Shown: positions 1 through 64,000 of the stretch, piece after piece
Layout: each line of letters begins with the position of its first letter
Position numbering within the stretch: position 1 is the stretch's first letter
NCBI RefSeq assembly: GCF_024362325.1
Contig: NZ_CP101497.1
Span: 2,589,679-2,653,678, forward strand
Length of the DNA: 64,000 nt
Reading direction: 5' to 3'
Origin: Microcella humidisoli
GTDB lineage: Bacteria; Actinomycetota; Actinomycetes; Actinomycetales; Microbacteriaceae
Made by a program: the position numbers and the translations under genes
The notes under the pieces: generated by a model
Seen by the model: only the letters and a program-made list of their open reading frames with translations
What the model was told of the DNA's origin: nothing
Databases searched by the model: none

Positions 1-155
1 CGCTCACCCCAGCTGGAGTACCAGCCCCGACGGGGGCGGTTGAGCGATCCGGCCCTCAGCGCTCGGCGCAGATCGTGGTCGGTAGCGCCGAGCTCGTGCA
101 GCCGGCGTCGGTCGAGAGCGCCGCCGTGGCGGGCGACGAGGTGCGCAGCATCCAT
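1..155 (-). CDS. AbiEi-type HTH protein, N-terminal fragment (cut by window edge)
   Basis: Reading leftward from an ATG at 153-155 gives 51 residues that run off the window. They begin MDAAHLVARHGGALDRRRL and continue with a pattern ending RAGSLNRPRRGWYSS. This is the winged-helix start typical of AbiEi-family antitoxin-like proteins, which in Microbacteriaceae are often fused to a DUF559 endonuclease-like domain. The rest is outside the window, so antitoxin function is only a family label. The gene lies downstream of glyS on the same strand, and a paired repeat sits in the gap. Confidence 0.6.
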   Translation of the reverse strand, partial: MDAAHLVARHGGALDRRRLHELGATDHDLRRALRAGSLNRPRRGWYSSWGE

Positions 156-261
156 GGCCGCAGGATGCCCGGCGCGCGCACCCTGCCGACCGCCAGCTCT
201 GCTCCCGCACGTGCGGCAGCGCGACCCGCCCCGTGTGAGGGACGCCCCGACCCCGGTGCGC

Positions 262-358
262 TTCCACAATTCAGGAGACGGCGACGGTGAGTGCGCCCGA
301 CACGCCGACCAGGGCCCGCGGATGCCCTCCCGAGCGCCGCGACTCCTGAATTGTGGAG
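262..358. repeat. Paired inverted repeat 1
   Basis: Left arm TTCCACAATTCAGGAG (262-277) and right arm CTCCTGAATTGTGGAG (343-358) are separated by 65 nt. The left arm differs from consensus only at its first base. The pair lies in the gap between glyS (stop at 400) and the HTH gene that starts at 155. See the finding on the whole family. Confidence 0.95.
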
Positions 359-399
359 ACCGGCGCGGGTCGGGGGTCGGGCGGCGCAGGCCGCGCGGG

Positions 400-1785
<1,386 letters not shown>

Positions 1786-1885
1786 GGGGAGGTCTCCAAT
1801 TCCGGCCGAGCTGGATGCCCGGCGCCGAGTAACGCAATGCCGAGAAGTCTACTGATCACGGGTCGTGTAGCCGCGCGCTCGCGGG

Positions 1886-2680
1886 CTACGCGGAAGGAGC
1901 ATCCACCGCCCCGCCGAAGCGGCGGTCGCGGCGCGCGTAGTCCTCGATGGCATCCCACAGGTGCCGCCGCCGGAAGTCGGGCCAGAGCGTGTTGAGGAAG
2001 ACCATCTCGGCGTAGGCGCTCTGCCAGAGCATGAAGTTGCTCGTGCGCTGCTCGCCGCTGGATCGCACGAAGAGGTCGACGTCCGGCTGGTCGGGCTCGT
2101 AGAGGTGCTTCGCGATCGAGCGCTCGGTGATGCGCGCGGGGTCGATGCGACCGGCCGTGACGTCGGCGGCGAGGGCGCGTACGGCATCCACGAGTTCGAT
2201 GCGGCCGCCGTAGTTAACGCACATCGTCAGGGTGAGGCCCGTGTTGCCAGCCGTGCGGGCCTGGGCCTCTTCGAGCTCGCTGATGACGCTGCGCCACAGG
2301 CGCGGGCGGCGGCCGGCCCAGCGGATGCGCACGTTCCAGGCATCAAGCTGGTCACGGCGGCGGCGCAGCACCTCGCGGTTGAAGCCCATGAGGAAGCGCA
2401 CCTCGTCGGGGCTGCGGCTCCAATTCTCAGTGCTGAAGGCGTAGACGCTCAGGTGCTGCACGCCGATCTGCACGGCACCGGCAACGACATCGAGCAGGCT
2501 CGCCTCGCCCGCGCGATGGCCCTCGACGCGCGTGAGGCCCTGGCGGTTGGCCCAGCGGCCGTTGCCGTCCATGACGATGGCGACGTGCTGCGGCACGAGT
2601 TCTCTCCGCAATTCAGGAGGCTGCTCGCCCGTCCAGTCAATCGGGCGCAGCGGTTCGGCGTGTCGCGGCTCCCTGCTCAC
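1886..2680 (-). CDS. uppS: Isoprenyl (undecaprenyl/decaprenyl) diphosphate synthase
   Basis: Makes the long-chain polyprenyl diphosphate that becomes the lipid carrier for peptidoglycan precursors. The 264 residues contain the family motifs [13 protein letters not shown] (catalytic Asp) near residue 31, [15 protein letters not shown], and [15 protein letters not shown] near the C-terminus. The GTG start at 2678-2680 overlaps the recO stop (GTGA), so the two are probably translationally coupled. One arm of paired repeat 2 falls inside the N-terminal codons and is read as PPELRRE, ahead of the catalytic core. Confidence 0.96.
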
Positions 2681-2701
2681 GCCGACTCCTGAATTGTGGA
2701 G
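2604..2701. repeat. Paired inverted repeat 2 (spans the recO/uppS overlap)
   Basis: Left arm CTCCGCAATTCAGGAG (2604-2619) carries one A-to-G change that would still form a G-U pair. Right arm CTCCTGAATTGTGGAG is at 2686-2701, and the spacer is 66 nt. Both arms are coding: the left lies in the uppS N-terminal codons and the right in the last recO codons, read STIQES. Confidence 0.95.
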
Positions 2702-3498
2702 GCCGCCGCGGCGGCGTGGGCCAGGTCGCGGTCGGCCTCGCGCTCCGCCTCGCGCGCGTCGTACCGCGCGTCGTGGCGGTCGACGTGCGGCAGCGACCGC
2801 AACCCGCGCTCGAGGTGGAACTGCGCGTAGGCCGCGACGATGCCGTTGGCCTGGGCCCGCGCGCGCTCGGAGGCAGCCTCCGCGGTGGCCCAGTCACCCG
2901 TGAGCAGGGCGGCGAGCAGCTCGCGCGTCTCGGTGCTGAGTCTTGGGGCGCCGGGCGGGGCGACCTCGTCGGCCACCATGCCTCCCAGCTGCACTACGAA
3001 TGCGCTGTGGGGGCCGGGCGCGCCGGTGACGGCGCAGTCGCCGAAGGTCGGCGCCCATCCCGCGATCGACAGCGACCGCAGCAGGTAGCTGTCGAGCGTC
3101 AGGCCGGGCGGATGATCGCCTCGGGCCAGCGACCGCAGCGCGCCGACCAGCAGCAGGTACTGCTGCACTCCCCCGCCGTCGTCGCCCGTGACGCGGTCGG
3201 CCGTCTCGACCATGACGTTGGCGGCCGTGTAGCTGCCGTAGTCGGCCGAAATCTCGGCGCCATATGACCCGAGGCTCTCGGCCTGCTGCACGATGTCGAG
3301 GCTGCGGCCGGCGTAGAGCTGCACGTCGGCGACCATGAACGGCTCGAGGCGCGCGCCGAACTTGCTCGCCGTGCGCCGCACCCCTTTGGCCACCGCGCGG
3401 ATCTTGCCGTGATTGCGGCTGAGCATCGTGACGATGCGGTCGGCTTCGCCCAGCTTGTGGGTACGCAGCACGACGATCTCGTCACGGTAGGTCGGCAC
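2677..3498 (-). CDS. recO: DNA repair protein RecO
   Basis: Mediator that helps load RecA on gapped DNA through RecR and SSB. The 273 residues begin [20 protein letters not shown], the typical N-terminal OB-fold opening, followed by [19 protein letters not shown] chose the GTG at 3496-3498 because homology starts there; an ATG at 3576 would begin inside repeat 3. The C-terminus ends [11 protein letters not shown], where STIQES is encoded by a repeat arm. The gene overlaps uppS by 4 bp. Confidence 0.93.
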
Positions 3499-3570
3499 CG
3501 CTCCAGTATCCCGCGCGCGGGTGCGAACGGGCCCGACGGCGCGGCGGGCATCCGCGATTCGCGCGCTCTT

Positions 3571-3678
3571 CTCCACAATTCAGGAGAATCGGCGGATGCT
3601 CAGCCCAACCCGCGCAACGAGGCCGCTGATTCGGCGAGCTCACGCACCGCGGTGTCGAGCGACTCCTGAATTGTGGAG
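3571..3678. repeat. Paired inverted repeat 3
   Basis: Left arm CTCCACAATTCAGGAG (3571-3586) and right arm CTCCTGAATTGTGGAG (3663-3678) have a 76-nt spacer. Outside the arms, TTC and GAA extend the pairing by 3 bp. The right arm is inside the 3' end of the cysteine desulfurase gene (read STIQES), while the left is between that gene's stop and recO. Confidence 0.95.
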
Positions 3679-4754
3679 AAGCCCCAGCTGAAGCGCACCG
3701 CGGTGCGGGCGGTGTCGGGGTCGTAGTCCATCGCGAGCAGCACGGGTGAGGGCTCGTCGCGGCCGGCCGCGCACGCCGAGCCGCTCGAGGCGAGGATGCC
3801 GCGGTCGTCGAGCGCGATGAGCAGCGGCTCGCCGCCGATGCCCGGCACGACGAACGAGGCGTGGCATGGCAGGCGGCGGGACGGGTGGCCGGTGAGGCGC
3901 GCGCCCGGCACGGTCGCGAGCACCTGCGCGATGAAGGCGTCGCGCCGCGCCTCGAGGGCGGCGAGCGGATGCGCCTCGCGCTCGGCCTCCGCGAGTTCCA
4001 GCGCGACGGCGAGTCCCACGGCTCCGGCCACGTTCTCCGTGCCCGAGCGGCGGTCGCGCTCCTGCCCCCCGCCGTGGATGAGCGGCTCGATCGCCGCGCC
4101 CGTCGGCAGCAGCAGCGCGCCGACCCCCTTCGGGGCGCCGAGCTTGTGCCCCGAGATCGTGACGGCGTCGAGCGCGGCGAGCCCGGCCAGCGGATACCAG
4201 CCGGCGTACTGCACGGCGTCGGTGTGCACGAGGGCGCCCACGGCGCGCGCGGCCGCGAGCACCGCGTCGAGCGGCTGGAGGGTTCCCACCTCGTTGTTGG
4301 CGGCCTGCACGCTCACGAGCGCCGTGCCGGGTCGGAGGGCGGCGATCGCGGCATCAGCATCCACGACGCCGTCGGCGTCAACCGGGATGCGCCCGACCTC
4401 CACGCCGTGCCACCGCTCGAGGTACGCCGCCGACTCGAGCACGGCCTCGTGCTCGATCGCGCTGACGAGCACGTGCCGGTCGCGTCCGCGCGCGATGGCC
4501 GCGAGCGTGAGGCCGATGACGGCGAGGTTGTCGGATTCGGTGCCGCCGCTCGTGAAGACGACCTGCGCCGGGCGCACGCCGGCGAGTCGGGCGATGCGCG
4601 AGCGGGCATCCGCGAGGGCGTCGGCGGCGCGGCGGCCGAGCGCGTGCGTCGACGAGGGGTTGCCGTGATCCCCCGTGAGCCACGGCCACATCGCCTCGAG
4701 CACCTCGCGGCGGGTCGCGGTCGTCGCCGCCTGGTCGAGATCGATGAGGGTCAT
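3600..4754 (-). CDS. Cysteine desulfurase (NifS/IscS class, probably serving NadA)
   Basis: PLP enzyme that removes sulfur from cysteine for Fe-S assembly. The 384 residues show the PLP lysine in SGHKLGAPKGVGALL, the active-site loop SSGSACAAGRDEPSPVL, and NNEVGTLQPL. It lies 9 nt after nadC in an nrtR-nadA-nadB-nadC run, and NadA needs a [4Fe-4S] cluster, so a role in maturing NadA is a reasonable inference. The sequence GFSTIQESLDT near the C-terminus is partly repeat-encoded. A tRNA-thiolation (MnmA partner) role is the main alternative. Confidence 0.9.
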   Translation of the reverse strand: MTLIDLDQAATTATRREVLEAMWPWLTGDHGNPSSTHALGRRAADALADARSRIARLAGVRPAQVVFTSGGTESDNLAVIGLTLAAIARGRDRHVLVSAIEHEAVLESAAYLERWHGVEVGRIPVDADGVVDADAAIAALRPGTALVSVQAANNEVGTLQPLDAVLAAARAVGALVHTDAVQYAGWYPLAGLAALDAVTISGHKLGAPKGVGALLLPTGAAIEPLIHGGGQERDRRSGTENVAGAVGLAVALELAEAEREAHPLAALEARRDAFIAQVLATVPGARLTGHPSRRLPCHASFVVPGIGGEPLLIALDDRGILASSGSACAAGRDEPSPVLLAMDYDPDTARTAVRFSWGFSTIQESLDTAVRELAESAASLRGLG

Positions 4755-4763
4755 GGATGCTCG

Positions 4764-5684
4764 CTAGCGCGCGCCGCCCGCATCGCCACCCGATCCGGGA
4801 GTGATCTCGATGTCGAGCCCCAGGTCGAGCGCCGGGGCGCTGTGCGTGAGCGCGCCGACCGAGATGACGTCGACACCCGTCTCGGCGATCGCGCGCACGC
4901 TGTCGAGGCTCACGCCGCCGCTCGCCTCGACGATCGCGCGGCCCGCGATGAGCGCGACACCCGCGCGCAGGTCGTCGAGCGCGAAGTTGTCGAGCATGAT
5001 CGTGTCGGGGTCGGCCGCGATCACGGCGGGCAGCTGATCGAGCCGATCGACCTCGACCTCGAGGTGCATGGTGTGCGGGATGCGCGAGCGCACGGCGCGG
5101 ATCGCTTGAGTGAGATCGAGTCCCTCCGCCATCAGCACGGCGAGGTGGTTGTCTTTTAGCATCACGGCGTCGCTCAGCGAGAAGCGGTGGTTGTGGCCGC
5201 CGCCGGCGCGCACGGCCGCCTTCTCGAGCACGCGAAGCCCCGGCGTGGTCTTGCGCGTGTCGACGAGGCGCACCGGTTCGCCGGATGCGGAGGCCGCGCC
5301 CGCGACCGCGTCGACGTAGCGGCGCGTGAGGGTCGCGACGCCGCTCAGCCGTTGCGCGAGGTTGAGGGCGACCCGCTCACCGCGCAGGATTCCCCGCGCG
5401 GGGCCCGTGATCGTGGCAACAACCGCGCCCGGCGTCAGCGGGTCGCCGTCGGCGAGGTGCCGCTCGACGACAAGGGTCGGATCGACGCGCGTGAACGCGA
5501 GTTCGAGCGCCAGGCCGCCGGCGAGCACGCCGTCGACGCGGCTGACGATGCGCGCGGTGGCCGTCGCGCCCGCGGGGATCGCGGCCTCGCTCGTGGCGTC
5601 GCCCCAGGGCGCATCCTCGTCGAGCGCGCGATCGACGATCGCCGTGACGGCCGCGAGGGTCGCGCCGCTGAGCTCGTCGCTCAT
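4764..5684 (-). CDS. nadC: Nicotinate-nucleotide diphosphorylase (carboxylating)
   Basis: Quinolinate phosphoribosyltransferase, which converts quinolinate and PRPP to nicotinate mononucleotide. The 306 residues include the signature DTRKTTPGLRVLEK and the substrate loop GGGHNHR, with DNFALDD and SGGVSLDSVRAIAETGVD near the C-terminus. I chose the ATG at 5682-5684 (MSDELSG), which overlaps the nadB stop by 4 bp. It is the third step enzyme in the nadABC run. Confidence 0.97.
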   Translation of the reverse strand: MSDELSGATLAAVTAIVDRALDEDAPWGDATSEAAIPAGATATARIVSRVDGVLAGGLALELAFTRVDPTLVVERHLADGDPLTPGAVVATITGPARGILRGERVALNLAQRLSGVATLTRRYVDAVAGAASASGEPVRLVDTRKTTPGLRVLEKAAVRAGGGHNHRFSLSDAVMLKDNHLAVLMAEGLDLTQAIRAVRSRIPHTMHLEVEVDRLDQLPAVIAADPDTIMLDNFALDDLRAGVALIAGRAIVEASGGVSLDSVRAIAETGVDVISVGALTHSAPALDLGLDIEITPGSGGDAGGAR

Positions 5685-7339
5685 GCCGGCACCTCCGTGC
5701 GAGCATCCGATCTCCACAATTCAGGAGAATCGGCATCGGGGCGCACGACGACACGCCGCACGCGCTGCGCGGGGTCGGTCGACGGGAAGTCGTGGCGCCA
5801 GTGGGCGCCGCGCGATTCGGTGCGCGCGAGCGCGGCCGCGGCGGTCAGGCGCGCGAGCGGCAGCAGCGAGCGGGCCTCGTCGTCGGCGGGCCGGGCATCC
5901 CCGAGTTCTCGGGCAAAATCGGCCATTTCGTCGCCCGTGCGCTCGAGACCGAGGGCCTGCCAAGCGCGGTCGCGGATGCGGTCGGCCGTCCAAGGGACTC
6001 CTCCGGCGAGCAGGGCATCGGGTGCCATCGCACGGCTCACCGGCACCGGGGTGTCGAGCTGATCGGTCGGCAACGACTCCTGAATTGTGGAGACGCGCGC
6101 GGCGGCCGGGGCGGGCGGCGCGGCCGCGAGGGCGGGCAGGGGCAGCGCCGGCACCGAGCCCGCGGGGCCGACGGCGTCACCCGCGCGCCACCCGACGACG
6201 AGGGCCTCGAGCAGCGAGTTGGAGGCGAGGCGGTTGGCACCGTGCACGCCCGTCGACCCGGTTTCGCCCACAGCGAACAGGCCGGGAACCGTCGTGCGGC
6301 CATCCATGTCGGTGAGCGCGCCGCCCATCGCGTAGTGCGCGGCGGGCGTGACGGGCACGGGCTGACGCGCCCAGTCGACGCCGGTCGCGCGCACGAGCGC
6401 GTCGATCGTCGGGAAGCGCTCGGCGAGCACGGCGGCGCCGAGCATCGTCGCGTCGAGCAGCACCGGCTGGCCATCCTGCGCCCGCATCTGGCGGGCGATC
6501 GCGCGCGCCACGATGTCGCGCGGCGCGAGCTCGGCTCGCGGGTCGACCTCGAGCATGAAGCGGCGGCCCTCGGCGTCGAGCAGCGTCGCGCCCTCGCCGC
6601 GCACGGCTTCGGAGACGAGGCCTCCCCCGGCCAGCACGGTCGGGTGGAACTGCACGAACTCGAGGTCGGCGATCGCCGCGCCCGCCGCGTAGGCGAGGAT
6701 CACGCCATCACCGGTCGACACGGGCGGGTTGGTCGTGTGCCGGTAGAGCCGCCCGTTGCCGCCCGTCGCGAGCACGACGGCATCGGCCGCGACGTGCTCG
6801 ACCCCATCAGGCCCCTCTACGACCGCCCCGGCGATCGCCCCGTCGCGCACGATGAGCGAGGTCGCGCGAGCGAATTCTCGAGCCCGGATGCGCCCCTCGC
6901 GCACCGCGGCGGCCAGAGCCGTCTCGATCACGCGCCCGGTGGCATCTCCGCCCGCGTGCAGCACGCGCGCAACGGAGTGGGCGGCCTCGAGCCCGCGGGC
7001 CCAGCCGCTCACGTCGTCGAAGGGCGCAACGGCGCCCGCCGCCGGGTCGAAGGCCACCCCGAGGGCGACGAGGTCGTGCACCCGGGCGGGCCCCTCGGTG
7101 CAGAGGATATCGACGGCCGCGGGATCGCTCAGCCCGGCCCCGGCGATGAGCGTGTCGTGCGCGTGCAGCGCGGCCGAGTCGTCGGGGAACACGGCGGCCG
7201 CGATGCCGCCCTGCGCCCAGGCGGTCGAGCCGGCCGTGAGCACGTCTTTCGTGACGATCGTGACGTCGTGTCGGCGCGCGGCGCGCAGCGCGGCCACGAG
7301 GCCGGCCATGCCGCTGCCGATGACGAGGATGTGGGCCAT
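5681..7339 (-). CDS. nadB: L-aspartate oxidase
   Basis: FAD enzyme that oxidises aspartate to iminoaspartate for NadA. The 552 residues begin with a dinucleotide-binding motif, VIGSGMAGLVAALRAA, then GSTAWAQGGIAA, TGGNGRLYRHTTNPP, and GLFAVGETGSTGVHGANRLASN, which is diagnostic for the succinate dehydrogenase/NadB flavoprotein family. A C-terminal helical domain follows. Two repeat arms lie inside the gene: one gives STIQES at the linker between the FAD and C-terminal domains, the other gives SPELWRS just before the stop. The start is 3 nt after nadA. Confidence 0.97.
   Translation of the reverse strand: MAHILVIGSGMAGLVAALRAARRHDVTIVTKDVLTAGSTAWAQGGIAAAVFPDDSAALHAHDTLIAGAGLSDPAAVDILCTEGPARVHDLVALGVAFDPAAGAVAPFDDVSGWARGLEAAHSVARVLHAGGDATGRVIETALAAAVREGRIRAREFARATSLIVRDGAIAGAVVEGPDGVEHVAADAVVLATGGNGRLYRHTTNPPVSTGDGVILAYAAGAAIADLEFVQFHPTVLAGGGLVSEAVRGEGATLLDAEGRRFMLEVDPRAELAPRDIVARAIARQMRAQDGQPVLLDATMLGAAVLAERFPTIDALVRATGVDWARQPVPVTPAAHYAMGGALTDMDGRTTVPGLFAVGETGSTGVHGANRLASNSLLEALVVGWRAGDAVGPAGSVPALPLPALAAAPPAPAAARVSTIQESLPTDQLDTPVPVSRAMAPDALLAGGVPWTADRIRDRAWQALGLERTGDEMADFARELGDARPADDEARSLLPLARLTAAAALARTESRGAHWRHDFPSTDPAQRVRRVVVRPDADSPELWRSDARTEVPA
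5712..6092. repeat. Paired inverted repeat 4 (wide spacing, inside nadB)
   Basis: Left arm CTCCACAATTCAGGAG (5712-5727) and right arm CTCCTGAATTGTGGAG (6077-6092) keep the usual order but are 349 nt apart. The DNA between them encodes the ordinary NadB C-terminal domain. Confidence 0.92.
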
Positions 7340-7342
7340 GGC

Positions 7343-8629
7343 TCAGTCCCGCGGCTTCGCGGCGAGCATGCGCTCGAGGGCGAGCTTGGCGTCGGCTTGC
7401 ACGCCCGCGTCGACGACGATCTCGTTGACGACGCGGCCGGCCACGAGCTCCTCGAGCACCCAGGCGAGGTAGCCGGGGTGGATGCGGTACATCGTCGAGC
7501 ACGGGCAGATGACGGGGTCGAGGCAGAAGATCGTGTGCTGCGGGTATTCGGCCGCGAGCCGGTTGACCATGTTGACCTCGGTGCCGATGGCGAACGTGGT
7601 CGGCGACGTGGCGCCCGCGACGGCGCGCCGGATGTAATCGGTCGAGCCCGCCTCGTCGGCCGCATCCACGACCTCCATGGGGCATTCCGGGTGCACGACG
7701 ACCCGCACGCCGGGGTGCTCTGCGCGCGCCTTCTCGACCTGCCCGACCGTGAAGCGCTTGTGCACGCTGCAGAAGCCGTGCCACAGCACGACGCGGGCGT
7801 CGAGCAACTGCTGAGCGGTCGAGCCGCCGAGCGGCTTGCGCGGGTTCCACATGGGCATCTGCTCGAGCGGCACGCCCATGGCCTTGGCGGTGTTGCGACC
7901 GAGGTGCTGGTCGGGGAAGAACAGCACGCGCTGCCCGCGCTCGAAGGCCCACTCGAGCACGGTCTTGGCGTTCGAGGACGTGCACACGATGCCGCCGTTC
8001 GCGCCGCAGAACGCCTTGAGCGCGGCGGAGGAGTTCATGTACGTCACGGGGATGATCGGCGCGCGGCCCTCGGCGTCGGGCTCCGAACCGTAGACCGAGA
8101 GCAGCTCGTCCCACGCCGCTTGCACCGAGTCGATGTCGGCCATATCGGCCATCGAGCATCCCGCGGCCAGATTCGGCAGGATGACGCGCTGCGAATCGCG
8201 CGCAAGGATGTCGGCCGTCTCGGCCATGAAATGCACGCCGCAGAACACGATGTACTCGGCGTCGGGCTTCGTGAGGGCGGCGTTGGCGAGCTGGAACGAG
8301 TCGCCGAGGAAGTCGGCGTGCTGCACGACCTCGTCGCGCTGGTAGAAGTGGCCGAGGATCACGAGGCGGTCGCCGAGCGCCTCTTTCGCGGCACGGATGC
8401 GCGCGTGCAGCTCGTCGTTCGAGGCGTCTTGGTACTCCCGCGGCAGGGCGCCCTGGCGCGGTGACCCGGTGGGGATGACGTCGTGCATCGACGAGCCGGG
8501 GCCGTAGCCGGGCACGGAGTCGAAGGCCCACGGGCCCTGGTCGAGCTCGGGGGTGCAGGTCTCGCCCGGCGCCTGGCCGTTCGTGATCAGGCGGATGGTC
8601 GTGGCGACGGAGGCGTCGATGGCGGTCAT
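7343..8629 (-). CDS. nadA: Quinolinate synthase
   Basis: [4Fe-4S] enzyme that condenses iminoaspartate with dihydroxyacetone phosphate to quinolinate. The 428 residues (the long actinobacterial form) contain VILGHFYQRDEVVQ, the cluster cysteine region FCGVHFMAETADIL, GGIVCTSSNAKTVL, HPECPMEVV and DPVICPCSTMYRIHP. The ATG at 8627-8629 overlaps the nrtR stop by 4 bp, consistent with a single regulated transcript. Confidence 0.97.
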   Translation of the reverse strand: MTAIDASVATTIRLITNGQAPGETCTPELDQGPWAFDSVPGYGPGSSMHDVIPTGSPRQGALPREYQDASNDELHARIRAAKEALGDRLVILGHFYQRDEVVQHADFLGDSFQLANAALTKPDAEYIVFCGVHFMAETADILARDSQRVILPNLAAGCSMADMADIDSVQAAWDELLSVYGSEPDAEGRAPIIPVTYMNSSAALKAFCGANGGIVCTSSNAKTVLEWAFERGQRVLFFPDQHLGRNTAKAMGVPLEQMPMWNPRKPLGGSTAQQLLDARVVLWHGFCSVHKRFTVGQVEKARAEHPGVRVVVHPECPMEVVDAADEAGSTDYIRRAVAGATSPTTFAIGTEVNMVNRLAAEYPQHTIFCLDPVICPCSTMYRIHPGYLAWVLEELVAGRVVNEIVVDAGVQADAKLALERMLAAKPRD

Positions 8630-9348
8630 GCGGAGTTCCTCAGGTCGGGCCGGACCGCGCCCGTGGCGCGGCGGCTCAGGGGGCCGGCGTCGACCAGGTC
8701 GACGGCGCCGGTGTAGCGGTAGAGGCGCGGAGGGCGGTGGCGGCCGCCCGTGACGACCTCGCCCGTGGGCTCGATGACGCCGCTCGTCTCCATCTGGCGC
8801 CGGAAGTTCGCGGGATCGAGAGGCTTGCGCAGCACGGCCTCATACACCTCGCGCAGCTCGGCGAGGGTGAACCGCGGGCCGAGGAAGGCGTGGGCGATGC
8901 GGGAGTACTCCATCTTCGTGCGCAGGCGCCAGAGGGCGTAGTCGACGATGAGGTTGTGGTCGAAGGCGAGGTCGGGCAGCTCGTCGGCGGCGAACCACCG
9001 CACGTTCTCGCCGAGGGTTACCCGCTCGGCCTCGTCGGGACGCACGAGCGCCCAGTAGACGATCGAGACCAAGCGCTGGTCGGGCGAGCGGTCGACGTCG
9101 CCGAAGGCGTAGAGCTGCTCGAGGTAGGTGGGCTCGAGGCGCGTCGTCTCGCCGAGGTTGCGGCGCGCCGCGCCCTCGAGGCTCTCGTCGACGCGCACCA
9201 TGCCGCCGGGCAGCGCCCAGCGGTCGAGGTAGGGGTCGCGCGTGCGGCGCACGAGCGGCAGCCAGACGCTCGGCGCGCCGGTCGCGTCGGCCCGCAGCGC
9301 GAAGATGACGGTCGAGACGGCGAGCCCCAGGCCGATCGTCGTGGTCAT
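8626..9348 (-). CDS. nrtR: NrtR-type Nudix transcriptional regulator of NAD synthesis
   Basis: 240 residues with an N-terminal Nudix fold and a C-terminal winged helix (LAELREVYEAVLRKPLDPANFRRQM), the architecture of NrtR repressors that sense ADP-ribose. The Nudix box GGMVRVDESLEGAARRNLGE has lost the REXXEE hydrolase core (it reads RRNLGE), as expected for a sensor rather than an enzyme. It is first in the run nrtR-nadA-nadB-nadC-desulfurase with 4-bp overlaps, so it probably controls its own operon. The start is ATG at 9346-9348 with GGAAGGAG just upstream. Confidence 0.88.
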   Translation of the reverse strand: MTTTIGLGLAVSTVIFALRADATGAPSVWLPLVRRTRDPYLDRWALPGGMVRVDESLEGAARRNLGETTRLEPTYLEQLYAFGDVDRSPDQRLVSIVYWALVRPDEAERVTLGENVRWFAADELPDLAFDHNLIVDYALWRLRTKMEYSRIAHAFLGPRFTLAELREVYEAVLRKPLDPANFRRQMETSGVIEPTGEVVTGGRHRPPRLYRYTGAVDLVDAGPLSRRATGAVRPDLRNSA

Positions 9349-9381
9349 GGATGCTCCTTCCGCTCGCAACCCCGTGTAACA

Positions 9382-9392
9382 GTCATGCTGAC
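9382..9392. promoter_or_regulatory. Candidate NrtR operator
   Basis: GTCATGCTGAC is an exact GTCA-N3-TGAC palindrome 34 nt upstream of the nrtR start, where a promoter for the nad run must lie. Regulator and site are next to each other, so autoregulation is plausible. The match to NrtR is inference, not a consensus I can verify. Confidence 0.4.
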
Positions 9393-9483
9393 CTGAACAG
9401 AGTCTAGCACTTCGGGTGTGCGTGACACGAACACGAGGGTTCCGCGGCGCGCGAGCCGAGCATCCACCCACCAGAATGGGCCT

Positions 9484-10311
9484 GTGGACGACCTCTTCGT
9501 GATCCCCCTCTGGGTCGACCTGCTCGCCGTCGGCATCGGCGCACTGCAGGGCGCGCTCTTCGCGGCGCAGTTCCGCGACCGCCGGCTCGACTGGCTCGGC
9601 GTCGCGATCATCGGCATCGTCGTCGGCTTCGGCGGCGGTCTGCTGCGCGACCTGCTGCTCGATGTGCCGCTCGCGCCCCTGCAGTCGAACTGGTACGTCG
9701 TCGTCGCCACGGGCGCGGCCCTGCTCGGCATGCTGCTCGAGCGGGTGTTCCGGCGCCTCAATCGCTTCATCACCGTGCTGGATGCCCTCACGATCGGCCT
9801 CTTCGGCGCGATCGGCACGACCAAGGCGCTCGCGCTCGGCCTGCCGGAGGTCGCGGCCGTGTTCGTCGGCGTGCTCGCCGCCGTCGGCGGGTCGATCTTG
9901 CGCGACCTGCTGCTGAACCTGCCGATCGCCCTCATGCACGTCGGGTCGCTCTACGCCGTCGCCGCGGCCGCCGGCTCGGGCACGATCGCCGTGCTGCTCG
10001 CGCTCGACGTCGACGTGCTGCTCGCCGGCGCCATCGGGGTCGCGATCACGTTCGGGGTGCGCGTCGCCTCCGTGCTGTTCGGCTGGAGCCTGCCCGAGCA
10101 GCGCGCGATCACTCGCCTGCCGAAGTTGCCCGCCCTGCCGAAGCGCGCCCGGCGCGACGAGGATGCCGCGGCTGAGCGCGGGCGCACGGTGACGACGGCC
10201 ACCGGGGTGATCCACCTGCACCCGACGACCTCGTCAATCCCCATCGTCGGCTCCGAGCCGCGGGCGCGTCGCCGCTCCCCCATCCCCGGCGCGAGCCAGC
10301 GGCGCGGGTGA
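9484..10311 (+). CDS. TRIC-type (UPF0126) membrane protein
   Basis: 275 residues with about seven hydrophobic segments and two repeated glycine-rich motifs, GFGGGLLRDLLL and AVGGSILRDLLLN, which mark the bacterial TRIC/YicG family of monovalent-cation channels. A polar basic tail of about 70 residues follows. I chose the GTG at 9484 because the preceding 22 codons are polar and unlike the family. It is divergent from nrtR and is followed after 4 nt by a sigma factor gene. Confidence 0.85.
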   Translation: MDDLFVIPLWVDLLAVGIGALQGALFAAQFRDRRLDWLGVAIIGIVVGFGGGLLRDLLLDVPLAPLQSNWYVVVATGAALLGMLLERVFRRLNRFITVLDALTIGLFGAIGTTKALALGLPEVAAVFVGVLAAVGGSILRDLLLNLPIALMHVGSLYAVAAAAGSGTIAVLLALDVDVLLAGAIGVAITFGVRVASVLFGWSLPEQRAITRLPKLPALPKRARRDEDAAAERGRTVTTATGVIHLHPTTSSIPIVGSEPRARRRSPIPGASQRRG

Positions 10312-10315
10312 GACA

Positions 10316-11227
10316 GTGACGGCGACGGCGGTGTCCGCGTTCGAGGCGGCGCGGCCCCGGCTGACCGGCCTCGCCTACCGGCTGCTCGGATCCTGGGCCG
10401 AGGCGGAGGACGTCGTTCAGGATGCGTGGCCGAAGTGGGCGGCCGTCGCGGGACCGGGCATCGCCAACCCGGATGCCTACTTGACCACCATGGTCACCCG
10501 GCTCGCCCTCACCGCGCTCGACTCGGCGCGCGTGCGCCGCGAGCAGTACGTCGGCCCGTGGCTGCCCGAACCCGTCGACACGCGGGCCGACCCCGCTCTC
10601 GGTGCCGAGACGGCCGAGGACCTCGACCTCGCGACCCTGCTGCTGCTCGAGCGGCTGAGCGGGCCCGAGCGCGCCGCGCTCGTGCTGCGCGAGGCGTTCG
10701 CGTACGACTACGCGTGCCTCGCCGAGGTGCTCGGCACGAGCGAGGCCGCCGCGCGGCAGCTCGTCTCGCGCGGGCGCCGGGCCCTCGAGGGCCAGCGGCG
10801 GCAACGGGTCGATGAGGCCCAGCGGGGCCAGCTGCTCGCGGCCTTTGTCGCGGCCGCCCAAGGCGGCGACCTGGCCGCGCTCGAAGCCGTGCTCGTCGAC
10901 GACGCCGTGGCGATCAGCGACGGCGGTGGAGTCGTGAGCGCCGCGCGCCGGCCCGTGCACGGCGCCGAGCAGGTCGCGCGCTTCGTGCTGGGCGTGCTCG
11001 AGAAGTTCGGGCAGGGTGTGCGCAGCATCCCGGTGCAGGCGAACGGCGAGACCGCCTTCCTCGCCATCGCGGAGGGGCCGGAGGGCGTCGAGCCCGTCGC
11101 GCTGTGGGCGCTCGACATCGGCGACGAGGGGGTGCGCGGGGTGCTCATCGTGCGGGCGCCCGACAAGCTCGCGCGCTTCGCAGCCGCCGCTCTGTCACAG
11201 ATCGACGGCCCGCCCGGTCGACTCTGA
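10316..11227 (+). CDS. ECF sigma factor, SigJ/ECF41 type
   Basis: 303 residues. Region 2 is RLTGLAYRLLGSWAEAEDVVQDAW, region 4 is LSGPERAALVLREAFAYDYACLAEVLG with a helix-turn-helix after it, and the C-terminal 110 residues form a SnoaL/NTF2-like domain (LLAAFVAAAQGGDLAALEAV). That fused domain is characteristic of ECF41 and takes the place of an anti-sigma factor. ECF41 genes usually sit beside an oxidoreductase-like partner; here a NAD(P)-binding protein gene follows 35 nt downstream. Confidence 0.9.
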   Translation: MTATAVSAFEAARPRLTGLAYRLLGSWAEAEDVVQDAWPKWAAVAGPGIANPDAYLTTMVTRLALTALDSARVRREQYVGPWLPEPVDTRADPALGAETAEDLDLATLLLLERLSGPERAALVLREAFAYDYACLAEVLGTSEAAARQLVSRGRRALEGQRRQRVDEAQRGQLLAAFVAAAQGGDLAALEAVLVDDAVAISDGGGVVSAARRPVHGAEQVARFVLGVLEKFGQGVRSIPVQANGETAFLAIAEGPEGVEPVALWALDIGDEGVRGVLIVRAPDKLARFAAAALSQIDGPPGRL

Positions 11228-11262
11228 GAGGGCGCGATGCGCGCGCCCACGAGAGGAGCACC

Positions 11263-12015
11263 ATGACCCTGCTGATCACCGGCGGCACCGGAACCCTGGG
11301 CCGCCCCACCGTCGAGGCGCTGCGCGCGGGCGGGATCGAGCCGCGCATCCTGAGCCGCCGCCCAGGCCCCGCCCACGTCGTCGCCGACCTCCAGTCGGGT
11401 GCCGGCGTACCCGAGGCGCTCGCGGGCGTCGACACCGTGCTGCACCTCGCGACCAACCGGCGGTCGGATGCTCGCGCAACCCAGCACCTCCTGCAGGCCG
11501 CCCGTTCCGCGGGCGTGCAGCACCTCGTGTACCTGTCGATCGTCGGCGTCGACGCCGTGCCGCTCGGGTACTACCGCTCGAAGCTCGCGTGCGAAGAGCT
11601 CGTCGCCGGGTCGGGCGTGCCGTTCACGATCCTGCGCGCGACGCAGTTCCACGACTTCGTGGCGGGGGCCTTTCGCGCGCAGCGACGGCTGCCCCGGGTC
11701 ATCGCGCTCGACGTGCCGTTCCAGCCGATCAGCACCGCGGCGGTCGCCGACCGGCTCGTGTCGCTCGTCGGCGCGGCGCCGGCGGACGGGCGCGTCGACG
11801 ACCTCGGCGGGCGTGCGGTGCTGCCGATGGCCGAGCTCGCCCGGCAATGGCTCGTGGCGCGTGGCTCGGCACCCGAGGCCGCCGAGCCACGGGTCGTCGA
11901 GTGGCACGCGCCCGGCAAGCTCGTCGGCGCCTACCGTGCAGGGCTGCACACGACCGGGGTGCCCGGGCCGGGCATCCGCTTCGCCGACTGGGCCGTGACG
12001 ACCGCCCGACAGTAG
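11263..12015 (+). CDS. NAD(P)-binding SDR/NmrA-like protein
   Basis: 250 residues beginning MTLLITGGTGTLGRPTVEAL, a Rossmann GxxGxxG fold, then LHLATNRRSDA, VYLSIVGVDAVPLGYYRSK and FTILRATQFHDFV, typical of atypical short-chain dehydrogenases (NmrA/YwnB group). The substrate is unknown. GAGAGGAG lies 6-8 nt before the ATG. It is likely co-transcribed with the ECF41-type sigma factor and is probably its partner or target. Confidence 0.85.
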   Translation: MTLLITGGTGTLGRPTVEALRAGGIEPRILSRRPGPAHVVADLQSGAGVPEALAGVDTVLHLATNRRSDARATQHLLQAARSAGVQHLVYLSIVGVDAVPLGYYRSKLACEELVAGSGVPFTILRATQFHDFVAGAFRAQRRLPRVIALDVPFQPISTAAVADRLVSLVGAAPADGRVDDLGGRAVLPMAELARQWLVARGSAPEAAEPRVVEWHAPGKLVGAYRAGLHTTGVPGPGIRFADWAVTTARQ

Positions 12016-12081
12016 CCCCGATGCTGGCGCCAGGGCTACCATCAGCGCAGCGGAGACCCGAAATCCGCTCAAGGAGGCACC

Positions 12082-13842
12082 GTGCGCCAACGGGCAGAGT
12101 TTCGTCGTCGCGCCGCCCTGCGGGTCGCGCTGAGCGTGCTCGGGACGTCGATGATCGGTGCCGGCCTGATGGTTCCGTCGGCGTGGGCGCTCGCATCGGG
12201 GCTCGACCCCGACCCGGCAGAGCCCTCCGAGGCCGGGTCCTCGGTGCACGGAACCGGGCAACTCGTCTTCGAGGGCACATCGGCGCGCGATTCCTTCTCG
12301 ATCGATGGTGAGACGCAAGACTCGCTCACCGACTCGGTGACCATCACCGTCACCTGTGTCGACTTCGCGTGCACGTTCGAGGGCGTTCCCTACTGGCTTC
12401 GACTCGTCACCGAGGGCACGATCGTCGACTCGGCGATCGTCGTCTCCTGGTCGCAGCCCGCATCAGGCACTCCGTGCGCTGCGGACGACTCGCCCGACTA
12501 CTACGAGAACCAGACCGAGGGGATCGCGACGCTCACCGCCGAAGCACTGACCGCCACCGGGCGAGAAGCACCGAGCGACTGGATCGAGTGCAGCGATACT
12601 CGACGCGTGACGCGCTGGGGCAGCGACCTGGTGCTCGACGCCACCCGCGTGAGCGGCGACCCGTGCGTGCTCGACGAGGCGGTGTGCCCCGAGTCGCGAG
12701 CTGTCGACGTCGCCATTCCGGTCGACGCCCCGGTCGCACCGAGCACGCCCAGCGTGTTCAGCGAGCTACACACGCCCGCCGACACCCTCGCGCCGCAGCA
12801 GGTCATCACCGCAGTGCTGCTGACTCTCGTGCTCGTGATTCTGCTCGCGCTGCCGACTGCGCTGCTCAACAGCGCGTCGAGCACCGGCGCCGGGAAGGTT
12901 GCGGCGTGGCGTGCAAGCATCGCTGCCCGGCGCGCGGCGCTCGGCAGCGGACTGCCCACTGGCCTGCGCCAGACCGGCGAGAAGGCGCGTGCGTGGTGGG
13001 CTCGAGCATCCACGGCGAAGCGCGGACTGCCGCTCGCCGTCGCGACCCTGCTGGTCGCCGCCATCATGAGCGGATTCGTCGATCCCGACTTCGGCGCTGG
13101 TGCGAGCACTCCACGCGTGCTGCTGTCGATCGTGCTGGGCTTCACCCTCGAGGTGCTGCTCGGCTGGGTCGCGATGCTGGTCCTGCTGCCACGCCTCATC
13201 GCCGGCGTGGATGCTCGCCTCGACGTTCGCCCCGCGACGCTGCTGATCGTGCTCGGTGCCGTGATCGTCACCCGCCTCACCGGGTTCGAGCCCGGCATCG
13301 TGTTCGGCCTCGTCGCCGGAGTCGCGGTCGGCGCAACCCTCGCGACCGCCGCGCGCGTGCGAGTCGCGCTCGCAAGCCTCGGCTGGGGCTACGGCCTCGC
13401 CCTCCTCGCGTGGGTCACCTACGCGGCCCTCGAGCCCGCCGTGCTCGATGCCGCTGCAGCGAGCACCGACGGGCTTCCCCCGCTCGGCCTCGTGCTGCTG
13501 CGCGAAGCTCTGGCGGCCATGACGATGGCAGGCATCGCGGCCTTGCCGGTCGCGCTCGTGCCCGCGCGCGGGCTCACGGGCCATGAGGTCTGGCTGTGGT
13601 CGAAGCCTCTGTGGGCGGGCCTCTACGCCGTCGGTCTGCTGTCGTTCTTCCTGGTGCTCATGCCGATGCCGTTCGCGTGGGCGGGCGTCGAAGCCGCGCT
13701 CGCCACCTGGGTCACCGGCTACCTGATCTACGCGGGCGTCGCGGTCGCGCTCTGGCTCGCAGTCACGCAACCCTGGAAACGGGATACTGAGCCGCAGCCG
13801 CTCGCCCCCGCCGAATCCCCCGCAGCCGAGCTCGTCGAGTAG
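12082..13842 (+). CDS. Large membrane protein, function unknown
   Basis: 586 residues. A signal-peptide-like N-terminus (basic RRRAALR, then a hydrophobic run ending SAWALA) precedes an extracytoplasmic domain of about 200 residues with paired cysteines, and then about nine hydrophobic helices starting at VITAVLLTLVLVILLALP. The ribosome site AAGGAGGC precedes the GTG at 12082. I do not recognise the family. It ends convergent to leuA, with a paired repeat in the gap. Confidence 0.75.
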   Translation: MRQRAEFRRRAALRVALSVLGTSMIGAGLMVPSAWALASGLDPDPAEPSEAGSSVHGTGQLVFEGTSARDSFSIDGETQDSLTDSVTITVTCVDFACTFEGVPYWLRLVTEGTIVDSAIVVSWSQPASGTPCAADDSPDYYENQTEGIATLTAEALTATGREAPSDWIECSDTRRVTRWGSDLVLDATRVSGDPCVLDEAVCPESRAVDVAIPVDAPVAPSTPSVFSELHTPADTLAPQQVITAVLLTLVLVILLALPTALLNSASSTGAGKVAAWRASIAARRAALGSGLPTGLRQTGEKARAWWARASTAKRGLPLAVATLLVAAIMSGFVDPDFGAGASTPRVLLSIVLGFTLEVLLGWVAMLVLLPRLIAGVDARLDVRPATLLIVLGAVIVTRLTGFEPGIVFGLVAGVAVGATLATAARVRVALASLGWGYGLALLAWVTYAALEPAVLDAAAASTDGLPPLGLVLLREALAAMTMAGIAALPVALVPARGLTGHEVWLWSKPLWAGLYAVGLLSFFLVLMPMPFAWAGVEAALATWVTGYLIYAGVAVALWLAVTQPWKRDTEPQPLAPAESPAAELVE

Positions 13843-13878
13843 AGCGCGCTACCCGTAGCCCACGCCCACCATCGGCGT

Positions 13879-13975
13879 CTCCACAATTCAGGAGATCGCG
13901 ACAGGAAGGAGCCGCGACACGCCTGAACACGGGCGCAGGGCTTTTTCTTGATGCCGAGTCTCCTGAATTGTGGAG
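13879..13975. repeat. Paired inverted repeat 5
   Basis: Left arm CTCCACAATTCAGGAG (13879-13894) and right arm CTCCTGAATTGTGGAG (13960-13975) have a 65-nt spacer. They lie between two convergent genes, the large membrane protein gene (stop 13842) and leuA (stop 14027). The spacer contains CTTTTTCTT, so a terminator role is possible here. Confidence 0.95.
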
Positions 13976-14026
13976 ATCGCGACGGATGCGGCGGGCACCT
14001 CGGGTGCCCGCCGTGCGGCTCCGGCC

Positions 14027-15817
<1,791 letters not shown>

Positions 15818-15834
15818 TCAGCCGACGACGAACT

Positions 15835-15873
15835 CCGCGACGAGGAAGGCTACGGGTCTAAGCCTCGTCGCGG
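15835..15873 (-). promoter_or_regulatory. leuA leader hairpin (attenuator element)
   Basis: On the minus strand CCGCGACGAGG (15873-15863) can pair perfectly with CCTCGTCGCGG (15845-15835), an 11-bp stem with a 17-nt loop. The 5' arm overlaps codons 9-13 of the leader peptide, so a ribosome stalled at the Leu codons just upstream would change whether it forms. No U-run terminator follows the stem, so the output could be translational or Rho-linked. Confidence 0.6.
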
Positions 15874-15899
15874 CAGCGAAGAAGGAGCTGGCCGAACAC
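15858..15899 (-). CDS. leuL: leu operon leader peptide
   Basis: A 13-codon frame from GTG at 15897-15899 encodes MFGQLLLRCRDEA and ends TAG at 15858. Three consecutive Leu codons (CTC CTT CTT), two of them of a type rare in GC-rich DNA, sit at positions 5-7. It lies 70 nt upstream of leuA on the same strand and overlaps the hairpin above. Leucine leader peptides before leuA are established in actinobacteria. A TACCCT-like -10 lies about 8 nt before the GTG, so it may be leaderless. Confidence 0.65.
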   Translation of the reverse strand: MFGQLLLRCRDEA

Positions 15900-16048
15900 G
15901 CTTTCAGGGTACACCCGCGTTCTGCGCACACGCGAATGCGGTTCGGGATGCTGTGCCGTCAGCCTTTCGGATGAAAAGGGTCATCCGCTCGGGTGAGCCG
16001 CGCGAGTTTCGCTCGGATGCGGGCCGCGCGGCCCGTACCGTGGCGGAC

Positions 16049-17308
16049 ATGTTCGATCGACTCATCACGTGGTTCACGCCCGAGCGCCGTGCGCGCATCC
16101 TCTTTCCCGTCGAGATAGCGCTCGGCGCGTGGCTCGCGCTCGCCATTCTGCTCAATCAGCAGTGGTGGGGCGGGGTGGTGCTGGGCACGCTCAACGCGAT
16201 CCTTGCGGCCGCTTTTGGCTTTGCGGTGATCACGCACAGGGTGCGCCCAGCGCTGGCGGTCATCGCGCTCGTCACGGGAGGCCTTGCGTTCGTTTTGACG
16301 TTCCTGGTCGGCGCAGGACCGAACAATGGCTTCGCATTCCTCGCGGCGGCTCTCGTTCTCTTCGGCACCGCTGCCTACGGTTCCCCGGCAATTCGGCTGG
16401 TCGGCCTGGCACTCTCCGCATTTGCAGCTGCGACAGTCGTCGTAACGATCGTCGCTTTCGTCGGAGCCAACTACACGGCTGGAATCGGGTTCGTGGTGAA
16501 CCAGGGACTGTGGCTTCTAGCGTCGGCGCTAGTTGCGCTGCTGCCGTGGGTGCTCGGCGAGCTCGTGCGCAGCATCCGGAATCGGCGCCAGCTGAGCGCG
16601 ACCGTCGCGACCGTCAGCACGCAGCGCGACGCGGCCCTCACGCGCGCCGACCTCGAGGCCGAGCGCACGCGGGTCGCGCGCGACGTGCACGACATCGTCG
16701 CCCACTCGCTCACGGTCGTCATCGCGCAGGCCGATGGGGCACGGTACGCGACGGCGGGCGACTCCCCCGCGGCGGCCGACGCCTTCGAGACGATCGCGCA
16801 GACCGCGCGGGATGCCCTCGCCGACGTGCGCGTGCTGCTCACCGAGCTGCGGCACACGCAGGAGGCCGGGCCGCAGCCGGGGCTCGCCGACCTCGACGCG
16901 CTGCTCGGCGCGATGCGCGACTCCGGCCTCGCACTCGAGGTGCGGGAGTTCGGCGACCGCGGGCGCCTGACCGAGTCGCGCGAGCTCGCGCTCTACCGCA
17001 TCGTGCAGGAGTCGCTCACGAACGCGCTGCGGCATGGCGACGGGGCCGCGACCCTCGAGCTCGAGTGGGGTGAACAGGCCGTCGACCTCGTGGTGACGAA
17101 CACCGCGAGTGGTGCGGCTACCGAGAGCGATCGCGGGCACGGCATCGACGGGATGCGCGAGCGCGCATCCCTCGCCGGTGGCGAGCTGAGCGTGCACGAG
17201 GGCGCGGTGTTCCGCGTGCGGGCGCGCCTGCCGCTCGAGGCGCGCACGGAGGTGCCGGCTGAGCCCGCGCCGACCGAGGAGCTCATCAACGCGGGAGTCC
17301 CGGCGTGA
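16049..17308 (+). CDS. Two-component sensor histidine kinase (HisKA_3 type)
   Basis: 419 residues: about five N-terminal membrane helices, then a dimerisation/phosphoacceptor segment RTRVARDVHDIVAHSLTVV (His acceptor) and an ATPase domain with SLTNALRHGDGAATLEL and DRGHGIDGMRERA. This is the NarX/DesK class that partners with LuxR-type regulators. The start could be the ATG at 16049 or a GTG at 16040. Its stop overlaps a small gene that in turn overlaps the response regulator gene. Confidence 0.9.
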   Translation: MFDRLITWFTPERRARILFPVEIALGAWLALAILLNQQWWGGVVLGTLNAILAAAFGFAVITHRVRPALAVIALVTGGLAFVLTFLVGAGPNNGFAFLAAALVLFGTAAYGSPAIRLVGLALSAFAAATVVVTIVAFVGANYTAGIGFVVNQGLWLLASALVALLPWVLGELVRSIRNRRQLSATVATVSTQRDAALTRADLEAERTRVARDVHDIVAHSLTVVIAQADGARYATAGDSPAAADAFETIAQTARDALADVRVLLTELRHTQEAGPQPGLADLDALLGAMRDSGLALEVREFGDRGRLTESRELALYRIVQESLTNALRHGDGAATLELEWGEQAVDLVVTNTASGAATESDRGHGIDGMRERASLAGGELSVHEGAVFRVRARLPLEARTEVPAEPAPTEELINAGVPA

Positions 17309-17409
17309 CCGCGCCCGCCGCTCCCCCGCCGCTGGTCGTGCTCGTGAGCCTCGTCACGGTGCCGCGCCGGCCGCTCGACCCCGCCGCGCTGCCGTGGGGC
17401 ACGCCGTGA
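17305..17409 (+). CDS. Small protein gene between kinase and regulator
   Basis: 34 codons from GTG at 17305 to TGA at 17407-17409, rich in Pro, Val and Leu (MTAPAAPPPLVVLVSLV at the start). Its GTG overlaps the kinase stop and its stop overlaps the regulator GTG, both as GTGA. These exact junctions suggest it is translated, at least as a coupling relay. There is no recognisable domain. A chance frame is the alternative. Confidence 0.45.
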   Translation: MTAPAAPPPLVVLVSLVTVPRRPLDPAALPWGTP

Positions 17410-18107
17410 GCCCGATCCGCGTGCTGCTCGTCGACGACCAGCCGCTGTTCCGGCGCGGGGTGCGCATGCTCATCGACTCGCAGCCCGACCTCGCCGTCGT
17501 CGGCGAGGCCGGCGACGGCGGCGAGGCCGTCGTCGCCGCCGGCGAGGCGCTGCCCGACGTCGTGCTCATGGACATCCGGATGCCGCGCGCCGACGGCATC
17601 GCGGGCACGGCGGGCATCCTGCGATCAGCCACCGAGGCGGGGCGCACACCGCCGCGCATCATCGTGCTCACGACCTTCGACCTCGACGACGCGGCGCTGC
17701 GGGCGATCCGCGCGGGCGCGAGCGGCTTCCTGCTGAAGGACGCCGAGCCCGAGTTCCTGCTCGCCGCCATCCGCGCGGTGCACGGTGGCCACGCCGTCGT
17801 CGCGCCCGGCGCGATCAGCGACCTGCTCGCGCACGTCGGTACCGCTCCGGATGCTCTCCGCACGCAGTCACCCGCCGACCTCTCCGCGGCGCACGACGCG
17901 GCGCTGCCCTCGCTCAGCAAGCGCGAGCGCGAGATCTTCACCGCCGTCGCCGAGGGCCTCAGCAATGCCGAGATCGCGGCGCGCGAGTTCGTGGCCGAGG
18001 CGACCGTGAAGTCGCACGTCGGCAGGATTCTCGCCAAGCTCGGCCTGCGCGACCGCGTGCAGGTGGTGCTCTACGCCCACGACCACGGGCTGCTACCGCG
18101 CCGCTGA
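17406..18107 (+). CDS. NarL/LuxR-family response regulator
   Basis: 233 residues. The receiver domain has the acidic pair in LLVDDQPLFRRG, the phosphoacceptor Asp in VVLMDIRMPRADG and the Lys in GFLLKDAEPE. The C-terminal LuxR helix-turn-helix reads LSKREREIFTAVAEGLSNAEIA. It pairs with the upstream kinase, and the GTG start at 17406 overlaps the small gene. The stimulus is unknown. Confidence 0.93.
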   Translation: MSPIRVLLVDDQPLFRRGVRMLIDSQPDLAVVGEAGDGGEAVVAAGEALPDVVLMDIRMPRADGIAGTAGILRSATEAGRTPPRIIVLTTFDLDDAALRAIRAGASGFLLKDAEPEFLLAAIRAVHGGHAVVAPGAISDLLAHVGTAPDALRTQSPADLSAAHDAALPSLSKREREIFTAVAEGLSNAEIAAREFVAEATVKSHVGRILAKLGLRDRVQVVLYAHDHGLLPRR

Positions 18108-18123
18108 GCTGCGCTGCGCGGCC

Positions 18124-19056
18124 CTAGAACCCGAGCTTGCCGAGCTGCTTGGGGTCGCGCTGCCACTCTTTCGCAACCTTGACGTGCAGCTTGAGGAAGA
18201 CGCGGCGGCCCATGAGCTGCTCGATCTCGAGGCGCGCGCGTGTGCCGACCTCGGTCAGGCGCGACCCCTTGTGCCCGATGATGATGCCCTTCTGGCTGTC
18301 GCGCTCGACCCAGACGTTGGCGAAGATGTCGAGCACGCCGCCGGGCGACCGCTCGGTCATCTCGTCGACCGTGACGGCGAGCGAGTGCGGCAGCTCGTCG
18401 CTCACACCTTCGAGCGCTGCCTCGCGGATGAGCTCGGCGACACGGTCATCGGTCGACTCGTCGGTCACGGCATCGTCGTCGTAGAGCGCGGGCGACTCGG
18501 GCATGAGGGCGATGAGCTGCTCGGCGAGCAAGTTGACCTGGTCTCCCGTGACGGCCGAGAGCGGGATGATGAGGTCCCACTCGCGCAGCTGCGACACCGC
18601 GAGCAGCTGCTCGGCGACACGGGTGCCACCCGCGGCGTCGGTCTTCGTGACGATCGCGACCTTGCGCGTGCGCGGGAAGCTCTCGAGCTGCTCGTTGATG
18701 AACTTGTCGCCCGGCCCGATCGGCTCGTTGGCGGGCACGCAGAAGCCGATCACGTCGACGTCGCCGAGGGTGTCCTGCACGACCGCGTTGAGGCGCTCGC
18801 CGAGCAGGGTGCGCGGGCGGTGCATGCCGGGCGTGTCGACGACGATCAACTGCCCGGATGCGCGGTGCACGATGCCGCGGATCGCCCGCCGCGTGGTCTG
18901 CGGCTTCGAGCTGGTGATGGCGACCTTCTCGCCGACGAGCGCGTTCGTGAGAGTCGACTTGCCGACGTTGGGGCGGCCGACGAAGGTGACGAATCCGGCC
19001 CGGAACGTGGGCTCGGGCGACGCGGCCGTGCCCCCGCGGGGCTTGCGGGCGCTCAC
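18124..19056 (-). CDS. era: GTPase Era
   Basis: Ribosome-assembly GTPase that binds the 3' end of 16S rRNA. The 310 residues contain the G1 motif GRPNVGKSTL, G3 DTPGMHRPR, a G4 site read TKTD, and a C-terminal KH domain (GIIIGHKGSRLTEVGTRARLEIE). The GTG start at 19056 overlaps the stop of the corC-like gene. It is the last gene of the phoH-ybeY-corC-era run. Confidence 0.97.
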   Translation of the reverse strand: MSARKPRGGTAASPEPTFRAGFVTFVGRPNVGKSTLTNALVGEKVAITSSKPQTTRRAIRGIVHRASGQLIVVDTPGMHRPRTLLGERLNAVVQDTLGDVDVIGFCVPANEPIGPGDKFINEQLESFPRTRKVAIVTKTDAAGGTRVAEQLLAVSQLREWDLIIPLSAVTGDQVNLLAEQLIALMPESPALYDDDAVTDESTDDRVAELIREAALEGVSDELPHSLAVTVDEMTERSPGGVLDIFANVWVERDSQKGIIIGHKGSRLTEVGTRARLEIEQLMGRRVFLKLHVKVAKEWQRDPKQLGKLGF

Positions 19057-20366
19057 TCGGCCTCCTCCCGGTCGCGGTCGCCCGCGAAGGCGATGCGGGC
19101 ATCCAGGAGCGCCTGATCGGCCTCGACGAGCACCGTGACGACGCGCTTACGACGGCCCTCGGTGCGCTCGGCGGTGAGGTGCAGACCGTCGATCGTGACG
19201 GTCGACCCGGCGACGGGCAGGCGCCCGAGGTGCTTCGCGAGCAGGCCGCCGACCGAGTCGACCTCGTCGTCGTCGAGCTCGATGCCGAACAGGTCGCCGA
19301 GCTCGTCGATGGGCATGCGCGCGCTCACCCGGAACTGGTTCTCGCCCAGCCGCTCGCTGTCGGCCGATTCACGGTCGTACTCGTCGACGATCTCGCCCAC
19401 GAGCTCCTCGATGAGGTCCTCCATGGTGACGAGACCCGCGATACCGCCGTACTCGTCGACGACGAGCGCGAGGTGGTTCGACTCCAGCTGCAGCTGCCGC
19501 AGGGCGTCGTCGGCCTTCTTCGACTCTGGCAGGAACAGGGCGGGCTTCACGAGCTCGTCGACGAGCGCGGTGGCCGCCTGCTTCGGCTTTTCGAACGTGA
19601 GGCGGGATGCGTCGCGCAGGTACACCACGCCCAGCACCTCATCGGCGCTCTCGCCGACGACGGGCACGCGCGAGACGCCGCGGCTGAGGAACAAGGACAT
19701 CGCCTCGGCGACGGTGGCGCCCTGCTCGAGCACGATCATGTCGGTGCGCGGCACCATGACCTCGCGCACGATCGTGTCGTTGAACTCGAAGATCGAGTGG
19801 ATGAGCTCGCGATCCTCCTCTTCGAGCACGTCGAGCTCGGTGGCCTCGTCGACCATGTTGAGCAGCTGCTCCTCGCTCGAGAAGCTCGCGCTCGACGGGC
19901 GCCCGGGCGTGACGCGGTTGCCGAGCACGACGAGCGCGTCGGCGAGCGGGCCCGTGAGCAGGCGCACGCCGCGGATGAGCCAGTCGAAGGTGCCGAGCAT
20001 CGCGCGCGGGTGCGCGCGGCCGACCGAGCGCGGGCTCGACCCGACGAGGATGAACGAGACGCCGATCATGATGCCGGCGCTGATGAGCAGCACCCACCAC
20101 CACTCGTCGATGAGCGTGGCGAAGCCGATCGTGACGAGCACGGCGGCGATCGTCTCGGCGACGATGCGGAGGAAGTTGAGGGCGTTGACGTGCGCGCCGA
20201 CATCGGCGGCGACGGCGTGCAGGCGCGCGGGCCGAGCGCGATCGGAGGCGATGTCGACGAGCTCGATCCGGCTGACGACACCGAGCGCCGCGTCGATCGA
20301 GGCGAGCAGGCCGCCGATCGCGACGAGCAGGCCGGCGGCGACGAAGAACAGCAGCGTCGCGGTCAT
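19053..20366 (-). CDS. CorC/HlyC-family hemolysin-like membrane protein with CBS domains
   Basis: 437 residues: an N-terminal DUF21 membrane domain, then a CBS pair (VMVPRTDMIVLEQGATV; ALVVDEYGGIAGLVTMEDLIEELVG), and a C-terminal CorC_HlyC domain. The family is linked to magnesium or metal export. The ATG at 20364-20366 overlaps the ybeY stop. The position between ybeY and era is conserved in actinobacteria. Confidence 0.93.
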   Translation of the reverse strand: MTATLLFFVAAGLLVAIGGLLASIDAALGVVSRIELVDIASDRARPARLHAVAADVGAHVNALNFLRIVAETIAAVLVTIGFATLIDEWWWVLLISAGIMIGVSFILVGSSPRSVGRAHPRAMLGTFDWLIRGVRLLTGPLADALVVLGNRVTPGRPSSASFSSEEQLLNMVDEATELDVLEEEDRELIHSIFEFNDTIVREVMVPRTDMIVLEQGATVAEAMSLFLSRGVSRVPVVGESADEVLGVVYLRDASRLTFEKPKQAATALVDELVKPALFLPESKKADDALRQLQLESNHLALVVDEYGGIAGLVTMEDLIEELVGEIVDEYDRESADSERLGENQFRVSARMPIDELGDLFGIELDDDEVDSVGGLLAKHLGRLPVAGSTVTIDGLHLTAERTEGRRKRVVTVLVEADQALLDARIAFAGDRDREEAE

Positions 20367-20830
20367 CGGCGACGACCCCGCTCGGCCAGGGTGAAGCTCA
20401 CGAGGATGTCGCGCTGGATGCCGAACATCTCCTTCTCCTCCTCCGGCTCGGCGTGGTCGAAGCCCAGCAGGTGCAGGATTCCGTGAGTGGTCAGGAGCAG
20501 CAGCTCGTCCTGCGTGGAGTGCCCGGCGGCCTCGGCCTGCTGAATCGCCACCTGGGGGCACAGCACGATGTCGCCGAGCAGCCCGGGGGGCGTCGGCTCG
20601 TCGTCGCTGCCCGGCCGCAGCTCGTCCATCGGGAAGCTCAGCACGTCGGTGGGGCCGGGCTCGTCCATCCACTGCACATGCAGCTGCTCGATCGCGGCCT
20701 CGTCGACGAGCACGATCGCGAGCTCGGCGTCGCGGTGCACGTTGAGGAACTCGAAGGCGTGCAGCGCGAGGCGCTGCAGCGAGTCCTCCTCGACGGGGAT
20801 GCCCGACTCGTTGTTGATCTCGACGGCCAT
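20363..20830 (-). CDS. ybeY: Endoribonuclease YbeY (rRNA maturation)
   Basis: 155 residues. The metal-binding motif THGILHLLGFDHAEPEE holds the three zinc-ligand histidines, and VQWMDEPGPTDVLSFPMDE is the other conserved block. It acts in 16S rRNA 3'-end maturation and ribosome quality control. It is 2 nt after phoH and overlaps the next gene by 4 bp. Confidence 0.96.
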   Translation of the reverse strand: MAVEINNESGIPVEEDSLQRLALHAFEFLNVHRDAELAIVLVDEAAIEQLHVQWMDEPGPTDVLSFPMDELRPGSDDEPTPPGLLGDIVLCPQVAIQQAEAAGHSTQDELLLLTTHGILHLLGFDHAEPEEEKEMFGIQRDILVSFTLAERGRRR

Positions 20831-20832
20831 GC

Positions 20833-21939
20833 TCAGCGGCCTCCCGCTCCGGGTCGCGGGCGACGGGTCGCTCGGTCGCGCGGCAGCCCGCGGCGACGCT
20901 CCTCGCGGTTGGCACCCTCGACGGGGTCGGGCAGGCCGTTCTCGCGCGCGTACTGCCGCGCCTGCTTCTCGGCGTCGTACTTCGTGTACGCATCCACGAT
21001 GCGCCCGACGAGCGAGTGCCGCACGACGTCCTCCGACGTGAGACGCGCGAAGTGGATGTCGTCGATGTCATCGAGCACGCGCGTGACGAGCTGCAGTCCG
21101 CTCGCGCCGGTCGGCAGGTCGATCTGCGTGATGTCGCCCGTGACGACGATCTTCGAGCCGAAGCCGAGACGCGTGAGGAACATCTTCATCTGCTCGGGGC
21201 TCGTGTTCTGCGCCTCATCGAGCACGATGAACGCGTTGTTGAGCGTGCGGCCGCGCATGTAGGCCAGCGGGGCGACCTCGACGACGCCGCTCGCGAGCAG
21301 CTTCGGCACGAGCTCCGGGTCCATCATCTCGTTGAGCGCGTCGTAGAGCGGGCGCAGGTACGGGTCGATCTTGTCGGTGAGGGTGCCGGGCAGGAAGCCC
21401 AGGCGCTCGCCCGCCTCGACCGCCGGCCGCGTGAGGATGATGCGGTCGACCTCTTTGCGCGTGAGCGCCTGCACGGCCTTCGCCATGGCGAGGTAGGTCT
21501 TGCCCGTGCCGGCGGGGCCGATGCCGAACACGATCGTGTGCTGGTCGATCGCGTCGACATAGGCCTTCTGCCCGAGCGTCTTCGGACGGATGCTCTTGCC
21601 GCGGCTCGTCAGGATCGCCTGGCTGAGCACCTCGGCGGGGCTGCCGGCGCCCTGTTCGAGGATGCGCGCCGAGCTCGCGACCTCGACCTCGCCGAGCTCG
21701 TGGCCACCGCGCACCATGACGAGCAGCTCGTCGACGAGTCGACGCGCTGCCGCCACCTGGGCGGGGTCGCCCTCGAGGGTGATCTGGTTGCCGCGCACGT
21801 GCACGTCGACGAGCGGGTACTGCTTCTCGACCGTCGACAGCAGGCGGTCCTGGGGGCCGAGCAGCCGCACCATGGCGACGCCGTCGACGTCGAGCTGCTC
21901 GCGGGCGCGCTCATCGCGCGCGGAATCGTCAGTGGGCAA
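20833..21939 (-). CDS. PhoH-like ATPase
   Basis: 368 residues: an N-terminal KH-like part, a P-loop [19 protein letters not shown], Walker [21 protein letters not shown], and [13 protein letters not shown], all standard for PhoH/YbeZ, the partner of YbeY. The start used is TTG at 21937-21939, inside the 3' end of the HIT gene; an internal start is possible. The C-terminus is basic and low in complexity. Confidence 0.94.
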
Positions 21940-22282
21940 GGGATCCCTCGGTCAGGCCCCCCGCGAGCACATGGGCGTGCACGTGGAAGACGGTCTGCCC
22001 GGCGTTCGCGCCGGTGTTGAAGACGAGCCGGAAGTGCCCGTCGGCGTGCTCGTTCGCGAGCAGGTGGGCCGTTGCGACGACCTCGGCGAGTAGCGCGGGG
22101 TCACCCGCGGCAAGCTCCGCGACGTCGCGGTAGCGCGGCGTCTTGGGCACGACGAGCAGGTGCACGGGAGCCTTCGGCGCGATGTCGCGGAACGCGATGA
22201 CCGTGTCGGTCTCGTGCACGATGTCGGCGGGAATCTCGCGCGCGATGATGCGCTCGAAGATCGTCGGCTGCGCGCTGCTCAT
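21929..22282 (-). CDS. HIT-family nucleotide-binding protein
   Basis: 117 residues, the usual size, with the histidine triad TVFHVHAHVLAGG near the C-terminus and the N-terminal FERIIAREIPADIVHETD block. Probably a nucleoside phosphoramidase or dinucleotide hydrolase. It sits between rsmE and phoH, as in related genomes. Confidence 0.93.
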   Translation of the reverse strand: MSSAQPTIFERIIAREIPADIVHETDTVIAFRDIAPKAPVHLLVVPKTPRYRDVAELAAGDPALLAEVVATAHLLANEHADGHFRLVFNTGANAGQTVFHVHAHVLAGGLTEGSLAH

Positions 22283-22298
22283 GCGCCCAGTCTAGAGC

Positions 22299-22388
22299 GC
22301 AGCCCTGAGGCTGCGCCGGGGTGCTGACGCGGCCGTGAGGCTGCGCCGGGGTGCTGACGCAGCCCTGAGGCTGTGCCCGCGTCGCACC
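22299..22388. repeat. Tandem 30-bp hairpin repeat, three units
   Basis: Units start at 22299, 22329 and 22359. The first two are nearly identical and the third is degenerate after its hairpin. Each contains a GCAGCC-CTGA-GGCTGC-type hairpin (6-bp stem, 4-nt loop) followed by GCCGGGGTGCTGAC. They lie between the rsmE stop and the HIT start on a co-directional transcript. Confidence 0.85.
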
Positions 22389-22395
22389 GCAGCCC

Positions 22396-23154
22396 TCACC
22401 AGCGTCCGAGCGTCGCCGAGAGCACGGCGATCGCGGCGGGGCCCGCGGTCGAGGTGCGCAGCACGCTCGCGCCGAGGCGCACGCAGCGCGCGCCCGCGGC
22501 GACCAGGGCATCCCTCTCCTCCGGGGCGATCCCGCCCTCCGGGCCGACGACGATGAGGATGTCGCGGTGACCGAGGTCGTTCGGCGTCAGCGTCGTGAGG
22601 GCGTGGTCACCCGTGGGATCGAGCACGAGCACGGTCGACCCGCTCGCGCGCGCCGCGAGCTGCTCGGTCGTGGCGACGGGCTCGACCACGGGCATCCAGG
22701 CTCGCATCGATTGCTTCGTGGCCTCGCGCGCGATCGTCTGCCAGCGCTCCCGGTTCTTGACCGCCTTCGCGGAATCCCAGCGCGAGACGCTGCGGGCGGC
22801 CTGCCACGGGATGACGCCGTCGACGCCGAGCTCGGTCGCGGCCTGCACGGCGAGCTCGTCGCGGTCGCCCTTCGCGAGCGCCTGCACGAGATGGATGCCC
22901 GGCACCGCCCGCTCGTACCGTTCGACCCGGTCGACCTCGAGCGCGACGTCACCCGGCTCGACCGCGGCGACGACCCCGTGCACGACGAGCCCCGCGCCGT
23001 CGCCCAGCCGCAGCTGCTCGCCGACGCGCACGCGCGACACGGTCGCGGCATGCCGCGCGTCGGCGCCGCGCAGGTGCACGACCGCGGCACCCTCCCCGCC
23101 GTCGACGCTCTCGACCTGGGCGGCGAGCGAGTCGTCGAGGTAGAAGTGGGCCAC
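22396..23154 (-). CDS. rsmE: 16S rRNA (uracil1498-N3)-methyltransferase
   Basis: 252 residues of the SPOUT class: an N-terminal PUA-like part (VVHLRGADARHAATVSRVRVG), then the knotted SAM site with ILIVVGPEGGIAPEERDALV and CVRLGASVLRTSTAGPAAI. The GTG start at 23154 is 2 nt after the dnaJ stop. The order hrcA-dnaJ-rsmE-HIT-phoH is standard. Confidence 0.96.
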   Translation of the reverse strand: MAHFYLDDSLAAQVESVDGGEGAAVVHLRGADARHAATVSRVRVGEQLRLGDGAGLVVHGVVAAVEPGDVALEVDRVERYERAVPGIHLVQALAKGDRDELAVQAATELGVDGVIPWQAARSVSRWDSAKAVKNRERWQTIAREATKQSMRAWMPVVEPVATTEQLAARASGSTVLVLDPTGDHALTTLTPNDLGHRDILIVVGPEGGIAPEERDALVAAGARCVRLGASVLRTSTAGPAAIAVLSATLGRW

Positions 23155-23156
23155 AG

Positions 23157-24260
23157 CTACAGGTTGAGGAAGCGGTCGCGCAGCTTGGCGAAGATGCCCT
23201 GCTGGAAGGTCGCGAACTGCGGCGGCACAGGACGGCGGCTCGAGGCGAACTGCCGGATCAGCTCGGTCTCTTTGCTGTTGAGGCGCACGGGCGTGACGAC
23301 CTGCACCCCGAGTTTGAGGTCGCCGCGGCCCGAGCCGCGCAGGCGCGTGATGCCGCGCTCTTTCACGGTGATGATCTCAGCGCTCTGCGTGCCGGGCTTG
23401 ATCTCGACCATGACGTCGCCGTCGAGGCCGGGCAGGGTCACCATCGTGCCGAGAATGGCGTCGGTCATCTGCACTTCGACGGTCGCCAGGAGGTCGTCGC
23501 CGTTGCGGCTGAACGTCTCGTGCGTCTTGACCTTGATCTCGAGGTAGAGGTCGCCGTTGGGGCCGCCGGCGGGGCCGACCTCGCCCTGCCCGGTGAGCTG
23601 GATGCGCACGCCCGTGTCGACGCCGGCCGGGATGTCGACGGGGATCGCGCGGCGGGCGCGCACGCGGCCCTGTCCCGCGCAGGTCGGGCACGGGCTGGGG
23701 ATGACGGTGCCGTAGCCGCGGCAGGTGCCGCAGGGGCTCGAGGTGAGCACGTTGCCGAGCAGGCTGCGCACGGTGCGCTGGATCTGACCGGAGCCGCGGC
23801 AGATGTCGCAGGTCTGCGGGCTCGTGCCGGGCGAGCAGCAGCTGCCCTCGCACGTCGAGCACAGAATCGCGGTGTCGACCTCGAGCTGGCGCGTCGTGCC
23901 GAACACGATCTCATCGAGCTCGACCTCGACGCGCAGCAGGGCGTCCTGCCCGCGCTCGCGCCGACTGCGGGGCCCGCGCTGCTGCTGGCCCCCGCCGAAG
24001 AAGGTCTCGAAGATGTCGCCGAAGCCCCCGAATCCGGATGCGCCGCCGAAGCCACCCGACCCACCGAGGTCGTACTGCTGCCGCTGCTGCGGGTCGCTCA
24101 GCACGTCGTAGGCGTGCGTGACCTGCTTGAACCGCTCTGCGGCGTCCGCACTCGGATTCACGTCCGGATGCAGTTCGCGCGCCAGGCGGCGGTAGGCCTT
24201 CTTGATGTCGTCGGCGCTTGCCTGTCGGTCGATGCCGAGCACCTCGTAGTGGTCTGCCAC
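23157..24260 (-). CDS. dnaJ: Chaperone DnaJ
   Basis: 367 residues: J domain with the HPD motif ([11 protein letters not shown]), a Gly/Phe-rich linker, four zinc-finger motifs ([32 protein letters not shown]), then the substrate-binding C-terminus. It stimulates DnaK ATPase. This copy is linked to hrcA rather than dnaK, so it corresponds to actinobacterial DnaJ2. The start is GTG, immediately after the hrcA stop. Confidence 0.96.
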
Positions 24261-25280
24261 TTATTCCTCACCGAGCAGTCGCGAGACGTAGCGTGCTACG
24301 GCGCGCACTGCTGCCATGTTGTTCGAGTAGTCCATGCGAGTGGGGCCGAGCACCCCGAGCTTGGCCGAGCTGTCCGAGCCGACCCGGTACGCGCTCGTCA
24401 CGACCGCCGTCTCCTTGAGAGCTTCGGCGTTCTCGCGGCCGATGCGGGCCGTCACGCCGTTCTCGTCGACCTGCATCTCGCTGAAGAGCTTGAGCAGCGT
24501 GACCTGCTCCTCCAGGGCCTCGAGCACGGGATACACGCTGCCCGCGAAGTCGCCCTCGGTGCGCACGAGGTTCGCCGCGCCCGCCATGACGAGCCGGTCG
24601 GTGCGGTGCGCATCCACGTGGCCCAGGAGGGCCTCGGCGACGACGCCGACGGCGGCGCGACGATCGGGCGCGAAGCGCTCGGGCAGCGAGGCAGCCACGC
24701 TCGCCACATCGTTGAGCGGTTGGTCGGCGAGCGCCGCGTTGAGCTTGGCGCGCAGTTCGCCCACGAAGGCCTCGTCAGCCTCGGCGGGCAGCTCGATGAT
24801 GCGCTGGTCGACGCGGCCGCCGTCGGTGATAAAGACCGTCATGAGCCGCGTCGCGCTCATCGGCACGAGCTCGACATGACGAACTCGCGCGTTGCCCAGG
24901 GTCGGATACTGCACGAGCGCCACCTGATTGGTGAGGTGCGAGAGCAGCCGCACGGTGCGCGCGAACACGTCGTCGAGGTCGACCGACTGGTCGAGGAAGG
25001 CTGAGATGGCCTGGCGCTGCGCGGCACTCAGCGGGCGCAGGTCGGCGAACTGGTCGACGAAGACGCGGTAGCCCTTGTCCGTGGGCACGCGTCCCGAGGA
25101 GGTGTGCGGGGCCGCGATGAGCTCCTCCTCCTCCAGCAGCGCCATGTCGTTGCGGATGGTCGCTGCTGAGACCCCGAACTGGTGTCGGTCGACGATCGCC
25201 TTCGAACCGACGGGCTCGCGTGAGGCGACGTAGTCGTGCACGATCGCGCGCAGCACGTGCAGGGCGCGCTCCGAAACCAT
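24261..25280 (-). CDS. hrcA: Heat-shock repressor HrcA
   Basis: 339 residues: an N-terminal winged helix (FGVSAATIRNDMALLEEEELI, PHTSSGRVPTDKGYRVFVD) and a C-terminal dimerisation/inserted domain. It represses GroE-class and its own genes through CIRCE. I chose the ATG at 25278-25280 because the MVSERALHVLRAIVHDYV start matches the family. A CIRCE element lies 43 nt upstream. Confidence 0.97.
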   Translation of the reverse strand: MVSERALHVLRAIVHDYVASREPVGSKAIVDRHQFGVSAATIRNDMALLEEEELIAAPHTSSGRVPTDKGYRVFVDQFADLRPLSAAQRQAISAFLDQSVDLDDVFARTVRLLSHLTNQVALVQYPTLGNARVRHVELVPMSATRLMTVFITDGGRVDQRIIELPAEADEAFVGELRAKLNAALADQPLNDVASVAASLPERFAPDRRAAVGVVAEALLGHVDAHRTDRLVMAGAANLVRTEGDFAGSVYPVLEALEEQVTLLKLFSEMQVDENGVTARIGRENAEALKETAVVTSAYRVGSDSSAKLGVLGPTRMDYSNNMAAVRAVARYVSRLLGEE

Positions 25281-25322
25281 GGCGCTCCTCCCCCTCCGAC
25301 ATCTCTCGCGGGTCTCGAGTGC

Positions 25323-25349
25323 CTGGCACTCGCTCCCGCGGACTGCCAA
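25323..25349. promoter_or_regulatory. CIRCE operator of hrcA-dnaJ
   Basis: CTGGCACTC-N9-GACTGCCAA has the exact 9-27-bp geometry of CIRCE (TTAGCACTC-N9-GAGTGCTAA), with one asymmetry in the right arm. On the minus strand TAGAAT (a -10 match) lies directly upstream of it, so HrcA bound here would cover the start of transcription. This implies autoregulation of hrcA-dnaJ. Confidence 0.8.
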
Positions 25350-25466
25350 TTCTACCCCGCCACGCGGGCGTCGCATCATTGCCTGGCGGATGCGCGGGCG
25401 CTAGGTTTGCCTCGTGCTCCACCCCGGGACCCATGTTCGCCGCAGGATCATCGAAAGGCAGTACCC

Positions 25467-25856
25467 ATGACCGACCAGACCCCTCCCCCCGCCGCTCCGC
25501 AGCCCGCCGCCCCGCTCTCGGAGGCGGAGGACCGCCAGTGGGCGTCGTTCGCCCACCTGGGCGGCATCATCGGCCTCCTCCCCTCGCTCATCATCTTCCT
25601 GGTCTTCAAGGACCGCGGAGCGTTCACGCGGGAAGAGTCCAAGGAGGCGCTGAACTTCCAGATCACGATCGTCGGCCTGCAGATCATCGCCTACATCGTG
25701 GGCTCGATCCTCGCCGTGATCCTCATCGGCTTCCTGTTCTACTTGGTCGCCTGGGCCGCGTGGCTCGCCGGCGTGATCTTCTCGATCATCGGCTTCACGA
25801 AGGCGAAGGACGGCATCGCCTACCGCTACCCCTTCGCGGTGCGCCTCATCAAGTAG
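25467..25856 (+). CDS. DUF4870 membrane protein (1)
   Basis: 129 residues. A Pro/Ala-rich N-terminus leads into EDRQWASFAHLGGIIGLLPSLIIFLVFK, then EESKEALNFQITIVG and two more hydrophobic helices, the DUF4870 pattern. Function unknown. It is divergent from hrcA. A second DUF4870 gene follows after a strong terminator, a likely old duplication. Confidence 0.85.
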   Translation: MTDQTPPPAAPQPAAPLSEAEDRQWASFAHLGGIIGLLPSLIIFLVFKDRGAFTREESKEALNFQITIVGLQIIAYIVGSILAVILIGFLFYLVAWAAWLAGVIFSIIGFTKAKDGIAYRYPFAVRLIK

Positions 25857-25875
25857 TCCCGCGACTGCTGCCTCT

Positions 25876-25906
25876 GCGGGCCCCGACCGATGCGGTCGGG
25901 GCCCGC
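25876..25906. terminator. Terminator after the first DUF4870 gene
   Basis: A perfect 14-bp stem, GCGGGCCCCGACCG against CGGTCGGGGCCCGC, with a 3-nt loop, followed by GGGTGTTT. It lies 20 nt after the stop and separates the two DUF4870 genes into distinct transcripts. Confidence 0.8.
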
Positions 25907-25923
25907 GGGTGTTTAATGTCGCC

Positions 25924-26295
25924 ATGACTGATCAGCCCCCCGTGAACCCGTACGCGACCACTCCCCAGCCCATGAGCCCCGCCGACGAGAAACTGTGGGC
26001 GACCCTCGTGCACGTCGGCGGCATCTTCTTCGGCTTCGTACCGGCGCTCATCGGGTTCCTCGTGCTCGGCAACCGCGGGCCCTTCGTGCGCGGCCACACC
26101 GCCACGGCGCTGAACTTCCAGCTGACGATGATCATCGCGGGCGCGATCGGCGCGATCACCTCGTGGCTCATCATCGGCATCTTCGTGCTCATCGCGGTGA
26201 GCGTGCTCATCCTGGTCTTCTCGATCATCGCGGCCCTCGCGGCCAACCGCGGCGAGGCCTACACCTACCCGCTGACGATCCCCTTCATCTCGTAG
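25924..26295 (+). CDS. DUF4870 membrane protein (2)
   Basis: 123 residues with the same layout as its upstream neighbour: a short Pro-rich tail, KLWATLVHVGGIFFGFVPALIGFLVLG, then GHTATALNFQLTMI and a final double helix. Function unknown. It is convergent with hemW, whose stop is 4 nt away. Confidence 0.83.
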   Translation: MTDQPPVNPYATTPQPMSPADEKLWATLVHVGGIFFGFVPALIGFLVLGNRGPFVRGHTATALNFQLTMIIAGAIGAITSWLIIGIFVLIAVSVLILVFSIIAALAANRGEAYTYPLTIPFIS

Positions 26296-26299
26296 GGCG

Positions 26300-27526
26300 T
26301 CAGTCGGGCAGCAGGCGGCGCACGACGCCGTCGGCGAGCAGGCGCCCGCGCAGCGTGAGCACGATCGTGCCGCGCAGCGCGGGCCCCGGCTCGACGAGCT
26401 CGTCGGCGATGAGCCCGGCGACCGCACGGCGGCCGAGCGGGGTGAGAGCATCCGTCGACAGGCCCTCGCGCAGGCGAACCTCGAGCAGCACGCGCTCGAC
26501 GCGCCGCGTCTCGGCATCGAGAGTCTCGCGACCCGCCGCCGGGCTCAGCCCGTGCGCCAGTCGGTCGGCGTAGGCAGCGGGGTGCTTGACGTTCCACCAG
26601 CGCACGCCGCCGACGTGGCTGTGCGCGCCGGGGCCGACGCCCCACCAGTCCTGCCCCGTCCAGTAGGCGCGGTTGTGGCGGGAGCGCTGGTCGGGGGTGC
26701 GCGCCCAGTTGCTGACCTCGTACCAGTCGTAGCCAGCGTCGGCGAGCCGGGCATCCAGCGCCTCGTAGAAGACCGCGTGCAGGTCGTCGTCCACGGGCGG
26801 CACCTGCCCGTGCAGCACCTGACGGGCGAGCTTCGTGCCCGGCTCGACGATGAGGGCGTACGCGCTCAAGTGGTCGGGCTCGGCCGCGAGGGCGGCGTCG
26901 AGGCTGCGCTGCCAGTCGGCCTCGGTCTCACCCGGCGTGCCGTAGATGAGGTCGAGGCTCACGGCGAGACCGGAGGCCTTCGCGGCGGCGACGACGCGCG
27001 GCACGTTCTCGGGGTCGTGCGTGCGCTCGAGCACCGCGAGCACGTGCGGCACCGCCGACTGCATGCCGACGCTCACGCGCGTGAAACCCGCGGCGGCGAG
27101 GCGCTCGAGCCCCGCGGCGTCGATCGAGTCGGGGTTCGCCTCGGTCGTGATCTCGGCGTCGTCGGCCACGCCGATGCGCTCGCGCACGGCGTCGAGCATG
27201 CGCGCCAGGTCGCCGGCGGGCAGCAGGGTCGGCGTGCCGCCCCCGAAGAACACGGTGCGGGCGGGGCGCGGCGGCAGGCCGCTCTCGCGCAGCACGCACG
27301 CGGCGAACTCGACCTCGGCGATCGCCTGGTCGGCGAAGTCGCTCTGCTTGACCCCGCGCACCTCGTCGGCCGTGTAGGTGTTGAAGTCGCAGTACCCGCA
27401 GCGCACGCGGCAGAACGGCACGTGCAGGTACACACCCAGGTCGCGCTGCTCGGCGCCGGCGAGCACGCTCGGCGGCAGCATCCCGTCGTCGGGGGCCGGA
27501 TCGGCGAGGGGCAGGGCGCTAGGCAC
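26300..27526 (-). CDS. hemW: Radical SAM heme chaperone HemW
   Basis: 408 residues. The [4Fe-4S] motif is CRVRCGYCDFNTY (CX3CX2C, with the Phe that marks HemW), preceded by YLHVPFC, and followed by FFGGGTPTLLP. HemW delivers heme; it is often misnamed coproporphyrinogen III oxidase. I chose the GTG at 27524-27526, which follows a GGATGGGGG ribosome site. A paired repeat lies between it and the divergent HAD gene. Confidence 0.93.
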   Translation of the reverse strand: MPSALPLADPAPDDGMLPPSVLAGAEQRDLGVYLHVPFCRVRCGYCDFNTYTADEVRGVKQSDFADQAIAEVEFAACVLRESGLPPRPARTVFFGGGTPTLLPAGDLARMLDAVRERIGVADDAEITTEANPDSIDAAGLERLAAAGFTRVSVGMQSAVPHVLAVLERTHDPENVPRVVAAAKASGLAVSLDLIYGTPGETEADWQRSLDAALAAEPDHLSAYALIVEPGTKLARQVLHGQVPPVDDDLHAVFYEALDARLADAGYDWYEVSNWARTPDQRSRHNRAYWTGQDWWGVGPGAHSHVGGVRWWNVKHPAAYADRLAHGLSPAAGRETLDAETRRVERVLLEVRLREGLSTDALTPLGRRAVAGLIADELVEPGPALRGTIVLTLRGRLLADGVVRRLLPD

Positions 27527-27548
27527 GCCCCCATCCTCCCAGCCGCGT

Positions 27549-27645
27549 CTCCACAATTCAGGAGTCGGGCCCGACGACGGGGGCTGTGGATGCTCTGCCG
27601 GGCGTGTCGCGAGGGCTCAGCATCCCGAACTCCTGAATTGTGGAG
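27549..27645. repeat. Paired inverted repeat 6 (between divergent genes)
   Basis: Left arm CTCCACAATTCAGGAG (27549-27564) and right arm CTCCTGAATTGTGGAG (27630-27645) have a 65-nt spacer. Outside the arms CGCGT and ACGCG pair perfectly, extending the stem to 21 bp. The pair fills most of the gap between the divergent hemW and HAD genes, so it cannot be only a terminator. Confidence 0.95.
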
Positions 27646-27689
27646 ACGCGCCGGCGGCCGGGCCGCTCGGTGTCTGGCAGGGTTGTCGA

Positions 27690-28361
27690 GTGACCACCAC
27701 CATCCTCTGGGACGTCGACGGAACCCTGCTGCTCAACTCGTTCGGCGGGGGCGGCGAGCTGTACCACACAGCCGTCGAGCGCACCGTGGGCCGCGAGCTG
27801 CACCCGCCGATGCCGCGCACGCACGGCAAGCCCGACGGGCTCATCCTCAGCGAGATCCTCGCCCACTTCGGCTTCGACGACAGCTGGCACGAGCGTGCCC
27901 GCGCCGTGCTCGACGAGCTCTCGATCGAGCGCGCGCAGGCGGGTGATCGGCGCGAGCCCGCCCCCGGTGTCGTGGATGCTCTCACCGCGGTCGCCGCCCG
28001 CGGCTGGCACAACGCGCTGCTGACGGGCAACTCGCTCGTGCGCGCCCGCGTCAAGCTCGAGGGTGCCGGGCTCGGGCCGGAGTGGTTCGACTGGGACCGC
28101 TCATTCTTCGGCGCGACGGCGCGCGAGCGCAGCGAGATCACCCGCGCGGCGCGCGAGGCGCTGCCGGGCGAGACCCTCGTGATCATCGGCGATACCCCGC
28201 GCGACGACGAGGCCGCGGCGGCCGCGGGCATGCCGTTCATCGGCGTCGCGACGGGCGTGTTCACGGTCGAGGATCTGCGCGAGACGGGCGCGGTGCTCGT
28301 CGTGGCCGATCTCGCCGGGTCGCTCGACGAGGTGCTCGCGACGATCGAGGGCCTGCGCTAG
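27690..28361 (+). CDS. HAD-superfamily hydrolase (phosphoglycolate phosphatase-like)
   Basis: 223 residues with all HAD motifs: I in LWDVDGTLLLNS, II in LLTGNS, and III/IV in LVIIGDTPRDDEAAAAAGM. The cap is small and helical. Substrate unknown; phosphoglycolate phosphatase is the nearest general label. The start is GTG at 27690. Confidence 0.85.
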   Translation: MTTTILWDVDGTLLLNSFGGGGELYHTAVERTVGRELHPPMPRTHGKPDGLILSEILAHFGFDDSWHERARAVLDELSIERAQAGDRREPAPGVVDALTAVAARGWHNALLTGNSLVRARVKLEGAGLGPEWFDWDRSFFGATARERSEITRAAREALPGETLVIIGDTPRDDEAAAAAGMPFIGVATGVFTVEDLRETGAVLVVADLAGSLDEVLATIEGLR

Positions 28362-28366
28362 ACCCT

Positions 28367-29047
28367 CTAGCTCTCTCTGTTCTCGATCATCGGCCGGGGG
28401 TCCGCAAGCATGTCTGCCGGGGGTTCAAAACCGAGTTCGGCCCCAACCTCCATCAGGTGACGCCGGCGCTTCTCCCACTCCTCGCGAAGGATCGGTTCAA
28501 TCAGCTTTTCGATCGCAGTGTCTGGTCGTGGCATTCCCGTGGCAAGCCACCACTCGACACCGATCAGATCAATCAGTGCCTGGACATCCTCGACGTCGCG
28601 GCAAGCAGTGACGAGTCTCCAGAGATCATCGACAGGGGTGTTGTCATCCGCCCACTCAACAACGGGCGACGGAACACCGACCACGGACAGGTCTCCGAGC
28701 GGCTTCACCGCTCGATACGGCAAGACCCACAGCAGCAGGACGCCAGCCAGCACCAACCCGGCGATTGAGATACCGACGACCGCGGAGACCTGAGCAACAG
28801 TGCTCAAGACCGGGATCAGTGGCACGCCGGCTGCGGCCGCGACCGTGACCACGCCCCATGTGACGAAGAAGATGACGCCACGCAGAGCGCGTTGCCACGC
28901 GGGCCTGTTCGTCGGGGCGTAATGAGTGCGCCAGGCAAGCACTACCTCTTCGACGCTGCCGCCCAGTGACGGGTCGACGATGTACCAGGCCTGATGGTTG
29001 TCGCGGCGCCCAAGGAAGACGCCGTCGCGCTCGATCGTCAGGGGCAT
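28367..29047 (-). CDS. Membrane protein, function unknown
   Basis: 226 residues. A soluble N-terminus (ERDGVFLGRRDNHQAWYIVDPS) precedes two hydrophobic helices around residues 55-105, then a charged C-terminal half. I do not recognise the family. Base use is somewhat less GC-rich than its neighbours, so it may be a recent arrival. Confidence 0.65.
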   Translation of the reverse strand: MPLTIERDGVFLGRRDNHQAWYIVDPSLGGSVEEVVLAWRTHYAPTNRPAWQRALRGVIFFVTWGVVTVAAAAGVPLIPVLSTVAQVSAVVGISIAGLVLAGVLLLWVLPYRAVKPLGDLSVVGVPSPVVEWADDNTPVDDLWRLVTACRDVEDVQALIDLIGVEWWLATGMPRPDTAIEKLIEPILREEWEKRRRHLMEVGAELGFEPPADMLADPRPMIENRES

Positions 29048-29089
29048 GCACGCAAGCTATCGCGGTCCGAACATCCGTGCCTACACGCT

Positions 29090-29470
29090 CTAGCTGACGA
29101 GCGCGACACCCTGCACGAACCAGATCTGGTGCATGCGGAACACCATGACCGCGACCGCGAGGCTCGCCACGCCCATGACGACGGTCGCCCAGCGCGTGCG
29201 GTCGACGAGCGCCCACACGATCGCCGCGACGGGCAGCACGAGGGCGACGACGAGGTAGATCCACCACTCGACGATGTCGCCGGTCGGCTCGTTGCCGACG
29301 AAGGGCGCCACGATGCCGATCACGATCTGCACGAGCAGCACGAGCGCCACGGCCGCCGTGGGCAGCACGCTGTAGTCGTCGGGCTTCCGGCCGATGCCGC
29401 CGAGCACGAGGGCGGCCAGTCCCGCGACGACGCTCACGATGATGGCGATCGTGGTGAACCACTCGATCAC
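29090..29470 (-). CDS. Small membrane protein, four helices
   Basis: 126 residues, nearly all hydrophobic, with four predicted helices starting IEWFTTIAIIVSVVAGLAAL. The ATG at 29468-29470 overlaps the truB stop by 4 bp, so it is co-translated with truB. Function unknown. Confidence 0.75.
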   Translation of the reverse strand: MIEWFTTIAIIVSVVAGLAALVLGGIGRKPDDYSVLPTAAVALVLLVQIVIGIVAPFVGNEPTGDIVEWWIYLVVALVLPVAAIVWALVDRTRWATVVMGVASLAVAVMVFRMHQIWFVQGVALVS

Positions 29471-30393
29471 TCTGCTGCCTCCTGCTGCTCGATCGGGAAC
29501 CCGACCAGCGTACGGCCGCGCCCCTGACGCACGCTGATGAGAGCGACGAGGCGGTCGGGATGCTCGCCGCCTGTTCCCCGCTCGATCGCGGCGACCGGCT
29601 CGGCGTCGGGGTGCTGCGGCAGGGCGAGCAGCTTGCCGTGCCCGAGGTCGCGCGACTGCGCGGGGTCGACCTCGAGCGCGACGAAGAGCCGCGCGGCGAC
29701 CTCCGCCGGGCTCGCGAGCAGGCTCACGCCGCCCTCGGCCAGCGCCTCGAGGCTCACGGCGTCGGCCACGTCGAACGGGCCCACGCGCGTGCGCCGCAGT
29801 GCCGTGAGGTGCCCGCCGACACCGAGGGCCGAGCCGAGGTCGCGCGCGAGCGCGCGGATGTAGGTGCCCGAGCTGCAGTCGATGCGGGCATCCACCTCGA
29901 TCGCGTCGGGTGTTCGCCGAACCGCCAGTACCTCGAAGGCGCTGATCGTGACGCGGCGCGACGCGAGCTCGACCGCTTCACCCGCGCGCACGCGATCGTA
30001 GGCGCGTTTGCCGTCGACCTTGATCGCGCTCACCGAGCTCGGCCGCTGGTCGATCTCGCCCGTGAGGGCGCGGATGCCCTCCCCCAGGTGTTCGTCGGTC
30101 ACCGCCGCGATCGCCGCGACATCGGCCGTGCTGACGACCTCGCCCTCGGCGTCGTCCGTGGTCGTCGCGGCACCGAGCCGCATGGTCGTCTCGTAGGTCT
30201 TGTCGAGGCCCACCAGGTAGGTGAGCAGGCGCGTGGCCGGGCCGGCTCCCAGCGTGAGCAGGCCCGTCGCCATCGGGTCGAGGGTGCCGGCATGACCGAC
30301 CTTGCGGGTGCCGAGGGCGCGGCGCGCACGGGCGACGACGTCGTGGCTCGTGAGACCCTGCGGCTTGTCAACGAGCAGGAGTCCGGTGGGCAC
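29467..30393 (-). CDS. truB: tRNA pseudouridine-55 synthase
   Basis: 308 residues. LLLVDKPQGLTSHDVVARAR and the catalytic-Asp motif GHAGTLDPMATGLLTLG define TruB, followed by KTYETTMRLGAATTTDDAEG and a C-terminal PUA-like domain. It converts U55 in the T-loop of tRNAs. The GTG start is at 30391-30393. Confidence 0.97.
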   Translation of the reverse strand: MPTGLLLVDKPQGLTSHDVVARARRALGTRKVGHAGTLDPMATGLLTLGAGPATRLLTYLVGLDKTYETTMRLGAATTTDDAEGEVVSTADVAAIAAVTDEHLGEGIRALTGEIDQRPSSVSAIKVDGKRAYDRVRAGEAVELASRRVTISAFEVLAVRRTPDAIEVDARIDCSSGTYIRALARDLGSALGVGGHLTALRRTRVGPFDVADAVSLEALAEGGVSLLASPAEVAARLFVALEVDPAQSRDLGHGKLLALPQHPDAEPVAAIERGTGGEHPDRLVALISVRQGRGRTLVGFPIEQQEAAE

Positions 30394-30456
30394 GACTCCA
30401 CGGTAGCGGGCGCGCGCGGCGGCGGTCGTGCGGCTGCCCGGCTTAGGCTGGCGGGC

Positions 30457-31452
30457 ATGCGCATCGCGGTCATCGGAGCGGGCGCGGTCGGCGGCCTCGT
30501 GGCCGCACTGGCCGCGCGTGCGGGGCACGAGGTGCTCGTGACCGCGCGCGGCGAGCATGCTGCCTCGATCGCTGCGGCGGGGCTGCTCGTCGACGGCGGC
30601 TGGGGCGAGTGGGTGGCCGCGGTCGAGCTCGTCGAGAGCATCCCGAACCGCCCCATCGATCTGCTCATTCTGGCAACGAAGGCGCACGACTCGGCCCAGG
30701 CGATCGCCCCCTGGGCGACCCACGACGGCACCCCCGTGCTCGTGCTGCAGAACGGCCTCGGCGGCGAGGATGCGGTACGGGATGCCCTGCCGCGCTCCCC
30801 CATCGCGATCGGCCTCGCGCTCTTCGCCGTGAGCCTCACGGGCCCCGGCCACATCACCGTCACGGGCCCCAACGGCCTCACTCTCGGCGGCGACTCCGCC
30901 GCGGTCGCGGTCGCCGAGCCCCTGTTGCGCGAAGCTCTCCCGGCCGACATCGTGCTGGCCGAGAACATCCGCGGCGCCCAGTGGACGAAGCTGCTCATCA
31001 ATCAGGTCAACGCCCTGCCCGCCATTACGGGCCTCAGCGTGCAGCAGACGATCGCACACCCCGGACTGCGCGGCGTGATCGCCCGCGCCATGGTCGAAAC
31101 CGTGGCGGTCGGCACCGCGGTCGGCGCCCGCTGGGGCCGCATCGGGGCGGTGGATGCCGAGGCCATCGCTCGCGTGCGCGCCGGTGGAGCGGCGGCGGCC
31201 GCCGAGCTCGCCGAGCACCTCGCCGCCGGAATGGGCGACGTGCCCAACCCCGCGTCGATGCTGCAGAGCATCCGCCGCGGACGCATGACCGAGGTCGACG
31301 CGATCAACGGCGTCGTCGTCGACTACGGCACCTCGCTCGGCGTGGCCGCACCGGTCAACGCCGCCCTCGTGGGTCTCGTGCGCAAGGCGCAGTCGGGAGA
31401 TCCACCGCTGACGCCCGCCCAAGCGCTCGCGCGCATCCCGGCGCCCTCCTGA
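30457..31452 (+). CDS. 2-dehydropantoate 2-reductase (ketopantoate reductase)
   Basis: 331 residues. The N-terminal Rossmann fold begins MRIAVIGAGAVGGLVAALAA, and the family marks LVLQNGLGGEDAV, WTKLLINQVNALPAITG (catalytic Lys/Asn) and PSMLQSIRRGRMTEVDAINGVV follow. It makes pantoate for CoA synthesis using NADPH. Paralogues of this family act on other 2-oxo acids, so I leave the symbol open. Confidence 0.9.
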   Translation: MRIAVIGAGAVGGLVAALAARAGHEVLVTARGEHAASIAAAGLLVDGGWGEWVAAVELVESIPNRPIDLLILATKAHDSAQAIAPWATHDGTPVLVLQNGLGGEDAVRDALPRSPIAIGLALFAVSLTGPGHITVTGPNGLTLGGDSAAVAVAEPLLREALPADIVLAENIRGAQWTKLLINQVNALPAITGLSVQQTIAHPGLRGVIARAMVETVAVGTAVGARWGRIGAVDAEAIARVRAGGAAAAAELAEHLAAGMGDVPNPASMLQSIRRGRMTEVDAINGVVVDYGTSLGVAAPVNAALVGLVRKAQSGDPPLTPAQALARIPAPS

Positions 31453-31453
31453 T

Positions 31454-31551
31454 CTCCACAATTCAGGAGTCGCGAACGCGAACAGCCCCCCGACACGCCG
31501 TGGGAGCGCTCCACGACCGCGCCCCGCGTCGCGATCTCCTGAATTGTGGAG
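31454..31551. repeat. Paired inverted repeat 7
   Basis: Left arm CTCCACAATTCAGGAG (31454-31469) and right arm CTCCTGAATTGTGGAG (31536-31551) have a 66-nt spacer. Just inside the arms TCGCGA occurs on both sides and can extend pairing past a bulge. It lies between the convergent ketopantoate reductase gene and the short ALDH gene, starting 2 nt after the former's stop. Confidence 0.95.
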
Positions 31552-31592
31552 ACCGACGGCGCGGGGCGGCGGGGCGGCTGAGTGTCGAGCGG

Positions 31593-32474
31593 CTAGAGCA
31601 TCGACTTGGTGTGCCAGACCGTCTTCGTCTCGACGAAGGCCGTGATGCGCTCGAGCGCCGGGCGCGGGATGCCCGCCACGGGTGCCACGACGCGCTTGAG
31701 CGTCTCGGCCGCCGCCAGCTGCAGGTCGACCCAAGTCTCGCCCTTCGCCCCGTCGATCGAGCCGGCCCCGGTGAGGTCGAGCGCGTTGACGTCGGCGTGC
31801 GATGCCAGCCACGGCATGATCTCCGCCGGCGAGCCGGTGAGCATGTTGATAACGCCCCCGGGCACGTCCGAGGTCGCGAGCACCTCGCTGAGCGAGATCG
31901 CCGAGAGCGGCGCGCGCTCGTCGGCCACGACCACGACGGTGTTGCCGCTCACGACGATCGGCGCGAGCACCGACACGAGGCCGAGCAGCGAGCCGCCCGT
32001 CACGCCCTGCGGCGCGACCGCGGCGACAACGCCCGTCGGCTCGGGCACCGAGAGGTTGAAGTAGGGGCCCGACACCGGGTTGGCGTTGCCGGCCACCTGC
32101 GCGTACTTGTCGGCCCAGCCCGCGTACCAGACCCACACGTCGATCGCGAGATCGACCTGCGCGCCCGCCTCGGCGGCGGTGACACCCTCCGACGACTGGA
32201 TCTCGTCGACGAACTGCGCGCGACGCCCCTCGAGCAGCTCGGCGATGCGGTAGATCACCTGGCCGCGGTTGTAGGCCGTGGCGCCGACCCAGCCGCCGAC
32301 CGCGGCGCGCGCGGCGACTACGGCATCGCGGGCGTCCTTGCGCGAGGCCTGCGCGGCGTTCGCGAGGAACGCCCCATCGGCCGCGACGACCTCGTAGGTG
32401 CGGCCGCTCTCGCTGCGCGGAAACGTGCCGCCGATGTAGAGCTTGTACGTCTTGGGCACGGTGAGCCGGCTCAC
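31593..32474 (-). CDS. Truncated aldehyde dehydrogenase-like protein
   Basis: 293 residues that match only the coenzyme-binding half of an aldehyde dehydrogenase (KTYKLYIGGTFPRSESG, then VSVLAPIVVSGNTVVVVADE). The catalytic half is missing: there is no cysteine nucleophile and no general-base glutamate motif. The gene is intact, starts with GTG overlapping the full-length ALDH stop (GTGA), and ends cleanly. It is therefore probably a retained pseudo-enzyme subunit, not a pseudogene. Confidence 0.8.
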   Translation of the reverse strand: MSRLTVPKTYKLYIGGTFPRSESGRTYEVVAADGAFLANAAQASRKDARDAVVAARAAVGGWVGATAYNRGQVIYRIAELLEGRRAQFVDEIQSSEGVTAAEAGAQVDLAIDVWVWYAGWADKYAQVAGNANPVSGPYFNLSVPEPTGVVAAVAPQGVTGGSLLGLVSVLAPIVVSGNTVVVVADERAPLSAISLSEVLATSDVPGGVINMLTGSPAEIMPWLASHADVNALDLTGAGSIDGAKGETWVDLQLAAAETLKRVVAPVAGIPRPALERITAFVETKTVWHTKSML

Positions 32475-34009
32475 TTCGCGACCGCCTTCCGGGTCTTCGC
32501 GGGCTTTCGGGCGGCGCGCGCGCCGTCGGTCGGGGCACTGGATGCTGCGCTCAACGATGCCGGAGCATCCCACCCGCTCGCCTCGAGGTAGGCGGCGAGC
32601 CCGTGGCGGCCGCCCTCGCGGCCGTAGCCCGACTCCTTGTAGCCGCCGAACGGCGACGCGGGGTCGAAGCGGTTGAACGTGTTCGCCCACACGACGCCCG
32701 CGCGCAGCTGGTCGACGAGGGCGAGCATGCGGCTGCCCTTCTCGGTCCAGATTCCGGCCGAGAGGCCGTAGGGCGTGTTGTTCGCCTTCGTGATCGCCTC
32801 GGCGGGCGTGCGGAACGTCAGCACCGAGAGCACGGGGCCGAAGATCTCTTCCCGCGCGATCGCGTGCGCGGCGCTCACCTTGGTGAAGATCGTCGGCGCG
32901 AACCAGAAGCCCTTGTCGGGGATGCGGCAGTCGGCCGTCCAGCGCTCGGCGCCCTCGTTCTCGCCCGTGTCGCTGAGCGTGCGGATGCGTTCGAGCTGCG
33001 CGGCCGAGTTGATCGCTCCGATGTCGGTGTTCTTGTCGAGCGGGTCGCCCATGCGCAGCGTCGAGAGCCGCTGCTTGAGGCGATCGATGACCTCGTCGTG
33101 CACGTTCTCCTGCACGAGCAGGCGCGAGCCCGCGCAGCACACGTGGCCCTGGTTGAAGAAGATGCCGTTGACGATGCCTTCGATCGCCTGATCCATCGGC
33201 GCATCGTCGAAGACGATGTTGGCGGCCTTGCCGCCGAGCTCGAGCGTGAGGCGCTTCTGGGTTCCGGCGACTTGGCGCGCGATCATGCGGCCGACGTTCG
33301 TCGAGCCCGTGAAGGCGACCTTGTTGACGTCGGCGTGCGTCACGAGCGCCTGGCCGGTCGGGCCGGGGCCCGTGACGATGTTGACGACGCCCGCGGGCAG
33401 GTCGGCCTGCTGCAGGATCTCGGCGAACAGCATGGCCGTGAGCGACGTGGTCTCGGCGGGCTTGATGACGACGGTGTTGCCGGCGGCCAATGCCGGGGCG
33501 ATCTTCCACGCGAGCATGAGCAGCGGGAAGTTCCACGGAATCACCTGCGCGGCCACACCAAGCGCGCGCGGGTTCGGACCGAGGCCGGCGTGCTCGAGCT
33601 TGTCGGCCCAGCCGGCGTAGTAGAAGAACCACGCGGCGACGAGCGGCACGTCGACATCGCGCGTCTCGCGAATCGGCTTGCCGTTGTCGAGGCTCTCGGC
33701 CACGGCGAGCTCGCGCGAGCGCTCCTGCACGAGCCGCGCGATGCGGAACAGGTACTTGCCGCGGTCGCTGCCCGACATGCGCGACCACACGCGGTCGTAG
33801 GCGCGACGCGCCGCCGCGACCGCGACATCCACATCACCGGCGGTGGCCTGCGCGATGCTCGCGATAACCTCCTCCGTCGCGGGCGAGATCGTGTCGAACA
33901 CGTCGCCGTGCCCGTCGACGAACTCGCCATCGATGAAGAGGCCGTACTGGGCCTTGAGGTTCAGGATCGACGCCGACTCCGGCGCCGCTGCGTATTCGAG
34001 AAAGGCCAT
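32471..34009 (-). CDS. Aldehyde dehydrogenase, full length
   Basis: 512 residues with VIPWNFPLLMLAWKIAPALAAGN, the general-base block TLELGGKAANIVFDDA, and the catalytic cysteine in FNQGHVCCAGSRLL. It oxidises an aldehyde with NAD(P)+. Linkage to deoC suggests acetaldehyde from deoxyribose 5-phosphate as substrate, converted to acetate. A lysine/alanine-rich tail ends the protein. Confidence 0.93.
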   Translation of the reverse strand: MAFLEYAAAPESASILNLKAQYGLFIDGEFVDGHGDVFDTISPATEEVIASIAQATAGDVDVAVAAARRAYDRVWSRMSGSDRGKYLFRIARLVQERSRELAVAESLDNGKPIRETRDVDVPLVAAWFFYYAGWADKLEHAGLGPNPRALGVAAQVIPWNFPLLMLAWKIAPALAAGNTVVIKPAETTSLTAMLFAEILQQADLPAGVVNIVTGPGPTGQALVTHADVNKVAFTGSTNVGRMIARQVAGTQKRLTLELGGKAANIVFDDAPMDQAIEGIVNGIFFNQGHVCCAGSRLLVQENVHDEVIDRLKQRLSTLRMGDPLDKNTDIGAINSAAQLERIRTLSDTGENEGAERWTADCRIPDKGFWFAPTIFTKVSAAHAIAREEIFGPVLSVLTFRTPAEAITKANNTPYGLSAGIWTEKGSRMLALVDQLRAGVVWANTFNRFDPASPFGGYKESGYGREGGRHGLAAYLEASGWDAPASLSAASSAPTDGARAARKPAKTRKAVAK

Positions 34010-34012
34010 GAT

Positions 34013-35026
34013 CTAGTCCACCGTCACGTAGTCGGGGCCACTGTAGTGACCGGTTCGCATCTTCTGGCGCTGCAGCAGCACGTCGTTGACGAGGCTCGAG
34101 GCGCCGAAGCGCCACAGCTGGGGGGTGAGCCACTCTTCGCCCACGGTCTCGGCGACCGTGACGAGGTAGCGCACGGCGTCCTTCGAGGCGCGGATGCCGC
34201 CGGCGGGCTTCATGCCGATCTTCTCGCCGGTCAGGCGGTGCCAGTCGCGGATGACCTCGAGCATGAGCAGGGTGACGGGCAGCGTGGCCGCGGGGCTCAC
34301 CTTGCCCGTCGAGGTCTTGATGAAGTCGGCTCCGGCGAGAATCGCGAGCCAGGAGGCGCGCTTGACGTTGTCGTACGTCTGCAGCTCGCCCGTCTCGAGG
34401 ATCACCTTGAGGTGCGCGTGGCTGCCGTCGGGGCGGATGCAGGCCTCGCGCACGGCGACGATCTGGTCGAAGACGACCCCGTACTGCCCGCTGAGGAACG
34501 CCCCGCGGTCGATGACCATGTCGATCTCGTCGGCGCCCGCCGCGACCGCCTCGCGCGTGTCGGCGAGCTTGATGGCGAGGCTCGCGCGCCCCGAGGGGAA
34601 GGCCGTCGCGACCGCGGCGACCTGGATGCCCTCGGTGCCGCCCGCGGCGTGCCGGCTGCCGAGCGCCTCGACCGCGTAGGGCACCATGTCGCCGTAGACG
34701 CAGACGGCGGCGACGCTCGGCGTCGTCGGGTCGCTCGCGTCGGGCGTGATCGCCTTCGCGACGAGCGAGCGCACCTTGCCGGGAGTGTCGGCGCCCTCGA
34801 GCGTCGTCAGGTCGCACGTGCGGATGATGGTGTCGAGCGCCCAGGCCTTCGAGCTCGTCTTGATCGAACGGGTGCTCAGGCCCGCAGCGCGCTGCTCGAG
34901 ACCGACGGCGTCGACCCCCGTGAGCCCGTCGAGGTGCAGACGCAGAGCCGTCTCGGTGAGGTCGCCGCCGAGCAGGCGCACGGCGCGCTCCGCCGGCGCG
35001 ATGCCGACGGGATGGGTGATGGTCAT
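34013..35026 (-). CDS. deoC: Deoxyribose-phosphate aldolase
   Basis: 337 residues, the longer actinobacterial form. The Schiff-base lysine lies in ADFIKTSTGKVSPAATL and a second catalytic lysine in KIGMKPAGGIRASKDA. It splits deoxyribose 5-phosphate to glyceraldehyde 3-phosphate and acetaldehyde. It overlaps the regulator gene upstream by 4 bp and the ALDH genes follow, forming a deoxynucleoside catabolic unit. Confidence 0.96.
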   Translation of the reverse strand: MTITHPVGIAPAERAVRLLGGDLTETALRLHLDGLTGVDAVGLEQRAAGLSTRSIKTSSKAWALDTIIRTCDLTTLEGADTPGKVRSLVAKAITPDASDPTTPSVAAVCVYGDMVPYAVEALGSRHAAGGTEGIQVAAVATAFPSGRASLAIKLADTREAVAAGADEIDMVIDRGAFLSGQYGVVFDQIVAVREACIRPDGSHAHLKVILETGELQTYDNVKRASWLAILAGADFIKTSTGKVSPAATLPVTLLMLEVIRDWHRLTGEKIGMKPAGGIRASKDAVRYLVTVAETVGEEWLTPQLWRFGASSLVNDVLLQRQKMRTGHYSGPDYVTVD

Positions 35027-36033
35027 GAGGCGTCCTCTCGGGATGCTGTGGTGGCGGAATCGAGGTCGTGGTCGTGGTCGAGCTCGGCGAGCAGGGCGCG
35101 CGCCGTGTGCTCGTCGGTGACGAGCACCGAGCAGAGTCCGTGGGTGACGATGGCGCGGGCGACGGCGTGCTTGGGCTCACCGCCGATGACGAGAATGCTC
35201 GTGGTCGCGGCGCGCAGCTCTTCGAGTCCGAGGCCGAGCGTGCGAGCATCCAGTTCAGGGTCGGCGATCGTGCCGTCGGCCGTGATGTACCGGCCGATCA
35301 CATCGCCCACGGCACCGCGCTCGACGAGCCCGGCGATGTCGGTCGAGGTGAGGTAGCCGCTGTCGACGTGCACCGAGCTCGTGTCGGCGACTCCCGCGCT
35401 GTAGAGGTAGGCCGAGGCGCCGCGTGCCATGCCGAGCACGCCGCCGACCGTGCGGTCGCCCTCGATGGCCTTCTTGGTCTCGAGGCGCTCGAGAATCGCC
35501 GGGCTCGGCAGCAGCGTCGCCTGGCCGCCCGCCTTCTGGGCGATCATGACGGCGGTCGCGGCGGCCGTGCCGGGGCGCTTGCTGAGGCTGACGCCGCCAT
35601 TGATCTGCACGACGTTCACCGCGGTGGCCCAGCCGGCGGGCAGGGCTTCGGCGACCTGGTGCAGCGTGCGACCCCAGCTGACGCCGAGCAGGCGCGGCAC
35701 CGGGCGATGGCTCACGAGGTAGTCGGCGGCGGCCTCGCTCACGCGCGCCTGCAGCTCGGCGTCATCGCCCGGAGCGGGCACGACGACGGCGTCTTTGAGG
35801 CCGAAGCGGGCGGTCAGGTCGCGCTCCAGGGCGAGGCGACGAGCGCGCGGGTGCACGATCTCGATGCGGATGATGCCCCGCTCGCGGGCCTGGGCGAGCA
35901 GCCGGCCGACTTTCCAGCGCGTGACGCGCAGGATCGCGCCGATCTCGTCTTGCGTCTTGTTCTCTTCGTAGTAGAGCTCGGCGGCGCGCACGGCGAGCAG
36001 CTCGGTGGCTGCGGCGGTATCGGCGGGCGCCAT
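35023..36033 (-). CDS. SorC/DeoR-type sugar-binding transcriptional regulator
   Basis: 336 residues. The N-terminal helix-turn-helix reads LYYEENKTQDEIGAILRVTRWKVGRLL and is followed by a SorC-type phosphosugar-binding domain (LLGVSWGRTLHQVAEALP). Likely the regulator of the deoC-ALDH unit, perhaps sensing deoxyribose 5-phosphate, as B. subtilis DeoR does. Two palindromes lie upstream. Confidence 0.9.
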   Translation of the reverse strand: MAPADTAAATELLAVRAAELYYEENKTQDEIGAILRVTRWKVGRLLAQARERGIIRIEIVHPRARRLALERDLTARFGLKDAVVVPAPGDDAELQARVSEAAADYLVSHRPVPRLLGVSWGRTLHQVAEALPAGWATAVNVVQINGGVSLSKRPGTAAATAVMIAQKAGGQATLLPSPAILERLETKKAIEGDRTVGGVLGMARGASAYLYSAGVADTSSVHVDSGYLTSTDIAGLVERGAVGDVIGRYITADGTIADPELDARTLGLGLEELRAATTSILVIGGEPKHAVARAIVTHGLCSVLVTDEHTARALLAELDHDHDLDSATTASREDAS

Positions 36034-36101
36034 GGGGCTCGTCCTTCCGGGTCGGCGTGCAGGGCTGCTGCCCCCAGGCTAGGCGCGTGGGCGCGCACTC
36101 A

Positions 36102-36135
36102 CCAACATTTGTTGGCGCATCTGCTCACATGAGCA
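36102..36135. promoter_or_regulatory. Double palindrome upstream of the SorC-type regulator
   Basis: CCAACATTTGTTGG (36102-36115) and TGCTCACATGAGCA (36122-36135) are both perfect outer palindromes, and their centres are exactly 20 bp apart, about two helical turns. They lie 70-100 nt upstream of the regulator gene and about 105 nt before the divergent ROK gene. This suits a tetrameric SorC-family repressor on one DNA face. Confidence 0.5.
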
Positions 36136-36239
36136 CAGCGCGGCAGGATGCTGCTCGCGCGCGTGGGTACGCTGGGCATGACCGCCGAGCGGTCGCCCAC
36201 CACGCTCCGGCTCCGCCGGCTTCTCGCGGAAGGACTCCC

Positions 36240-37169
36240 GTGACCGACTACGCCCTCGCCGTCGACCTCGGCGGCACCAAGGTCGAAGCGGCCCTCGTCG
36301 ATTCGAGCGGCACGCTGCTCGACGGCTCGCGCCACCGCCGCCCCACCGGTGCATCGTCGACGAGCGAGCAGCTCGCCGCCGCCGTGACCGCAGCGGTGCA
36401 GGATGCCCTCGCGGCGCTCCCCGAGGGCGCGACCCTGCTCGGCGCGGGCATCGGCAGCGCGGGCCCGATCGCGGGTACGACGGGCGACGTCTCGCCCCTG
36501 AACCTCGGAGCCTGGCGCAACTACCCCCTCGGCGATCTCGTGGGGCAGCAGGTGCCCGACCTGCCCGTCACCCTGCGCATGGACGGCATCTGCATCGCCC
36601 TCGCCGAGGTGTGGCTGGGCGCCGCCCAGGGCGAGAGCAACGTCATGGGCATGATCGTGTCGACGGGTGTCGGCGGCGGTCTCATTCTCGGGGGCCGCGT
36701 CATCGCGGGCCCCTCCGGCAACGCCGGGCACATCGGCCACGTCGCCGTCGCCGGGTTCGACGACCCCTGCGCATGCGGGGCGCGCGGCTGCCTCGAAGCG
36801 ATCGCCTCGGGCCCGCGCACGGTCGCCTGGGCGCGCGACCACGGCTTCGGGGGCGAGACCGGCGAGCAGCTCGCCGCGGCCGCCGCGGGGGGCGACGCTA
36901 CCGCGCGCGCGGCGATCGAGCGCTCCGCCACCGCGGTCGGCCGGGCTATCGCGAGCGCGAGCGCGCTCGTCGACCTCGATGTCGTCGCGATCGGCGGCGG
37001 CTTCAGCCACGTGAGCGACGACTACATCGCCCTCGTCGGGGCGGCGGTCGCGGGCCACAGCGACTTCGGCTTCGTCACGAAGACGCGCGTCGTCGCCTCG
37101 GGGCTCAGCGGCGAGGGCCCGCTCGTCGGGGCCGCCGCGCTCGTGCACCGCGCCGAGCTGCTCGGCTAG
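36240..37169 (+). CDS. ROK-family sugar kinase (glucokinase-like)
   Basis: 309 residues. The phosphate-binding DLGGTKVEAALVD, the ATP-site STGVGGGLILGG, catalytic HIGHVAV, and the zinc motif CACGARGCLEAIASG define the ROK kinases. Probably a glucokinase; other hexoses are possible. The start is GTG at 36240. It is convergent with and overlaps the MFS gene by 4 bp. Confidence 0.9.
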   Translation: MTDYALAVDLGGTKVEAALVDSSGTLLDGSRHRRPTGASSTSEQLAAAVTAAVQDALAALPEGATLLGAGIGSAGPIAGTTGDVSPLNLGAWRNYPLGDLVGQQVPDLPVTLRMDGICIALAEVWLGAAQGESNVMGMIVSTGVGGGLILGGRVIAGPSGNAGHIGHVAVAGFDDPCACGARGCLEAIASGPRTVAWARDHGFGGETGEQLAAAAAGGDATARAAIERSATAVGRAIASASALVDLDVVAIGGGFSHVSDDYIALVGAAVAGHSDFGFVTKTRVVASGLSGEGPLVGAAALVHRAELLG

Positions 37170-38428
37170 GGCTCTGCTCGCCCGACGACCGAGGCAGGCT
37201 CACGACCCAGTTCGTCGTCGACCATGCCGCGGCGGCCGAGCAGCGGCACGGCGACGAGGTTGCCGAACGCGAGCACGAGCAGCACCGCGAGCGCGAGCGT
37301 CCACGAGCCCGTCGTATCGCGCAGGGCGCCGAGCAGCAGGGGGGCGATCGCGGCGATCGCATAACCGACCGTCTGCACCGCACCGCTGACCGTGCTGGCC
37401 ATCGCGGGCGTGCGCGTGCGCAGCGCGAACAGCGCCAGGCACATCGGGAACGTGATGTAGCCGAGGCCGAGCGCGATCATCCAGAACAGCGTCGCCGACT
37501 GCGGAGCCAGCAGCAGGCCCGCGTAGGCCGTGCCGAAGAGCGCCGTCGAGGCGACGAGCAGCGGCGTCGGCGTGCGCAGGCGCGCGACGAGCACCGGCCC
37601 GAGTGCCGCGAGTGGCAGGCCGAGGAATCCGAGCAGGGCGAGCAGGGCGCCCGCCTCCGCCTCGCCGACCCCCGCGATCTCGCGCAGCATCGGGGGCAGC
37701 AGGGCGTACCCGGCGTAGGCCGAGATGCTCGAGATCGTGAACGGGATGGCGATGCCCCACACCGTCGGCGACCGCAGCAGAGCGGTTCGAGACACGCGGG
37801 CGGTCGGCACCGGAATGCCGTCGTCGCGGGCGATCGCCGCTCGGCGCGCGCGTACTGCGCCGACCGCCAGCGCGATCCACGGCAGCACGGCGATGCCGAC
37901 GAACGCCGCCCAGATGGCGAGCGAGAGCCGCCAGTCGCCGAGCTCGGCGAGCGGCACGGCGACGAGGGGCGGCACGGCGGCACCGATCGACATGATCATC
38001 GCGTAGGCCGCGGTCATGGTTCCGATGCGGTTCGGCGTGACCTTCTTCACGGCGGCGGGCAGCAGCACGTTGCCGAACCCGGCGCCGAGCAGCAGCACGA
38101 GCGTGCCGATGAGCAGCATCGTGTAGTCGACGGCCGCAGCACGCACGAGGTGCCCGGCGATCATGGCGATCATCGCGAGCAGCAGCGTCGGCTCGAGTTG
38201 CAGTCGGCGGGCGAGCCGGGGCGCGAGCACGCCCGCGAGGGCGAACGCGATGGGCGGAGCCGTTCCGAGGGCGCCGAGCGCGAGCGCACTGAGCGGAATG
38301 TCGACGTCGATGCGCCCCGCGAGCGGCGAGAGCGCGGCGACCGGTAGGCGCATCGTGGCGGCGATCAGCACGATGGCGACGACCCCGAGCACGAGCTGCG
38401 ATCGGCGTCTCGAGGGGTCGTCGGTCAC
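37166..38428 (-). CDS. MFS transporter, CynX/NimT type
   Basis: 420 residues with about 12 hydrophobic helices, and YTMLLIGTLVLLLGAGFGNVLLP followed by PNRIGTMTAAYAM, the CynX/NimT pattern. The family covers cyanate transport and nitroimidazole resistance, so the substrate here is unknown. It is convergent with the ROK gene. Confidence 0.85.
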   Translation of the reverse strand: MTDDPSRRRSQLVLGVVAIVLIAATMRLPVAALSPLAGRIDVDIPLSALALGALGTAPPIAFALAGVLAPRLARRLQLEPTLLLAMIAMIAGHLVRAAAVDYTMLLIGTLVLLLGAGFGNVLLPAAVKKVTPNRIGTMTAAYAMIMSIGAAVPPLVAVPLAELGDWRLSLAIWAAFVGIAVLPWIALAVGAVRARRAAIARDDGIPVPTARVSRTALLRSPTVWGIAIPFTISSISAYAGYALLPPMLREIAGVGEAEAGALLALLGFLGLPLAALGPVLVARLRTPTPLLVASTALFGTAYAGLLLAPQSATLFWMIALGLGYITFPMCLALFALRTRTPAMASTVSGAVQTVGYAIAAIAPLLLGALRDTTGSWTLALAVLLVLAFGNLVAVPLLGRRGMVDDELGREPASVVGRAEP

Positions 38429-38490
38429 TCGGCCATCCTAGGTCGCACCCGCGCGCTGACAGCCGGCGCGCGGCGACCTAGGCTGACCCC

Positions 38491-39147
38491 GTGACCGACT
38501 GGGCCCGCTTCCTGCCGTTGAGCAGCCGCGACCGCGCCGACGATGCGGGCGTCAGCCGCGACCGCTCCCCCGCTGTGGCGGGCCTGCTCACGGCGATCGC
38601 CGCGGTGCTGGATGCCCGACCCGAGCTGCTCACCGCCCCCACACTGCGCCCCGAGGTCACGGTCGAGGCGGCCGTGCGCGAGCTGCTGAGCGAGCTCGGC
38701 GCGCCGTGGTGGCGCCGCTGGGCTCGAGGAGTCGGTGCGCTCGAGTCGCCCCGCCCCGAGGTCGCGGCGCTCGCAAGCGGAGCCCTCGTGAGCGTTCTGC
38801 GCACGCGGGCGGCGGACCTGGCGGGGCCCGAGCGCCGGGCGAGCATCCACGATCTGCGCACCGCTGTCGTGCTCGCCCTCGAGCTGAACGCCGCGCACGG
38901 TGCCGCGATCGTCGTCGACCCGTTGCTGTGCGGCGCCGTCGCGCTCGACCTCGCCCTGCGCTCGCGGCTGCCCGAGCGGGCGGTCGTCACGGCCCGCTCG
39001 CTCGTCGCGACCGACGCCGATTGGCGCGTCGGTCGCGGGCCCGAGCTGCCGGCTCCGGGCGCGGCGATCGTGCTCTTCCTCGCCGGGCGCGCGGATGTGC
39101 CGCCCGAGTCGACGCCGGCTCTGCCGCTCGACGATTCGTCGACCTAG
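38491..39147 (+). CDS. Hypothetical protein, mostly helical
   Basis: 218 residues, Ala/Leu/Arg-rich with no membrane segment. Marks such as WARFLPLSSRDRADDAG and DLRTAVVLALELNAAHGAAIVV do not match a family I know. Codon use is that of the core genome. It is divergent from the MFS gene and followed by a small co-directional gene. Confidence 0.6.
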   Translation: MTDWARFLPLSSRDRADDAGVSRDRSPAVAGLLTAIAAVLDARPELLTAPTLRPEVTVEAAVRELLSELGAPWWRRWARGVGALESPRPEVAALASGALVSVLRTRAADLAGPERRASIHDLRTAVVLALELNAAHGAAIVVDPLLCGAVALDLALRSRLPERAVVTARSLVATDADWRVGRGPELPAPGAAIVLFLAGRADVPPESTPALPLDDSST

Positions 39148-39200
39148 GCTGAGCACATCGCGGGCACACGGCCCGGCGGCAGAGTCAAGGGAGAGCGCGC

Positions 39201-39473
39201 ATGGCGCAGAACGACGGTTTCGATCTCGGCGACATCGGTGACGTGGTCGGCGACCTGATCAGCGGCAAGGGCTTCGACCTCGCCGCGCTGCAGCCCCTCT
39301 GGGAGCAGATTCAGCCGACCCTGAAGGGTCTCGACACCGATCAGATTCTCGACACCGTCGGCGGCTGGGCGAAAGACCTCGACCTTCCGCTCATCAAAGA
39401 CATTCCCGACTCGACGATCGACGACCTCAAGGACGGCGCCAAGGTGCCGCTCAAGAACCTGCTGCAGGGCTGA
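39201..39473 (+). CDS. Small acidic hypothetical protein
   Basis: 90 residues (MAQNDGFDLGDIGDVVGDLI at the start), Asp/Leu-rich, with a good ribosome site AAGGGAG 8 nt before the ATG. It is soluble, with no domain recognised. The well-formed start and GC-rich codons make it a real gene. It is convergent with the amine oxidase gene 7 nt away. Confidence 0.7.
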   Translation: MAQNDGFDLGDIGDVVGDLISGKGFDLAALQPLWEQIQPTLKGLDTDQILDTVGGWAKDLDLPLIKDIPDSTIDDLKDGAKVPLKNLLQG

Positions 39474-39480
39474 GGCGCGG

Positions 39481-40860
39481 TCAGGCGCCGAGGTCGCCGA
39501 GAACGTTCTCGGCGGCCCGGCGGCCCGACAAGAGGGCACCGTGCACCGTCGACGGATGCTCACGCGAGGTCGCCTCGCCCGCAAGGTGCAGGCGGCCGCC
39601 GACGGGTGCCGCGAGGTCATCGCGCATCGCCGGGTCGGAGCCCACCGCGGCGAACGAGTAGGAGCCGCGCGCGAACTCGTCCGCCCCCCAGCGCGTGACG
39701 AGCGCATCGACGGGGTCGGGCGCGCCCGGGTAGGCGCTGCGCAGGGTGCGGAGGGCGCTCGCCAGGGCCTGCTCGTCCGTCATCACGTCGACGCGCCGAC
39801 CCAGATCGCCTGCCGCGAAGCCGAGCAGCACGGGCACGCCCCCGGCACGGCCGACCGTGACCCAGTCGACCCACGGGTCGGCGCCCTCGGGCGGCACGAT
39901 GCCGATCCAGTCGACCGAGTCGTCCCAGAACACCTCGTCGAACTGGAGAAAGACCTTGTTGAGCACGCCCATGCCGAGGGCGTCGATCGCAGTCTGGTGA
40001 GATTCGGGCAGGGGCGGGTCGACGACGATCGCGCCCGCCTGCAGCACGCCGAGCGGCACGGTGATGACGACCGCGTCGGCCTCGACCGTCTCGGCGGTGG
40101 TCTCGACGGCAACCCCGTCGGCGCCCCACCTCACGGCCGTGACGACGGTGCTCAGCCGAACATCGAGACCGTCGGCGAGCAGTTCGGGCACCTGCGCGTA
40201 GCCGCCCTCGATCATGACGTCGCCTCCGCCGTACTCTCCGGCGTCGTCGAACCACCACGCCGACAGCTGATCGATCGACCCCGCGTACTCGTTCTCGATC
40301 GCGCTCGCGGCGAGATAGCGAATGAGCCGGGCCTCGTCCGCGGCCGCTCCGCGCACGGCATCGTCGACGACGAGCCGCAGCGGCTGGTCCACGTCGGCGT
40401 CATAGCCCGCCTCGACGGCGGCATCGAGCCGTGCCCCGGCGCGCGAGAGCGCGGCGTCGTCGACGAGCCCGCTCGCGGTCGCGGCATCGAACCCGATCGA
40501 CGAGGCGACGTCGGTCTCGATGAGCCCCAGACCCGCCTCGTCGACGAGCTCGGCGACGGGGTTGCCGTCGACGCCGTGGATCCAGGAGGCTCCGAGGTCG
40601 AGCGCGAAACCCTCGCGCACGAGTGTGGCGGTCCGGCCGCCAATACGGTCGCGCGCGTCGAGCACGATGACCTCGGCGCCCGCGCGGTGCAGATCCCGGG
40701 CGGCCGCGAGCCCCGCCACGCCCGCCCCCACCACGACGACGGTGAGGCCCTCGCCGCGGGTGCTCGACGCCCCGCCGAACGGCGTGCACGCGGCGAGAGC
40801 GGCCGCGGCGGTCGAACCCACGGCCACGGCCCCGAACTGACGGCGAGTGAGTCCGCTCAC
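39481..40860 (-). CDS. Flavin amine oxidase, Tat-exported lipoprotein
   Basis: 459 residues. The N-terminus has a twin-arginine motif (LTRRQFGAVAVG) and a lipobox ending LAAC, so it is probably folded with FAD, exported by Tat and lipid-anchored. Next comes VVVVGAGVAGLAAARDLHRAG, then DRIGGRTATL and GASWIHGVDGNP, typical of monoamine/polyamine oxidases. The C-terminal HLAGEATSREHPSTVHGALLS closes the FAD site. The GTG start overlaps the ribF stop. Confidence 0.92.
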   Translation of the reverse strand: MSGLTRRQFGAVAVGSTAAAALAACTPFGGASSTRGEGLTVVVVGAGVAGLAAARDLHRAGAEVIVLDARDRIGGRTATLVREGFALDLGASWIHGVDGNPVAELVDEAGLGLIETDVASSIGFDAATASGLVDDAALSRAGARLDAAVEAGYDADVDQPLRLVVDDAVRGAAADEARLIRYLAASAIENEYAGSIDQLSAWWFDDAGEYGGGDVMIEGGYAQVPELLADGLDVRLSTVVTAVRWGADGVAVETTAETVEADAVVITVPLGVLQAGAIVVDPPLPESHQTAIDALGMGVLNKVFLQFDEVFWDDSVDWIGIVPPEGADPWVDWVTVGRAGGVPVLLGFAAGDLGRRVDVMTDEQALASALRTLRSAYPGAPDPVDALVTRWGADEFARGSYSFAAVGSDPAMRDDLAAPVGGRLHLAGEATSREHPSTVHGALLSGRRAAENVLGDLGA

Positions 40861-41801
40861 ACCGGTGCGGGCAGGCCCAGAATCTCGCGGATGCGCAGCT
40901 CGTCGCGGCCCATCTGCTCGGCCAGGGCATCCGCCGACGCGAACTTGTGCATCGAGCGGATGTAGGCGACGAACTCGAGCTCGACGGTCTTTCCGTAGAG
41001 GTCGAGGTGCACGTCGATCGCGTGGGCCTCGACGGTCTTCTCGGGCACGTCGCCGAACGTCGGGTTGTTGCCGATCGAGACGGCGGCGCCGTAACGCTGG
41101 CCGTCGACGTGCAGCCAGCAGGCGTAGACGCCGTCGGCGGGGATGCATCCTTCGGCGTCGCGCGCGAGGTTCGCGGTCGGGTAGCCGAGCTCGCGGCCGC
41201 GCTGGTGGCCGGGAACAACGAGCGAGCGGATGCGGTGCGGCCGGCCGAGCGCCTCGGTCGCCTCGTCGAGGCGGCCGGTCTCGAGCAGGGTGCGGATGCC
41301 CGTGGACGACACGCGCGTGCCGTCCTGCTCGCAGACATCGTCGACGAGCGCGACGCCGAAGCCCGCGCGCTCACCCGCGGCCCGCAGGCTCTCGACCGTG
41401 CCGGCACCGCGCGCGCCGTAGCGGAAGTCGCTGCCGACGAGTACGCGCTCGGCGTGCAGGCCGCGCACGAGCACTCGGTCGACGAACTCGTCGGCGGTGA
41501 GGGCGGCGAAGTCGGGCGTGAAGGGCAGCACGACGACGAGGTCGACCCCGGCGTCGACAAGGGCTTCGGTCTTCTGGGCGACGCTCAGCAGCGTTTCGGG
41601 CGCACTCTCCGGGTGCAGCACGGCGGCCGGGTGCCGGTCGAAGGTCACGACGACGGTGCGGCGGCCCTCCGCCTCGGCGGTGAGCTGCTCGAGCACGGCC
41701 CGATGGCCGCGGTGCACGCCGTCGAACTTGCCGATCGTGACGGCGCTCGGCCGTGCATCGTGCGGCAGGTTCTCGAGGCCGTGTACGACGGAGCCGGTCA
41801 C
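40857..41801 (-). CDS. ribF: Bifunctional riboflavin kinase/FAD synthetase
   Basis: 314 residues: an N-terminal nucleotidyltransferase (AVTIGKFDGVHRGHRAVLEQL; VLVGSDFRYGARGAG) and a C-terminal kinase (GRELGYPTANLA; DGVYACWLHVDG). It makes FMN and FAD. The adjacent gene encodes an FAD enzyme, though that link is probably incidental. The GTG start overlaps the stop of the small membrane protein gene. Confidence 0.96.
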   Translation of the reverse strand: MTGSVVHGLENLPHDARPSAVTIGKFDGVHRGHRAVLEQLTAEAEGRRTVVVTFDRHPAAVLHPESAPETLLSVAQKTEALVDAGVDLVVVLPFTPDFAALTADEFVDRVLVRGLHAERVLVGSDFRYGARGAGTVESLRAAGERAGFGVALVDDVCEQDGTRVSSTGIRTLLETGRLDEATEALGRPHRIRSLVVPGHQRGRELGYPTANLARDAEGCIPADGVYACWLHVDGQRYGAAVSIGNNPTFGDVPEKTVEAHAIDVHLDLYGKTVELEFVAYIRSMHKFASADALAEQMGRDELRIREILGLPAPV

Positions 41802-42226
41802 GCGAGCACCTCCGGCGCTGCAGACCGTGCCTGGCTGACGCGGCGCAGCCACAGCAGCCCGAGCACGGGAAGCACGAGGGGGATGAAGGCGTAGCCGCGG
41901 CCGAACTGGCTCCAGACGGTGTCGTCGGGGAACAGGGCGGGGTCGATGATGCTGAGGGTGCCGACGATGAGTACACCCGCGAGCTCGAAGGCGATGGCGA
42001 TGACGGCGACGCGGAACCACACGGCTCCGCGGGCGACGAGCGCGACAGTCGCGAGCACGTAGACGGCCGCGGCGATCGCCGAGAGCGCATACGCAACGGG
42101 GGCCTCGTCGAACTTGGTGGCGATCTGGTACGCCGATCGGCCGATCGCGGCCAGGGCAAGAATGCCGTACACGGCGATCAGCACGCGGCCGATGCCGGCA
42201 CTCGTCGGGCGGGGTTCGTCGCTCAT
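41798..42226 (-). CDS. Small membrane protein, four helices
   Basis: 142 residues with four hydrophobic helices (VLIAVYGILALAAIGRSAYQIA first). It is coupled to ribF by a 4-bp overlap. Function unknown. Confidence 0.75.
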   Translation of the reverse strand: MSDEPRPTSAGIGRVLIAVYGILALAAIGRSAYQIATKFDEAPVAYALSAIAAAVYVLATVALVARGAVWFRVAVIAIAFELAGVLIVGTLSIIDPALFPDDTVWSQFGRGYAFIPLVLPVLGLLWLRRVSQARSAAPEVLA

Positions 42227-42241
42227 CGTGCTCAGCCTAAG

Positions 42242-42925
42242 TCAGGCTTGCTGGGTGGGAATCGCGCCCATGAGGGCGCGCAGAAACCGGCGGGCGATGA
42301 GGATGCGCGCAAGCAGCAGCCCGGGCAGCAGGGGCCATCCCCACCAGGCGGCGGGCCGCGCGAAGCTGCGCACCGTGAGCCACACGGAGCCGTCGTCCGT
42401 CTGCTCGAGCGTGAACGCCTCTTCGCCCGAGAACGGATGCCCGGGCAGGGTGCCGACCGCGTACATGACGCGCTGCGCGGCCTGCTCGAGCAGCACGACG
42501 CGACAGGGCAACGGCAGCCACAGGGACTCGCCGACCTCGAGCCCCACGACGACGATGTCTCCGGGGCGCAGGTGCCGCGCGCCGCTGGAGGTGTAGACCT
42601 CGTCAGCTGCCCCCACCTGCGCGGCCTCGACCGGTTCGCCCGCCGTGTCGTACTCGACGTGGTGGTAGGTGAGCTCCGCATCCCCTGCCGTCACGGGGGT
42701 GATGCGCACGCCCATGCCGGCGCCGCGGTAGACCCCACCGGTGAGCAGCTCGTCGACCGCGTAGTGCCAGCGCTCGTCGCCGTGGCCGATGCGGCCGCGC
42801 TGCTCGAGCGGGCGGTACCCCTGCGGCGGGTACTGCAGCAGGTCAGGCGCCTGCGTCGCCCCGACGGCCGCGTACGTCACCGGCTGCTGCTGGCGGTCGC
42901 GGTCGCGAGAGGAGTCGGCGGTCAC
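42242..42925 (-). CDS. DUF1990 family protein (1)
   Basis: 227 residues. TYAAVGATQAPDLLQYPPQG opens the domain, then WHYAVDELLTGGVYRGAGMGV, YAVGTLPGHPFSGEEAFTLEQ and FARPAAWWGWPLLPGL, all DUF1990 marks. Function unknown; such genes commonly sit near lepA and hemW in actinobacteria. The start is GTG at 42925. Confidence 0.85.
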   Translation of the reverse strand: MTADSSRDRDRQQQPVTYAAVGATQAPDLLQYPPQGYRPLEQRGRIGHGDERWHYAVDELLTGGVYRGAGMGVRITPVTAGDAELTYHHVEYDTAGEPVEAAQVGAADEVYTSSGARHLRPGDIVVVGLEVGESLWLPLPCRVVLLEQAAQRVMYAVGTLPGHPFSGEEAFTLEQTDDGSVWLTVRSFARPAAWWGWPLLPGLLLARILIARRFLRALMGAIPTQQA

Positions 42926-43404
42926 GCATCCCAGCGTACGGCGCAGTACCGTGGGGAAATGCCCCGAGACATCAGCCCCGTAGCGCTGACGTCGACGATG
43001 TCGACATGGTCGCTCGCGAGCCACATCGTCTGCTCTCCGCCGTGCTGAGCGTGCGAAACGGACGCCTGACCGAGCTCGACTGCGTGTCGCAGGGCCGGTT
43101 GGCCTTCTTCCCCCCAGGCCTGGCTGAGATCTCCGGCTGGGTGATGACCGCCGAGCCCGTGGCGAGCACCCGCGAACCATGATCCGCGGCTGACGTCACC
43201 GTCGACCCATCGAGGAATTCGCCGTGCCGAGCGGGACCACCGCCCCCCGACTCCCGAATGGAAGGAAGGTGAGGAGCAGAGTCGACCGGAACTCCTTCAC
43301 TTCGGGAACGTTTCGGGCGAAGCACCCCTCGATTGCCGCCCGGGATGGCGCTGTACGGTGCCGTCGAGCGGCGACTCACGAGCGCAGCGTCGAGCTGTCG
43401 CCCG
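42926..43404. other. Gap without a convincing gene
   Basis: About 480 bp. A plus-strand frame around 43011-43184 (about 58 codons, MVAREPHRLLSAVLSV at its start) has core-like codon use, but no ribosome site and no family. A 29-codon ATG frame at 42960 overlaps it. It may be a decayed gene. Nothing else is seen. Confidence 0.5.
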
Positions 43405-43905
43405 CTAGACGCCGAGGTGCTCGCTCAGCGCTTCGACGATGAGCGCGTGGTCGATCTCGTGCGGCAGGCCCGACACGGCGATCGTGCCGACGACGCCGAC
43501 GCCGCGGATGGCGAGCGGGAACCCGCCGCCGTGTCCGGAGAACTGCATCGGGTCCATCCAGGGGGCCGCCTCAAGCGTGTGGTTGTCGAGAATGGGAAAG
43601 CGGAGGCCGACGAGGTAGCTCGACGCACCGAACTCCCGCACCGTGCGCTTCTTGCGCTCGATCCACACGTCGTTGTGCGCCGAGGTGCCGGGCAGGGCGC
43701 AGTGGAACAGCCGCTGCTCGCCCAGCGCGATGTCGATCGTGATCGCCTGGCCCCGCTCGAGGGCGCGCTCGCGCAGGCGTGCGCCGAGCATCCACGCGTG
43801 CTCGTGCGTGAACTCGGTGAACTGCAGGCGCTCCTCCTGCGCGACGACCTCGGCGATGAGGGCGTCGAGCGCGGCACGGTCGGCGGGCGAGAGGTCTGTC
43901 GTCAT
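43405..43905 (-). CDS. UPF0303/HbpS-like (heme-degrading domain) protein
   Basis: 166 residues containing FTHEHAWMLGARLRERALERG, WIERKKRTVREFG and FSGHGGGFPLAIRGVGVVGTIAVSG in segments, the GlcG/HbpS-type fold of UPF0303. Members are annotated as heme-degrading domain proteins on structural grounds, so the activity here is uncertain. I chose the ATG at 43903-43905. Confidence 0.82.
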   Translation of the reverse strand: MTTDLSPADRAALDALIAEVVAQEERLQFTEFTHEHAWMLGARLRERALERGQAITIDIALGEQRLFHCALPGTSAHNDVWIERKKRTVREFGASSYLVGLRFPILDNHTLEAAPWMDPMQFSGHGGGFPLAIRGVGVVGTIAVSGLPHEIDHALIVEALSEHLGV

Positions 43906-43909
43906 GCGC

Positions 43910-44434
43910 TCAGTGTGCCCCACGCGCGAGGGCGCGCAGGTACCGGCGCGTGTAGATCGCCTGCACGAGGCGCAGCACCGGTGCCCCGAGCATCCAGATG
44001 CCGGGAGCCGGCCTCGAAAAACCGTGCACCGCGGCGCGCACCACGCCGGCGTTGTCGATCGTCACGAGAAACGCTTCTTCTCCGCGCTCCGGATGCCCGG
44101 GCAGGGTTCCGTAGACGAACCCCCGCCGCGACGGCTCGTCGACGATCGCGAGAACGCGCGTGCGCGCCGTCACCGGCACGATGCCGAGCAGCGGAATCGT
44201 CAGCGTCACGTCATCGCCGACAACAACCCGCGGCGTGTTGACACGGATGCCCGCCCCGCGCTGCATCCCCCACTCGAGCACCTCGGCCGAGGCCGACGCC
44301 CACCGCTCGGCTCCCGCGCCGATCACGGCCTCGTGTCGAAACACTCGGAACCCCGCGGGCACACGGTGCGGCTCGAGGTTCAGGCTGCCGCCGTGCGGCG
44401 CGTAGGTCAGCGCGGGTCGCGCCACAGCATCCAC
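43910..44434 (-). CDS. DUF1990 family protein (2), original lepA neighbour
   Basis: 174 residues with LTYAPHGGSLNLEPHRVPAG, WGMQRGAGIRVNTP and VYGTLPGHPERGEEAFLVTID, matching DUF1990. It starts only 10 nt after the lepA-tail stop at 44445, so before the island arrived it was most likely the gene directly downstream of lepA. Confidence 0.82.
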   Translation of the reverse strand: MDAVARPALTYAPHGGSLNLEPHRVPAGFRVFRHEAVIGAGAERWASASAEVLEWGMQRGAGIRVNTPRVVVGDDVTLTIPLLGIVPVTARTRVLAIVDEPSRRGFVYGTLPGHPERGEEAFLVTIDNAGVVRAAVHGFSRPAPGIWMLGAPVLRLVQAIYTRRYLRALARGAH

Positions 44435-44444
44435 CGCCTCGGCC

Positions 44445-44500
44445 CTACTTCTTCTCTTTCGACTTCTCGACGTCGCCTGAAGTCAAGTTGAGGCTATGAA
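44445..44500 (-). mobile_element. Attachment-site copy 1 (lepA tail with phage-side arm)
   Basis: On the minus strand CATAGCCTCAACTTGACTTC is followed by AGGCGA and then an in-frame LepA-like tail, SGDVEKSKEKK, ending TAG at 44445. The GA at 44473-44474 corresponds to the central dinucleotide of the other copies. It is the outermost copy and probably carries the chromosome's own original lepA 3' end. Confidence 0.8.
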
Positions 44501-44503
44501 CAG

Positions 44504-44869
44504 TCACGGCGCGACATGTTCATCGAGCAGGAACCACACGTCCATCCGCCATCGTTCGTCAATCAGATTGAGGGTTTGCCCGACCGTTGACGGGTCGAGC
44601 AACGAGGGCCAGTCGAGGCTGCTCAAGACATCGCTGGGAAGACCAAGTCCCTCGAACTCCCGCTCCACGTCAATGTCCGGGTCTCGCGAGGTGATGCGCT
44701 CAAACTCTGCGTCTTCGACCTGGCGAAGGGCCTCTATCCACAGTTCTTGCTCTGCAGGCGAGCACTGTTCCATGAACGCGACAGCAGACTCAAGCCCGGG
44801 AATTGAATCAGGCGGCACCGACACGGTATGCACAACTCCGTCTGACGAAATCCACATAGGGCAGAGCAT
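44504..44869 (-). CDS. Cassette gene 1, acidic hypothetical protein
   Basis: 121 residues, acidic, with VGQTLNLIDERWRMDVWFLL near the C-terminus. No family recognised. It is the only gene between attachment-site copies 1 and 2, and starts 17 nt after the lepA-tail stop of copy 2. By size, charge and neighbour it could be an immunity-type protein, but that is a guess. Confidence 0.6.
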   Translation of the reverse strand: MLCPMWISSDGVVHTVSVPPDSIPGLESAVAFMEQCSPAEQELWIEALRQVEDAEFERITSRDPDIDVEREFEGLGLPSDVLSSLDWPSLLDPSTVGQTLNLIDERWRMDVWFLLDEHVAP

Positions 44870-44886
44870 GCCAGATACCAGCAGCG

Positions 44887-44944
44887 CTACTTTTTGTCCT
44901 TCTTGGCCGACTCCGTGTCGCCTGAAGTCAAATTGAGGCTATGA
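44887..44944 (-). mobile_element. Attachment-site copy 2
   Basis: Minus strand: CATAGCCTCAATTTGACTTC, AGGCGA, then a LepA-like tail SGDTESAKKDKK ending TAG at 44887. The GA is at 44918-44919. The tail differs from copy 3 at six positions in 31 nt, all synonymous. Confidence 0.85.
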
Positions 44945-44960
44945 AAGTCGCGACAACCCG

Positions 44961-45419
44961 TCATGTGATGTTGATTCCAGCAATCGGCGTGCCGGGCGGC
45001 AGATTCCGGGTCTGCTCGTGAATTTGTCCGTAGAGGTTCACTGACACAACCATGTCGGACACCTCCACGTTGTCAGCGGAAAGCGGGCCCCCGAGCATTG
45101 GCGGCACAGTGAAAGACAGAATCTCGTCTTCACCGGGATGGAGGTTGAGACCGGTTGCGGCGGTGGCCAGCTCAACCATCAAGTAATTGTCTTGTCCATC
45201 CCGAGTGTTGAGGGCGGCCTGAAGCTCCGCACCTGAGGACCAGTCGCGAGTAAGGTTCCCGCCCACAATGTCGAGGAACCACCATCCGTCCTCTGACTCA
45301 AAGAAGATGTCACCAAACGGAGAACTCAAGGAAGGCTTCTTCCCCGCCAGGTCGAGAAACGCCCATGATTCGAGCGCACGTGCGTACTGCTCCCCGGTGA
45401 ACCGTCGCATCAACTCCAC
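44961..45419 (-). CDS. Cassette gene 2, DUF1851/Tdi1-type immunity-like protein
   Basis: 152 residues. FGDIFFESEDGWWFLDIVGG followed by the C-terminal block FTVPPMLGGPLSADNVEVSD and GQIHEQTRNLPPGTPI match the DUF1851 (T6SS immunity Tdi1) family. Such proteins protect against ADP-ribosylating toxins in known cases. No toxin gene is adjacent. It is the sole gene between copies 2 and 3, starting 13 nt after the copy-3 tail stop. Confidence 0.8.
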   Translation of the reverse strand: MELMRRFTGEQYARALESWAFLDLAGKKPSLSSPFGDIFFESEDGWWFLDIVGGNLTRDWSSGAELQAALNTRDGQDNYLMVELATAATGLNLHPGEDEILSFTVPPMLGGPLSADNVEVSDMVVSVNLYGQIHEQTRNLPPGTPIAGINIT

Positions 45420-45432
45420 GAGTTGAGGATAC

Positions 45433-45492
45433 TTACTTCTTATCCTTTTTTGCGGACTCCGTGTCCCCTGAGAGTCAAATGGGGCAATGAAC
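45433..45492 (-). mobile_element. Attachment-site copy 3 (attR of the 15-kb element)
   Basis: Minus strand: CATTGCCCCATTTGACTCTC, AGGGGA, then an in-frame LepA tail LSGDTESAKKDKK ending TAA at 45433. The central GA is 45464-45465. The phage-side arm CATTGCCCC is the exact inverse of GGGGCAATG at the lepA junction (60456-60464), which identifies the two ends of one element. Confidence 0.88.
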
Positions 45493-45504
45493 GAGGTGTA
45501 GTGG

Positions 45505-46068
45505 TCAAAGCCTCTGGAGCGCTCGGTACAGCGTCGCCGGGCTGACCTTCACCATCTCAGCGACCTCGGCGCGCGTGTAGTCACCACTGGCTACCAGCTT
45601 ACGTATGCGCTCCTGTGTCTTGTCATCGATCTTCGAAGGTCGACCGCCGACCCTGCCCTTGGCTTTCGCAGCAAGGAGGCCAGCGCGAGTGCGCTCCACA
45701 ATTGTGTCGCGCTCAAGTTGGGCGAAGGCGGTCATGATGGTCAACATTGCCTCGCCCATGGGACCGGAGGTGCTGATGCCCTCGGTGAGGCTTCGAAAGG
45801 TTGCGCCTTTCGCCTTGATGGTGGCGATGAGATCGAGCACGTTGCGAGTGTTGCGCCCGAGTCGATCGAGCTTCCAGACCACGACTTCGTCGCCCTCGTC
45901 CAGACGGTCGAGGAGAGCGTCCAGACGCGGGCGGCTGGCGAGAGTGCCAGAAACACCTTCATCGGCATAAACGTACTTCTCAGCAATGCCAGCAGCGGCG
46001 AGCGCATCACGCTGAAGGGCCGCATTCTGGTCGTTGGTGCTGGTGCGGATGTACGCGAAGGTTGTCAT
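45505..46068 (-). CDS. Small serine resolvase/invertase
   Basis: 187 residues. The catalytic domain begins TTFAYIRTSTNDQNAALQRD (Ser nucleophile at residue 10), then DEGVSGTLASRPRLDALLD, EVVVWKLDRLGRNTRNVLDL and AFAQLERDTIVERTRAG, with a C-terminal helix-turn-helix (YTRAEVAEMVKVSPATLYRA). This is the Pin/Tn3 class, not an integrase. It lies at the inner edge of the element, next to copy 3. The start is ATG at 46066-46068. Confidence 0.93.
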   Translation of the reverse strand: MTTFAYIRTSTNDQNAALQRDALAAAGIAEKYVYADEGVSGTLASRPRLDALLDRLDEGDEVVVWKLDRLGRNTRNVLDLIATIKAKGATFRSLTEGISTSGPMGEAMLTIMTAFAQLERDTIVERTRAGLLAAKAKGRVGGRPSKIDDKTQERIRKLVASGDYTRAEVAEMVKVSPATLYRALQRL

Positions 46069-46090
46069 CGCTCTAGTATCGCATAACTCA

Positions 46091-46130
46091 ACTCTCATAT
46101 CGAGGGGAATTGCGATATAGTTTTGAGAGT
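46091..46130. promoter_or_regulatory. Inverted repeat upstream of the resolvase (res-like or operator)
   Basis: ACTCTCA-TATCG at 46091-46102 faces CGATA and TGAGAGT at 46113-46130. The arms pair with a 6-nt internal asymmetry. It lies 23 nt upstream of the resolvase start in AT-rich DNA. Resolvases act at sites beside their own gene, so it is a candidate crossover or control site. Confidence 0.45.
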
Positions 46131-46288
46131 CCTTTCGGTATCTGATGTCTTGAGTCGCGTGTCTCTCACTGGACCATCCTTTTCGAGACATCTGCCTCGA
46201 GGTTCTCCGTCGCTCCGGAGAGGTTAGGGATGAGTTCCTGCGTCTAGTTGGGTGATCGTGGAGCTAGCAGCGCGGTTACCCTCGGCTC

Positions 46289-46765
46289 ATGGAGACTGAT
46301 ATGAGTTTGGTGGTTAGGCCCCGTAGGCCTGCTGATGTGCTTGAGGTGGTCAGTTGGATCGCAAGTGCAAAGGTTCTCTACTCTTTCTCCGGTGCGCGTC
46401 TGCAGTGGCCGCTCACGTCCATTCAGCTGGAGAACTTGACGCACACGGAAGGGCTCTCTCCTTTCGTTGTCGTCGGCTCAGCAGACCGGCTCGTCGGGCA
46501 TTTTGATCTCAGAGTGGATGAGCGAGTGGCTTGGTTGGGCAGGGTTGCAGTGAAGCCGGAATTCCAGGGCCGCGGACTGGCGATCGAAGTGGTCAATGCC
46601 GCTCTCGTGCAGGCCCAAGAGCTGGGCGCAGACGCTGTTCGACTGCGTGTCATTGCGACGAACGAACCGGCAATCCGCACGTATCTTCGCGCAGGTTTCG
46701 CAACTGGCTTGCCCGATCCAGAGCGCCCCAGCGTGCTCTTGATGGAACGTAGTCTGCTTCGCTAA
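46289..46765 (+). CDS. GNAT acetyltransferase
   Basis: 158 residues. VRPRRPADVLEVVSWIAS opens the domain and the acetyl-CoA loop VAVKPEFQGRGLAIEVVNAAL carries the Q/RxxGxG/A motif, with VIATNEPAIRTYLRAGF near the end. The substrate is unknown. An in-frame ATG 4 codons further in is an alternative start. Confidence 0.87.
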   Translation: METDMSLVVRPRRPADVLEVVSWIASAKVLYSFSGARLQWPLTSIQLENLTHTEGLSPFVVVGSADRLVGHFDLRVDERVAWLGRVAVKPEFQGRGLAIEVVNAALVQAQELGADAVRLRVIATNEPAIRTYLRAGFATGLPDPERPSVLLMERSLLR

Positions 46766-46894
46766 AGAATCCACCACGCTGCCTGGTCGAGTCTGTCACT
46801 AAGGAGCACTCCCGAAACCCAGGCGGTATTTCTGCGGTCATCAGACCCAGACCGTTACCCCTACTTTGCGTAGTCTCCTTCGTTAAGCTGAACT

Positions 46895-47671
46895 GTGGCA
46901 CCGACGCGGAAGAATCCTGAGGATGCGGCTCGGTTGCTCCCGGGGAGCGGGTGGGAAAAGGTTGCGTCCGGGGAATCTGACACCGACGTCTATCGACGCG
47001 ACGCTGTGTACGCGAAGGTGTGTGCCGCCGATGGGACGGTGGGCCTGGCGGAAGAGCGCGACCGGGTCCGATGGCTTGCTGAAACGGACTTCCCGGGCGC
47101 CAGGGTCCTCGATTGGATAGACAGCCAACATGGCGCCGTCCTGGTGACCTCGGCTGTGTCTGGAGTTCCGGGTTGGCAGCTCCCCTGCTCTCCGACGCTG
47201 ATGGGGAATCTAGCCGCTGCGCTTCGCTCGTTTCACGAGCTGCCCGTCGAGGGATGTCCCTTCGAACGCCGACTGGAGGATGTCCTCGGACAGGTAGAGG
47301 ACGTTGTCCGGCGCGGAGCAGTAAACCCCGACTTCCTCAGCCTCGAATGGCAACAGGTACCACCGGCGGAGCTGCTGTCACGTCTGCAAACCTCGGTGCC
47401 TGCCGTTCAAGACCTCGTGGTGTGCCATGGTGATGCCACTCTGGCGAACTTTCTGTTCGATCCTCAAACGTTGGCGTTCACCGGTGCCGTTGACGTGGGG
47501 CACCTCGGCGTAGCAGATCGATACTCCGACCTGGCGCTGACCGCGGCGCAGGTCGTCAACCATGGATGGTCGCCCAGTTCAGTCAGTTTCCTGACGATGT
47601 ATGGGCTAGACGACGCCGATGACGAGCGGCTCGTGTTCTACCTTCTCCTGGATGCGATGAGCTGGGGATGA
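46895..47671 (+). CDS. APH(3'')-like aminoglycoside phosphotransferase homologue
   Basis: 258 residues. The catalytic loop VVCHGDATLANFLFDP and the metal-binding segment VDVGHLGVADRYSDLAL are those of APH(3')/APH(3''), and CPFERRL followed by AVNPDFL, with the C-terminal LVFYLLLDAMSWG, closely follows the APH(3'')-Ib (StrA) layout as I recall it. Length matches (about 265). A streptomycin-kinase role is likely by family, but no phenotype can be read from sequence. The start is GTG at 46895. Confidence 0.82.
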   Translation: MAPTRKNPEDAARLLPGSGWEKVASGESDTDVYRRDAVYAKVCAADGTVGLAEERDRVRWLAETDFPGARVLDWIDSQHGAVLVTSAVSGVPGWQLPCSPTLMGNLAAALRSFHELPVEGCPFERRLEDVLGQVEDVVRRGAVNPDFLSLEWQQVPPAELLSRLQTSVPAVQDLVVCHGDATLANFLFDPQTLAFTGAVDVGHLGVADRYSDLALTAAQVVNHGWSPSSVSFLTMYGLDDADDERLVFYLLLDAMSWG

Positions 47672-47898
47672 ATTCCGGCCCTGGCAGCAGCGCTCTCCTC
47701 AGGCACTTGCCGTACAGCAGCGAGCTCGCCTGAAATCGCTGTAGCAGCCTGAAGTGTCTGCCTGGATTGTGACGGCTTTGAAGAGTGGACATTCCGCCGA
47801 AAAGGTAAGGCGCTTCCCCCTCAATGGTCGCTCTGACCGCAGTTCTCGCACATAGTGCGTAATCGGGTACGACACATCTAATCGCTACGATCGCCAAT
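47672..47898. other. Gap, nothing identified
   Basis: About 225 bp between the phosphotransferase and methyltransferase genes. No convincing frame, hairpin or repeat was seen. Confidence 0.5.
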
Positions 47899-48657
47899 AT
47901 GGTCATCGATCGCGCCGTGGTCGAGCGGGCGTTTGACGGTCGTGCGCACACGTACGACTTGGGCGAAATGCATCGACGACTAGCCGAGTCGGTTGCTTCC
48001 TTCGTGGACCTAGATGGCGTCCGCGACGTCCTCGACGTCGCGACCGGTACAGGCTTACTCCTTCGTGCTCTTCCTCCTGACGGGCTCCGGTTTAGTGGCA
48101 CCGACATATCCCAACGAATGCTCGACGAAGCGGTGGCTCACCTACCGGCCGCGAGCTTCCGCCGCGCAGAAGCGTCGCAGTTGCCCTTTGCGGATGCGAG
48201 CTTCGACCTCGTGACGTGCGTCTCGGCGATGCCCTACTTGGACCCGCTCGCATCCTTCGCGGAGTGGCGGCGGTTGATCCGTCCCGCGGGTCGGATCGTG
48301 ATCACTGCCTGGGAGACGGACGGCATTCCCTCCGCCGTGCTCCTGCGCACAGCCGCCCAAGAGCATGGAATCGCACTTCAAGATCCAAACGCGGCGACCG
48401 GCTCCCTGGCCGAGCTCGAGGGCATCGCTAAAGGTGCCGACCTGCGAATTCTTCGCTGCAACCGATGGAGTTATCTGGCGCAGGCGCCCGACGCGGCGGA
48501 GATGGTGAACCAGATCGCACCATTCGGTCGGACCGCGCTGAACGATGCCAGCCCGGAAGTGCGTCGCGCCGTAGAGCGCACCCTTGGCGAACTCATCAGC
48601 GAAACCCGCAGCTTCGAGCAGCACTCCTTGTTTGTGGAGCTCTCCGTCGCCCGATAA
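47899..48657 (+). CDS. SAM-dependent class I methyltransferase
   Basis: 252 residues. Motif I is VLDVATGTGLLLRALPP, then FSGTDISQRMLDEAVAHLP and LPFADASFDLVTCVSAMPYL, a UbiE/Methyltransf_11-type fold. The substrate is unknown. The start is ATG at 47899. It lies within the cargo part of the element, between an APH-like gene and a PHP gene. Confidence 0.88.
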   Translation: MVIDRAVVERAFDGRAHTYDLGEMHRRLAESVASFVDLDGVRDVLDVATGTGLLLRALPPDGLRFSGTDISQRMLDEAVAHLPAASFRRAEASQLPFADASFDLVTCVSAMPYLDPLASFAEWRRLIRPAGRIVITAWETDGIPSAVLLRTAAQEHGIALQDPNAATGSLAELEGIAKGADLRILRCNRWSYLAQAPDAAEMVNQIAPFGRTALNDASPEVRRAVERTLGELISETRSFEQHSLFVELSVAR

Positions 48658-48761
48658 GTGCGTTCAACCCGCCGTCTAGGGCGAAAACGGTCAGCGGTGC
48701 TTACCAGCTGGTGTTGCTCAAAGCACGGACAGTGCCACGAAAAGGGGTCTCGCCGCTGAGT

Positions 48762-49616
48762 TCAACGGGACCACAGGTCTTCAGGCCGAGATCCCGGACC
48801 GAAGCCGAAGGACTCGGCCATCGCAATCGCGTTAGGAAAGTTCGCGGCGAGCGCGTCCGGTCCGTGGGCATCGCTACCGAAGGACACCGCGCGCCCGCCC
48901 TCCTCCGCCCACCACTGCGGAATCCACGCCTCCAGGCGCCGAGTGTTCATCTCCAACGCGCGCCCGGAGCGCGCGATCGCTCGCATCGCCGCCCTAAAGC
49001 CTTCCTCGAACTGGCGGGGGTTGAAGGGCCCGGCGACGGCGATCGGCCACGAGCGCACGGCATAGTCGATGTGGGTGAACACCTCGAACGTGTCCGACTC
49101 CGCGACCATTCGCGGGATCTCCTCCAGATACGCCCACATGACCTCATCCGCTGGCCGGTAGCGGTACAACGTCGTTGGCTCCGTGCACTCGCCGTCTTCG
49201 AACGGGAGCATGTGGAGCGATCCGTTGACGCGGTCGATCGCGCCACTGGATAGCAATGAGGCAGCTCGCGCGTCCCACAGGTGCGGCTGCCCGAACTCGA
49301 CACCGGTGAGTATGCGAAGTTCAGGGTAGTCGTGACGGCACCGGTCAATCGCTTCGAGGTACCCGTCGGCATCGAAGGGCGGAAGTATCACGCGGCCGGT
49401 GGAATCCACGTACTTCTGCGCGTGCTCCCCGATGTCGCCTTCACCGACCCGCCAGTCGTCCGCGAAGTCAAGGTGCTCAGTGAACACGATCGCCGGCAGT
49501 CCAATCCGAATCGCCCGTTCACAGGTTCGAGCCATCGAGCCTTGCGACGCCGGATCCGATGCGTAGTCCCACGACCACTCGCTGTGGACGTGAGCGTCGG
49601 CCGTGAGCGTGGTCAT
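48762..49616 (-). CDS. PHP-domain phosphoesterase (histidinol-phosphatase-like)
   Basis: 284 residues with the PHP metal motifs in order: DAHVHSEWSWD, VFTEHLDF, FTHIDYAV and GSDAHGPDALAANF. It resembles the HisK-type histidinol phosphatases, but no other his gene is near, so the substrate is open. The ATG start overlaps the stop of the following GNAT gene by 4 bp. Confidence 0.87.
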   Translation of the reverse strand: MTTLTADAHVHSEWSWDYASDPASQGSMARTCERAIRIGLPAIVFTEHLDFADDWRVGEGDIGEHAQKYVDSTGRVILPPFDADGYLEAIDRCRHDYPELRILTGVEFGQPHLWDARAASLLSSGAIDRVNGSLHMLPFEDGECTEPTTLYRYRPADEVMWAYLEEIPRMVAESDTFEVFTHIDYAVRSWPIAVAGPFNPRQFEEGFRAAMRAIARSGRALEMNTRRLEAWIPQWWAEEGGRAVSFGSDAHGPDALAANFPNAIAMAESFGFGPGSRPEDLWSR

Positions 49617-50131
49617 CGCACCATCCGTAGTTCAACGAGGTTCGGTTCCGATGGATCGATGAACTCCGTGCCATCGACCACGAACCCGTTGCGCTGGTAA
49701 AACGCGATCGCTCGATGATTGCCACGAAGGACCCAAAGTTGCGCCGGATGGTCGCCGAGTACCGCGTCGAGCATCAATTGACCGAGGCCGCTGCCGTGGG
49801 CACCTACCAGCATGTAGATCGAGAACAAGTGCAGCGATCGAACGGGTGGGAACCCATGCTCGGCGTCAGGTCCGCGCGCCTCGCCAGAGTTCGCGAAGCC
49901 CACCAGAACTCCAGCATGTTCCGCGACCACCATGCGCCCCGGACGCGGATCAATGGATAGGTAACTAGTCCAAAACTGCTCACGTTTGCGAAAAACTTCC
50001 TCAGAGAACTGACGAGCTTCGAGCACGCCCGAGTAGGTCTCCCGCCATGCGTCGACGTGCACCCGAGCAATTTTCTCGGCATCAGAAGCCACCGCGTCGC
50101 GCACCCGGTGGCTATTCACGCTACCCATCAC
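49613..50131 (-). CDS. GNAT acetyltransferase
   Basis: 172 residues. VRDAVASDAEKIARVHVDAWRE at the start, then the conserved part SIYMLVGAHGSGLGQLMLDAV and YQRNGFVVDG. It is probably co-translated with the PHP protein. Substrate unknown. ATG at 50129-50131, with a second ATG directly after. Confidence 0.85.
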   Translation of the reverse strand: MMGSVNSHRVRDAVASDAEKIARVHVDAWRETYSGVLEARQFSEEVFRKREQFWTSYLSIDPRPGRMVVAEHAGVLVGFANSGEARGPDAEHGFPPVRSLHLFSIYMLVGAHGSGLGQLMLDAVLGDHPAQLWVLRGNHRAIAFYQRNGFVVDGTEFIDPSEPNLVELRMVR

Positions 50132-50314
50132 ACGAGGCTACTGGGCGTGTTTGCTGCGGGATCGGATATCTGTCCCGCTGGGCGTGTGGCGTCGTGTCAT
50201 GCCGGTTCTCCCATCTGGGCGAGCTGGGTTGCACCCGTCAGCTCCTCGACGTAGTTGTTCCTGCCATCACAAAGACCACATCGGCCTGTTTGCCTGTGTC
50301 GCTAGCATTCTGGA

Positions 50315-51064
50315 GTGACCCGTCGAAAATCGGCACTACTTACCGGTGCGGGGCGAGCGTCGAGCATCGCCCATGGAATCGCGAAGACGCTCGCCGACGA
50401 CGGTTGGAATCTTGCTCTCACCACCTGGTCGCCGTATGACCTCGGAGCGGACTTCGGTGGCGGCGCGAGCGACGTCGACGAGCTCGAAGCGAGCCTGACT
50501 AGAGCGGGCGCACTCGTCGTGCGCATTGAAGCGGACCTCAGCGACCCGGCGGCACCGGCGGAAGTTGTTGCCCGCGCCGCCCGAGCCCTCGACGGTCTAG
50601 ACGCCCTCGTCCTCTCCCACTCCCACAGCGTGGACTCATCAATCCTCGATACCAGTCTGGAAAGCTTTGATAGACACTTCGCCGTCAACTCTCGCGCAGC
50701 ATGGTTGCTCATCAAAGCTTTCGCAGAACTCGGGCAAGAGTGGGGGCGCATTGTCGCTCTCACAAGCGATGCCGTGGTTCACAACGTTCCCTACGGCGCG
50801 AGCAAAGGTGCTTTGGACCGCATTATTCTCGCGGCTGCCGGAGAGCTCGGTTCACAGGGAATCACTGCCAATCTCATCAATCCGGGCCCGATCGACACGG
50901 GCTGGATGACAGACGACATCCGTGCTGCCTTGACGGATCGGCAGCCCACGGGCCGCCTTGGCAGCCCGGCCGACACCGCCAACCTCGTCCGATTCCTGCT
51001 CTCCGACGAAGGCGGCTGGGTGACAGGGCAACTGCTAAAGAGCGATGGCGGCTTCTCAATTTGA
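50315..51064 (+). CDS. Short-chain dehydrogenase/reductase
   Basis: 249 residues. The Rossmann start is SALLTGAGRASSIAHGIAKTL. The catalytic region has ALTSDAVVHNVPYGASKGALD (Ser, Tyr and Lys of the YxxxK motif), and INPGPIDTGWM follows. The end reads LLKSDGGFSI. The substrate is unknown. The GTG start has GGAG directly upstream with very short spacing. Confidence 0.9.
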   Translation: MTRRKSALLTGAGRASSIAHGIAKTLADDGWNLALTTWSPYDLGADFGGGASDVDELEASLTRAGALVVRIEADLSDPAAPAEVVARAARALDGLDALVLSHSHSVDSSILDTSLESFDRHFAVNSRAAWLLIKAFAELGQEWGRIVALTSDAVVHNVPYGASKGALDRIILAAAGELGSQGITANLINPGPIDTGWMTDDIRAALTDRQPTGRLGSPADTANLVRFLLSDEGGWVTGQLLKSDGGFSI

Positions 51065-51248
51065 CTGCGACGACCCTGCGAGAGAGTAGTAGGTTCGCGG
51101 AACCCCGGGCTCGAGCGCACGTCACACGCTGGAAGGCTCTGGCCTTGCAAGGGCGAGCACGCGCATCGTTGTGTCTGGTTCCTCACTGGTTCGATCACTG
51201 CCCTCGCAACGCCTTTGTTCGAGAACTTGGGCCGCGGAGCACGACCAC
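51065..51248. other. Gap, nothing identified
   Basis: About 185 bp between convergent genes. No strong hairpin or coding frame was seen. Confidence 0.5.
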
Positions 51249-51809
51249 TCAGGGTTGAGTGTTCAACTGAAGGATCAGCGCCTTCTCGTTCTCGGTCAGA
51301 TCAGACAGTGCGAGCACGTCTTGTAGCACCCCCGACTTCCCGGCGATATAGGTCGTGATGTCCATATCGGGGACGCGGGACAACGCTGTTTTCACCGCGC
51401 CGTACCTGTCGCGCAGATCGGATCGCTGGCGGAGCACTTCCCGGACTGCCAAGTGGTTCCGGAGATGCAGTGTTCCCTCCACGCAGATATAGACGTTTCG
51501 ACGCGGTTGGCTGTCGGGCGCATCCATTGCTTCTCGATCTGTAATGCCCAGGTCGCCACGGTGCACGTAGCCGGCTTGAGCGAGTGCTGCGATCGCCAGG
51601 CCAACGTGTTGCCGCTCCACGACGATATCGATGTCGAGGACGGGCTTTGCCGCTAGCCCGGGTACAGCTGTGGAGCCCACGTGTTCGATCGACAAAAAGG
51701 GAACCGCTTCGAGGGCTCGTTGCAGTTCGTTTGCAACGGCCCCGAACTGGGCGGGCCAATCCACGGAGTAGGGCACGACGTCAACCGACACGGCGGAATT
51801 GTTGCACAA
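51249..51809 (-). CDS. GrpB-family (nucleotidyltransferase-fold) protein
   Basis: 186 residues. VVPYSVDWPAQFGAVANELQ followed by IEHVGSTAVPGLAAKPVLDI is the GrpB/UPF0157 signature, with HLRNHLAVREVLR further on. The fold is that of nucleotidyltransferases; activity is generally unknown. ATG at 51809. Confidence 0.87.
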   Translation of the reverse strand: MCNNSAVSVDVVPYSVDWPAQFGAVANELQRALEAVPFLSIEHVGSTAVPGLAAKPVLDIDIVVERQHVGLAIAALAQAGYVHRGDLGITDREAMDAPDSQPRRNVYICVEGTLHLRNHLAVREVLRQRSDLRDRYGAVKTALSRVPDMDITTYIAGKSGVLQDVLALSDLTENEKALILQLNTQP

Positions 51810-52101
51810 CGAGGGTCAGTCAGCGTGGACAGACGAGCTCAAATGCTCGCCAGATGCTTTGAAGGGTAGTGACGACGCACTGCATCCCGAGAACGACGCC
51901 GCCGGTCAAGCCTCTGCCCTCGGTGGCACTTGGGGAGGTGCGGGTCGTGGGGTGGATGGCCGTGATGGGGCGCGGCGCATGATCGCCGCAACGATACGGA
52001 TCACAAGGGATTCACGATCATCCAGCGCTTCGCATGGCTGTGAGCATTGTGGCCCCAAATTGGGGCAGCCTTCGAGAATTGAGGGTGGCTAAGCTGTGCC
52101 C
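51810..52101. other. Gap with a palindrome before the two-gene PIN unit
   Basis: About 290 bp without a gene. GCCCCAA-A-TTGGGGC at 52052-52066 is a perfect 15-bp palindrome, 35 nt upstream of the next start, and is a likely operator for that gene pair. Confidence 0.55.
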
Positions 52102-52908
52102 ATGCCCGGCGTGCTGGAACTGCGTTTAGGCGTCACGCGAGGCGCGTTGGCACCTCGCGCCTACACGTCTGCCGTCAACGAGATCACCCTGAGTCTGGAA
52201 GAGCTCGATCGTGTCGTGGAGCCGGACCCGAAGTCTCGAGTCGCTTGGTTCGTTGAGCGGACCGATTGGTACGAAAGCGGACCGACGATCCAGCTAAGGC
52301 CTGATTTGCAGGGAGCGCATCGCTCCACGGAAGACCTTTACCGTCCGGGTCGCGCGTTACTCGCCGGGATCACGAGCCTGCATACCTCACCGAAGATCCC
52401 CGACGACTTCAGCGAGCGCACCGTCAAGCGAATGGCGGAGGTTGGTGCGCTGACACATCGACATGCTTCCGGCATTCAGACGATCGAGGTCGCCGAACTC
52501 GACCACGACAACACTTCTACTCGAATCGATGAGCGTGTTGACAACAACGCCAAACTTGCCGTCGCGCAAGCGTCCCTGGCGTATGGCTCCGTTGTGGGCA
52601 AACTCGACGTGATCAGTGCCCGCACCGCCAGGACGCGTATCGGGCTTGTGACGGGCTACGGGCCACCGGTCACATGCATGGTCGACAAGATTGACCCCGA
52701 GGTTTACTTGCATCTGTTCAACAGCAAAGTTCTCGTCGCAGGAATTCTGAAGCGGAACGTCAGTGGGCAGATCATCCGCATAGAGGCGGATTCGCTCGAA
52801 CTGCAACAGCTGCCGAGCAGCGTTGACGTAGAGGCCCTTCGAGGTGCGCTCCCGAATCCGTCGGGCATGAGCGTTGCGGAGTACTTGGAGTGGCAACGTG
52901 GCCGTTGA
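52102..52908 (+). CDS. Unknown protein coupled to a PIN nuclease
   Basis: 268 residues, soluble. The C-terminal third (GSVVGKLDVISARTARTRIG, then HLFNSKVLVAGILKRNVSGQ and IIRIEADSLE) looks like a beta-rich, OB-like domain; the N-terminal part is not recognised. The last 11 bp overlap the PIN gene, which suggests a coupled pair, perhaps an antitoxin or guide for the nuclease. It is much longer than classic VapB antitoxins (about 80 residues). ATG at 52102, with an in-frame GTG two codons earlier. Confidence 0.65.
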   Translation: MPGVLELRLGVTRGALAPRAYTSAVNEITLSLEELDRVVEPDPKSRVAWFVERTDWYESGPTIQLRPDLQGAHRSTEDLYRPGRALLAGITSLHTSPKIPDDFSERTVKRMAEVGALTHRHASGIQTIEVAELDHDNTSTRIDERVDNNAKLAVAQASLAYGSVVGKLDVISARTARTRIGLVTGYGPPVTCMVDKIDPEVYLHLFNSKVLVAGILKRNVSGQIIRIEADSLELQQLPSSVDVEALRGALPNPSGMSVAEYLEWQRGR

Positions 52909-53380
52909 TAACACTCCGCGCGTATACGCCGATGCCGACGTTTTCCTGCACGTGTTGCTCAACCAGGAGCATGCTGACATTTGCGCCGCTGTCCTCGAGG
53001 CGGCCAAGCGTAAGGACATCCGCCTCGTGGCTTCGCGGCTTCTGATGGTCGAAGTAGGCGGTCACGGGTACCTCGCCGACAGTTCTGAACGCCCGGGCAT
53101 TGAACGAGCCAACGCGCTGATAGCGGACTACCTCGACCTTGTCGACACCGAGTGGGTCGAACTTGATCTCATAACGGCTCGTGAAGCGCAGCAGCTCGCC
53201 TGGGACTACAAACTCCGATCAAGCGACGCAGTTCATCTAGCAACCGCACTGCGACGAAACGTGAACTACTTCATGTCTTACGACGAGAAGTTCCCTTTCG
53301 GTACCACCATCGGCCGAACGACAGTGCTTCGGCCCGCGGTCGTATGGCAGCCCACACTCGAAGATGGGCTGGTCGCGTAG
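52898..53380 (+). CDS. PIN-domain ribonuclease (VapC-like)
   Basis: 160 residues. The acidic PIN residues are in VYADADVFLHVLL (first Asp), VEVGGHGYLA (Glu), SSDAVHLATALRR (Asp) and FMSYDEKFP (last Asp). I chose the GTG at 52898, which has TTGGAG 8 nt upstream inside the preceding gene. A toxin-like RNase role is likely from fold and pairing. Confidence 0.85.
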   Translation: MAVDNTPRVYADADVFLHVLLNQEHADICAAVLEAAKRKDIRLVASRLLMVEVGGHGYLADSSERPGIERANALIADYLDLVDTEWVELDLITAREAQQLAWDYKLRSSDAVHLATALRRNVNYFMSYDEKFPFGTTIGRTTVLRPAVVWQPTLEDGLVA

Positions 53381-53659
53381 CGCGTAGCGTATGGGGGCAT
53401 CATCGGCCGACGATGCCGATTTGACGGTCCGGTGTCGATGGGCGAACTCGAGTACGGGGCGACTTGACTTCGCAGCCACCCTCTGCGGCTTCGCGAGGGT
53501 GAGGTGTGTGGTCGAAGTCCGGCAGCCTCCCTGCGGTCGCGGCGGCGGCCTGGTCGGGTTCACGCGCGTAATTGGCCTCGTCCTGCTGTAGCGGGCGTGG
53601 AATGAAGAGAACCTCAGTGGGCATCGCGGTCAACAAACCTGACGCGCCATACTCGACTA
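53381..53659. other. Gap, nothing identified
   Basis: About 280 bp. Short frames here have no ribosome site or family match. No clear hairpin. Confidence 0.5.
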
Positions 53660-54211
53660 ATGGCAAGCAAGTCTCTGGCTGAGTTGGGGCCGGTATGTAT
53701 CGTGATCACGGGCATGCCTGGCGCCGGTAAGTCGACGGTCGCCGAACTTGTTGCCATGGGCCTGCCGAGGTCGATGATGCTCAGCGGTGACGCTGTTGCG
53801 GCCATGATCGTGGGTGGTCGAGTGTGGGCGCTCGGCTCGCCTCGTCACGAAGCTTTGGCCCAAATCGAGTTGATCAACAGGAACTTGGCAGCGCTCGCCA
53901 GGAACGCGACCGAGGCGGGATTCACGGCTGTAATTGAGACTGTGCTTCCGGATCGCGCCGAGTTTGACGCCCTTACCTCATCGCTGGCCTGTGACGTCCT
54001 GCTGATTGTTCTCTCGCCTGGAATCGAAGTTTGTCGAGCCAGGAACGCCACTCGCGCGAACGATCAACGGTGGGAGTTCGATGGCTATGAAGCACTCGAA
54101 GCGGAGATGCTCGATAACTTTCGCGACTCCGCATGGTGGTTTGACACGGCACAACTTGGCCCCTCGGAGACGGCCGAGCGAATCATCAGCGAAGCACACA
54201 CCCGACTTTGA
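53660..54211 (+). CDS. P-loop kinase-like protein (AAA/zeta-like)
   Basis: 183 residues. The Walker A motif is VITGMPGAGKSTVAELVAMG, and VIETVLPDRAEFDAL and LLIVLSPGIEVCRARNATR follow, as in small-molecule kinases of the Cpt/zeta group. The substrate is unknown. The size and single domain suggest an antibiotic- or nucleoside-type phosphotransferase, but this is open. Confidence 0.75.
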   Translation: MASKSLAELGPVCIVITGMPGAGKSTVAELVAMGLPRSMMLSGDAVAAMIVGGRVWALGSPRHEALAQIELINRNLAALARNATEAGFTAVIETVLPDRAEFDALTSSLACDVLLIVLSPGIEVCRARNATRANDQRWEFDGYEALEAEMLDNFRDSAWWFDTAQLGPSETAERIISEAHTRL

Positions 54212-54354
54212 TCGGGTCGGTGGGGTCGAATTTTCACGGACGGGTCGAGCGCGCCTGCCTGGCAGTGCGCGGCGACACAACTTCCAGGTCCAAGTTCAGG
54301 CTCGACAGACAGATCGGCTACTCAGGCTTCCCCTCGTCAGGACCAGTTTGAGCG

Positions 54355-54966
54355 TTACCTCCCTGTACTCGAAGCCCCCGAATTGTCTGCCCTCGGGGAG
54401 CGACCTTGCGCCATTCGTTGACTCGATCGCTGCATGGAGAGACGCACCGACTCGTGGTTGCGCTCGAATCGAATTGCGTCCGAGCGTGAGATGCCGACCT
54501 GCTCGGCGGCGTTTTCTGCGTCGATCTCACCGCCGAGGAACGTGAACTGCCAACCATCCGCCTCGCGAGCTCGAACGATCTGGCGAATCGCACTCGCGGT
54601 GTACTCGGAGCTGGAAGTATCCTGCCCGTCAGTGACGATCACGACCTGAACGACAGCCGGCCGCGCATGCTCAGGCTGCGACTGAAGATGCCGATGGAAG
54701 TCAAATAGTGCTGCGCCGAGGGTATCGAACAGCGCGGTGCCTCCTCGCGGCTCAAGCTTGAGCTGCACCTGCGCCGGATCTGCCAGATGATGTGTGCGCT
54801 TTGCTTCATGGTCAAACAGCACCACGTCTACAGTGCTCAGCCCGGGAAGGTGTGCTTGTTCCCTCAGTAGCTTCGAGACTGCGTCACTCATCGCTTCAGC
54901 GATCGGTGCCATGGACCCGGATCGATCGATCACGAGAAGAAGGGCTGTGTATTTCTGGTCGCTCAA
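54355..54966 (-). CDS. von Willebrand factor A domain protein
   Basis: 203 residues. The MIDAS metal site is LLVIDRSGSMAPI, with the Thr in RGGTALFDTLG and the Asp in VIVTDGQDTSS. I chose the TTG at 54964-54966, because the preceding GAGG is well spaced and homologous proteins start SDQKYTALL; a TTG six codons upstream is the alternative. Function unknown; solitary VWA proteins of this type occur in mobile regions. Confidence 0.82.
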   Translation of the reverse strand: MSDQKYTALLLVIDRSGSMAPIAEAMSDAVSKLLREQAHLPGLSTVDVVLFDHEAKRTHHLADPAQVQLKLEPRGGTALFDTLGAALFDFHRHLQSQPEHARPAVVQVVIVTDGQDTSSSEYTASAIRQIVRAREADGWQFTFLGGEIDAENAAEQVGISRSDAIRFERNHESVRLSMQRSSQRMAQGRSPRADNSGASSTGR

Positions 54967-55555
54967 AACTAGACCTCGCTTCAATGGTTAAGGGGTCAAT
55001 TTTAACAGCGACACCTGTCTTTCGTACATTGGCCACCTGATTCGGACTTTGACCTCTAGGACCACTTGACGGCTGAGAGCCCATTTCTGTACATGGAAAA
55101 AGACCCCCAAATGTTTCCATGTCCCGATAGATGCCGGCCGGAATTTCACGATCGACTGTCTGGCCTCGTAGTGCTGCTCAGGGGGTCCAAAAATCGAATC
55201 ACTTTTCGGAGCTCAACGTGTCCCCTGGAAACCCGCGGGCTTGCTGGGTTTGCATTATGGGGCGGACTGTCAGACGTCAGTCTCTGTTCGAATAGTGGTC
55301 TTGACTGGGTGGAATGATGGTTGCGTGGGGGTCCTTCTTCGTCTTGAGAATTTGCCCGACTAAGCGCGCTATTCCTTCGATCCGGCCAGAGAGCTAGCAA
55401 GCGTAGCCACATCGTTTCGATTCATCCGACTGGCTTACAGCTCGCATTCTTTTTGGCTGCGCCGGGCTTCATGCACTGGGAACCTTCCCCAGTTTCGGGG
55501 CTATTTATCTCAGCACAACCCTTAGTTTTCCCGTCTCTTATGAGACTATAAGTTA

Positions 55556-55667
55556 TTGGGGAATTGGGATTGAGCTTGAGATTCCGCGTAGTTATGCGGG
55601 TTTTCGGCCCATCTAAACCCCACTTTTCGTTCAAGCCCAATTGGGGTTGAGATTCGTTGGGGTTGAG
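55556..55667. repeat. Iteron-like TTGGGGTTGAG repeats and palindrome
   Basis: TTGGGGTTGAG occurs at 55641 and 55657 (16-bp period), TTGGGATTGAG at 55564, and TTGGGG at 55556. The first full copy is half of a 20-bp near-palindrome, TCAAGCCCAATTGGGGTTGA (55631-55650). They precede the replication gene, so they may be an origin or operator. Confidence 0.55.
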
Positions 55668-55777
55668 GCCGTCAAACATGGACAAAACCAATAATATGCT
55701 ACAAAGAGAGCACTTCTCAGTAATATGTCATAATTGACTTCAGATGACCTTGCAATCATTATTGATTATCAAAAGTT

Positions 55778-55821
55778 CCCCTCTGAACGTGGCTTGCAAG
55801 GTCACACGTTCAGGGGGGTTT
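55778..55821 (+). terminator. Hairpin just before the PrimPol gene (terminator or attenuator)
   Basis: CTGAACGTG (55783-55791) pairs with CACGTTCAG (55805-55813), and CCCC outside it pairs with GGGG past one bulged T, followed by GGTTTA. It lies 17 nt before the start codon, where it could insulate or attenuate expression. Confidence 0.5.
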
Positions 55822-55838
55822 ACTCGTTGGAGAAACAA

Positions 55839-57845
55839 ATGTCGGACCGACTAGATAGCCCTGGAGAGCACCTCCAGGGAGTAGACAAAGCCCTTGCTTG
55901 GGCTGCACTCGGATTGCGGGTACACCCTGTCCGAGAGAAGGACTCGTGGAGCGGAGACAAGCTCTTCGAGCGAAAGACTCCGTATCTGACTCGGGGTCTG
56001 ACGGATGCCATCACGAACCCGGAAGGCATCCGGGCTTGGTGGGCGGCACAGCCTGACGCTCTAGTGGGCGTCGTAGCTGACAGCACCGTCTGTGTCCTCG
56101 ATATCGACATGAACGCTGAAAAGGGCAAGGACGGATGGAACAGCCTGGTTGAGGCGGACCTGTCTGAGTTGCCCGACACTTTCAGCTACAAGACCAGCTC
56201 AGGCGGTGAGCATCACGTTTACCGTCACCCTCACGATGTGGAGTTGGGTCCTGCGGCTCCTGTGGTCATCTCTACTGGTGAGGTGTTGACGGACGTGGAC
56301 CGTCGAGCGGGACGTTCTTACTTCATTGCCTGGGGTGACTCGGTGCCGACATCACTAGACGAGCTGGCTCCAGCTCCAGAGTGGTTGTGCGTGCCGTCAA
56401 GCTCGATGTCTGAGTCTCCCTTCCACGGCTCTATTGCCGACTGGGTTAGGACTCTGCGTCCCGTCACTTCATACGAGGTCAGTGCTGCCAAGGTTCGATT
56501 CCCTAGGGGAGAGTTCGGTCATGACGAGATGATTCAGCGTCAGGCTGAGTTGGTGCGTCTCGCTGCTGAGGGGAAGGGTGGAGTAGCTGGGGCTTTGGAC
56601 CTGTTGCGTGCCCGTTGGCTTCAGGGTGAGTTCAATACGCCTGAGTATGCGGATGACTTTGACCGGTCTCTAGCTGGAGCCGTGCGCAAATTCGGGGGAA
56701 CTGGTGAGCCTGACTCTCCTGAGGTTGTTGAGGCCATGACTGACGAGTTGGCTAACGACTACTACATAAAGCTCAAGGCTCAACAGAAGGCTAAGCGTCG
56801 GCTTGCTTCCGAGAATTTCACCGGTACCGAATTCCCGAGCTGGGAAGAGATGGAAGCTGCTTCTCAGACCTTCCTCATTGAGGACCTCGTGCCTGAACAG
56901 GGCATGGTCTTCCTCATTGCCAAGCGCAACATTGGAAAGACGTTCCTCTACATTGACGCTATTTGCTCCATGGCTTTCGGGATGCGCTGGCTGGGTAAAG
57001 AGACCAAGCAGACCAAAACCATGGTGGTCATCGGTGAGGGATTCAACGGCTACGTTGACCGTCTGAAGGCGTGGTGTGAAGCTCACGGGGAGGACTTCGA
57101 AGAGCTGAAGAAGTGGGTCATTCCGGTACGCGGAGCGAATCTGAATAACGAGACGTCTCTTGAGCTTCTGCGTGAGAAGGCCAACGCTGAAGAGGTGGGT
57201 CTCATCATCTTTGACACGTTCGCCAACACGAGCGGTGGGACTGACGAGAATGACGCTGCCTTGAACAGCATGACGTTGGAGGCGGCTGTTGCGATTCGTG
57301 CTGAGGCCACCACTTGGTTCATTCACCACCCGCGTAGGAGTGACCAGGACACAGATGCTCCAATTGCCAGAGGCTCGGGAGCGCTCGATGGTAGAGCGGA
57401 CGTTGTGCTCACTATGTACCGAGACAAGAGCTTCAGTCCTACCAGCGGTTCAAAGCAGGAGTGGCTAGCGGTCTCCACTGAGGAAGACCACGCGGGCAAG
57501 AACCGTTCCGCCCGCACGGAGACCATCAGAGGTCTCTACTTGAATGAGGTTTCAGAGAATGCGGTGATGCGTCAGGTTGCCGGTGAAGGACTTTCTAAGC
57601 GTGTGCGTCGTGTGCGGGAGAAGCTTTCCGGTGTGATGACTCGGGCTGAATACCGTGACGAAACAGGTCTTAGTGAAGAAAGTGCGCGTCTTGATATTGA
57701 GGAGGCGGTAGAAGCTGGAGTGCTGGAGGTCTCGAGCGAGCGGGAGGGTCGTAAGCCAGCCACCTTCATGGTGAAGCGTCCAGTAGGCAACCACCTTGCG
57801 CTGGTCGCTTCAGTGCCTGTGCCCAAAAACGACGAAGCAGGCTAG
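55839..57845 (+). CDS. PrimPol-helicase replication protein
   Basis: 668 residues. The N-terminal primase/polymerase domain has the acidic catalytic motif VCVLDIDMNAEKGKDGW and YKTSSGGEHHVYRHP; the lead-in ALAWAALGLRVHPVRE is typical. The C-terminal RepA-like (AAA_25) ATPase has Walker A FLIAKRNIGKTFLYID and Walker B GLIIFDTFANTSGGTDEND, and a winged-helix end (MTRAEYRDETGLSEESARLD) follows. It likely primes and unwinds the excised element. I chose the ATG at 55839, with TTGGAG upstream. Codon use is less GC-rich than the core. Confidence 0.85.
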   Translation: MSDRLDSPGEHLQGVDKALAWAALGLRVHPVREKDSWSGDKLFERKTPYLTRGLTDAITNPEGIRAWWAAQPDALVGVVADSTVCVLDIDMNAEKGKDGWNSLVEADLSELPDTFSYKTSSGGEHHVYRHPHDVELGPAAPVVISTGEVLTDVDRRAGRSYFIAWGDSVPTSLDELAPAPEWLCVPSSSMSESPFHGSIADWVRTLRPVTSYEVSAAKVRFPRGEFGHDEMIQRQAELVRLAAEGKGGVAGALDLLRARWLQGEFNTPEYADDFDRSLAGAVRKFGGTGEPDSPEVVEAMTDELANDYYIKLKAQQKAKRRLASENFTGTEFPSWEEMEAASQTFLIEDLVPEQGMVFLIAKRNIGKTFLYIDAICSMAFGMRWLGKETKQTKTMVVIGEGFNGYVDRLKAWCEAHGEDFEELKKWVIPVRGANLNNETSLELLREKANAEEVGLIIFDTFANTSGGTDENDAALNSMTLEAAVAIRAEATTWFIHHPRRSDQDTDAPIARGSGALDGRADVVLTMYRDKSFSPTSGSKQEWLAVSTEEDHAGKNRSARTETIRGLYLNEVSENAVMRQVAGEGLSKRVRRVREKLSGVMTRAEYRDETGLSEESARLDIEEAVEAGVLEVSSEREGRKPATFMVKRPVGNHLALVASVPVPKNDEAG

Positions 57846-57850
57846 TTGTC

Positions 57851-57906
57851 CAATGCAAAGAGAAGACCCCCGGCCTACTTACCTAGGTCCGGGGGTCTTT
57901 GCATTG
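57851..57906. terminator. Bidirectional terminator between PrimPol and Lsr2 genes
   Basis: AGACCCCCGG (57864-57873) pairs with CCGGGGGTCT (57889-57898), and CAATGCAAAG outside pairs with CTTTGCATTG. T- and A-rich flanks on both sides suit termination of both convergent genes. Confidence 0.85.
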
Positions 57907-57910
57907 CTGG

Positions 57911-58255
57911 TTAACGGTTCTCTGGAGCCATTCTGTAGGCGTTCGTGAGAGATTTGGAAAGTCTTCCGCGTGGATTGGCAGGGATGTTGTTGATTCGTGC
58001 CCATTCCCGCACTGCTGCGGCATCCAAGTCAGAGGCAGAGCGGATAGGCGCCGTCGTGCCTTTGGCGGGCTCAGGTTCCGCGTTCGCAATAAACGGGGTG
58101 ATTGCGTCATCAAGAGCCGTTGCGCTCTTCTCAGACAGGTCGAGGTTGTAGGTCTTCCCCTTGTAGCTGAGTGAGACCTCTACGGCTCCGCCAGAGATTT
58201 CCTCTCCAGTGAAGTCATCGGTGATGAGGGTGGTTTCAATCTTCTTCTTCGCCAT
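57911..58255 (-). CDS. Lsr2-like nucleoid protein
   Basis: 114 residues: an N-terminal dimerisation part (TLITDDFTGEEI, VSLSYKGKTYNLDLSEKSA) and a C-terminal DNA-binding part with VREWARINNIPANPRGRLSK, the Lsr2 helix and AT-hook-like RGR. Lsr2 proteins silence AT-rich foreign DNA; a copy carried by the element may control its own cargo or counter host silencing. I chose the ATG at 58255. Confidence 0.9.
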   Translation of the reverse strand: MAKKKIETTLITDDFTGEEISGGAVEVSLSYKGKTYNLDLSEKSATALDDAITPFIANAEPEPAKGTTAPIRSASDLDAAAVREWARINNIPANPRGRLSKSLTNAYRMAPENR

Positions 58256-58301
58256 GAACTCACAATATCCACGCCAATCGAAACGCGCCATGCTAACGCC
58301 C

Positions 58302-58343
58302 TGTGGAAAATATGGGGATAACTAGGTTGAACCTTGTGGATGA
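58302..58343. other. Cluster of DnaA-box-like 9-mers, possible origin
   Basis: TGTGGAAAA (58302), TGGGGATAA (58313) and TGTGGATGA (58335) each differ by one base from the DnaA box TGTGGATAA, all in the same direction within 42 bp. They lie upstream of the lsr2-like gene and near the integrase in an element that encodes its own replication protein. Confidence 0.4.
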
Positions 58344-58447
58344 ACCGGATTACACACCCTTAAATGGGCGGAAATGGGCGGAAACAAGCGCGTGTGGGCA
58401 AAGGGCAGACCGATTTGTCTAGGCTCAGTTGCGTCAGGGGCCCCGCC

Positions 58448-58547
58448 TAGAATGGTGCTGTCTTCGAATTTCGAAGGAGATTCGGGCCACACGGTTCGGG
58501 TGCAAAACAAGACGACCCCGCTGACCGGGGTGCGGTCTAGCGGGGTC
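58448..58547 (+). promoter_or_regulatory. Promoter, operator palindrome and leader hairpin
   Basis: TAGAAT (58448-58453) is a good -10. Nine nt later CTTCGAA-T-TTCGAAG (58462-58476) is a perfect 15-bp palindrome where a repressor would block start. In the leader, GACCCCGCT (58514-58522) pairs with AGCGGGGTC (58539-58547), but ACCCC can instead pair with GGGGT at 58527-58531, so two folds compete. It serves the small gene at 58628. Confidence 0.5.
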
Positions 58548-58627
58548 ACGTTCTTGGCGGAACCAGACAACACTAGCGCGGCATCCTGGATTTAGCACCA
58601 GTCGTCTTCGAGCAACGGAGCAAAAAG

Positions 58628-58792
58628 ATGAAGTTGGTTGAAGGCACTCCTGCCCCTTTCACCGGGGTCTACCGGGCGGTCACTGAGAACGGTGAGCTGC
58701 TTGACCTGTCGGTCAAGCTGTCCCGTTTCGAGCCCCTGCCCCGCGCCATTGAAGGGTCATGCTGGCAGCTCGAAAGGCTGACAGCGGCCTAG
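58628..58792 (+). CDS. Small phage-type protein, function unknown
   Basis: 54 residues (MKLVEGTPAPFTGVYRAVTE at the start, WQLERLTAA at the end), from an ATG with GGAGCAAAAAG upstream. There is no domain I know. A strong terminator follows and a promoter-operator precedes, so it is probably expressed alone. It may be a control protein such as an excision factor, but there is no direct evidence. Confidence 0.6.
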   Translation: MKLVEGTPAPFTGVYRAVTENGELLDLSVKLSRFEPLPRAIEGSCWQLERLTAA

Positions 58793-58796
58793 CGGC

Positions 58797-58840
58797 GAAC
58801 GGAAGCCCCCGGTTGAAACTGACCGGGGGCCTCTCCGTTC
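58797..58840. terminator. Bidirectional terminator between the small gene and the integrase
   Basis: AGCCCCCGGT (58804-58813) pairs with ACCGGGGGC (58822-58830), with GAACGGA outside pairing with TCCGTTC. It lies between the convergent small gene and integrase gene. Confidence 0.85.
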
Positions 58841-58844
58841 CCAG

Positions 58845-60458
58845 CTACCGAGCTTCGACCGAAATGCGGGTGTCGATTGCCCCGCGTCCCGTTGACAGCT
58901 TCACGATGAACGAGCCACGGAGAATCTCCCGCCTCTTCTCAACGGGAGTTCCTTCCCAAGCTTCGTAACCCTTTGCCCACCCAATAGCGGGCTTCCAGAA
59001 AGCAGCCCGCTGCTCAGCCGTGGATCCCTCAGCAATGGAGGCTTCGATGTCGTCGTAGTTCGGCAGACCCTGCATGTAGGCCAGGAATTCAGAGAGCGCA
59101 CCACCCTCAGCACTGAGCGCGGTGAGTCGGTCTCGTTCGATTTCGAGCGCTTCCCGCTCCCCCTTCAAGACCTTCAGCCGAGCTTTGAAAGCGGTCTGCT
59201 CGTCCACTAAGTCAGGGTCTGCAAGCAGTGCCTGAACATGCTCAATCTGACGGAACTTCTCTCCCAGGGCTGCGTAGATTGCGGTGATTCTTTCCCGGTC
59301 GTACCCGCCACCGGATACGGTCACGCGCTCTTCTGCAATGGCTTTCAGGGCTTCGTTGGTCACCCATTCGTCTGCCTCTGTGACGCGCACCGTAGCGTGC
59401 CCGCTGGTGTTGCCGGGGGTGTTCGATTTGCGGCACCGGTAGACGTGGTAGCTGTACTTGTAGACCTTCCCCTTGACCGTGCTCTTGGCACCGACAGAGC
59501 CCGCGCTCAGCGGGTTCCCGCAGGGGCAGAGCATGACACCGGAGAGAAGGTTGGTGGCTTTCTGTCCGGGCTTCTGCTTCCGGGCAGGGTTCGCTAGGAA
59601 TGCCTCCATTGCGTCGAGCCGTTCACGGCTGACGATTGCGGGGAGTCCATCGGAGGCAAGCTCTTCACCTTTGTGCGTGAGGATGCCAGCCATGCGGGGG
59701 TTGGTGAGGATGCGCTTGATTGCTTCTGTGGTGAACATGCCGTCATGTTCGACTCGTTCCCGGCCACCGGTCCCCCGCTTCTTGCTGGAGCGGCCTGCGT
59801 CCGTCGTTTTGTGCCCGCGTGCGTTCCAGTCCCGAGCAACCTTGTAGAGCGTCCAGGGGGCCTGCTGACGGTCTTCCGGTGACAGGGTGTCGGGTGCGTC
59901 GAGCATGCGGCTGTAGGCGGTTCTGATTAGCTCAGCTTCGTCTGTGCGGAGCGTGAGCCTGTCGGTCTCGAAGCCAAAGACGCGGTTGCCTACGAGCGGC
60001 AGACCCAGGTTGAGTCGGTCGTTGACGCTGCGTCGAGCGCGCTCAGCCTTCAGACCGGACTCCAGCTCTGCAAGGGCTGCGAACAGAGCTGCGTTGAATG
60101 CGCCGGTTGCAGTGGTCGGGTCGATTTCTCCGGTGGCCAGGGTGTGCCAGCGGACCTTGGCTTGGATGCTTGCGCGGCGGATTGCGAAGCTTTCCACGTC
60201 GTTGCGTGCGAGTCGGTCCACAGCTACTGCAAGCACAAGGTCTGTGCGTCCGTCTTCGATGGTCAGCAGCAGGTCACGAAAGCCGGGGCGTTGTTTTCCG
60301 GAGTAGCCAGATATGTCGTTGTCTGAGTGCTCAGCAACGATTTCAGCGCCAAGCTTGGCAGCGAGAGCCCGCAGGTTCTCTAGCTGATTCTCGACAGACG
60401 GAATGTTTGCGTCCTCTTGGGAGATACGCGCGTACAGGGCAGCACGAGGTGTTTTCAT
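58845..60458 (-). CDS. Large serine integrase
   Basis: 537 residues. The catalytic domain opens [15 protein letters not shown] (Ser nucleophile at residue 13), with [14 protein letters not shown]. The recombinase domain follows ([40 protein letters not shown]), then a zinc ribbon ([11 protein letters not shown] with YRCRKSN) and a coiled-coil region near 430-480. It joins attP to attB in the lepA 3' end. The ATG at 60456-60458 overlaps the lepA stop (ATGA), so after insertion it can be read from the lepA transcript. Confidence 0.95.
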
Positions 60459-60490
60459 TGCCCCTTTTTAGTCTCGACATCGCCCGAGAG
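60455..60490 (-). mobile_element. attL: lepA/integrase junction
   Basis: On the minus strand the lepA codons run GCGCTCTCGGGC, then the central GA (60480-60481), then element DNA TGTCGAGACTAAAAAGGGGC and AATG. GGGGCAATG mirrors CATTGCCCC of copy 3. The arms sit exactly 15 nt from the GA on each side when the two ends are joined. Confidence 0.85.
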
Positions 60491-62326
60491 CGCCGCGATG
60501 AACGCCTCTTGCGGCACCTCGACGCGGCCCACCATCTTCATGCGCTTCTTGCCCTCTTTCTGCTTCTCGAGCAGCTTGCGCTTGCGGGTGATGTCACCGC
60601 CATAGCACTTGGCCAGAACGTCTTTGCGCATCGCGCTGATCGACTCGCGCGCGATGATGCGGGCCCCGATGGCGGCCTGAATCGGCACCTCGAACTGCTG
60701 GCGCGGGATGAGCTTCTTGAGGCGCTCCGTCATGAGCACGCCGTAGGCGTACGCCTTCTCGCGGTGCACGATCGCGCTGAACGCGTCGACCGCCTCGCCC
60801 TGCAGCAGAATGTCGACCTTGACGAGGTCGGCCTCCTGATCGCCCGCGGGCTCGTAGTCGAGGCTCGCGTAGCCGGCCGTCTTGCTCTTCAGCTGATCGA
60901 AGAAGTCGAACACGATCTCACCGAGGGGCATCGTGTACTTGATCTCGACGCGATCCTCACCGAGGTAGTCCATGCCGATGAGCGAGCCGCGGCGGCTCTG
61001 GCACAACTCCATGATCGTGCCGACATAGTCTTTCGGGGCCAGAATCGCCGCGCGCACCATGGGCTCGCTCACCGCGGCGATCTTCGCGCCGGTCGGGAAC
61101 TCGCTCGGGTTCGTGACCGTGAACTGCTTCTTGTCGTCGGTCGTCACCTCGTAGGTCACGCTCGGCGCCGTCGAGATCAGGTCGAGGCCGAACTCGCGCT
61201 CGAGGCGCTCGGTCACGATCTCGAGGTGCAGCAGCCCCAAGAACCCGCAGCGGAAGCCGAAGCCCAGCGCGACCGAGGTCTCGGGCTCGTAGTTGAGCGA
61301 GGCGTCCGAGAGCTTGAGCTTGTCGAGCGCCTCGCGCAGCACCGGGTAGTCGCTGCCGTCGATCGGATACAGCCCCGAGAAGACCATGGGCTTCGGGTCG
61401 GTGTAGCCCGCGAGCGCCGTCGCCGCCGGCTTCTGCGCGTTCGTGACGGTGTCGCCGACCTTCGACTGGCGCACATCCTTCACGCCCGTGATCAAGTAGC
61501 CGACCTCGCCGACGCCGAGTCCCTTGCTGGGGGTCGGCTCGGGCGCGCTGACGCCGATTTCGAGCAGCTCATGCGTTGCCCGCGTTGACATCATCTGGAT
61601 GCGTTCCCGCGGGCTCAGCCGGCCATCCACCATGCGCACATAGGTGACGACGCCGCGGTACGAGTCGTACACCGAATCGAAGATCATTGCGCGGGCGGGG
61701 GCATTCGGGTCGCCCGTCGGTGCAGGAATCTGCCGCACAACCTCGTCGAGCAGCCCCTCGACGCCCATGCCGGTCTTGCCGCTCACACGCAGCACCTGAT
61801 CGGGGTCGCCGCCGATGAGCCCCGCGAGCTCTTTCGCGTACTTGTCGGGGTCGGCCGCCGGCAGGTCGATCTTGTTGAGCACCGGGATGATCGTCAGATC
61901 ATTCTCAAGCGCCAGGTAGAGGTTCGCCAGCGTCTGGGCCTCGATGCCCTGCGCCGCATCGACGAGCAGGATGGCGCCCTCGCACGCGGCGAGCGAGCGG
62001 CTCACCTCGTAGGTGAAGTCGACGTGCCCAGGGGTGTCGATCATGTTGAGCGCGTACGTGACGGGCTTGCCACCCTCGGCGGGAGCAAGCGCCCAGGGCA
62101 TGCGCACCGCCTGGCTCTTGATCGTGATGCCGCGCTCGCGCTCGATATCCATGCGGTCGAGGTACTGCGCGCGCATATCGCGGTCGCTGACGACACCCGT
62201 GATGCCGAGCATGCGGTCGGCGAGGGTCGACTTGCCGTGGTCGATGTGCGCGATGATGCAGAAGTTGCGGATCAGCGTCGGGTCGGTCGCGGCAGGGGCG
62301 AGCGGCGTGAGGGCGCGAGGAGACAT
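60455..62326 (-). CDS. lepA: Elongation factor 4 (LepA), 3' end rewritten by the element
   Basis: 623 residues. G motifs: [39 protein letters not shown] and [13 protein letters not shown]-terminal EF4-specific domain with [20 protein letters not shown] and [20 protein letters not shown]. It acts on stalled or misplaced ribosomes. The last residues, [10 protein letters not shown], are partly encoded by the inserted element; the attachment copies show the earlier end was SGD(V/T)E followed by a Lys-rich tail. Essential motifs are intact. Confidence 0.97.
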
Positions 62327-62542
62327 TTGGTGCCATTCTCCCATGAGGCTGGGCGGCTGGCAGACAGTCGAGTGGCCGACAGCGCAGAGCACCTGGTAAC
62401 GTAAGCGGTTGGCTTGCGTGTCAGAAAGCCCTCTCTCTTTCGACACGGAATGCGGCTGGGAATTTCGCCGCGATGCTCGCATCGCACCGGCACCCCACCC
62501 CGGCCGCACAAACACACCGTTCATCTCGAAGAAAGCACCCAC

Positions 62543-62803
62543 GTGGCAAACATCAAGTCGCAGATCAAGCGCATCAAGACCAACCTCAAGGCGCAGGAGC
62601 GCAACAAGGCCGTCAAGAGCGAGCTCAAGACCGCCATCCGTCGCACCAACGAGGCTGTCGCCTCGGGCGACAAGGCCGCCGCCGAGGCCGCCCTCAAGAC
62701 GGCGACCAAGAAGCTCGACAAGGCCGTGAGCAAGGGCGTCATCCACGAGAACCAGGCGGCGAACCGCAAGTCGTCGATCTCGAAGAAGGTCGCGGCGCTC
62801 TAG
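62543..62803 (+). CDS. rpsT: 30S ribosomal protein S20
   Basis: 86 residues, highly basic: [20 protein letters not shown] at the start and [13 protein letters not shown] at the end. The GTG at 62543 is used. It is divergent from lepA, the usual actinobacterial order. Confidence 0.97.
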
Positions 62804-62808
62804 CCCCA

Positions 62809-62866
62809 CCCCGCACTTCTCGACGCCCTCGCCGGTTCGCCGGCGGGGGTGTCGTGCTGTGCGGGG
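62809..62866. terminator. Bidirectional terminator between rpsT and holA
   Basis: GCCGG-TTCG-CCGGC forms the core at 62831-62844, CGACGCCCTC with GGGGTGTCG extends it, and CCCCGCAC (62809-62816) pairs with GTGCGGGG (62859-62866) outside. It lies between convergent genes. Confidence 0.85.
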
Positions 62867-62881
62867 CCGAACGACGGCGCG

Positions 62882-63826
62882 TTACAGCTCGAGGCCGCGG
62901 TCGGCCACGACGCGCACGAGCGACTCGACCGCGTAAACCGGATCGCGCCCCGCGCCCTTGACGGCGGCATCGGTCTCGGCCGCCATGAGAATCGCGCGGC
63001 CGAGCCCCTCCTCCGTCCAGCCCTGCAAGTCGCGCCGAGCACGATCGACCTGCCAGGGCGCGAGTCCGAGCTGCGAGGCCACCTGGCCGCCCGAGCCGCG
63101 TGTGCCGCCGACCTTCGCCATGGTGCGCAGCTTCATCGCGAAGGCGGCGACCATCGGCACGGGGTCGGCGCCGGTCGCGAGCGCGTGCCGCAGCAGCCCC
63201 AGAGCCTCGCCATGCCGGCCCGCGATGGCGGCATCGGCGACGGCGAACGCGTTGACCTCGACGCGACCGCCGTAGTACTTCTCGACCGTCTGCTCGGTGA
63301 TCTCGCCGTCGGTGTCGGCGAGCAGCTGCTGGCATGCGCCGGCGAGCTCGGCGAGGTCGTCGGTGAAGGCGCTCACGAGAGAACGCAGCGCTCCGGGAGC
63401 GATCGGGCGGCCGGCGTGCCGAAACTCGGCGGCCGCGAAGTCGGCGCGGTCGTTGTCGCGCGTGAGCGCGGCGCACACGACCTCGATACCGCCGCCCGTG
63501 CCCTGCCGGATGGCGTCGAGCAGCTTCTTGCCGCGCACTCCCCCGCCGTGGCGAATGAGCACGACGACCTCGTCGGCGGGCGCGGCGATGTACTCGAGGG
63601 CCTCCTCGAGGAAGGCGTCGTTCATGGTCGCGGCCGCGTCGACGCGGATCAGCCGCGGTTCGCCGAAGAGCGACGGGCTCGCGAGGGTGATGAGCTCGCC
63701 GGGAGCGTAGGCGTCGGCTCGCAGGTCGTGCACCTCGAGGCTCGGGTCCTGCTCGCGCAGGGCATCCCGCAACTGACGGCTGGCGCGCTCGGCGAGGAAG
63801 TCTTCCGGGCCGCTCACGAGGATCAC
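62882..63826 (-). CDS. holA: DNA polymerase III subunit delta
   Basis: 314 residues. The clamp-loader delta start ILVSGPEDFLAERASRQLRD is followed by VLIRHGGGVRGKKLLDAIR and YYGGRVEVNAFAVADAAIAG. It opens the sliding clamp. The usable start is GTG at 63824-63826. An open stretch in the same frame continues upstream (AKKPAGSARV near 63880-63900) without a start codon, see findings. Confidence 0.93.
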   Translation of the reverse strand: MILVSGPEDFLAERASRQLRDALREQDPSLEVHDLRADAYAPGELITLASPSLFGEPRLIRVDAAATMNDAFLEEALEYIAAPADEVVVLIRHGGGVRGKKLLDAIRQGTGGGIEVVCAALTRDNDRADFAAAEFRHAGRPIAPGALRSLVSAFTDDLAELAGACQQLLADTDGEITEQTVEKYYGGRVEVNAFAVADAAIAGRHGEALGLLRHALATGADPVPMVAAFAMKLRTMAKVGGTRGSGGQVASQLGLAPWQVDRARRDLQGWTEEGLGRAILMAAETDAAVKGAGRDPVYAVESLVRVVADRGLEL

Positions 63827-63924
63827 CGGCGCCGCGCGGATCTGGTGCCACGCGAGCTGCGGGATGCTCGCCGCGACCCGCGCGGATCCGGCGGGTTTCT
63901 TCGCGCGGCCATGCCCGCCAGCCC

Positions 63925-64000
63925 CTATCGAGGCGGGCCGACGTCGCCGCCCTCGAGTGCGCCCCTCTCGACCGCGCCCCGTTCCACCCAGAGCCGCAGC
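63925..64000 (-). CDS. ComEC-like competence protein, C-terminal end (cut by window edge)
   Basis: The last 24 codons of a minus-strand frame end VGPPR with TAG at 63925-63927. The position directly upstream of holA is that of comEC in actinobacteria. No domain is visible in so short a piece, so the call rests on gene order. Confidence 0.5.
   Translation of the reverse strand, partial: LRLWVERGAVERGALEGGDVGPPR

Follow-up and report, generated by a model that had tools for sequence, protein, structure and literature searches.

A mobile element and two single-gene units marked off by scars that carry spare lepA endings: a favoured reading of the locus behind lepA in Microcella humidisoli

The window analysed here is a stretch of 64,000 nucleotides from Microcella humidisoli (NZ_CP101497.1, positions 2,589,679 to 2,653,678), in which an integrase, cargo genes and two small open reading frames lie between lepA and its usual downstream neighbour, a DUF1990 gene (Table 1). 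A DUF1990 or HbpS-like gene is found no more than 150 bp from the lepA stop in 21 of 24 congeners. The G+C content per kb is 0.51–0.65 from 44 to 60 kb of the window versus 0.66–0.74 in the flanks.

Table 1. Features of the lepA locus, in window positions
Feature	Positions	Strand	Description
lepA	60455..62326	-	Single copy apart from contig-end overlap; end supplied by element arm
lepA-side junction	60456..60481	-	B half, GA 60480-60481, 24-nt arm 60456-60479, TGTCGAG..GGGGCAATG
Large serine integrase, 537 aa	58845..60458	-	Resolvase, Recombinase, Zn_ribbon_recom (Pfam); phrog_95 integrase, 4.9e-81
Lsr2-like protein	57911..58291	-	Resident element
Prim-Pol + AAA_25 replication-type protein	55734..57845	+	Resident element
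Cargo	46289..54984	.	Two GNAT, APH-domain, methyltransferase, PHP, SDR, GrpB, PIN, AAA_33, VWA
Small resolvase/invertase	45505..46191	-	Ends 15 nt before c3 arm
c3 junction	45433..45489	-	Arm 45466-45489 (CATTGCCCCATTTGACTCTCAGGG), GA 45464-45465, tail 45433-45465, DTESAKKDKK and stop
152-aa ORF	44961..45419	-	Between c3 and c2; T6SS_Tdi1_C immunity domain
c2 junction	44887..44943	-	Arm 44920-44943 (CATAGCCTCAATTTGACTTCAGGC), GA 44918-44919, tail 44887-44919, DTESAKKDKK and stop
121-aa ORF	44504..44869	-	Flanked by c2 and c1; no Pfam match
c1 junction	44445..44498	-	Arm 44475-44498 (CATAGCCTCAACTTGACTTCAGGC), GA 44473-44474, tail 44445-44474, DVEKSKEKK and stop
DUF1990 gene	43910..44434	-	Usual neighbour downstream of lepA

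The Resolvase, Recombinase and zinc ribbon domains of the integrase all scored above their curated cut-offs, the zinc ribbon narrowly so (26.1 versus 25.3 bits). Scores against the XisF and Ccr models were all far below the cut-offs (32.8, 46.6 and 29.2 bits for CcrA, CcrB and CcrC, against 700, 900 and 900). Comparison with known phages (151 records) and plasmids (41 records) gave identities below 60% throughout, and the protein is far from described integrases, with one 75% relative (P0002, a 5.7-kb contig) and the next at 33% over 58% of the length. The cargo also includes a 270-aa protein with no Pfam match. A scan of 17 proteins encoded by the composite gave no match to a conjugation family, and no directionality factor was identified.

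Translated in all six frames, the window contains exactly four matches to SGD[VTAIS][ED], which are the four copies of the lepA tail that an earlier note on this DNA had reported, one in lepA itself and three at the distal end (c3, c2 and c1). The base-exact anatomy likewise confirms the structure proposed there for the distal copies, each of which begins with an element arm, here 24 nt long, continues with GA at the centre and closes with a LepA tail that is in frame and has its own stop. At the lepA-side junction, the lepA codons after the GA come from the right arm of the resident element, the protein ends in DVETKKGQ, and the ATG of the integrase overlaps the lepA stop. No other LepA ending in DVETKKGQ was found among the 120 LepA proteins listed; 106 of these 120 have a DVETKK end, and the named ones are nearly all from Microbacterium.

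Repeat family D1 (58 nt) is made up of the three distal copies; measured against the c2 reference, the other two are 72% and 76% identical. It is listed first and is the longest among the 18 families of direct repeats found in the 16.3-kb region 44300-60600. The arm pattern CATWGCCYCA-N0-4-TTGAC has three matches in the 2.65-Mb genome, all at this locus, and its reversed control has none. Chance repetition as the source of the copies was rejected on these pattern counts, the rank of the repeat family and the junction statistics. The contig carries an untrimmed 15.5-kb end overlap, which raises the question of an assembly artefact; this is extremely improbable, since the overlap begins at 48488, away from all three copies, agrees to 99.97% and repeats the lepA–integrase junction, whereas c1, c2 and c3 are merely 72–76% alike.

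The distal arms are of two types, c1 and c2 being identical at 23 of 24 positions and c3 matching them at 14 and 15 of 24, respectively. Against the lepA-side arm, the c3 arm shows 17 of 24 mirror matches, a value equalled by 0 of 20,000 shuffles, compared with 12 of 24 for c2 (shuffle fraction 0.014) and 11 of 24 for c1 (0.035). By arm symmetry, only c3 is predicted to be the partner of the resident integrase and the lepA-side junction. The resident element is predicted to span about 15 kb between these two junctions, swapping the LepA end for an arm-encoded tail, and its putative attP to be 50 bp long (24 + GA + 24, with GA at the centre). A site of about 50 bp that is near-symmetric around a 2-bp centre is what is expected of a large serine integrase attP, and the 24 + GA + 24 arrangement with 17 of 24 mirror matches has this form. 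Two half sites, as in an attB, are also present, and the lepA ends of the 24 congeners are unsplit. Both the predicted attP and the attB in lepA lend themselves to direct testing. No partner for the c1/c2 arm type was found in the window. Resemblance of the arms to the left half of the lepA site (9–10 of 24 alike, shuffle fractions 0.08–0.11) was unsupported.

That the tails are leftover right-hand arms of related attP sites was also considered and rejected, as the expected GAGGCTATG is missing from the 24 nt after the GA in c2 and c3. This 9-mer occurs in the window solely as the complement of the c1 and c2 arms, and for these two reasons the c2 and c3 tails are lepA halves. As had been proposed, the junctions have the look of attachment sites at which related serine-integrase elements joined the lepA 3′ end.

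Junctions c2 and c3 encode one peptide, DTESAKKDKK, and c1 encodes DVEKSKEKK; nucleotide identities between the tails are 18/36 (c1–c2), 17/36 (c1–c3) and 26/36 (c2–c3). All six nucleotide differences between the c2 and c3 tails are synonymous, which was matched in 1 of 200,000 random trials, and these tails therefore diverged as working lepA ends. Together with the in-frame peptides, these synonymous-only differences and the DNA matches of the c2 tail in other host-family genomes, which include lepA ends (L101, L106, L113 and L114, 80–83%), substantiate the earlier view that the tails are lepA homologues.

The lepA tail is highly variable even inside the genus. DTESAKKDKK was absent from the 24 congeners, from 57 readable host-family lepA loci and from the best 120 of 8000 scored LepA proteins, where the closest endings were DTEAAKKDKK and DTEGAKKDKK. 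Since none of the 24 congeners has this peptide, c2 and c3 may well be junctions that arose in other hosts, and we infer a foreign host for their tails because no genome was found whose lepA ends in DTESAKKDKK. Of the three distal sites, c1 alone runs on into the native DUF1990 flank, and it is counted as native for this reason; the c1 tail and flank (44435-44480) are 91% identical over 46 bp to the empty site of genome G019. The exact c1 peptide was found in 0 of 24 congeners, and DVEKAKEKK in 7. Judged by these peptides, two endings are unlike this bacterium's own, and the stack may be a record of hosts in which the element resided earlier.

Three arm–tail hybrids in a row are not the product of a single simple insertion, a point on which our analysis agrees with the earlier note. 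Its claim of repeated entry is supported as far as junctions of related serine-integrase elements, with two arm types, are concerned; the support does not extend to repeated entry into this chromosome, as the c2/c3 tail is absent from the 24 congeners. Serial independent insertions into this chromosome would have each older element lose the integrase and the left-hand arm, which make up its left part, when homologous recombination put the lepA end of a different species in their place, the site thereby being renewed for the next element. Such a course would account for the three junctions, for the missing c1/c2 partner arms in the window and for the non-congener tails of c2 and c3, and LepA is well conserved and might recombine (last 134 aa 97–99% identical in 16 of 24 congeners and 88–90% in 7, with one partial). 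It is nonetheless rather unlikely: two replacements are needed, each stopping 13–17 nt before a small gene, from donors with the same tail peptide, and the tail is very variable inside the genus, with no such donor found.

The units between the distal sites measure 546 bp (c3 to c2) and 445 bp (c2 to c1) and contain one main ORF each, codirectional with lepA. With the start codons of the longest ORFs, the 152-aa ORF is separated from its bounding sites by 13 and 17 nt, and the 121-aa ORF by 17 and 5 nt. The 152-aa protein matches PF08906 at 3e-7 (30.7 bits, cut-off 27.4), and a PDB sequence search with it gave nothing significant. Homologues of the 121-aa protein were found at 27–34% identity in 6 other genomes (259 searched), and no toxin gene was recognised by eye beside them among the matches listed. 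Structure predictions of the two proteins were poor (pLDDT 59 and 36). The near-identity of the c1 and c2 arms (23/24) could suggest that a single insertion took place and its distal end was then duplicated locally in tandem; this is very improbable given that the tails differ (17/36 to 26/36 identical) and that the spacer genes look unrelated, with a Pfam match in the 152-aa one alone and homologues of the two found in different genomes.

Neither unit ORF is a recombinase. Integrase-less units that keep att-like junctions, and serial copies of the target gene end that each follow an element-side motif, are features of tandem accretion of the SCC or ssrA-island kind, and both are present here. 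The regular order of tail, one gene and arm, codirectional with lepA, and the divergence of the tails under protein-level constraint would also suit integron-like lepA cassettes, in which single-gene circles with an arm–tail hybrid site insert directly at lepA, provide it with a new tail and push the old one outward. For this, an attR-type site would have to recombine with attB, against the report, in the part of PMC3783163 drawn on here, that serine integrases recombine only attP with attB unless helped, and it draws on two units in one genome, so that we consider it distinctly unlikely. That lepA anchors a serine-integrase gene-cassette system, in which a portable lepA ending, maintained by selection, accompanies each single gene on its travels, is a tentative and rather unlikely suggestion; if it were true, each visit would leave a gene in the lepA operon, restore lepA and renew the site, and former hosts could be read off from the series of foreign endings.

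Searches for comparable arrays were carried out in related genomes. A second tail of the form G[DE][VTAI]E..K-stop was found in none of the 57 host-family loci with a readable lepA end (64 minus 7 in which no lepA motif was found, probably because the stretch is cut or the motif differs), and the case that the earlier note had named as contrary to its reading, tail copies in genomes lacking an integrase, was not seen there. Nor was there a second tail within ~1.5 kb in 43 loci with a readable lepA end, a set in which the own locus is counted twice and 1.5 kb falls short of c3. A looser tail pattern applied to the lepA-to-DUF1990 stretch of 16 loci, a set without L141, which also has a gap before DUF1990, gave one possible relic (L124); matches in L123 (two) and L127 (one) were implausible. 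The arm pattern is present in 19 of 398 host-family genomes, own included, and is followed by a LepA tail in none of the 18 others. In viral contigs, the c1/c2 arm had no match, and a shorter core arm pattern had 26, none with a LepA tail. Integrase relatives were found in 31 of the 398 host-family genomes (E ≤ 1e-20) and in 3 of 26 genomes of the genus (1e-10), own included in both counts. Of 35 integrase loci tested, with flanks of ~1.5 kb for genome loci, only the own locus (L063) has lepA in its flanks and the 34 others do not, nor do two weaker loci from the genus (L213 and L214). The genomes sampled yielded no second array.

We favour reading the locus behind lepA as a mobile element with two tiny units of one gene each lined up after it, the boundaries being scars that hold a spare lepA ending. 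It probably arose by accretion of serine-integrase elements at lepA, of the CIME or SCC kind, with composite circles carrying the tails of older hosts. The lepA-side junction would recombine with a distal junction, giving a circle that picks up the inner junctions and the lepA tail of an earlier host, and this composite circle would integrate at the 3′ end of the next lepA by serine-integrase site-specific recombination. The integrase part alone could later exit via an inner junction, leaving behind foreign tail, gene and arm next to an intact lepA that offers a fresh attachment site. The trailing integrase-less units are each bounded by an arm–GA–tail junction of a related, different arm type, and the integrase would have to accept both arm types. 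For this chromosome, strictly one entry is required, at c1, by a composite circle already carrying c2 and c3; that last integration would need a hybrid attP of the c1 arm and the resident right arm, with the weaker mirror match (11/24). Canonical steps alone leave the origin of the first tail-bounded integrase-less unit unexplained. No intermediate of the accretion model was found among the loci surveyed. If the reading is right, such rows would be natural travel logs of mobile elements, and they would show how an element can deposit one gene at a time downstream of a housekeeping gene, which is repaired on each occasion.

A literature search gave no report of a serine-integrase island at the 3′ end of lepA; stacked att sites at gene ends are already known, and those described here lie in a protein gene. 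SCC and SCCmec elements use serine recombinases at the 3′ end of rlmH, a conserved gene; their att sites are stacked and some members lack an integrase, and the lepA locus resembles them in each of these respects. It differs in its integrase (46.6 bits on CcrB, cut-off 900), in that no CcrA/CcrB pair was identified and in its separate small resolvase. In CIME accretion of ICESt1-type elements, integrase-less att-bearing units are mobilised in cis by a neighbour, and the units described here likewise keep att sites without an integrase. ICESt1-type elements have a tyrosine integrase and a conjugative partner, whereas the integrase here is a serine one, with no conjugation family among the 17 composite proteins scanned. 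Integrons comprise the IntI tyrosine integrase, attI and folded attC sites, and the serine integrase sets the locus apart from them.

Among systems compared from parts of published accounts, PAISt at bacA of Streptomyces is similar in that an internal att repeat permits modular exit from the 3′ end of an actinobacterial gene; as described in that part, it differs in its tyrosine recombinase, 8-bp palindrome and lack of stacked tails (PMC4057263). The rAID arrays of Bacteroidales, in the portion of the source used, share a recombinase with codirectional short genes, one of them immunity-like here, and a conserved intergenic motif between them; rAIDs combine a tyrosine recombinase with an orphan immunity gene array, whereas the lepA locus has a serine recombinase and two genes, one with an immunity domain, and falls outside that class (PMC12247911). 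The Dehalococcoides ssrA islands, in the sections drawn on, are a precedent for stacked units that include ones without an integration module. Both systems have a serine recombinase of ~540 aa and a second, small one, and both integrate where a single-copy essential gene ends (3′); direct repeats of that end occur in series, each behind an element-side motif, and some units have no integration module (PMC3146451). Compared with what those sections describe, the locus presented here has two arm types, units down to one gene and a non-congener tail peptide, and its target is the protein gene lepA rather than the ssrA RNA gene (PMC3146451). Because the tails sit in a protein gene, the displaced endings can be read as peptides and compared with the host's own, and their selection history can be measured.

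The four copies of the lepA ending that the earlier note had described were all located, one in lepA itself and three at distal sites (c1, c2 and c3), where extra LepA tails sit 15–16 kb beyond the lepA end and rank first and longest among the direct-repeat families of the region. The arm pattern of these sites was absent from the rest of the genome in a whole-genome pattern search and was found in 19 of 398 Microbacteriaceae genomes, its own included, with no LepA tail following it in any of the other 18. The genome is one contig of 2,653,678 bp, with the window as its final 64 kb, and positions 48488–64000 are duplicated at the contig start (L038, 1–15511; 99.97% identity). This duplication is an untrimmed circular assembly, and lepA is single copy despite giving two matches, because the contig end repeats the start. 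The seeming second copies of lepA and the integrase both fall in this overlap.

Positions of the lepA ending, its distal copies and associated reading frames (window positions unless a locus is given)
Feature	Position	Strand or direction	Remarks
lepA	end at 60455	minus	stop overlapped by the integrase ATG
c3 LepA tail	45433-45465	minus	24-nt arm before it, GA at junction
c2 LepA tail	44887-44919	minus	24-nt arm before it, GA at junction
c1 LepA tail	44445-44474	minus	24-nt arm before it, GA at junction
152-aa ORF	between c3 and c2	lepA direction	T6SS_Tdi1_C immunity domain; sole main ORF
121-aa ORF	between c2 and c1	lepA direction	sole main ORF of unit
G018 insert between lepA and DUF1990	L124 4680-5840		ORFs of 195 aa and 148 aa; short lepA-like end

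Arms of one element should join into a near-symmetric attP, and each distal arm was paired on this basis with the lepA-side arm (60456–60479). The c3 pair gives 24 nt, GA and 24 nt with 17 of 24 mirror matches, a score reached by 0 of 20000 shuffles, and its nine outer bases are mirrored perfectly (CATTGCCCC/GGGGCAATG); the c2 and c1 arms gave 12/24 and 11/24 (shuffle fractions 0.014 and 0.035). This near symmetry argues that the resident element most likely spans the lepA junction to c3. The c1 and c2 arms agree at 23 of 24 positions, and c3 agrees with c1 at 14 and with c2 at 15. Right-hand partners expected for the c1 and c2 arms were not found in the window. A genome search at E ≤ 1e-10 gave no second integrase of the resident kind, its two matches being one gene seen twice.

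The resident element carries 9 kb of cargo between framing genes for a 537-aa serine integrase, an Lsr2-like protein, a Prim-Pol/AAA_25 protein and a small resolvase, and no capsid or conjugation family was matched among 17 proteins scanned from the composite (the resident element plus the two single-gene units before the native flank). The cargo includes an APH-domain phosphotransferase (46895–47668), named from its domain match alone, and the small resolvase/invertase (45505–46191) adjoins c3. The closest relative of the integrase has 75% identity and lies on a 5.7-kb contig, probably from a metagenome, followed by one at 33% over 58% of the length; lepA was in the flanks of none of 34 other integrase loci and neither of two weaker loci in the genus. 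The lepA ending encoded by the resident right arm, DVETKKGQ, is close to DVETKK, found in 106 of the best 120 LepA proteins listed (those named are nearly all Microbacterium), which suggests that the arm mimics a LepA ending.

When lepA–DUF1990 loci were compared, as the earlier note had envisaged, the lepA tail continued unsplit up to the stop in 24 of 24 congeners read, and no second array of stacked tails was found in the genomes searched. A DUF1990 or HbpS-like gene lies ≤150 bp past the lepA stop in 21 of the 24, and DUF1990 lies within that distance in 41 of 57 family loci. The c1 tail is best read as the displaced native lepA tail, because c1 with its flank (44435–44480) matches the empty site of another genome, G019 (91% identity over 46 bp) and DUF1990 comes after it. 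Its exact peptide, DVEKSKEKK, occurs in no congener, the nearest being DVEKAKEKK (7/24). The c2 and c3 tails encode one peptide, DTESAKKDKK, which was absent from all 24 congeners, from all 57 family loci and, as a query, from the best 120 LepA proteins listed; DTEAAKKDKK, DTEGAKKDKK and DTESAKKK were nearest among the matches listed. From this absence in the native set, both tails appear foreign to the host. Elsewhere in the family, the matches to c2 tail DNA comprise, among others, lepA ends (80–83%; L101, L106, L113 and L114), though with E-values of about 0.001–0.004 for one genome. The two tails differ at 6 of 33 positions, stop codon counted, all synonymous, an outcome reached by six random changes in 1 of 200,000 trials (a rough figure, under uniform substitution), and this argues that they diverged while each mostly served as a working lepA end.

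The 121-aa protein has no match in Pfam, NCBIfam, PADLOC or PHROG, and its ORF is likely a real gene because a search of 259 genomes gave homologues (27–34%) in six others. For the 152-aa protein, 259 family genomes yielded a single further relative (42% over 55 residues), and the reading of this protein as an orphan immunity protein is a lead. By eye, that relative (L216, G111) lies next to what seem to be repeated small paralogues, which may form an immunity array. The gaps around the ORFs are short (13 and 17 nt for the 152-aa ORF, 17 and 5 nt for the 121-aa ORF) and, with the shared direction, suggest that both genes could have been read from lepA before the resident element came.

Each arm–tail junction must have arisen by recombination at a site ending in that tail. 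The state before the resident element must have been lepA with tail c3 ahead of the 152-aa gene, preceded by lepA with tail c2 ahead of the 121-aa gene and, earliest, by native lepA. These successive states need not all belong to the present cell; a single insertion of a composite circle (c1 arm plus resident right arm) would yield the present structure. Such circles would form if a distal junction were used by the integrase together with a directionality factor, and subsequent loss of the resident part through c3 would leave behind tail, gene and arm with lepA intact. The earlier note had proposed repeated entry of the locus; for this chromosome, one composite insertion would suffice. The steps would match standard serine-integrase logic, for which normal site pairings are outlined in PMC3783163, with two exceptions: how a unit without an integrase first originated, and that both arms are tolerated.

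The lepA–DUF1990 interval accepts other insertions, since G009 (L123) carries 15 kb there, by eye apparent sugar metabolism and transport genes, with no relative of the resident integrase. In G018 (L124), another genome of the genus, intact lepA is followed by a 1.15-kb insert with two ORFs, AAGAAGAAGTAA and the native flank; at best, this is possibly an eroded relic or unit of the same kind, with no recognisable arm.

In SCC elements, copies of a gene end recur in series with an element-side motif, alongside units that lack an integrase. The same plan, with a CcrB-like serine recombinase, is outlined for the Dehalococcoides ssrA islands (PMC3146451), and the lepA case fits it; its small resolvase may be compared with the second small serine recombinase of those islands. 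Modular exit through an internal att repeat is described for PAISt in Streptomyces (PMC4057263), and in rAID arrays, as outlined in PMC12247911, a recombinase is joined with immunity genes that run in one direction and have a conserved motif between them. Relative to the plan of the ssrA and SCC islands, the lepA case differs in target, unit size and its two arm types, and its endings are readable as peptides, which permits comparison with those of the host.
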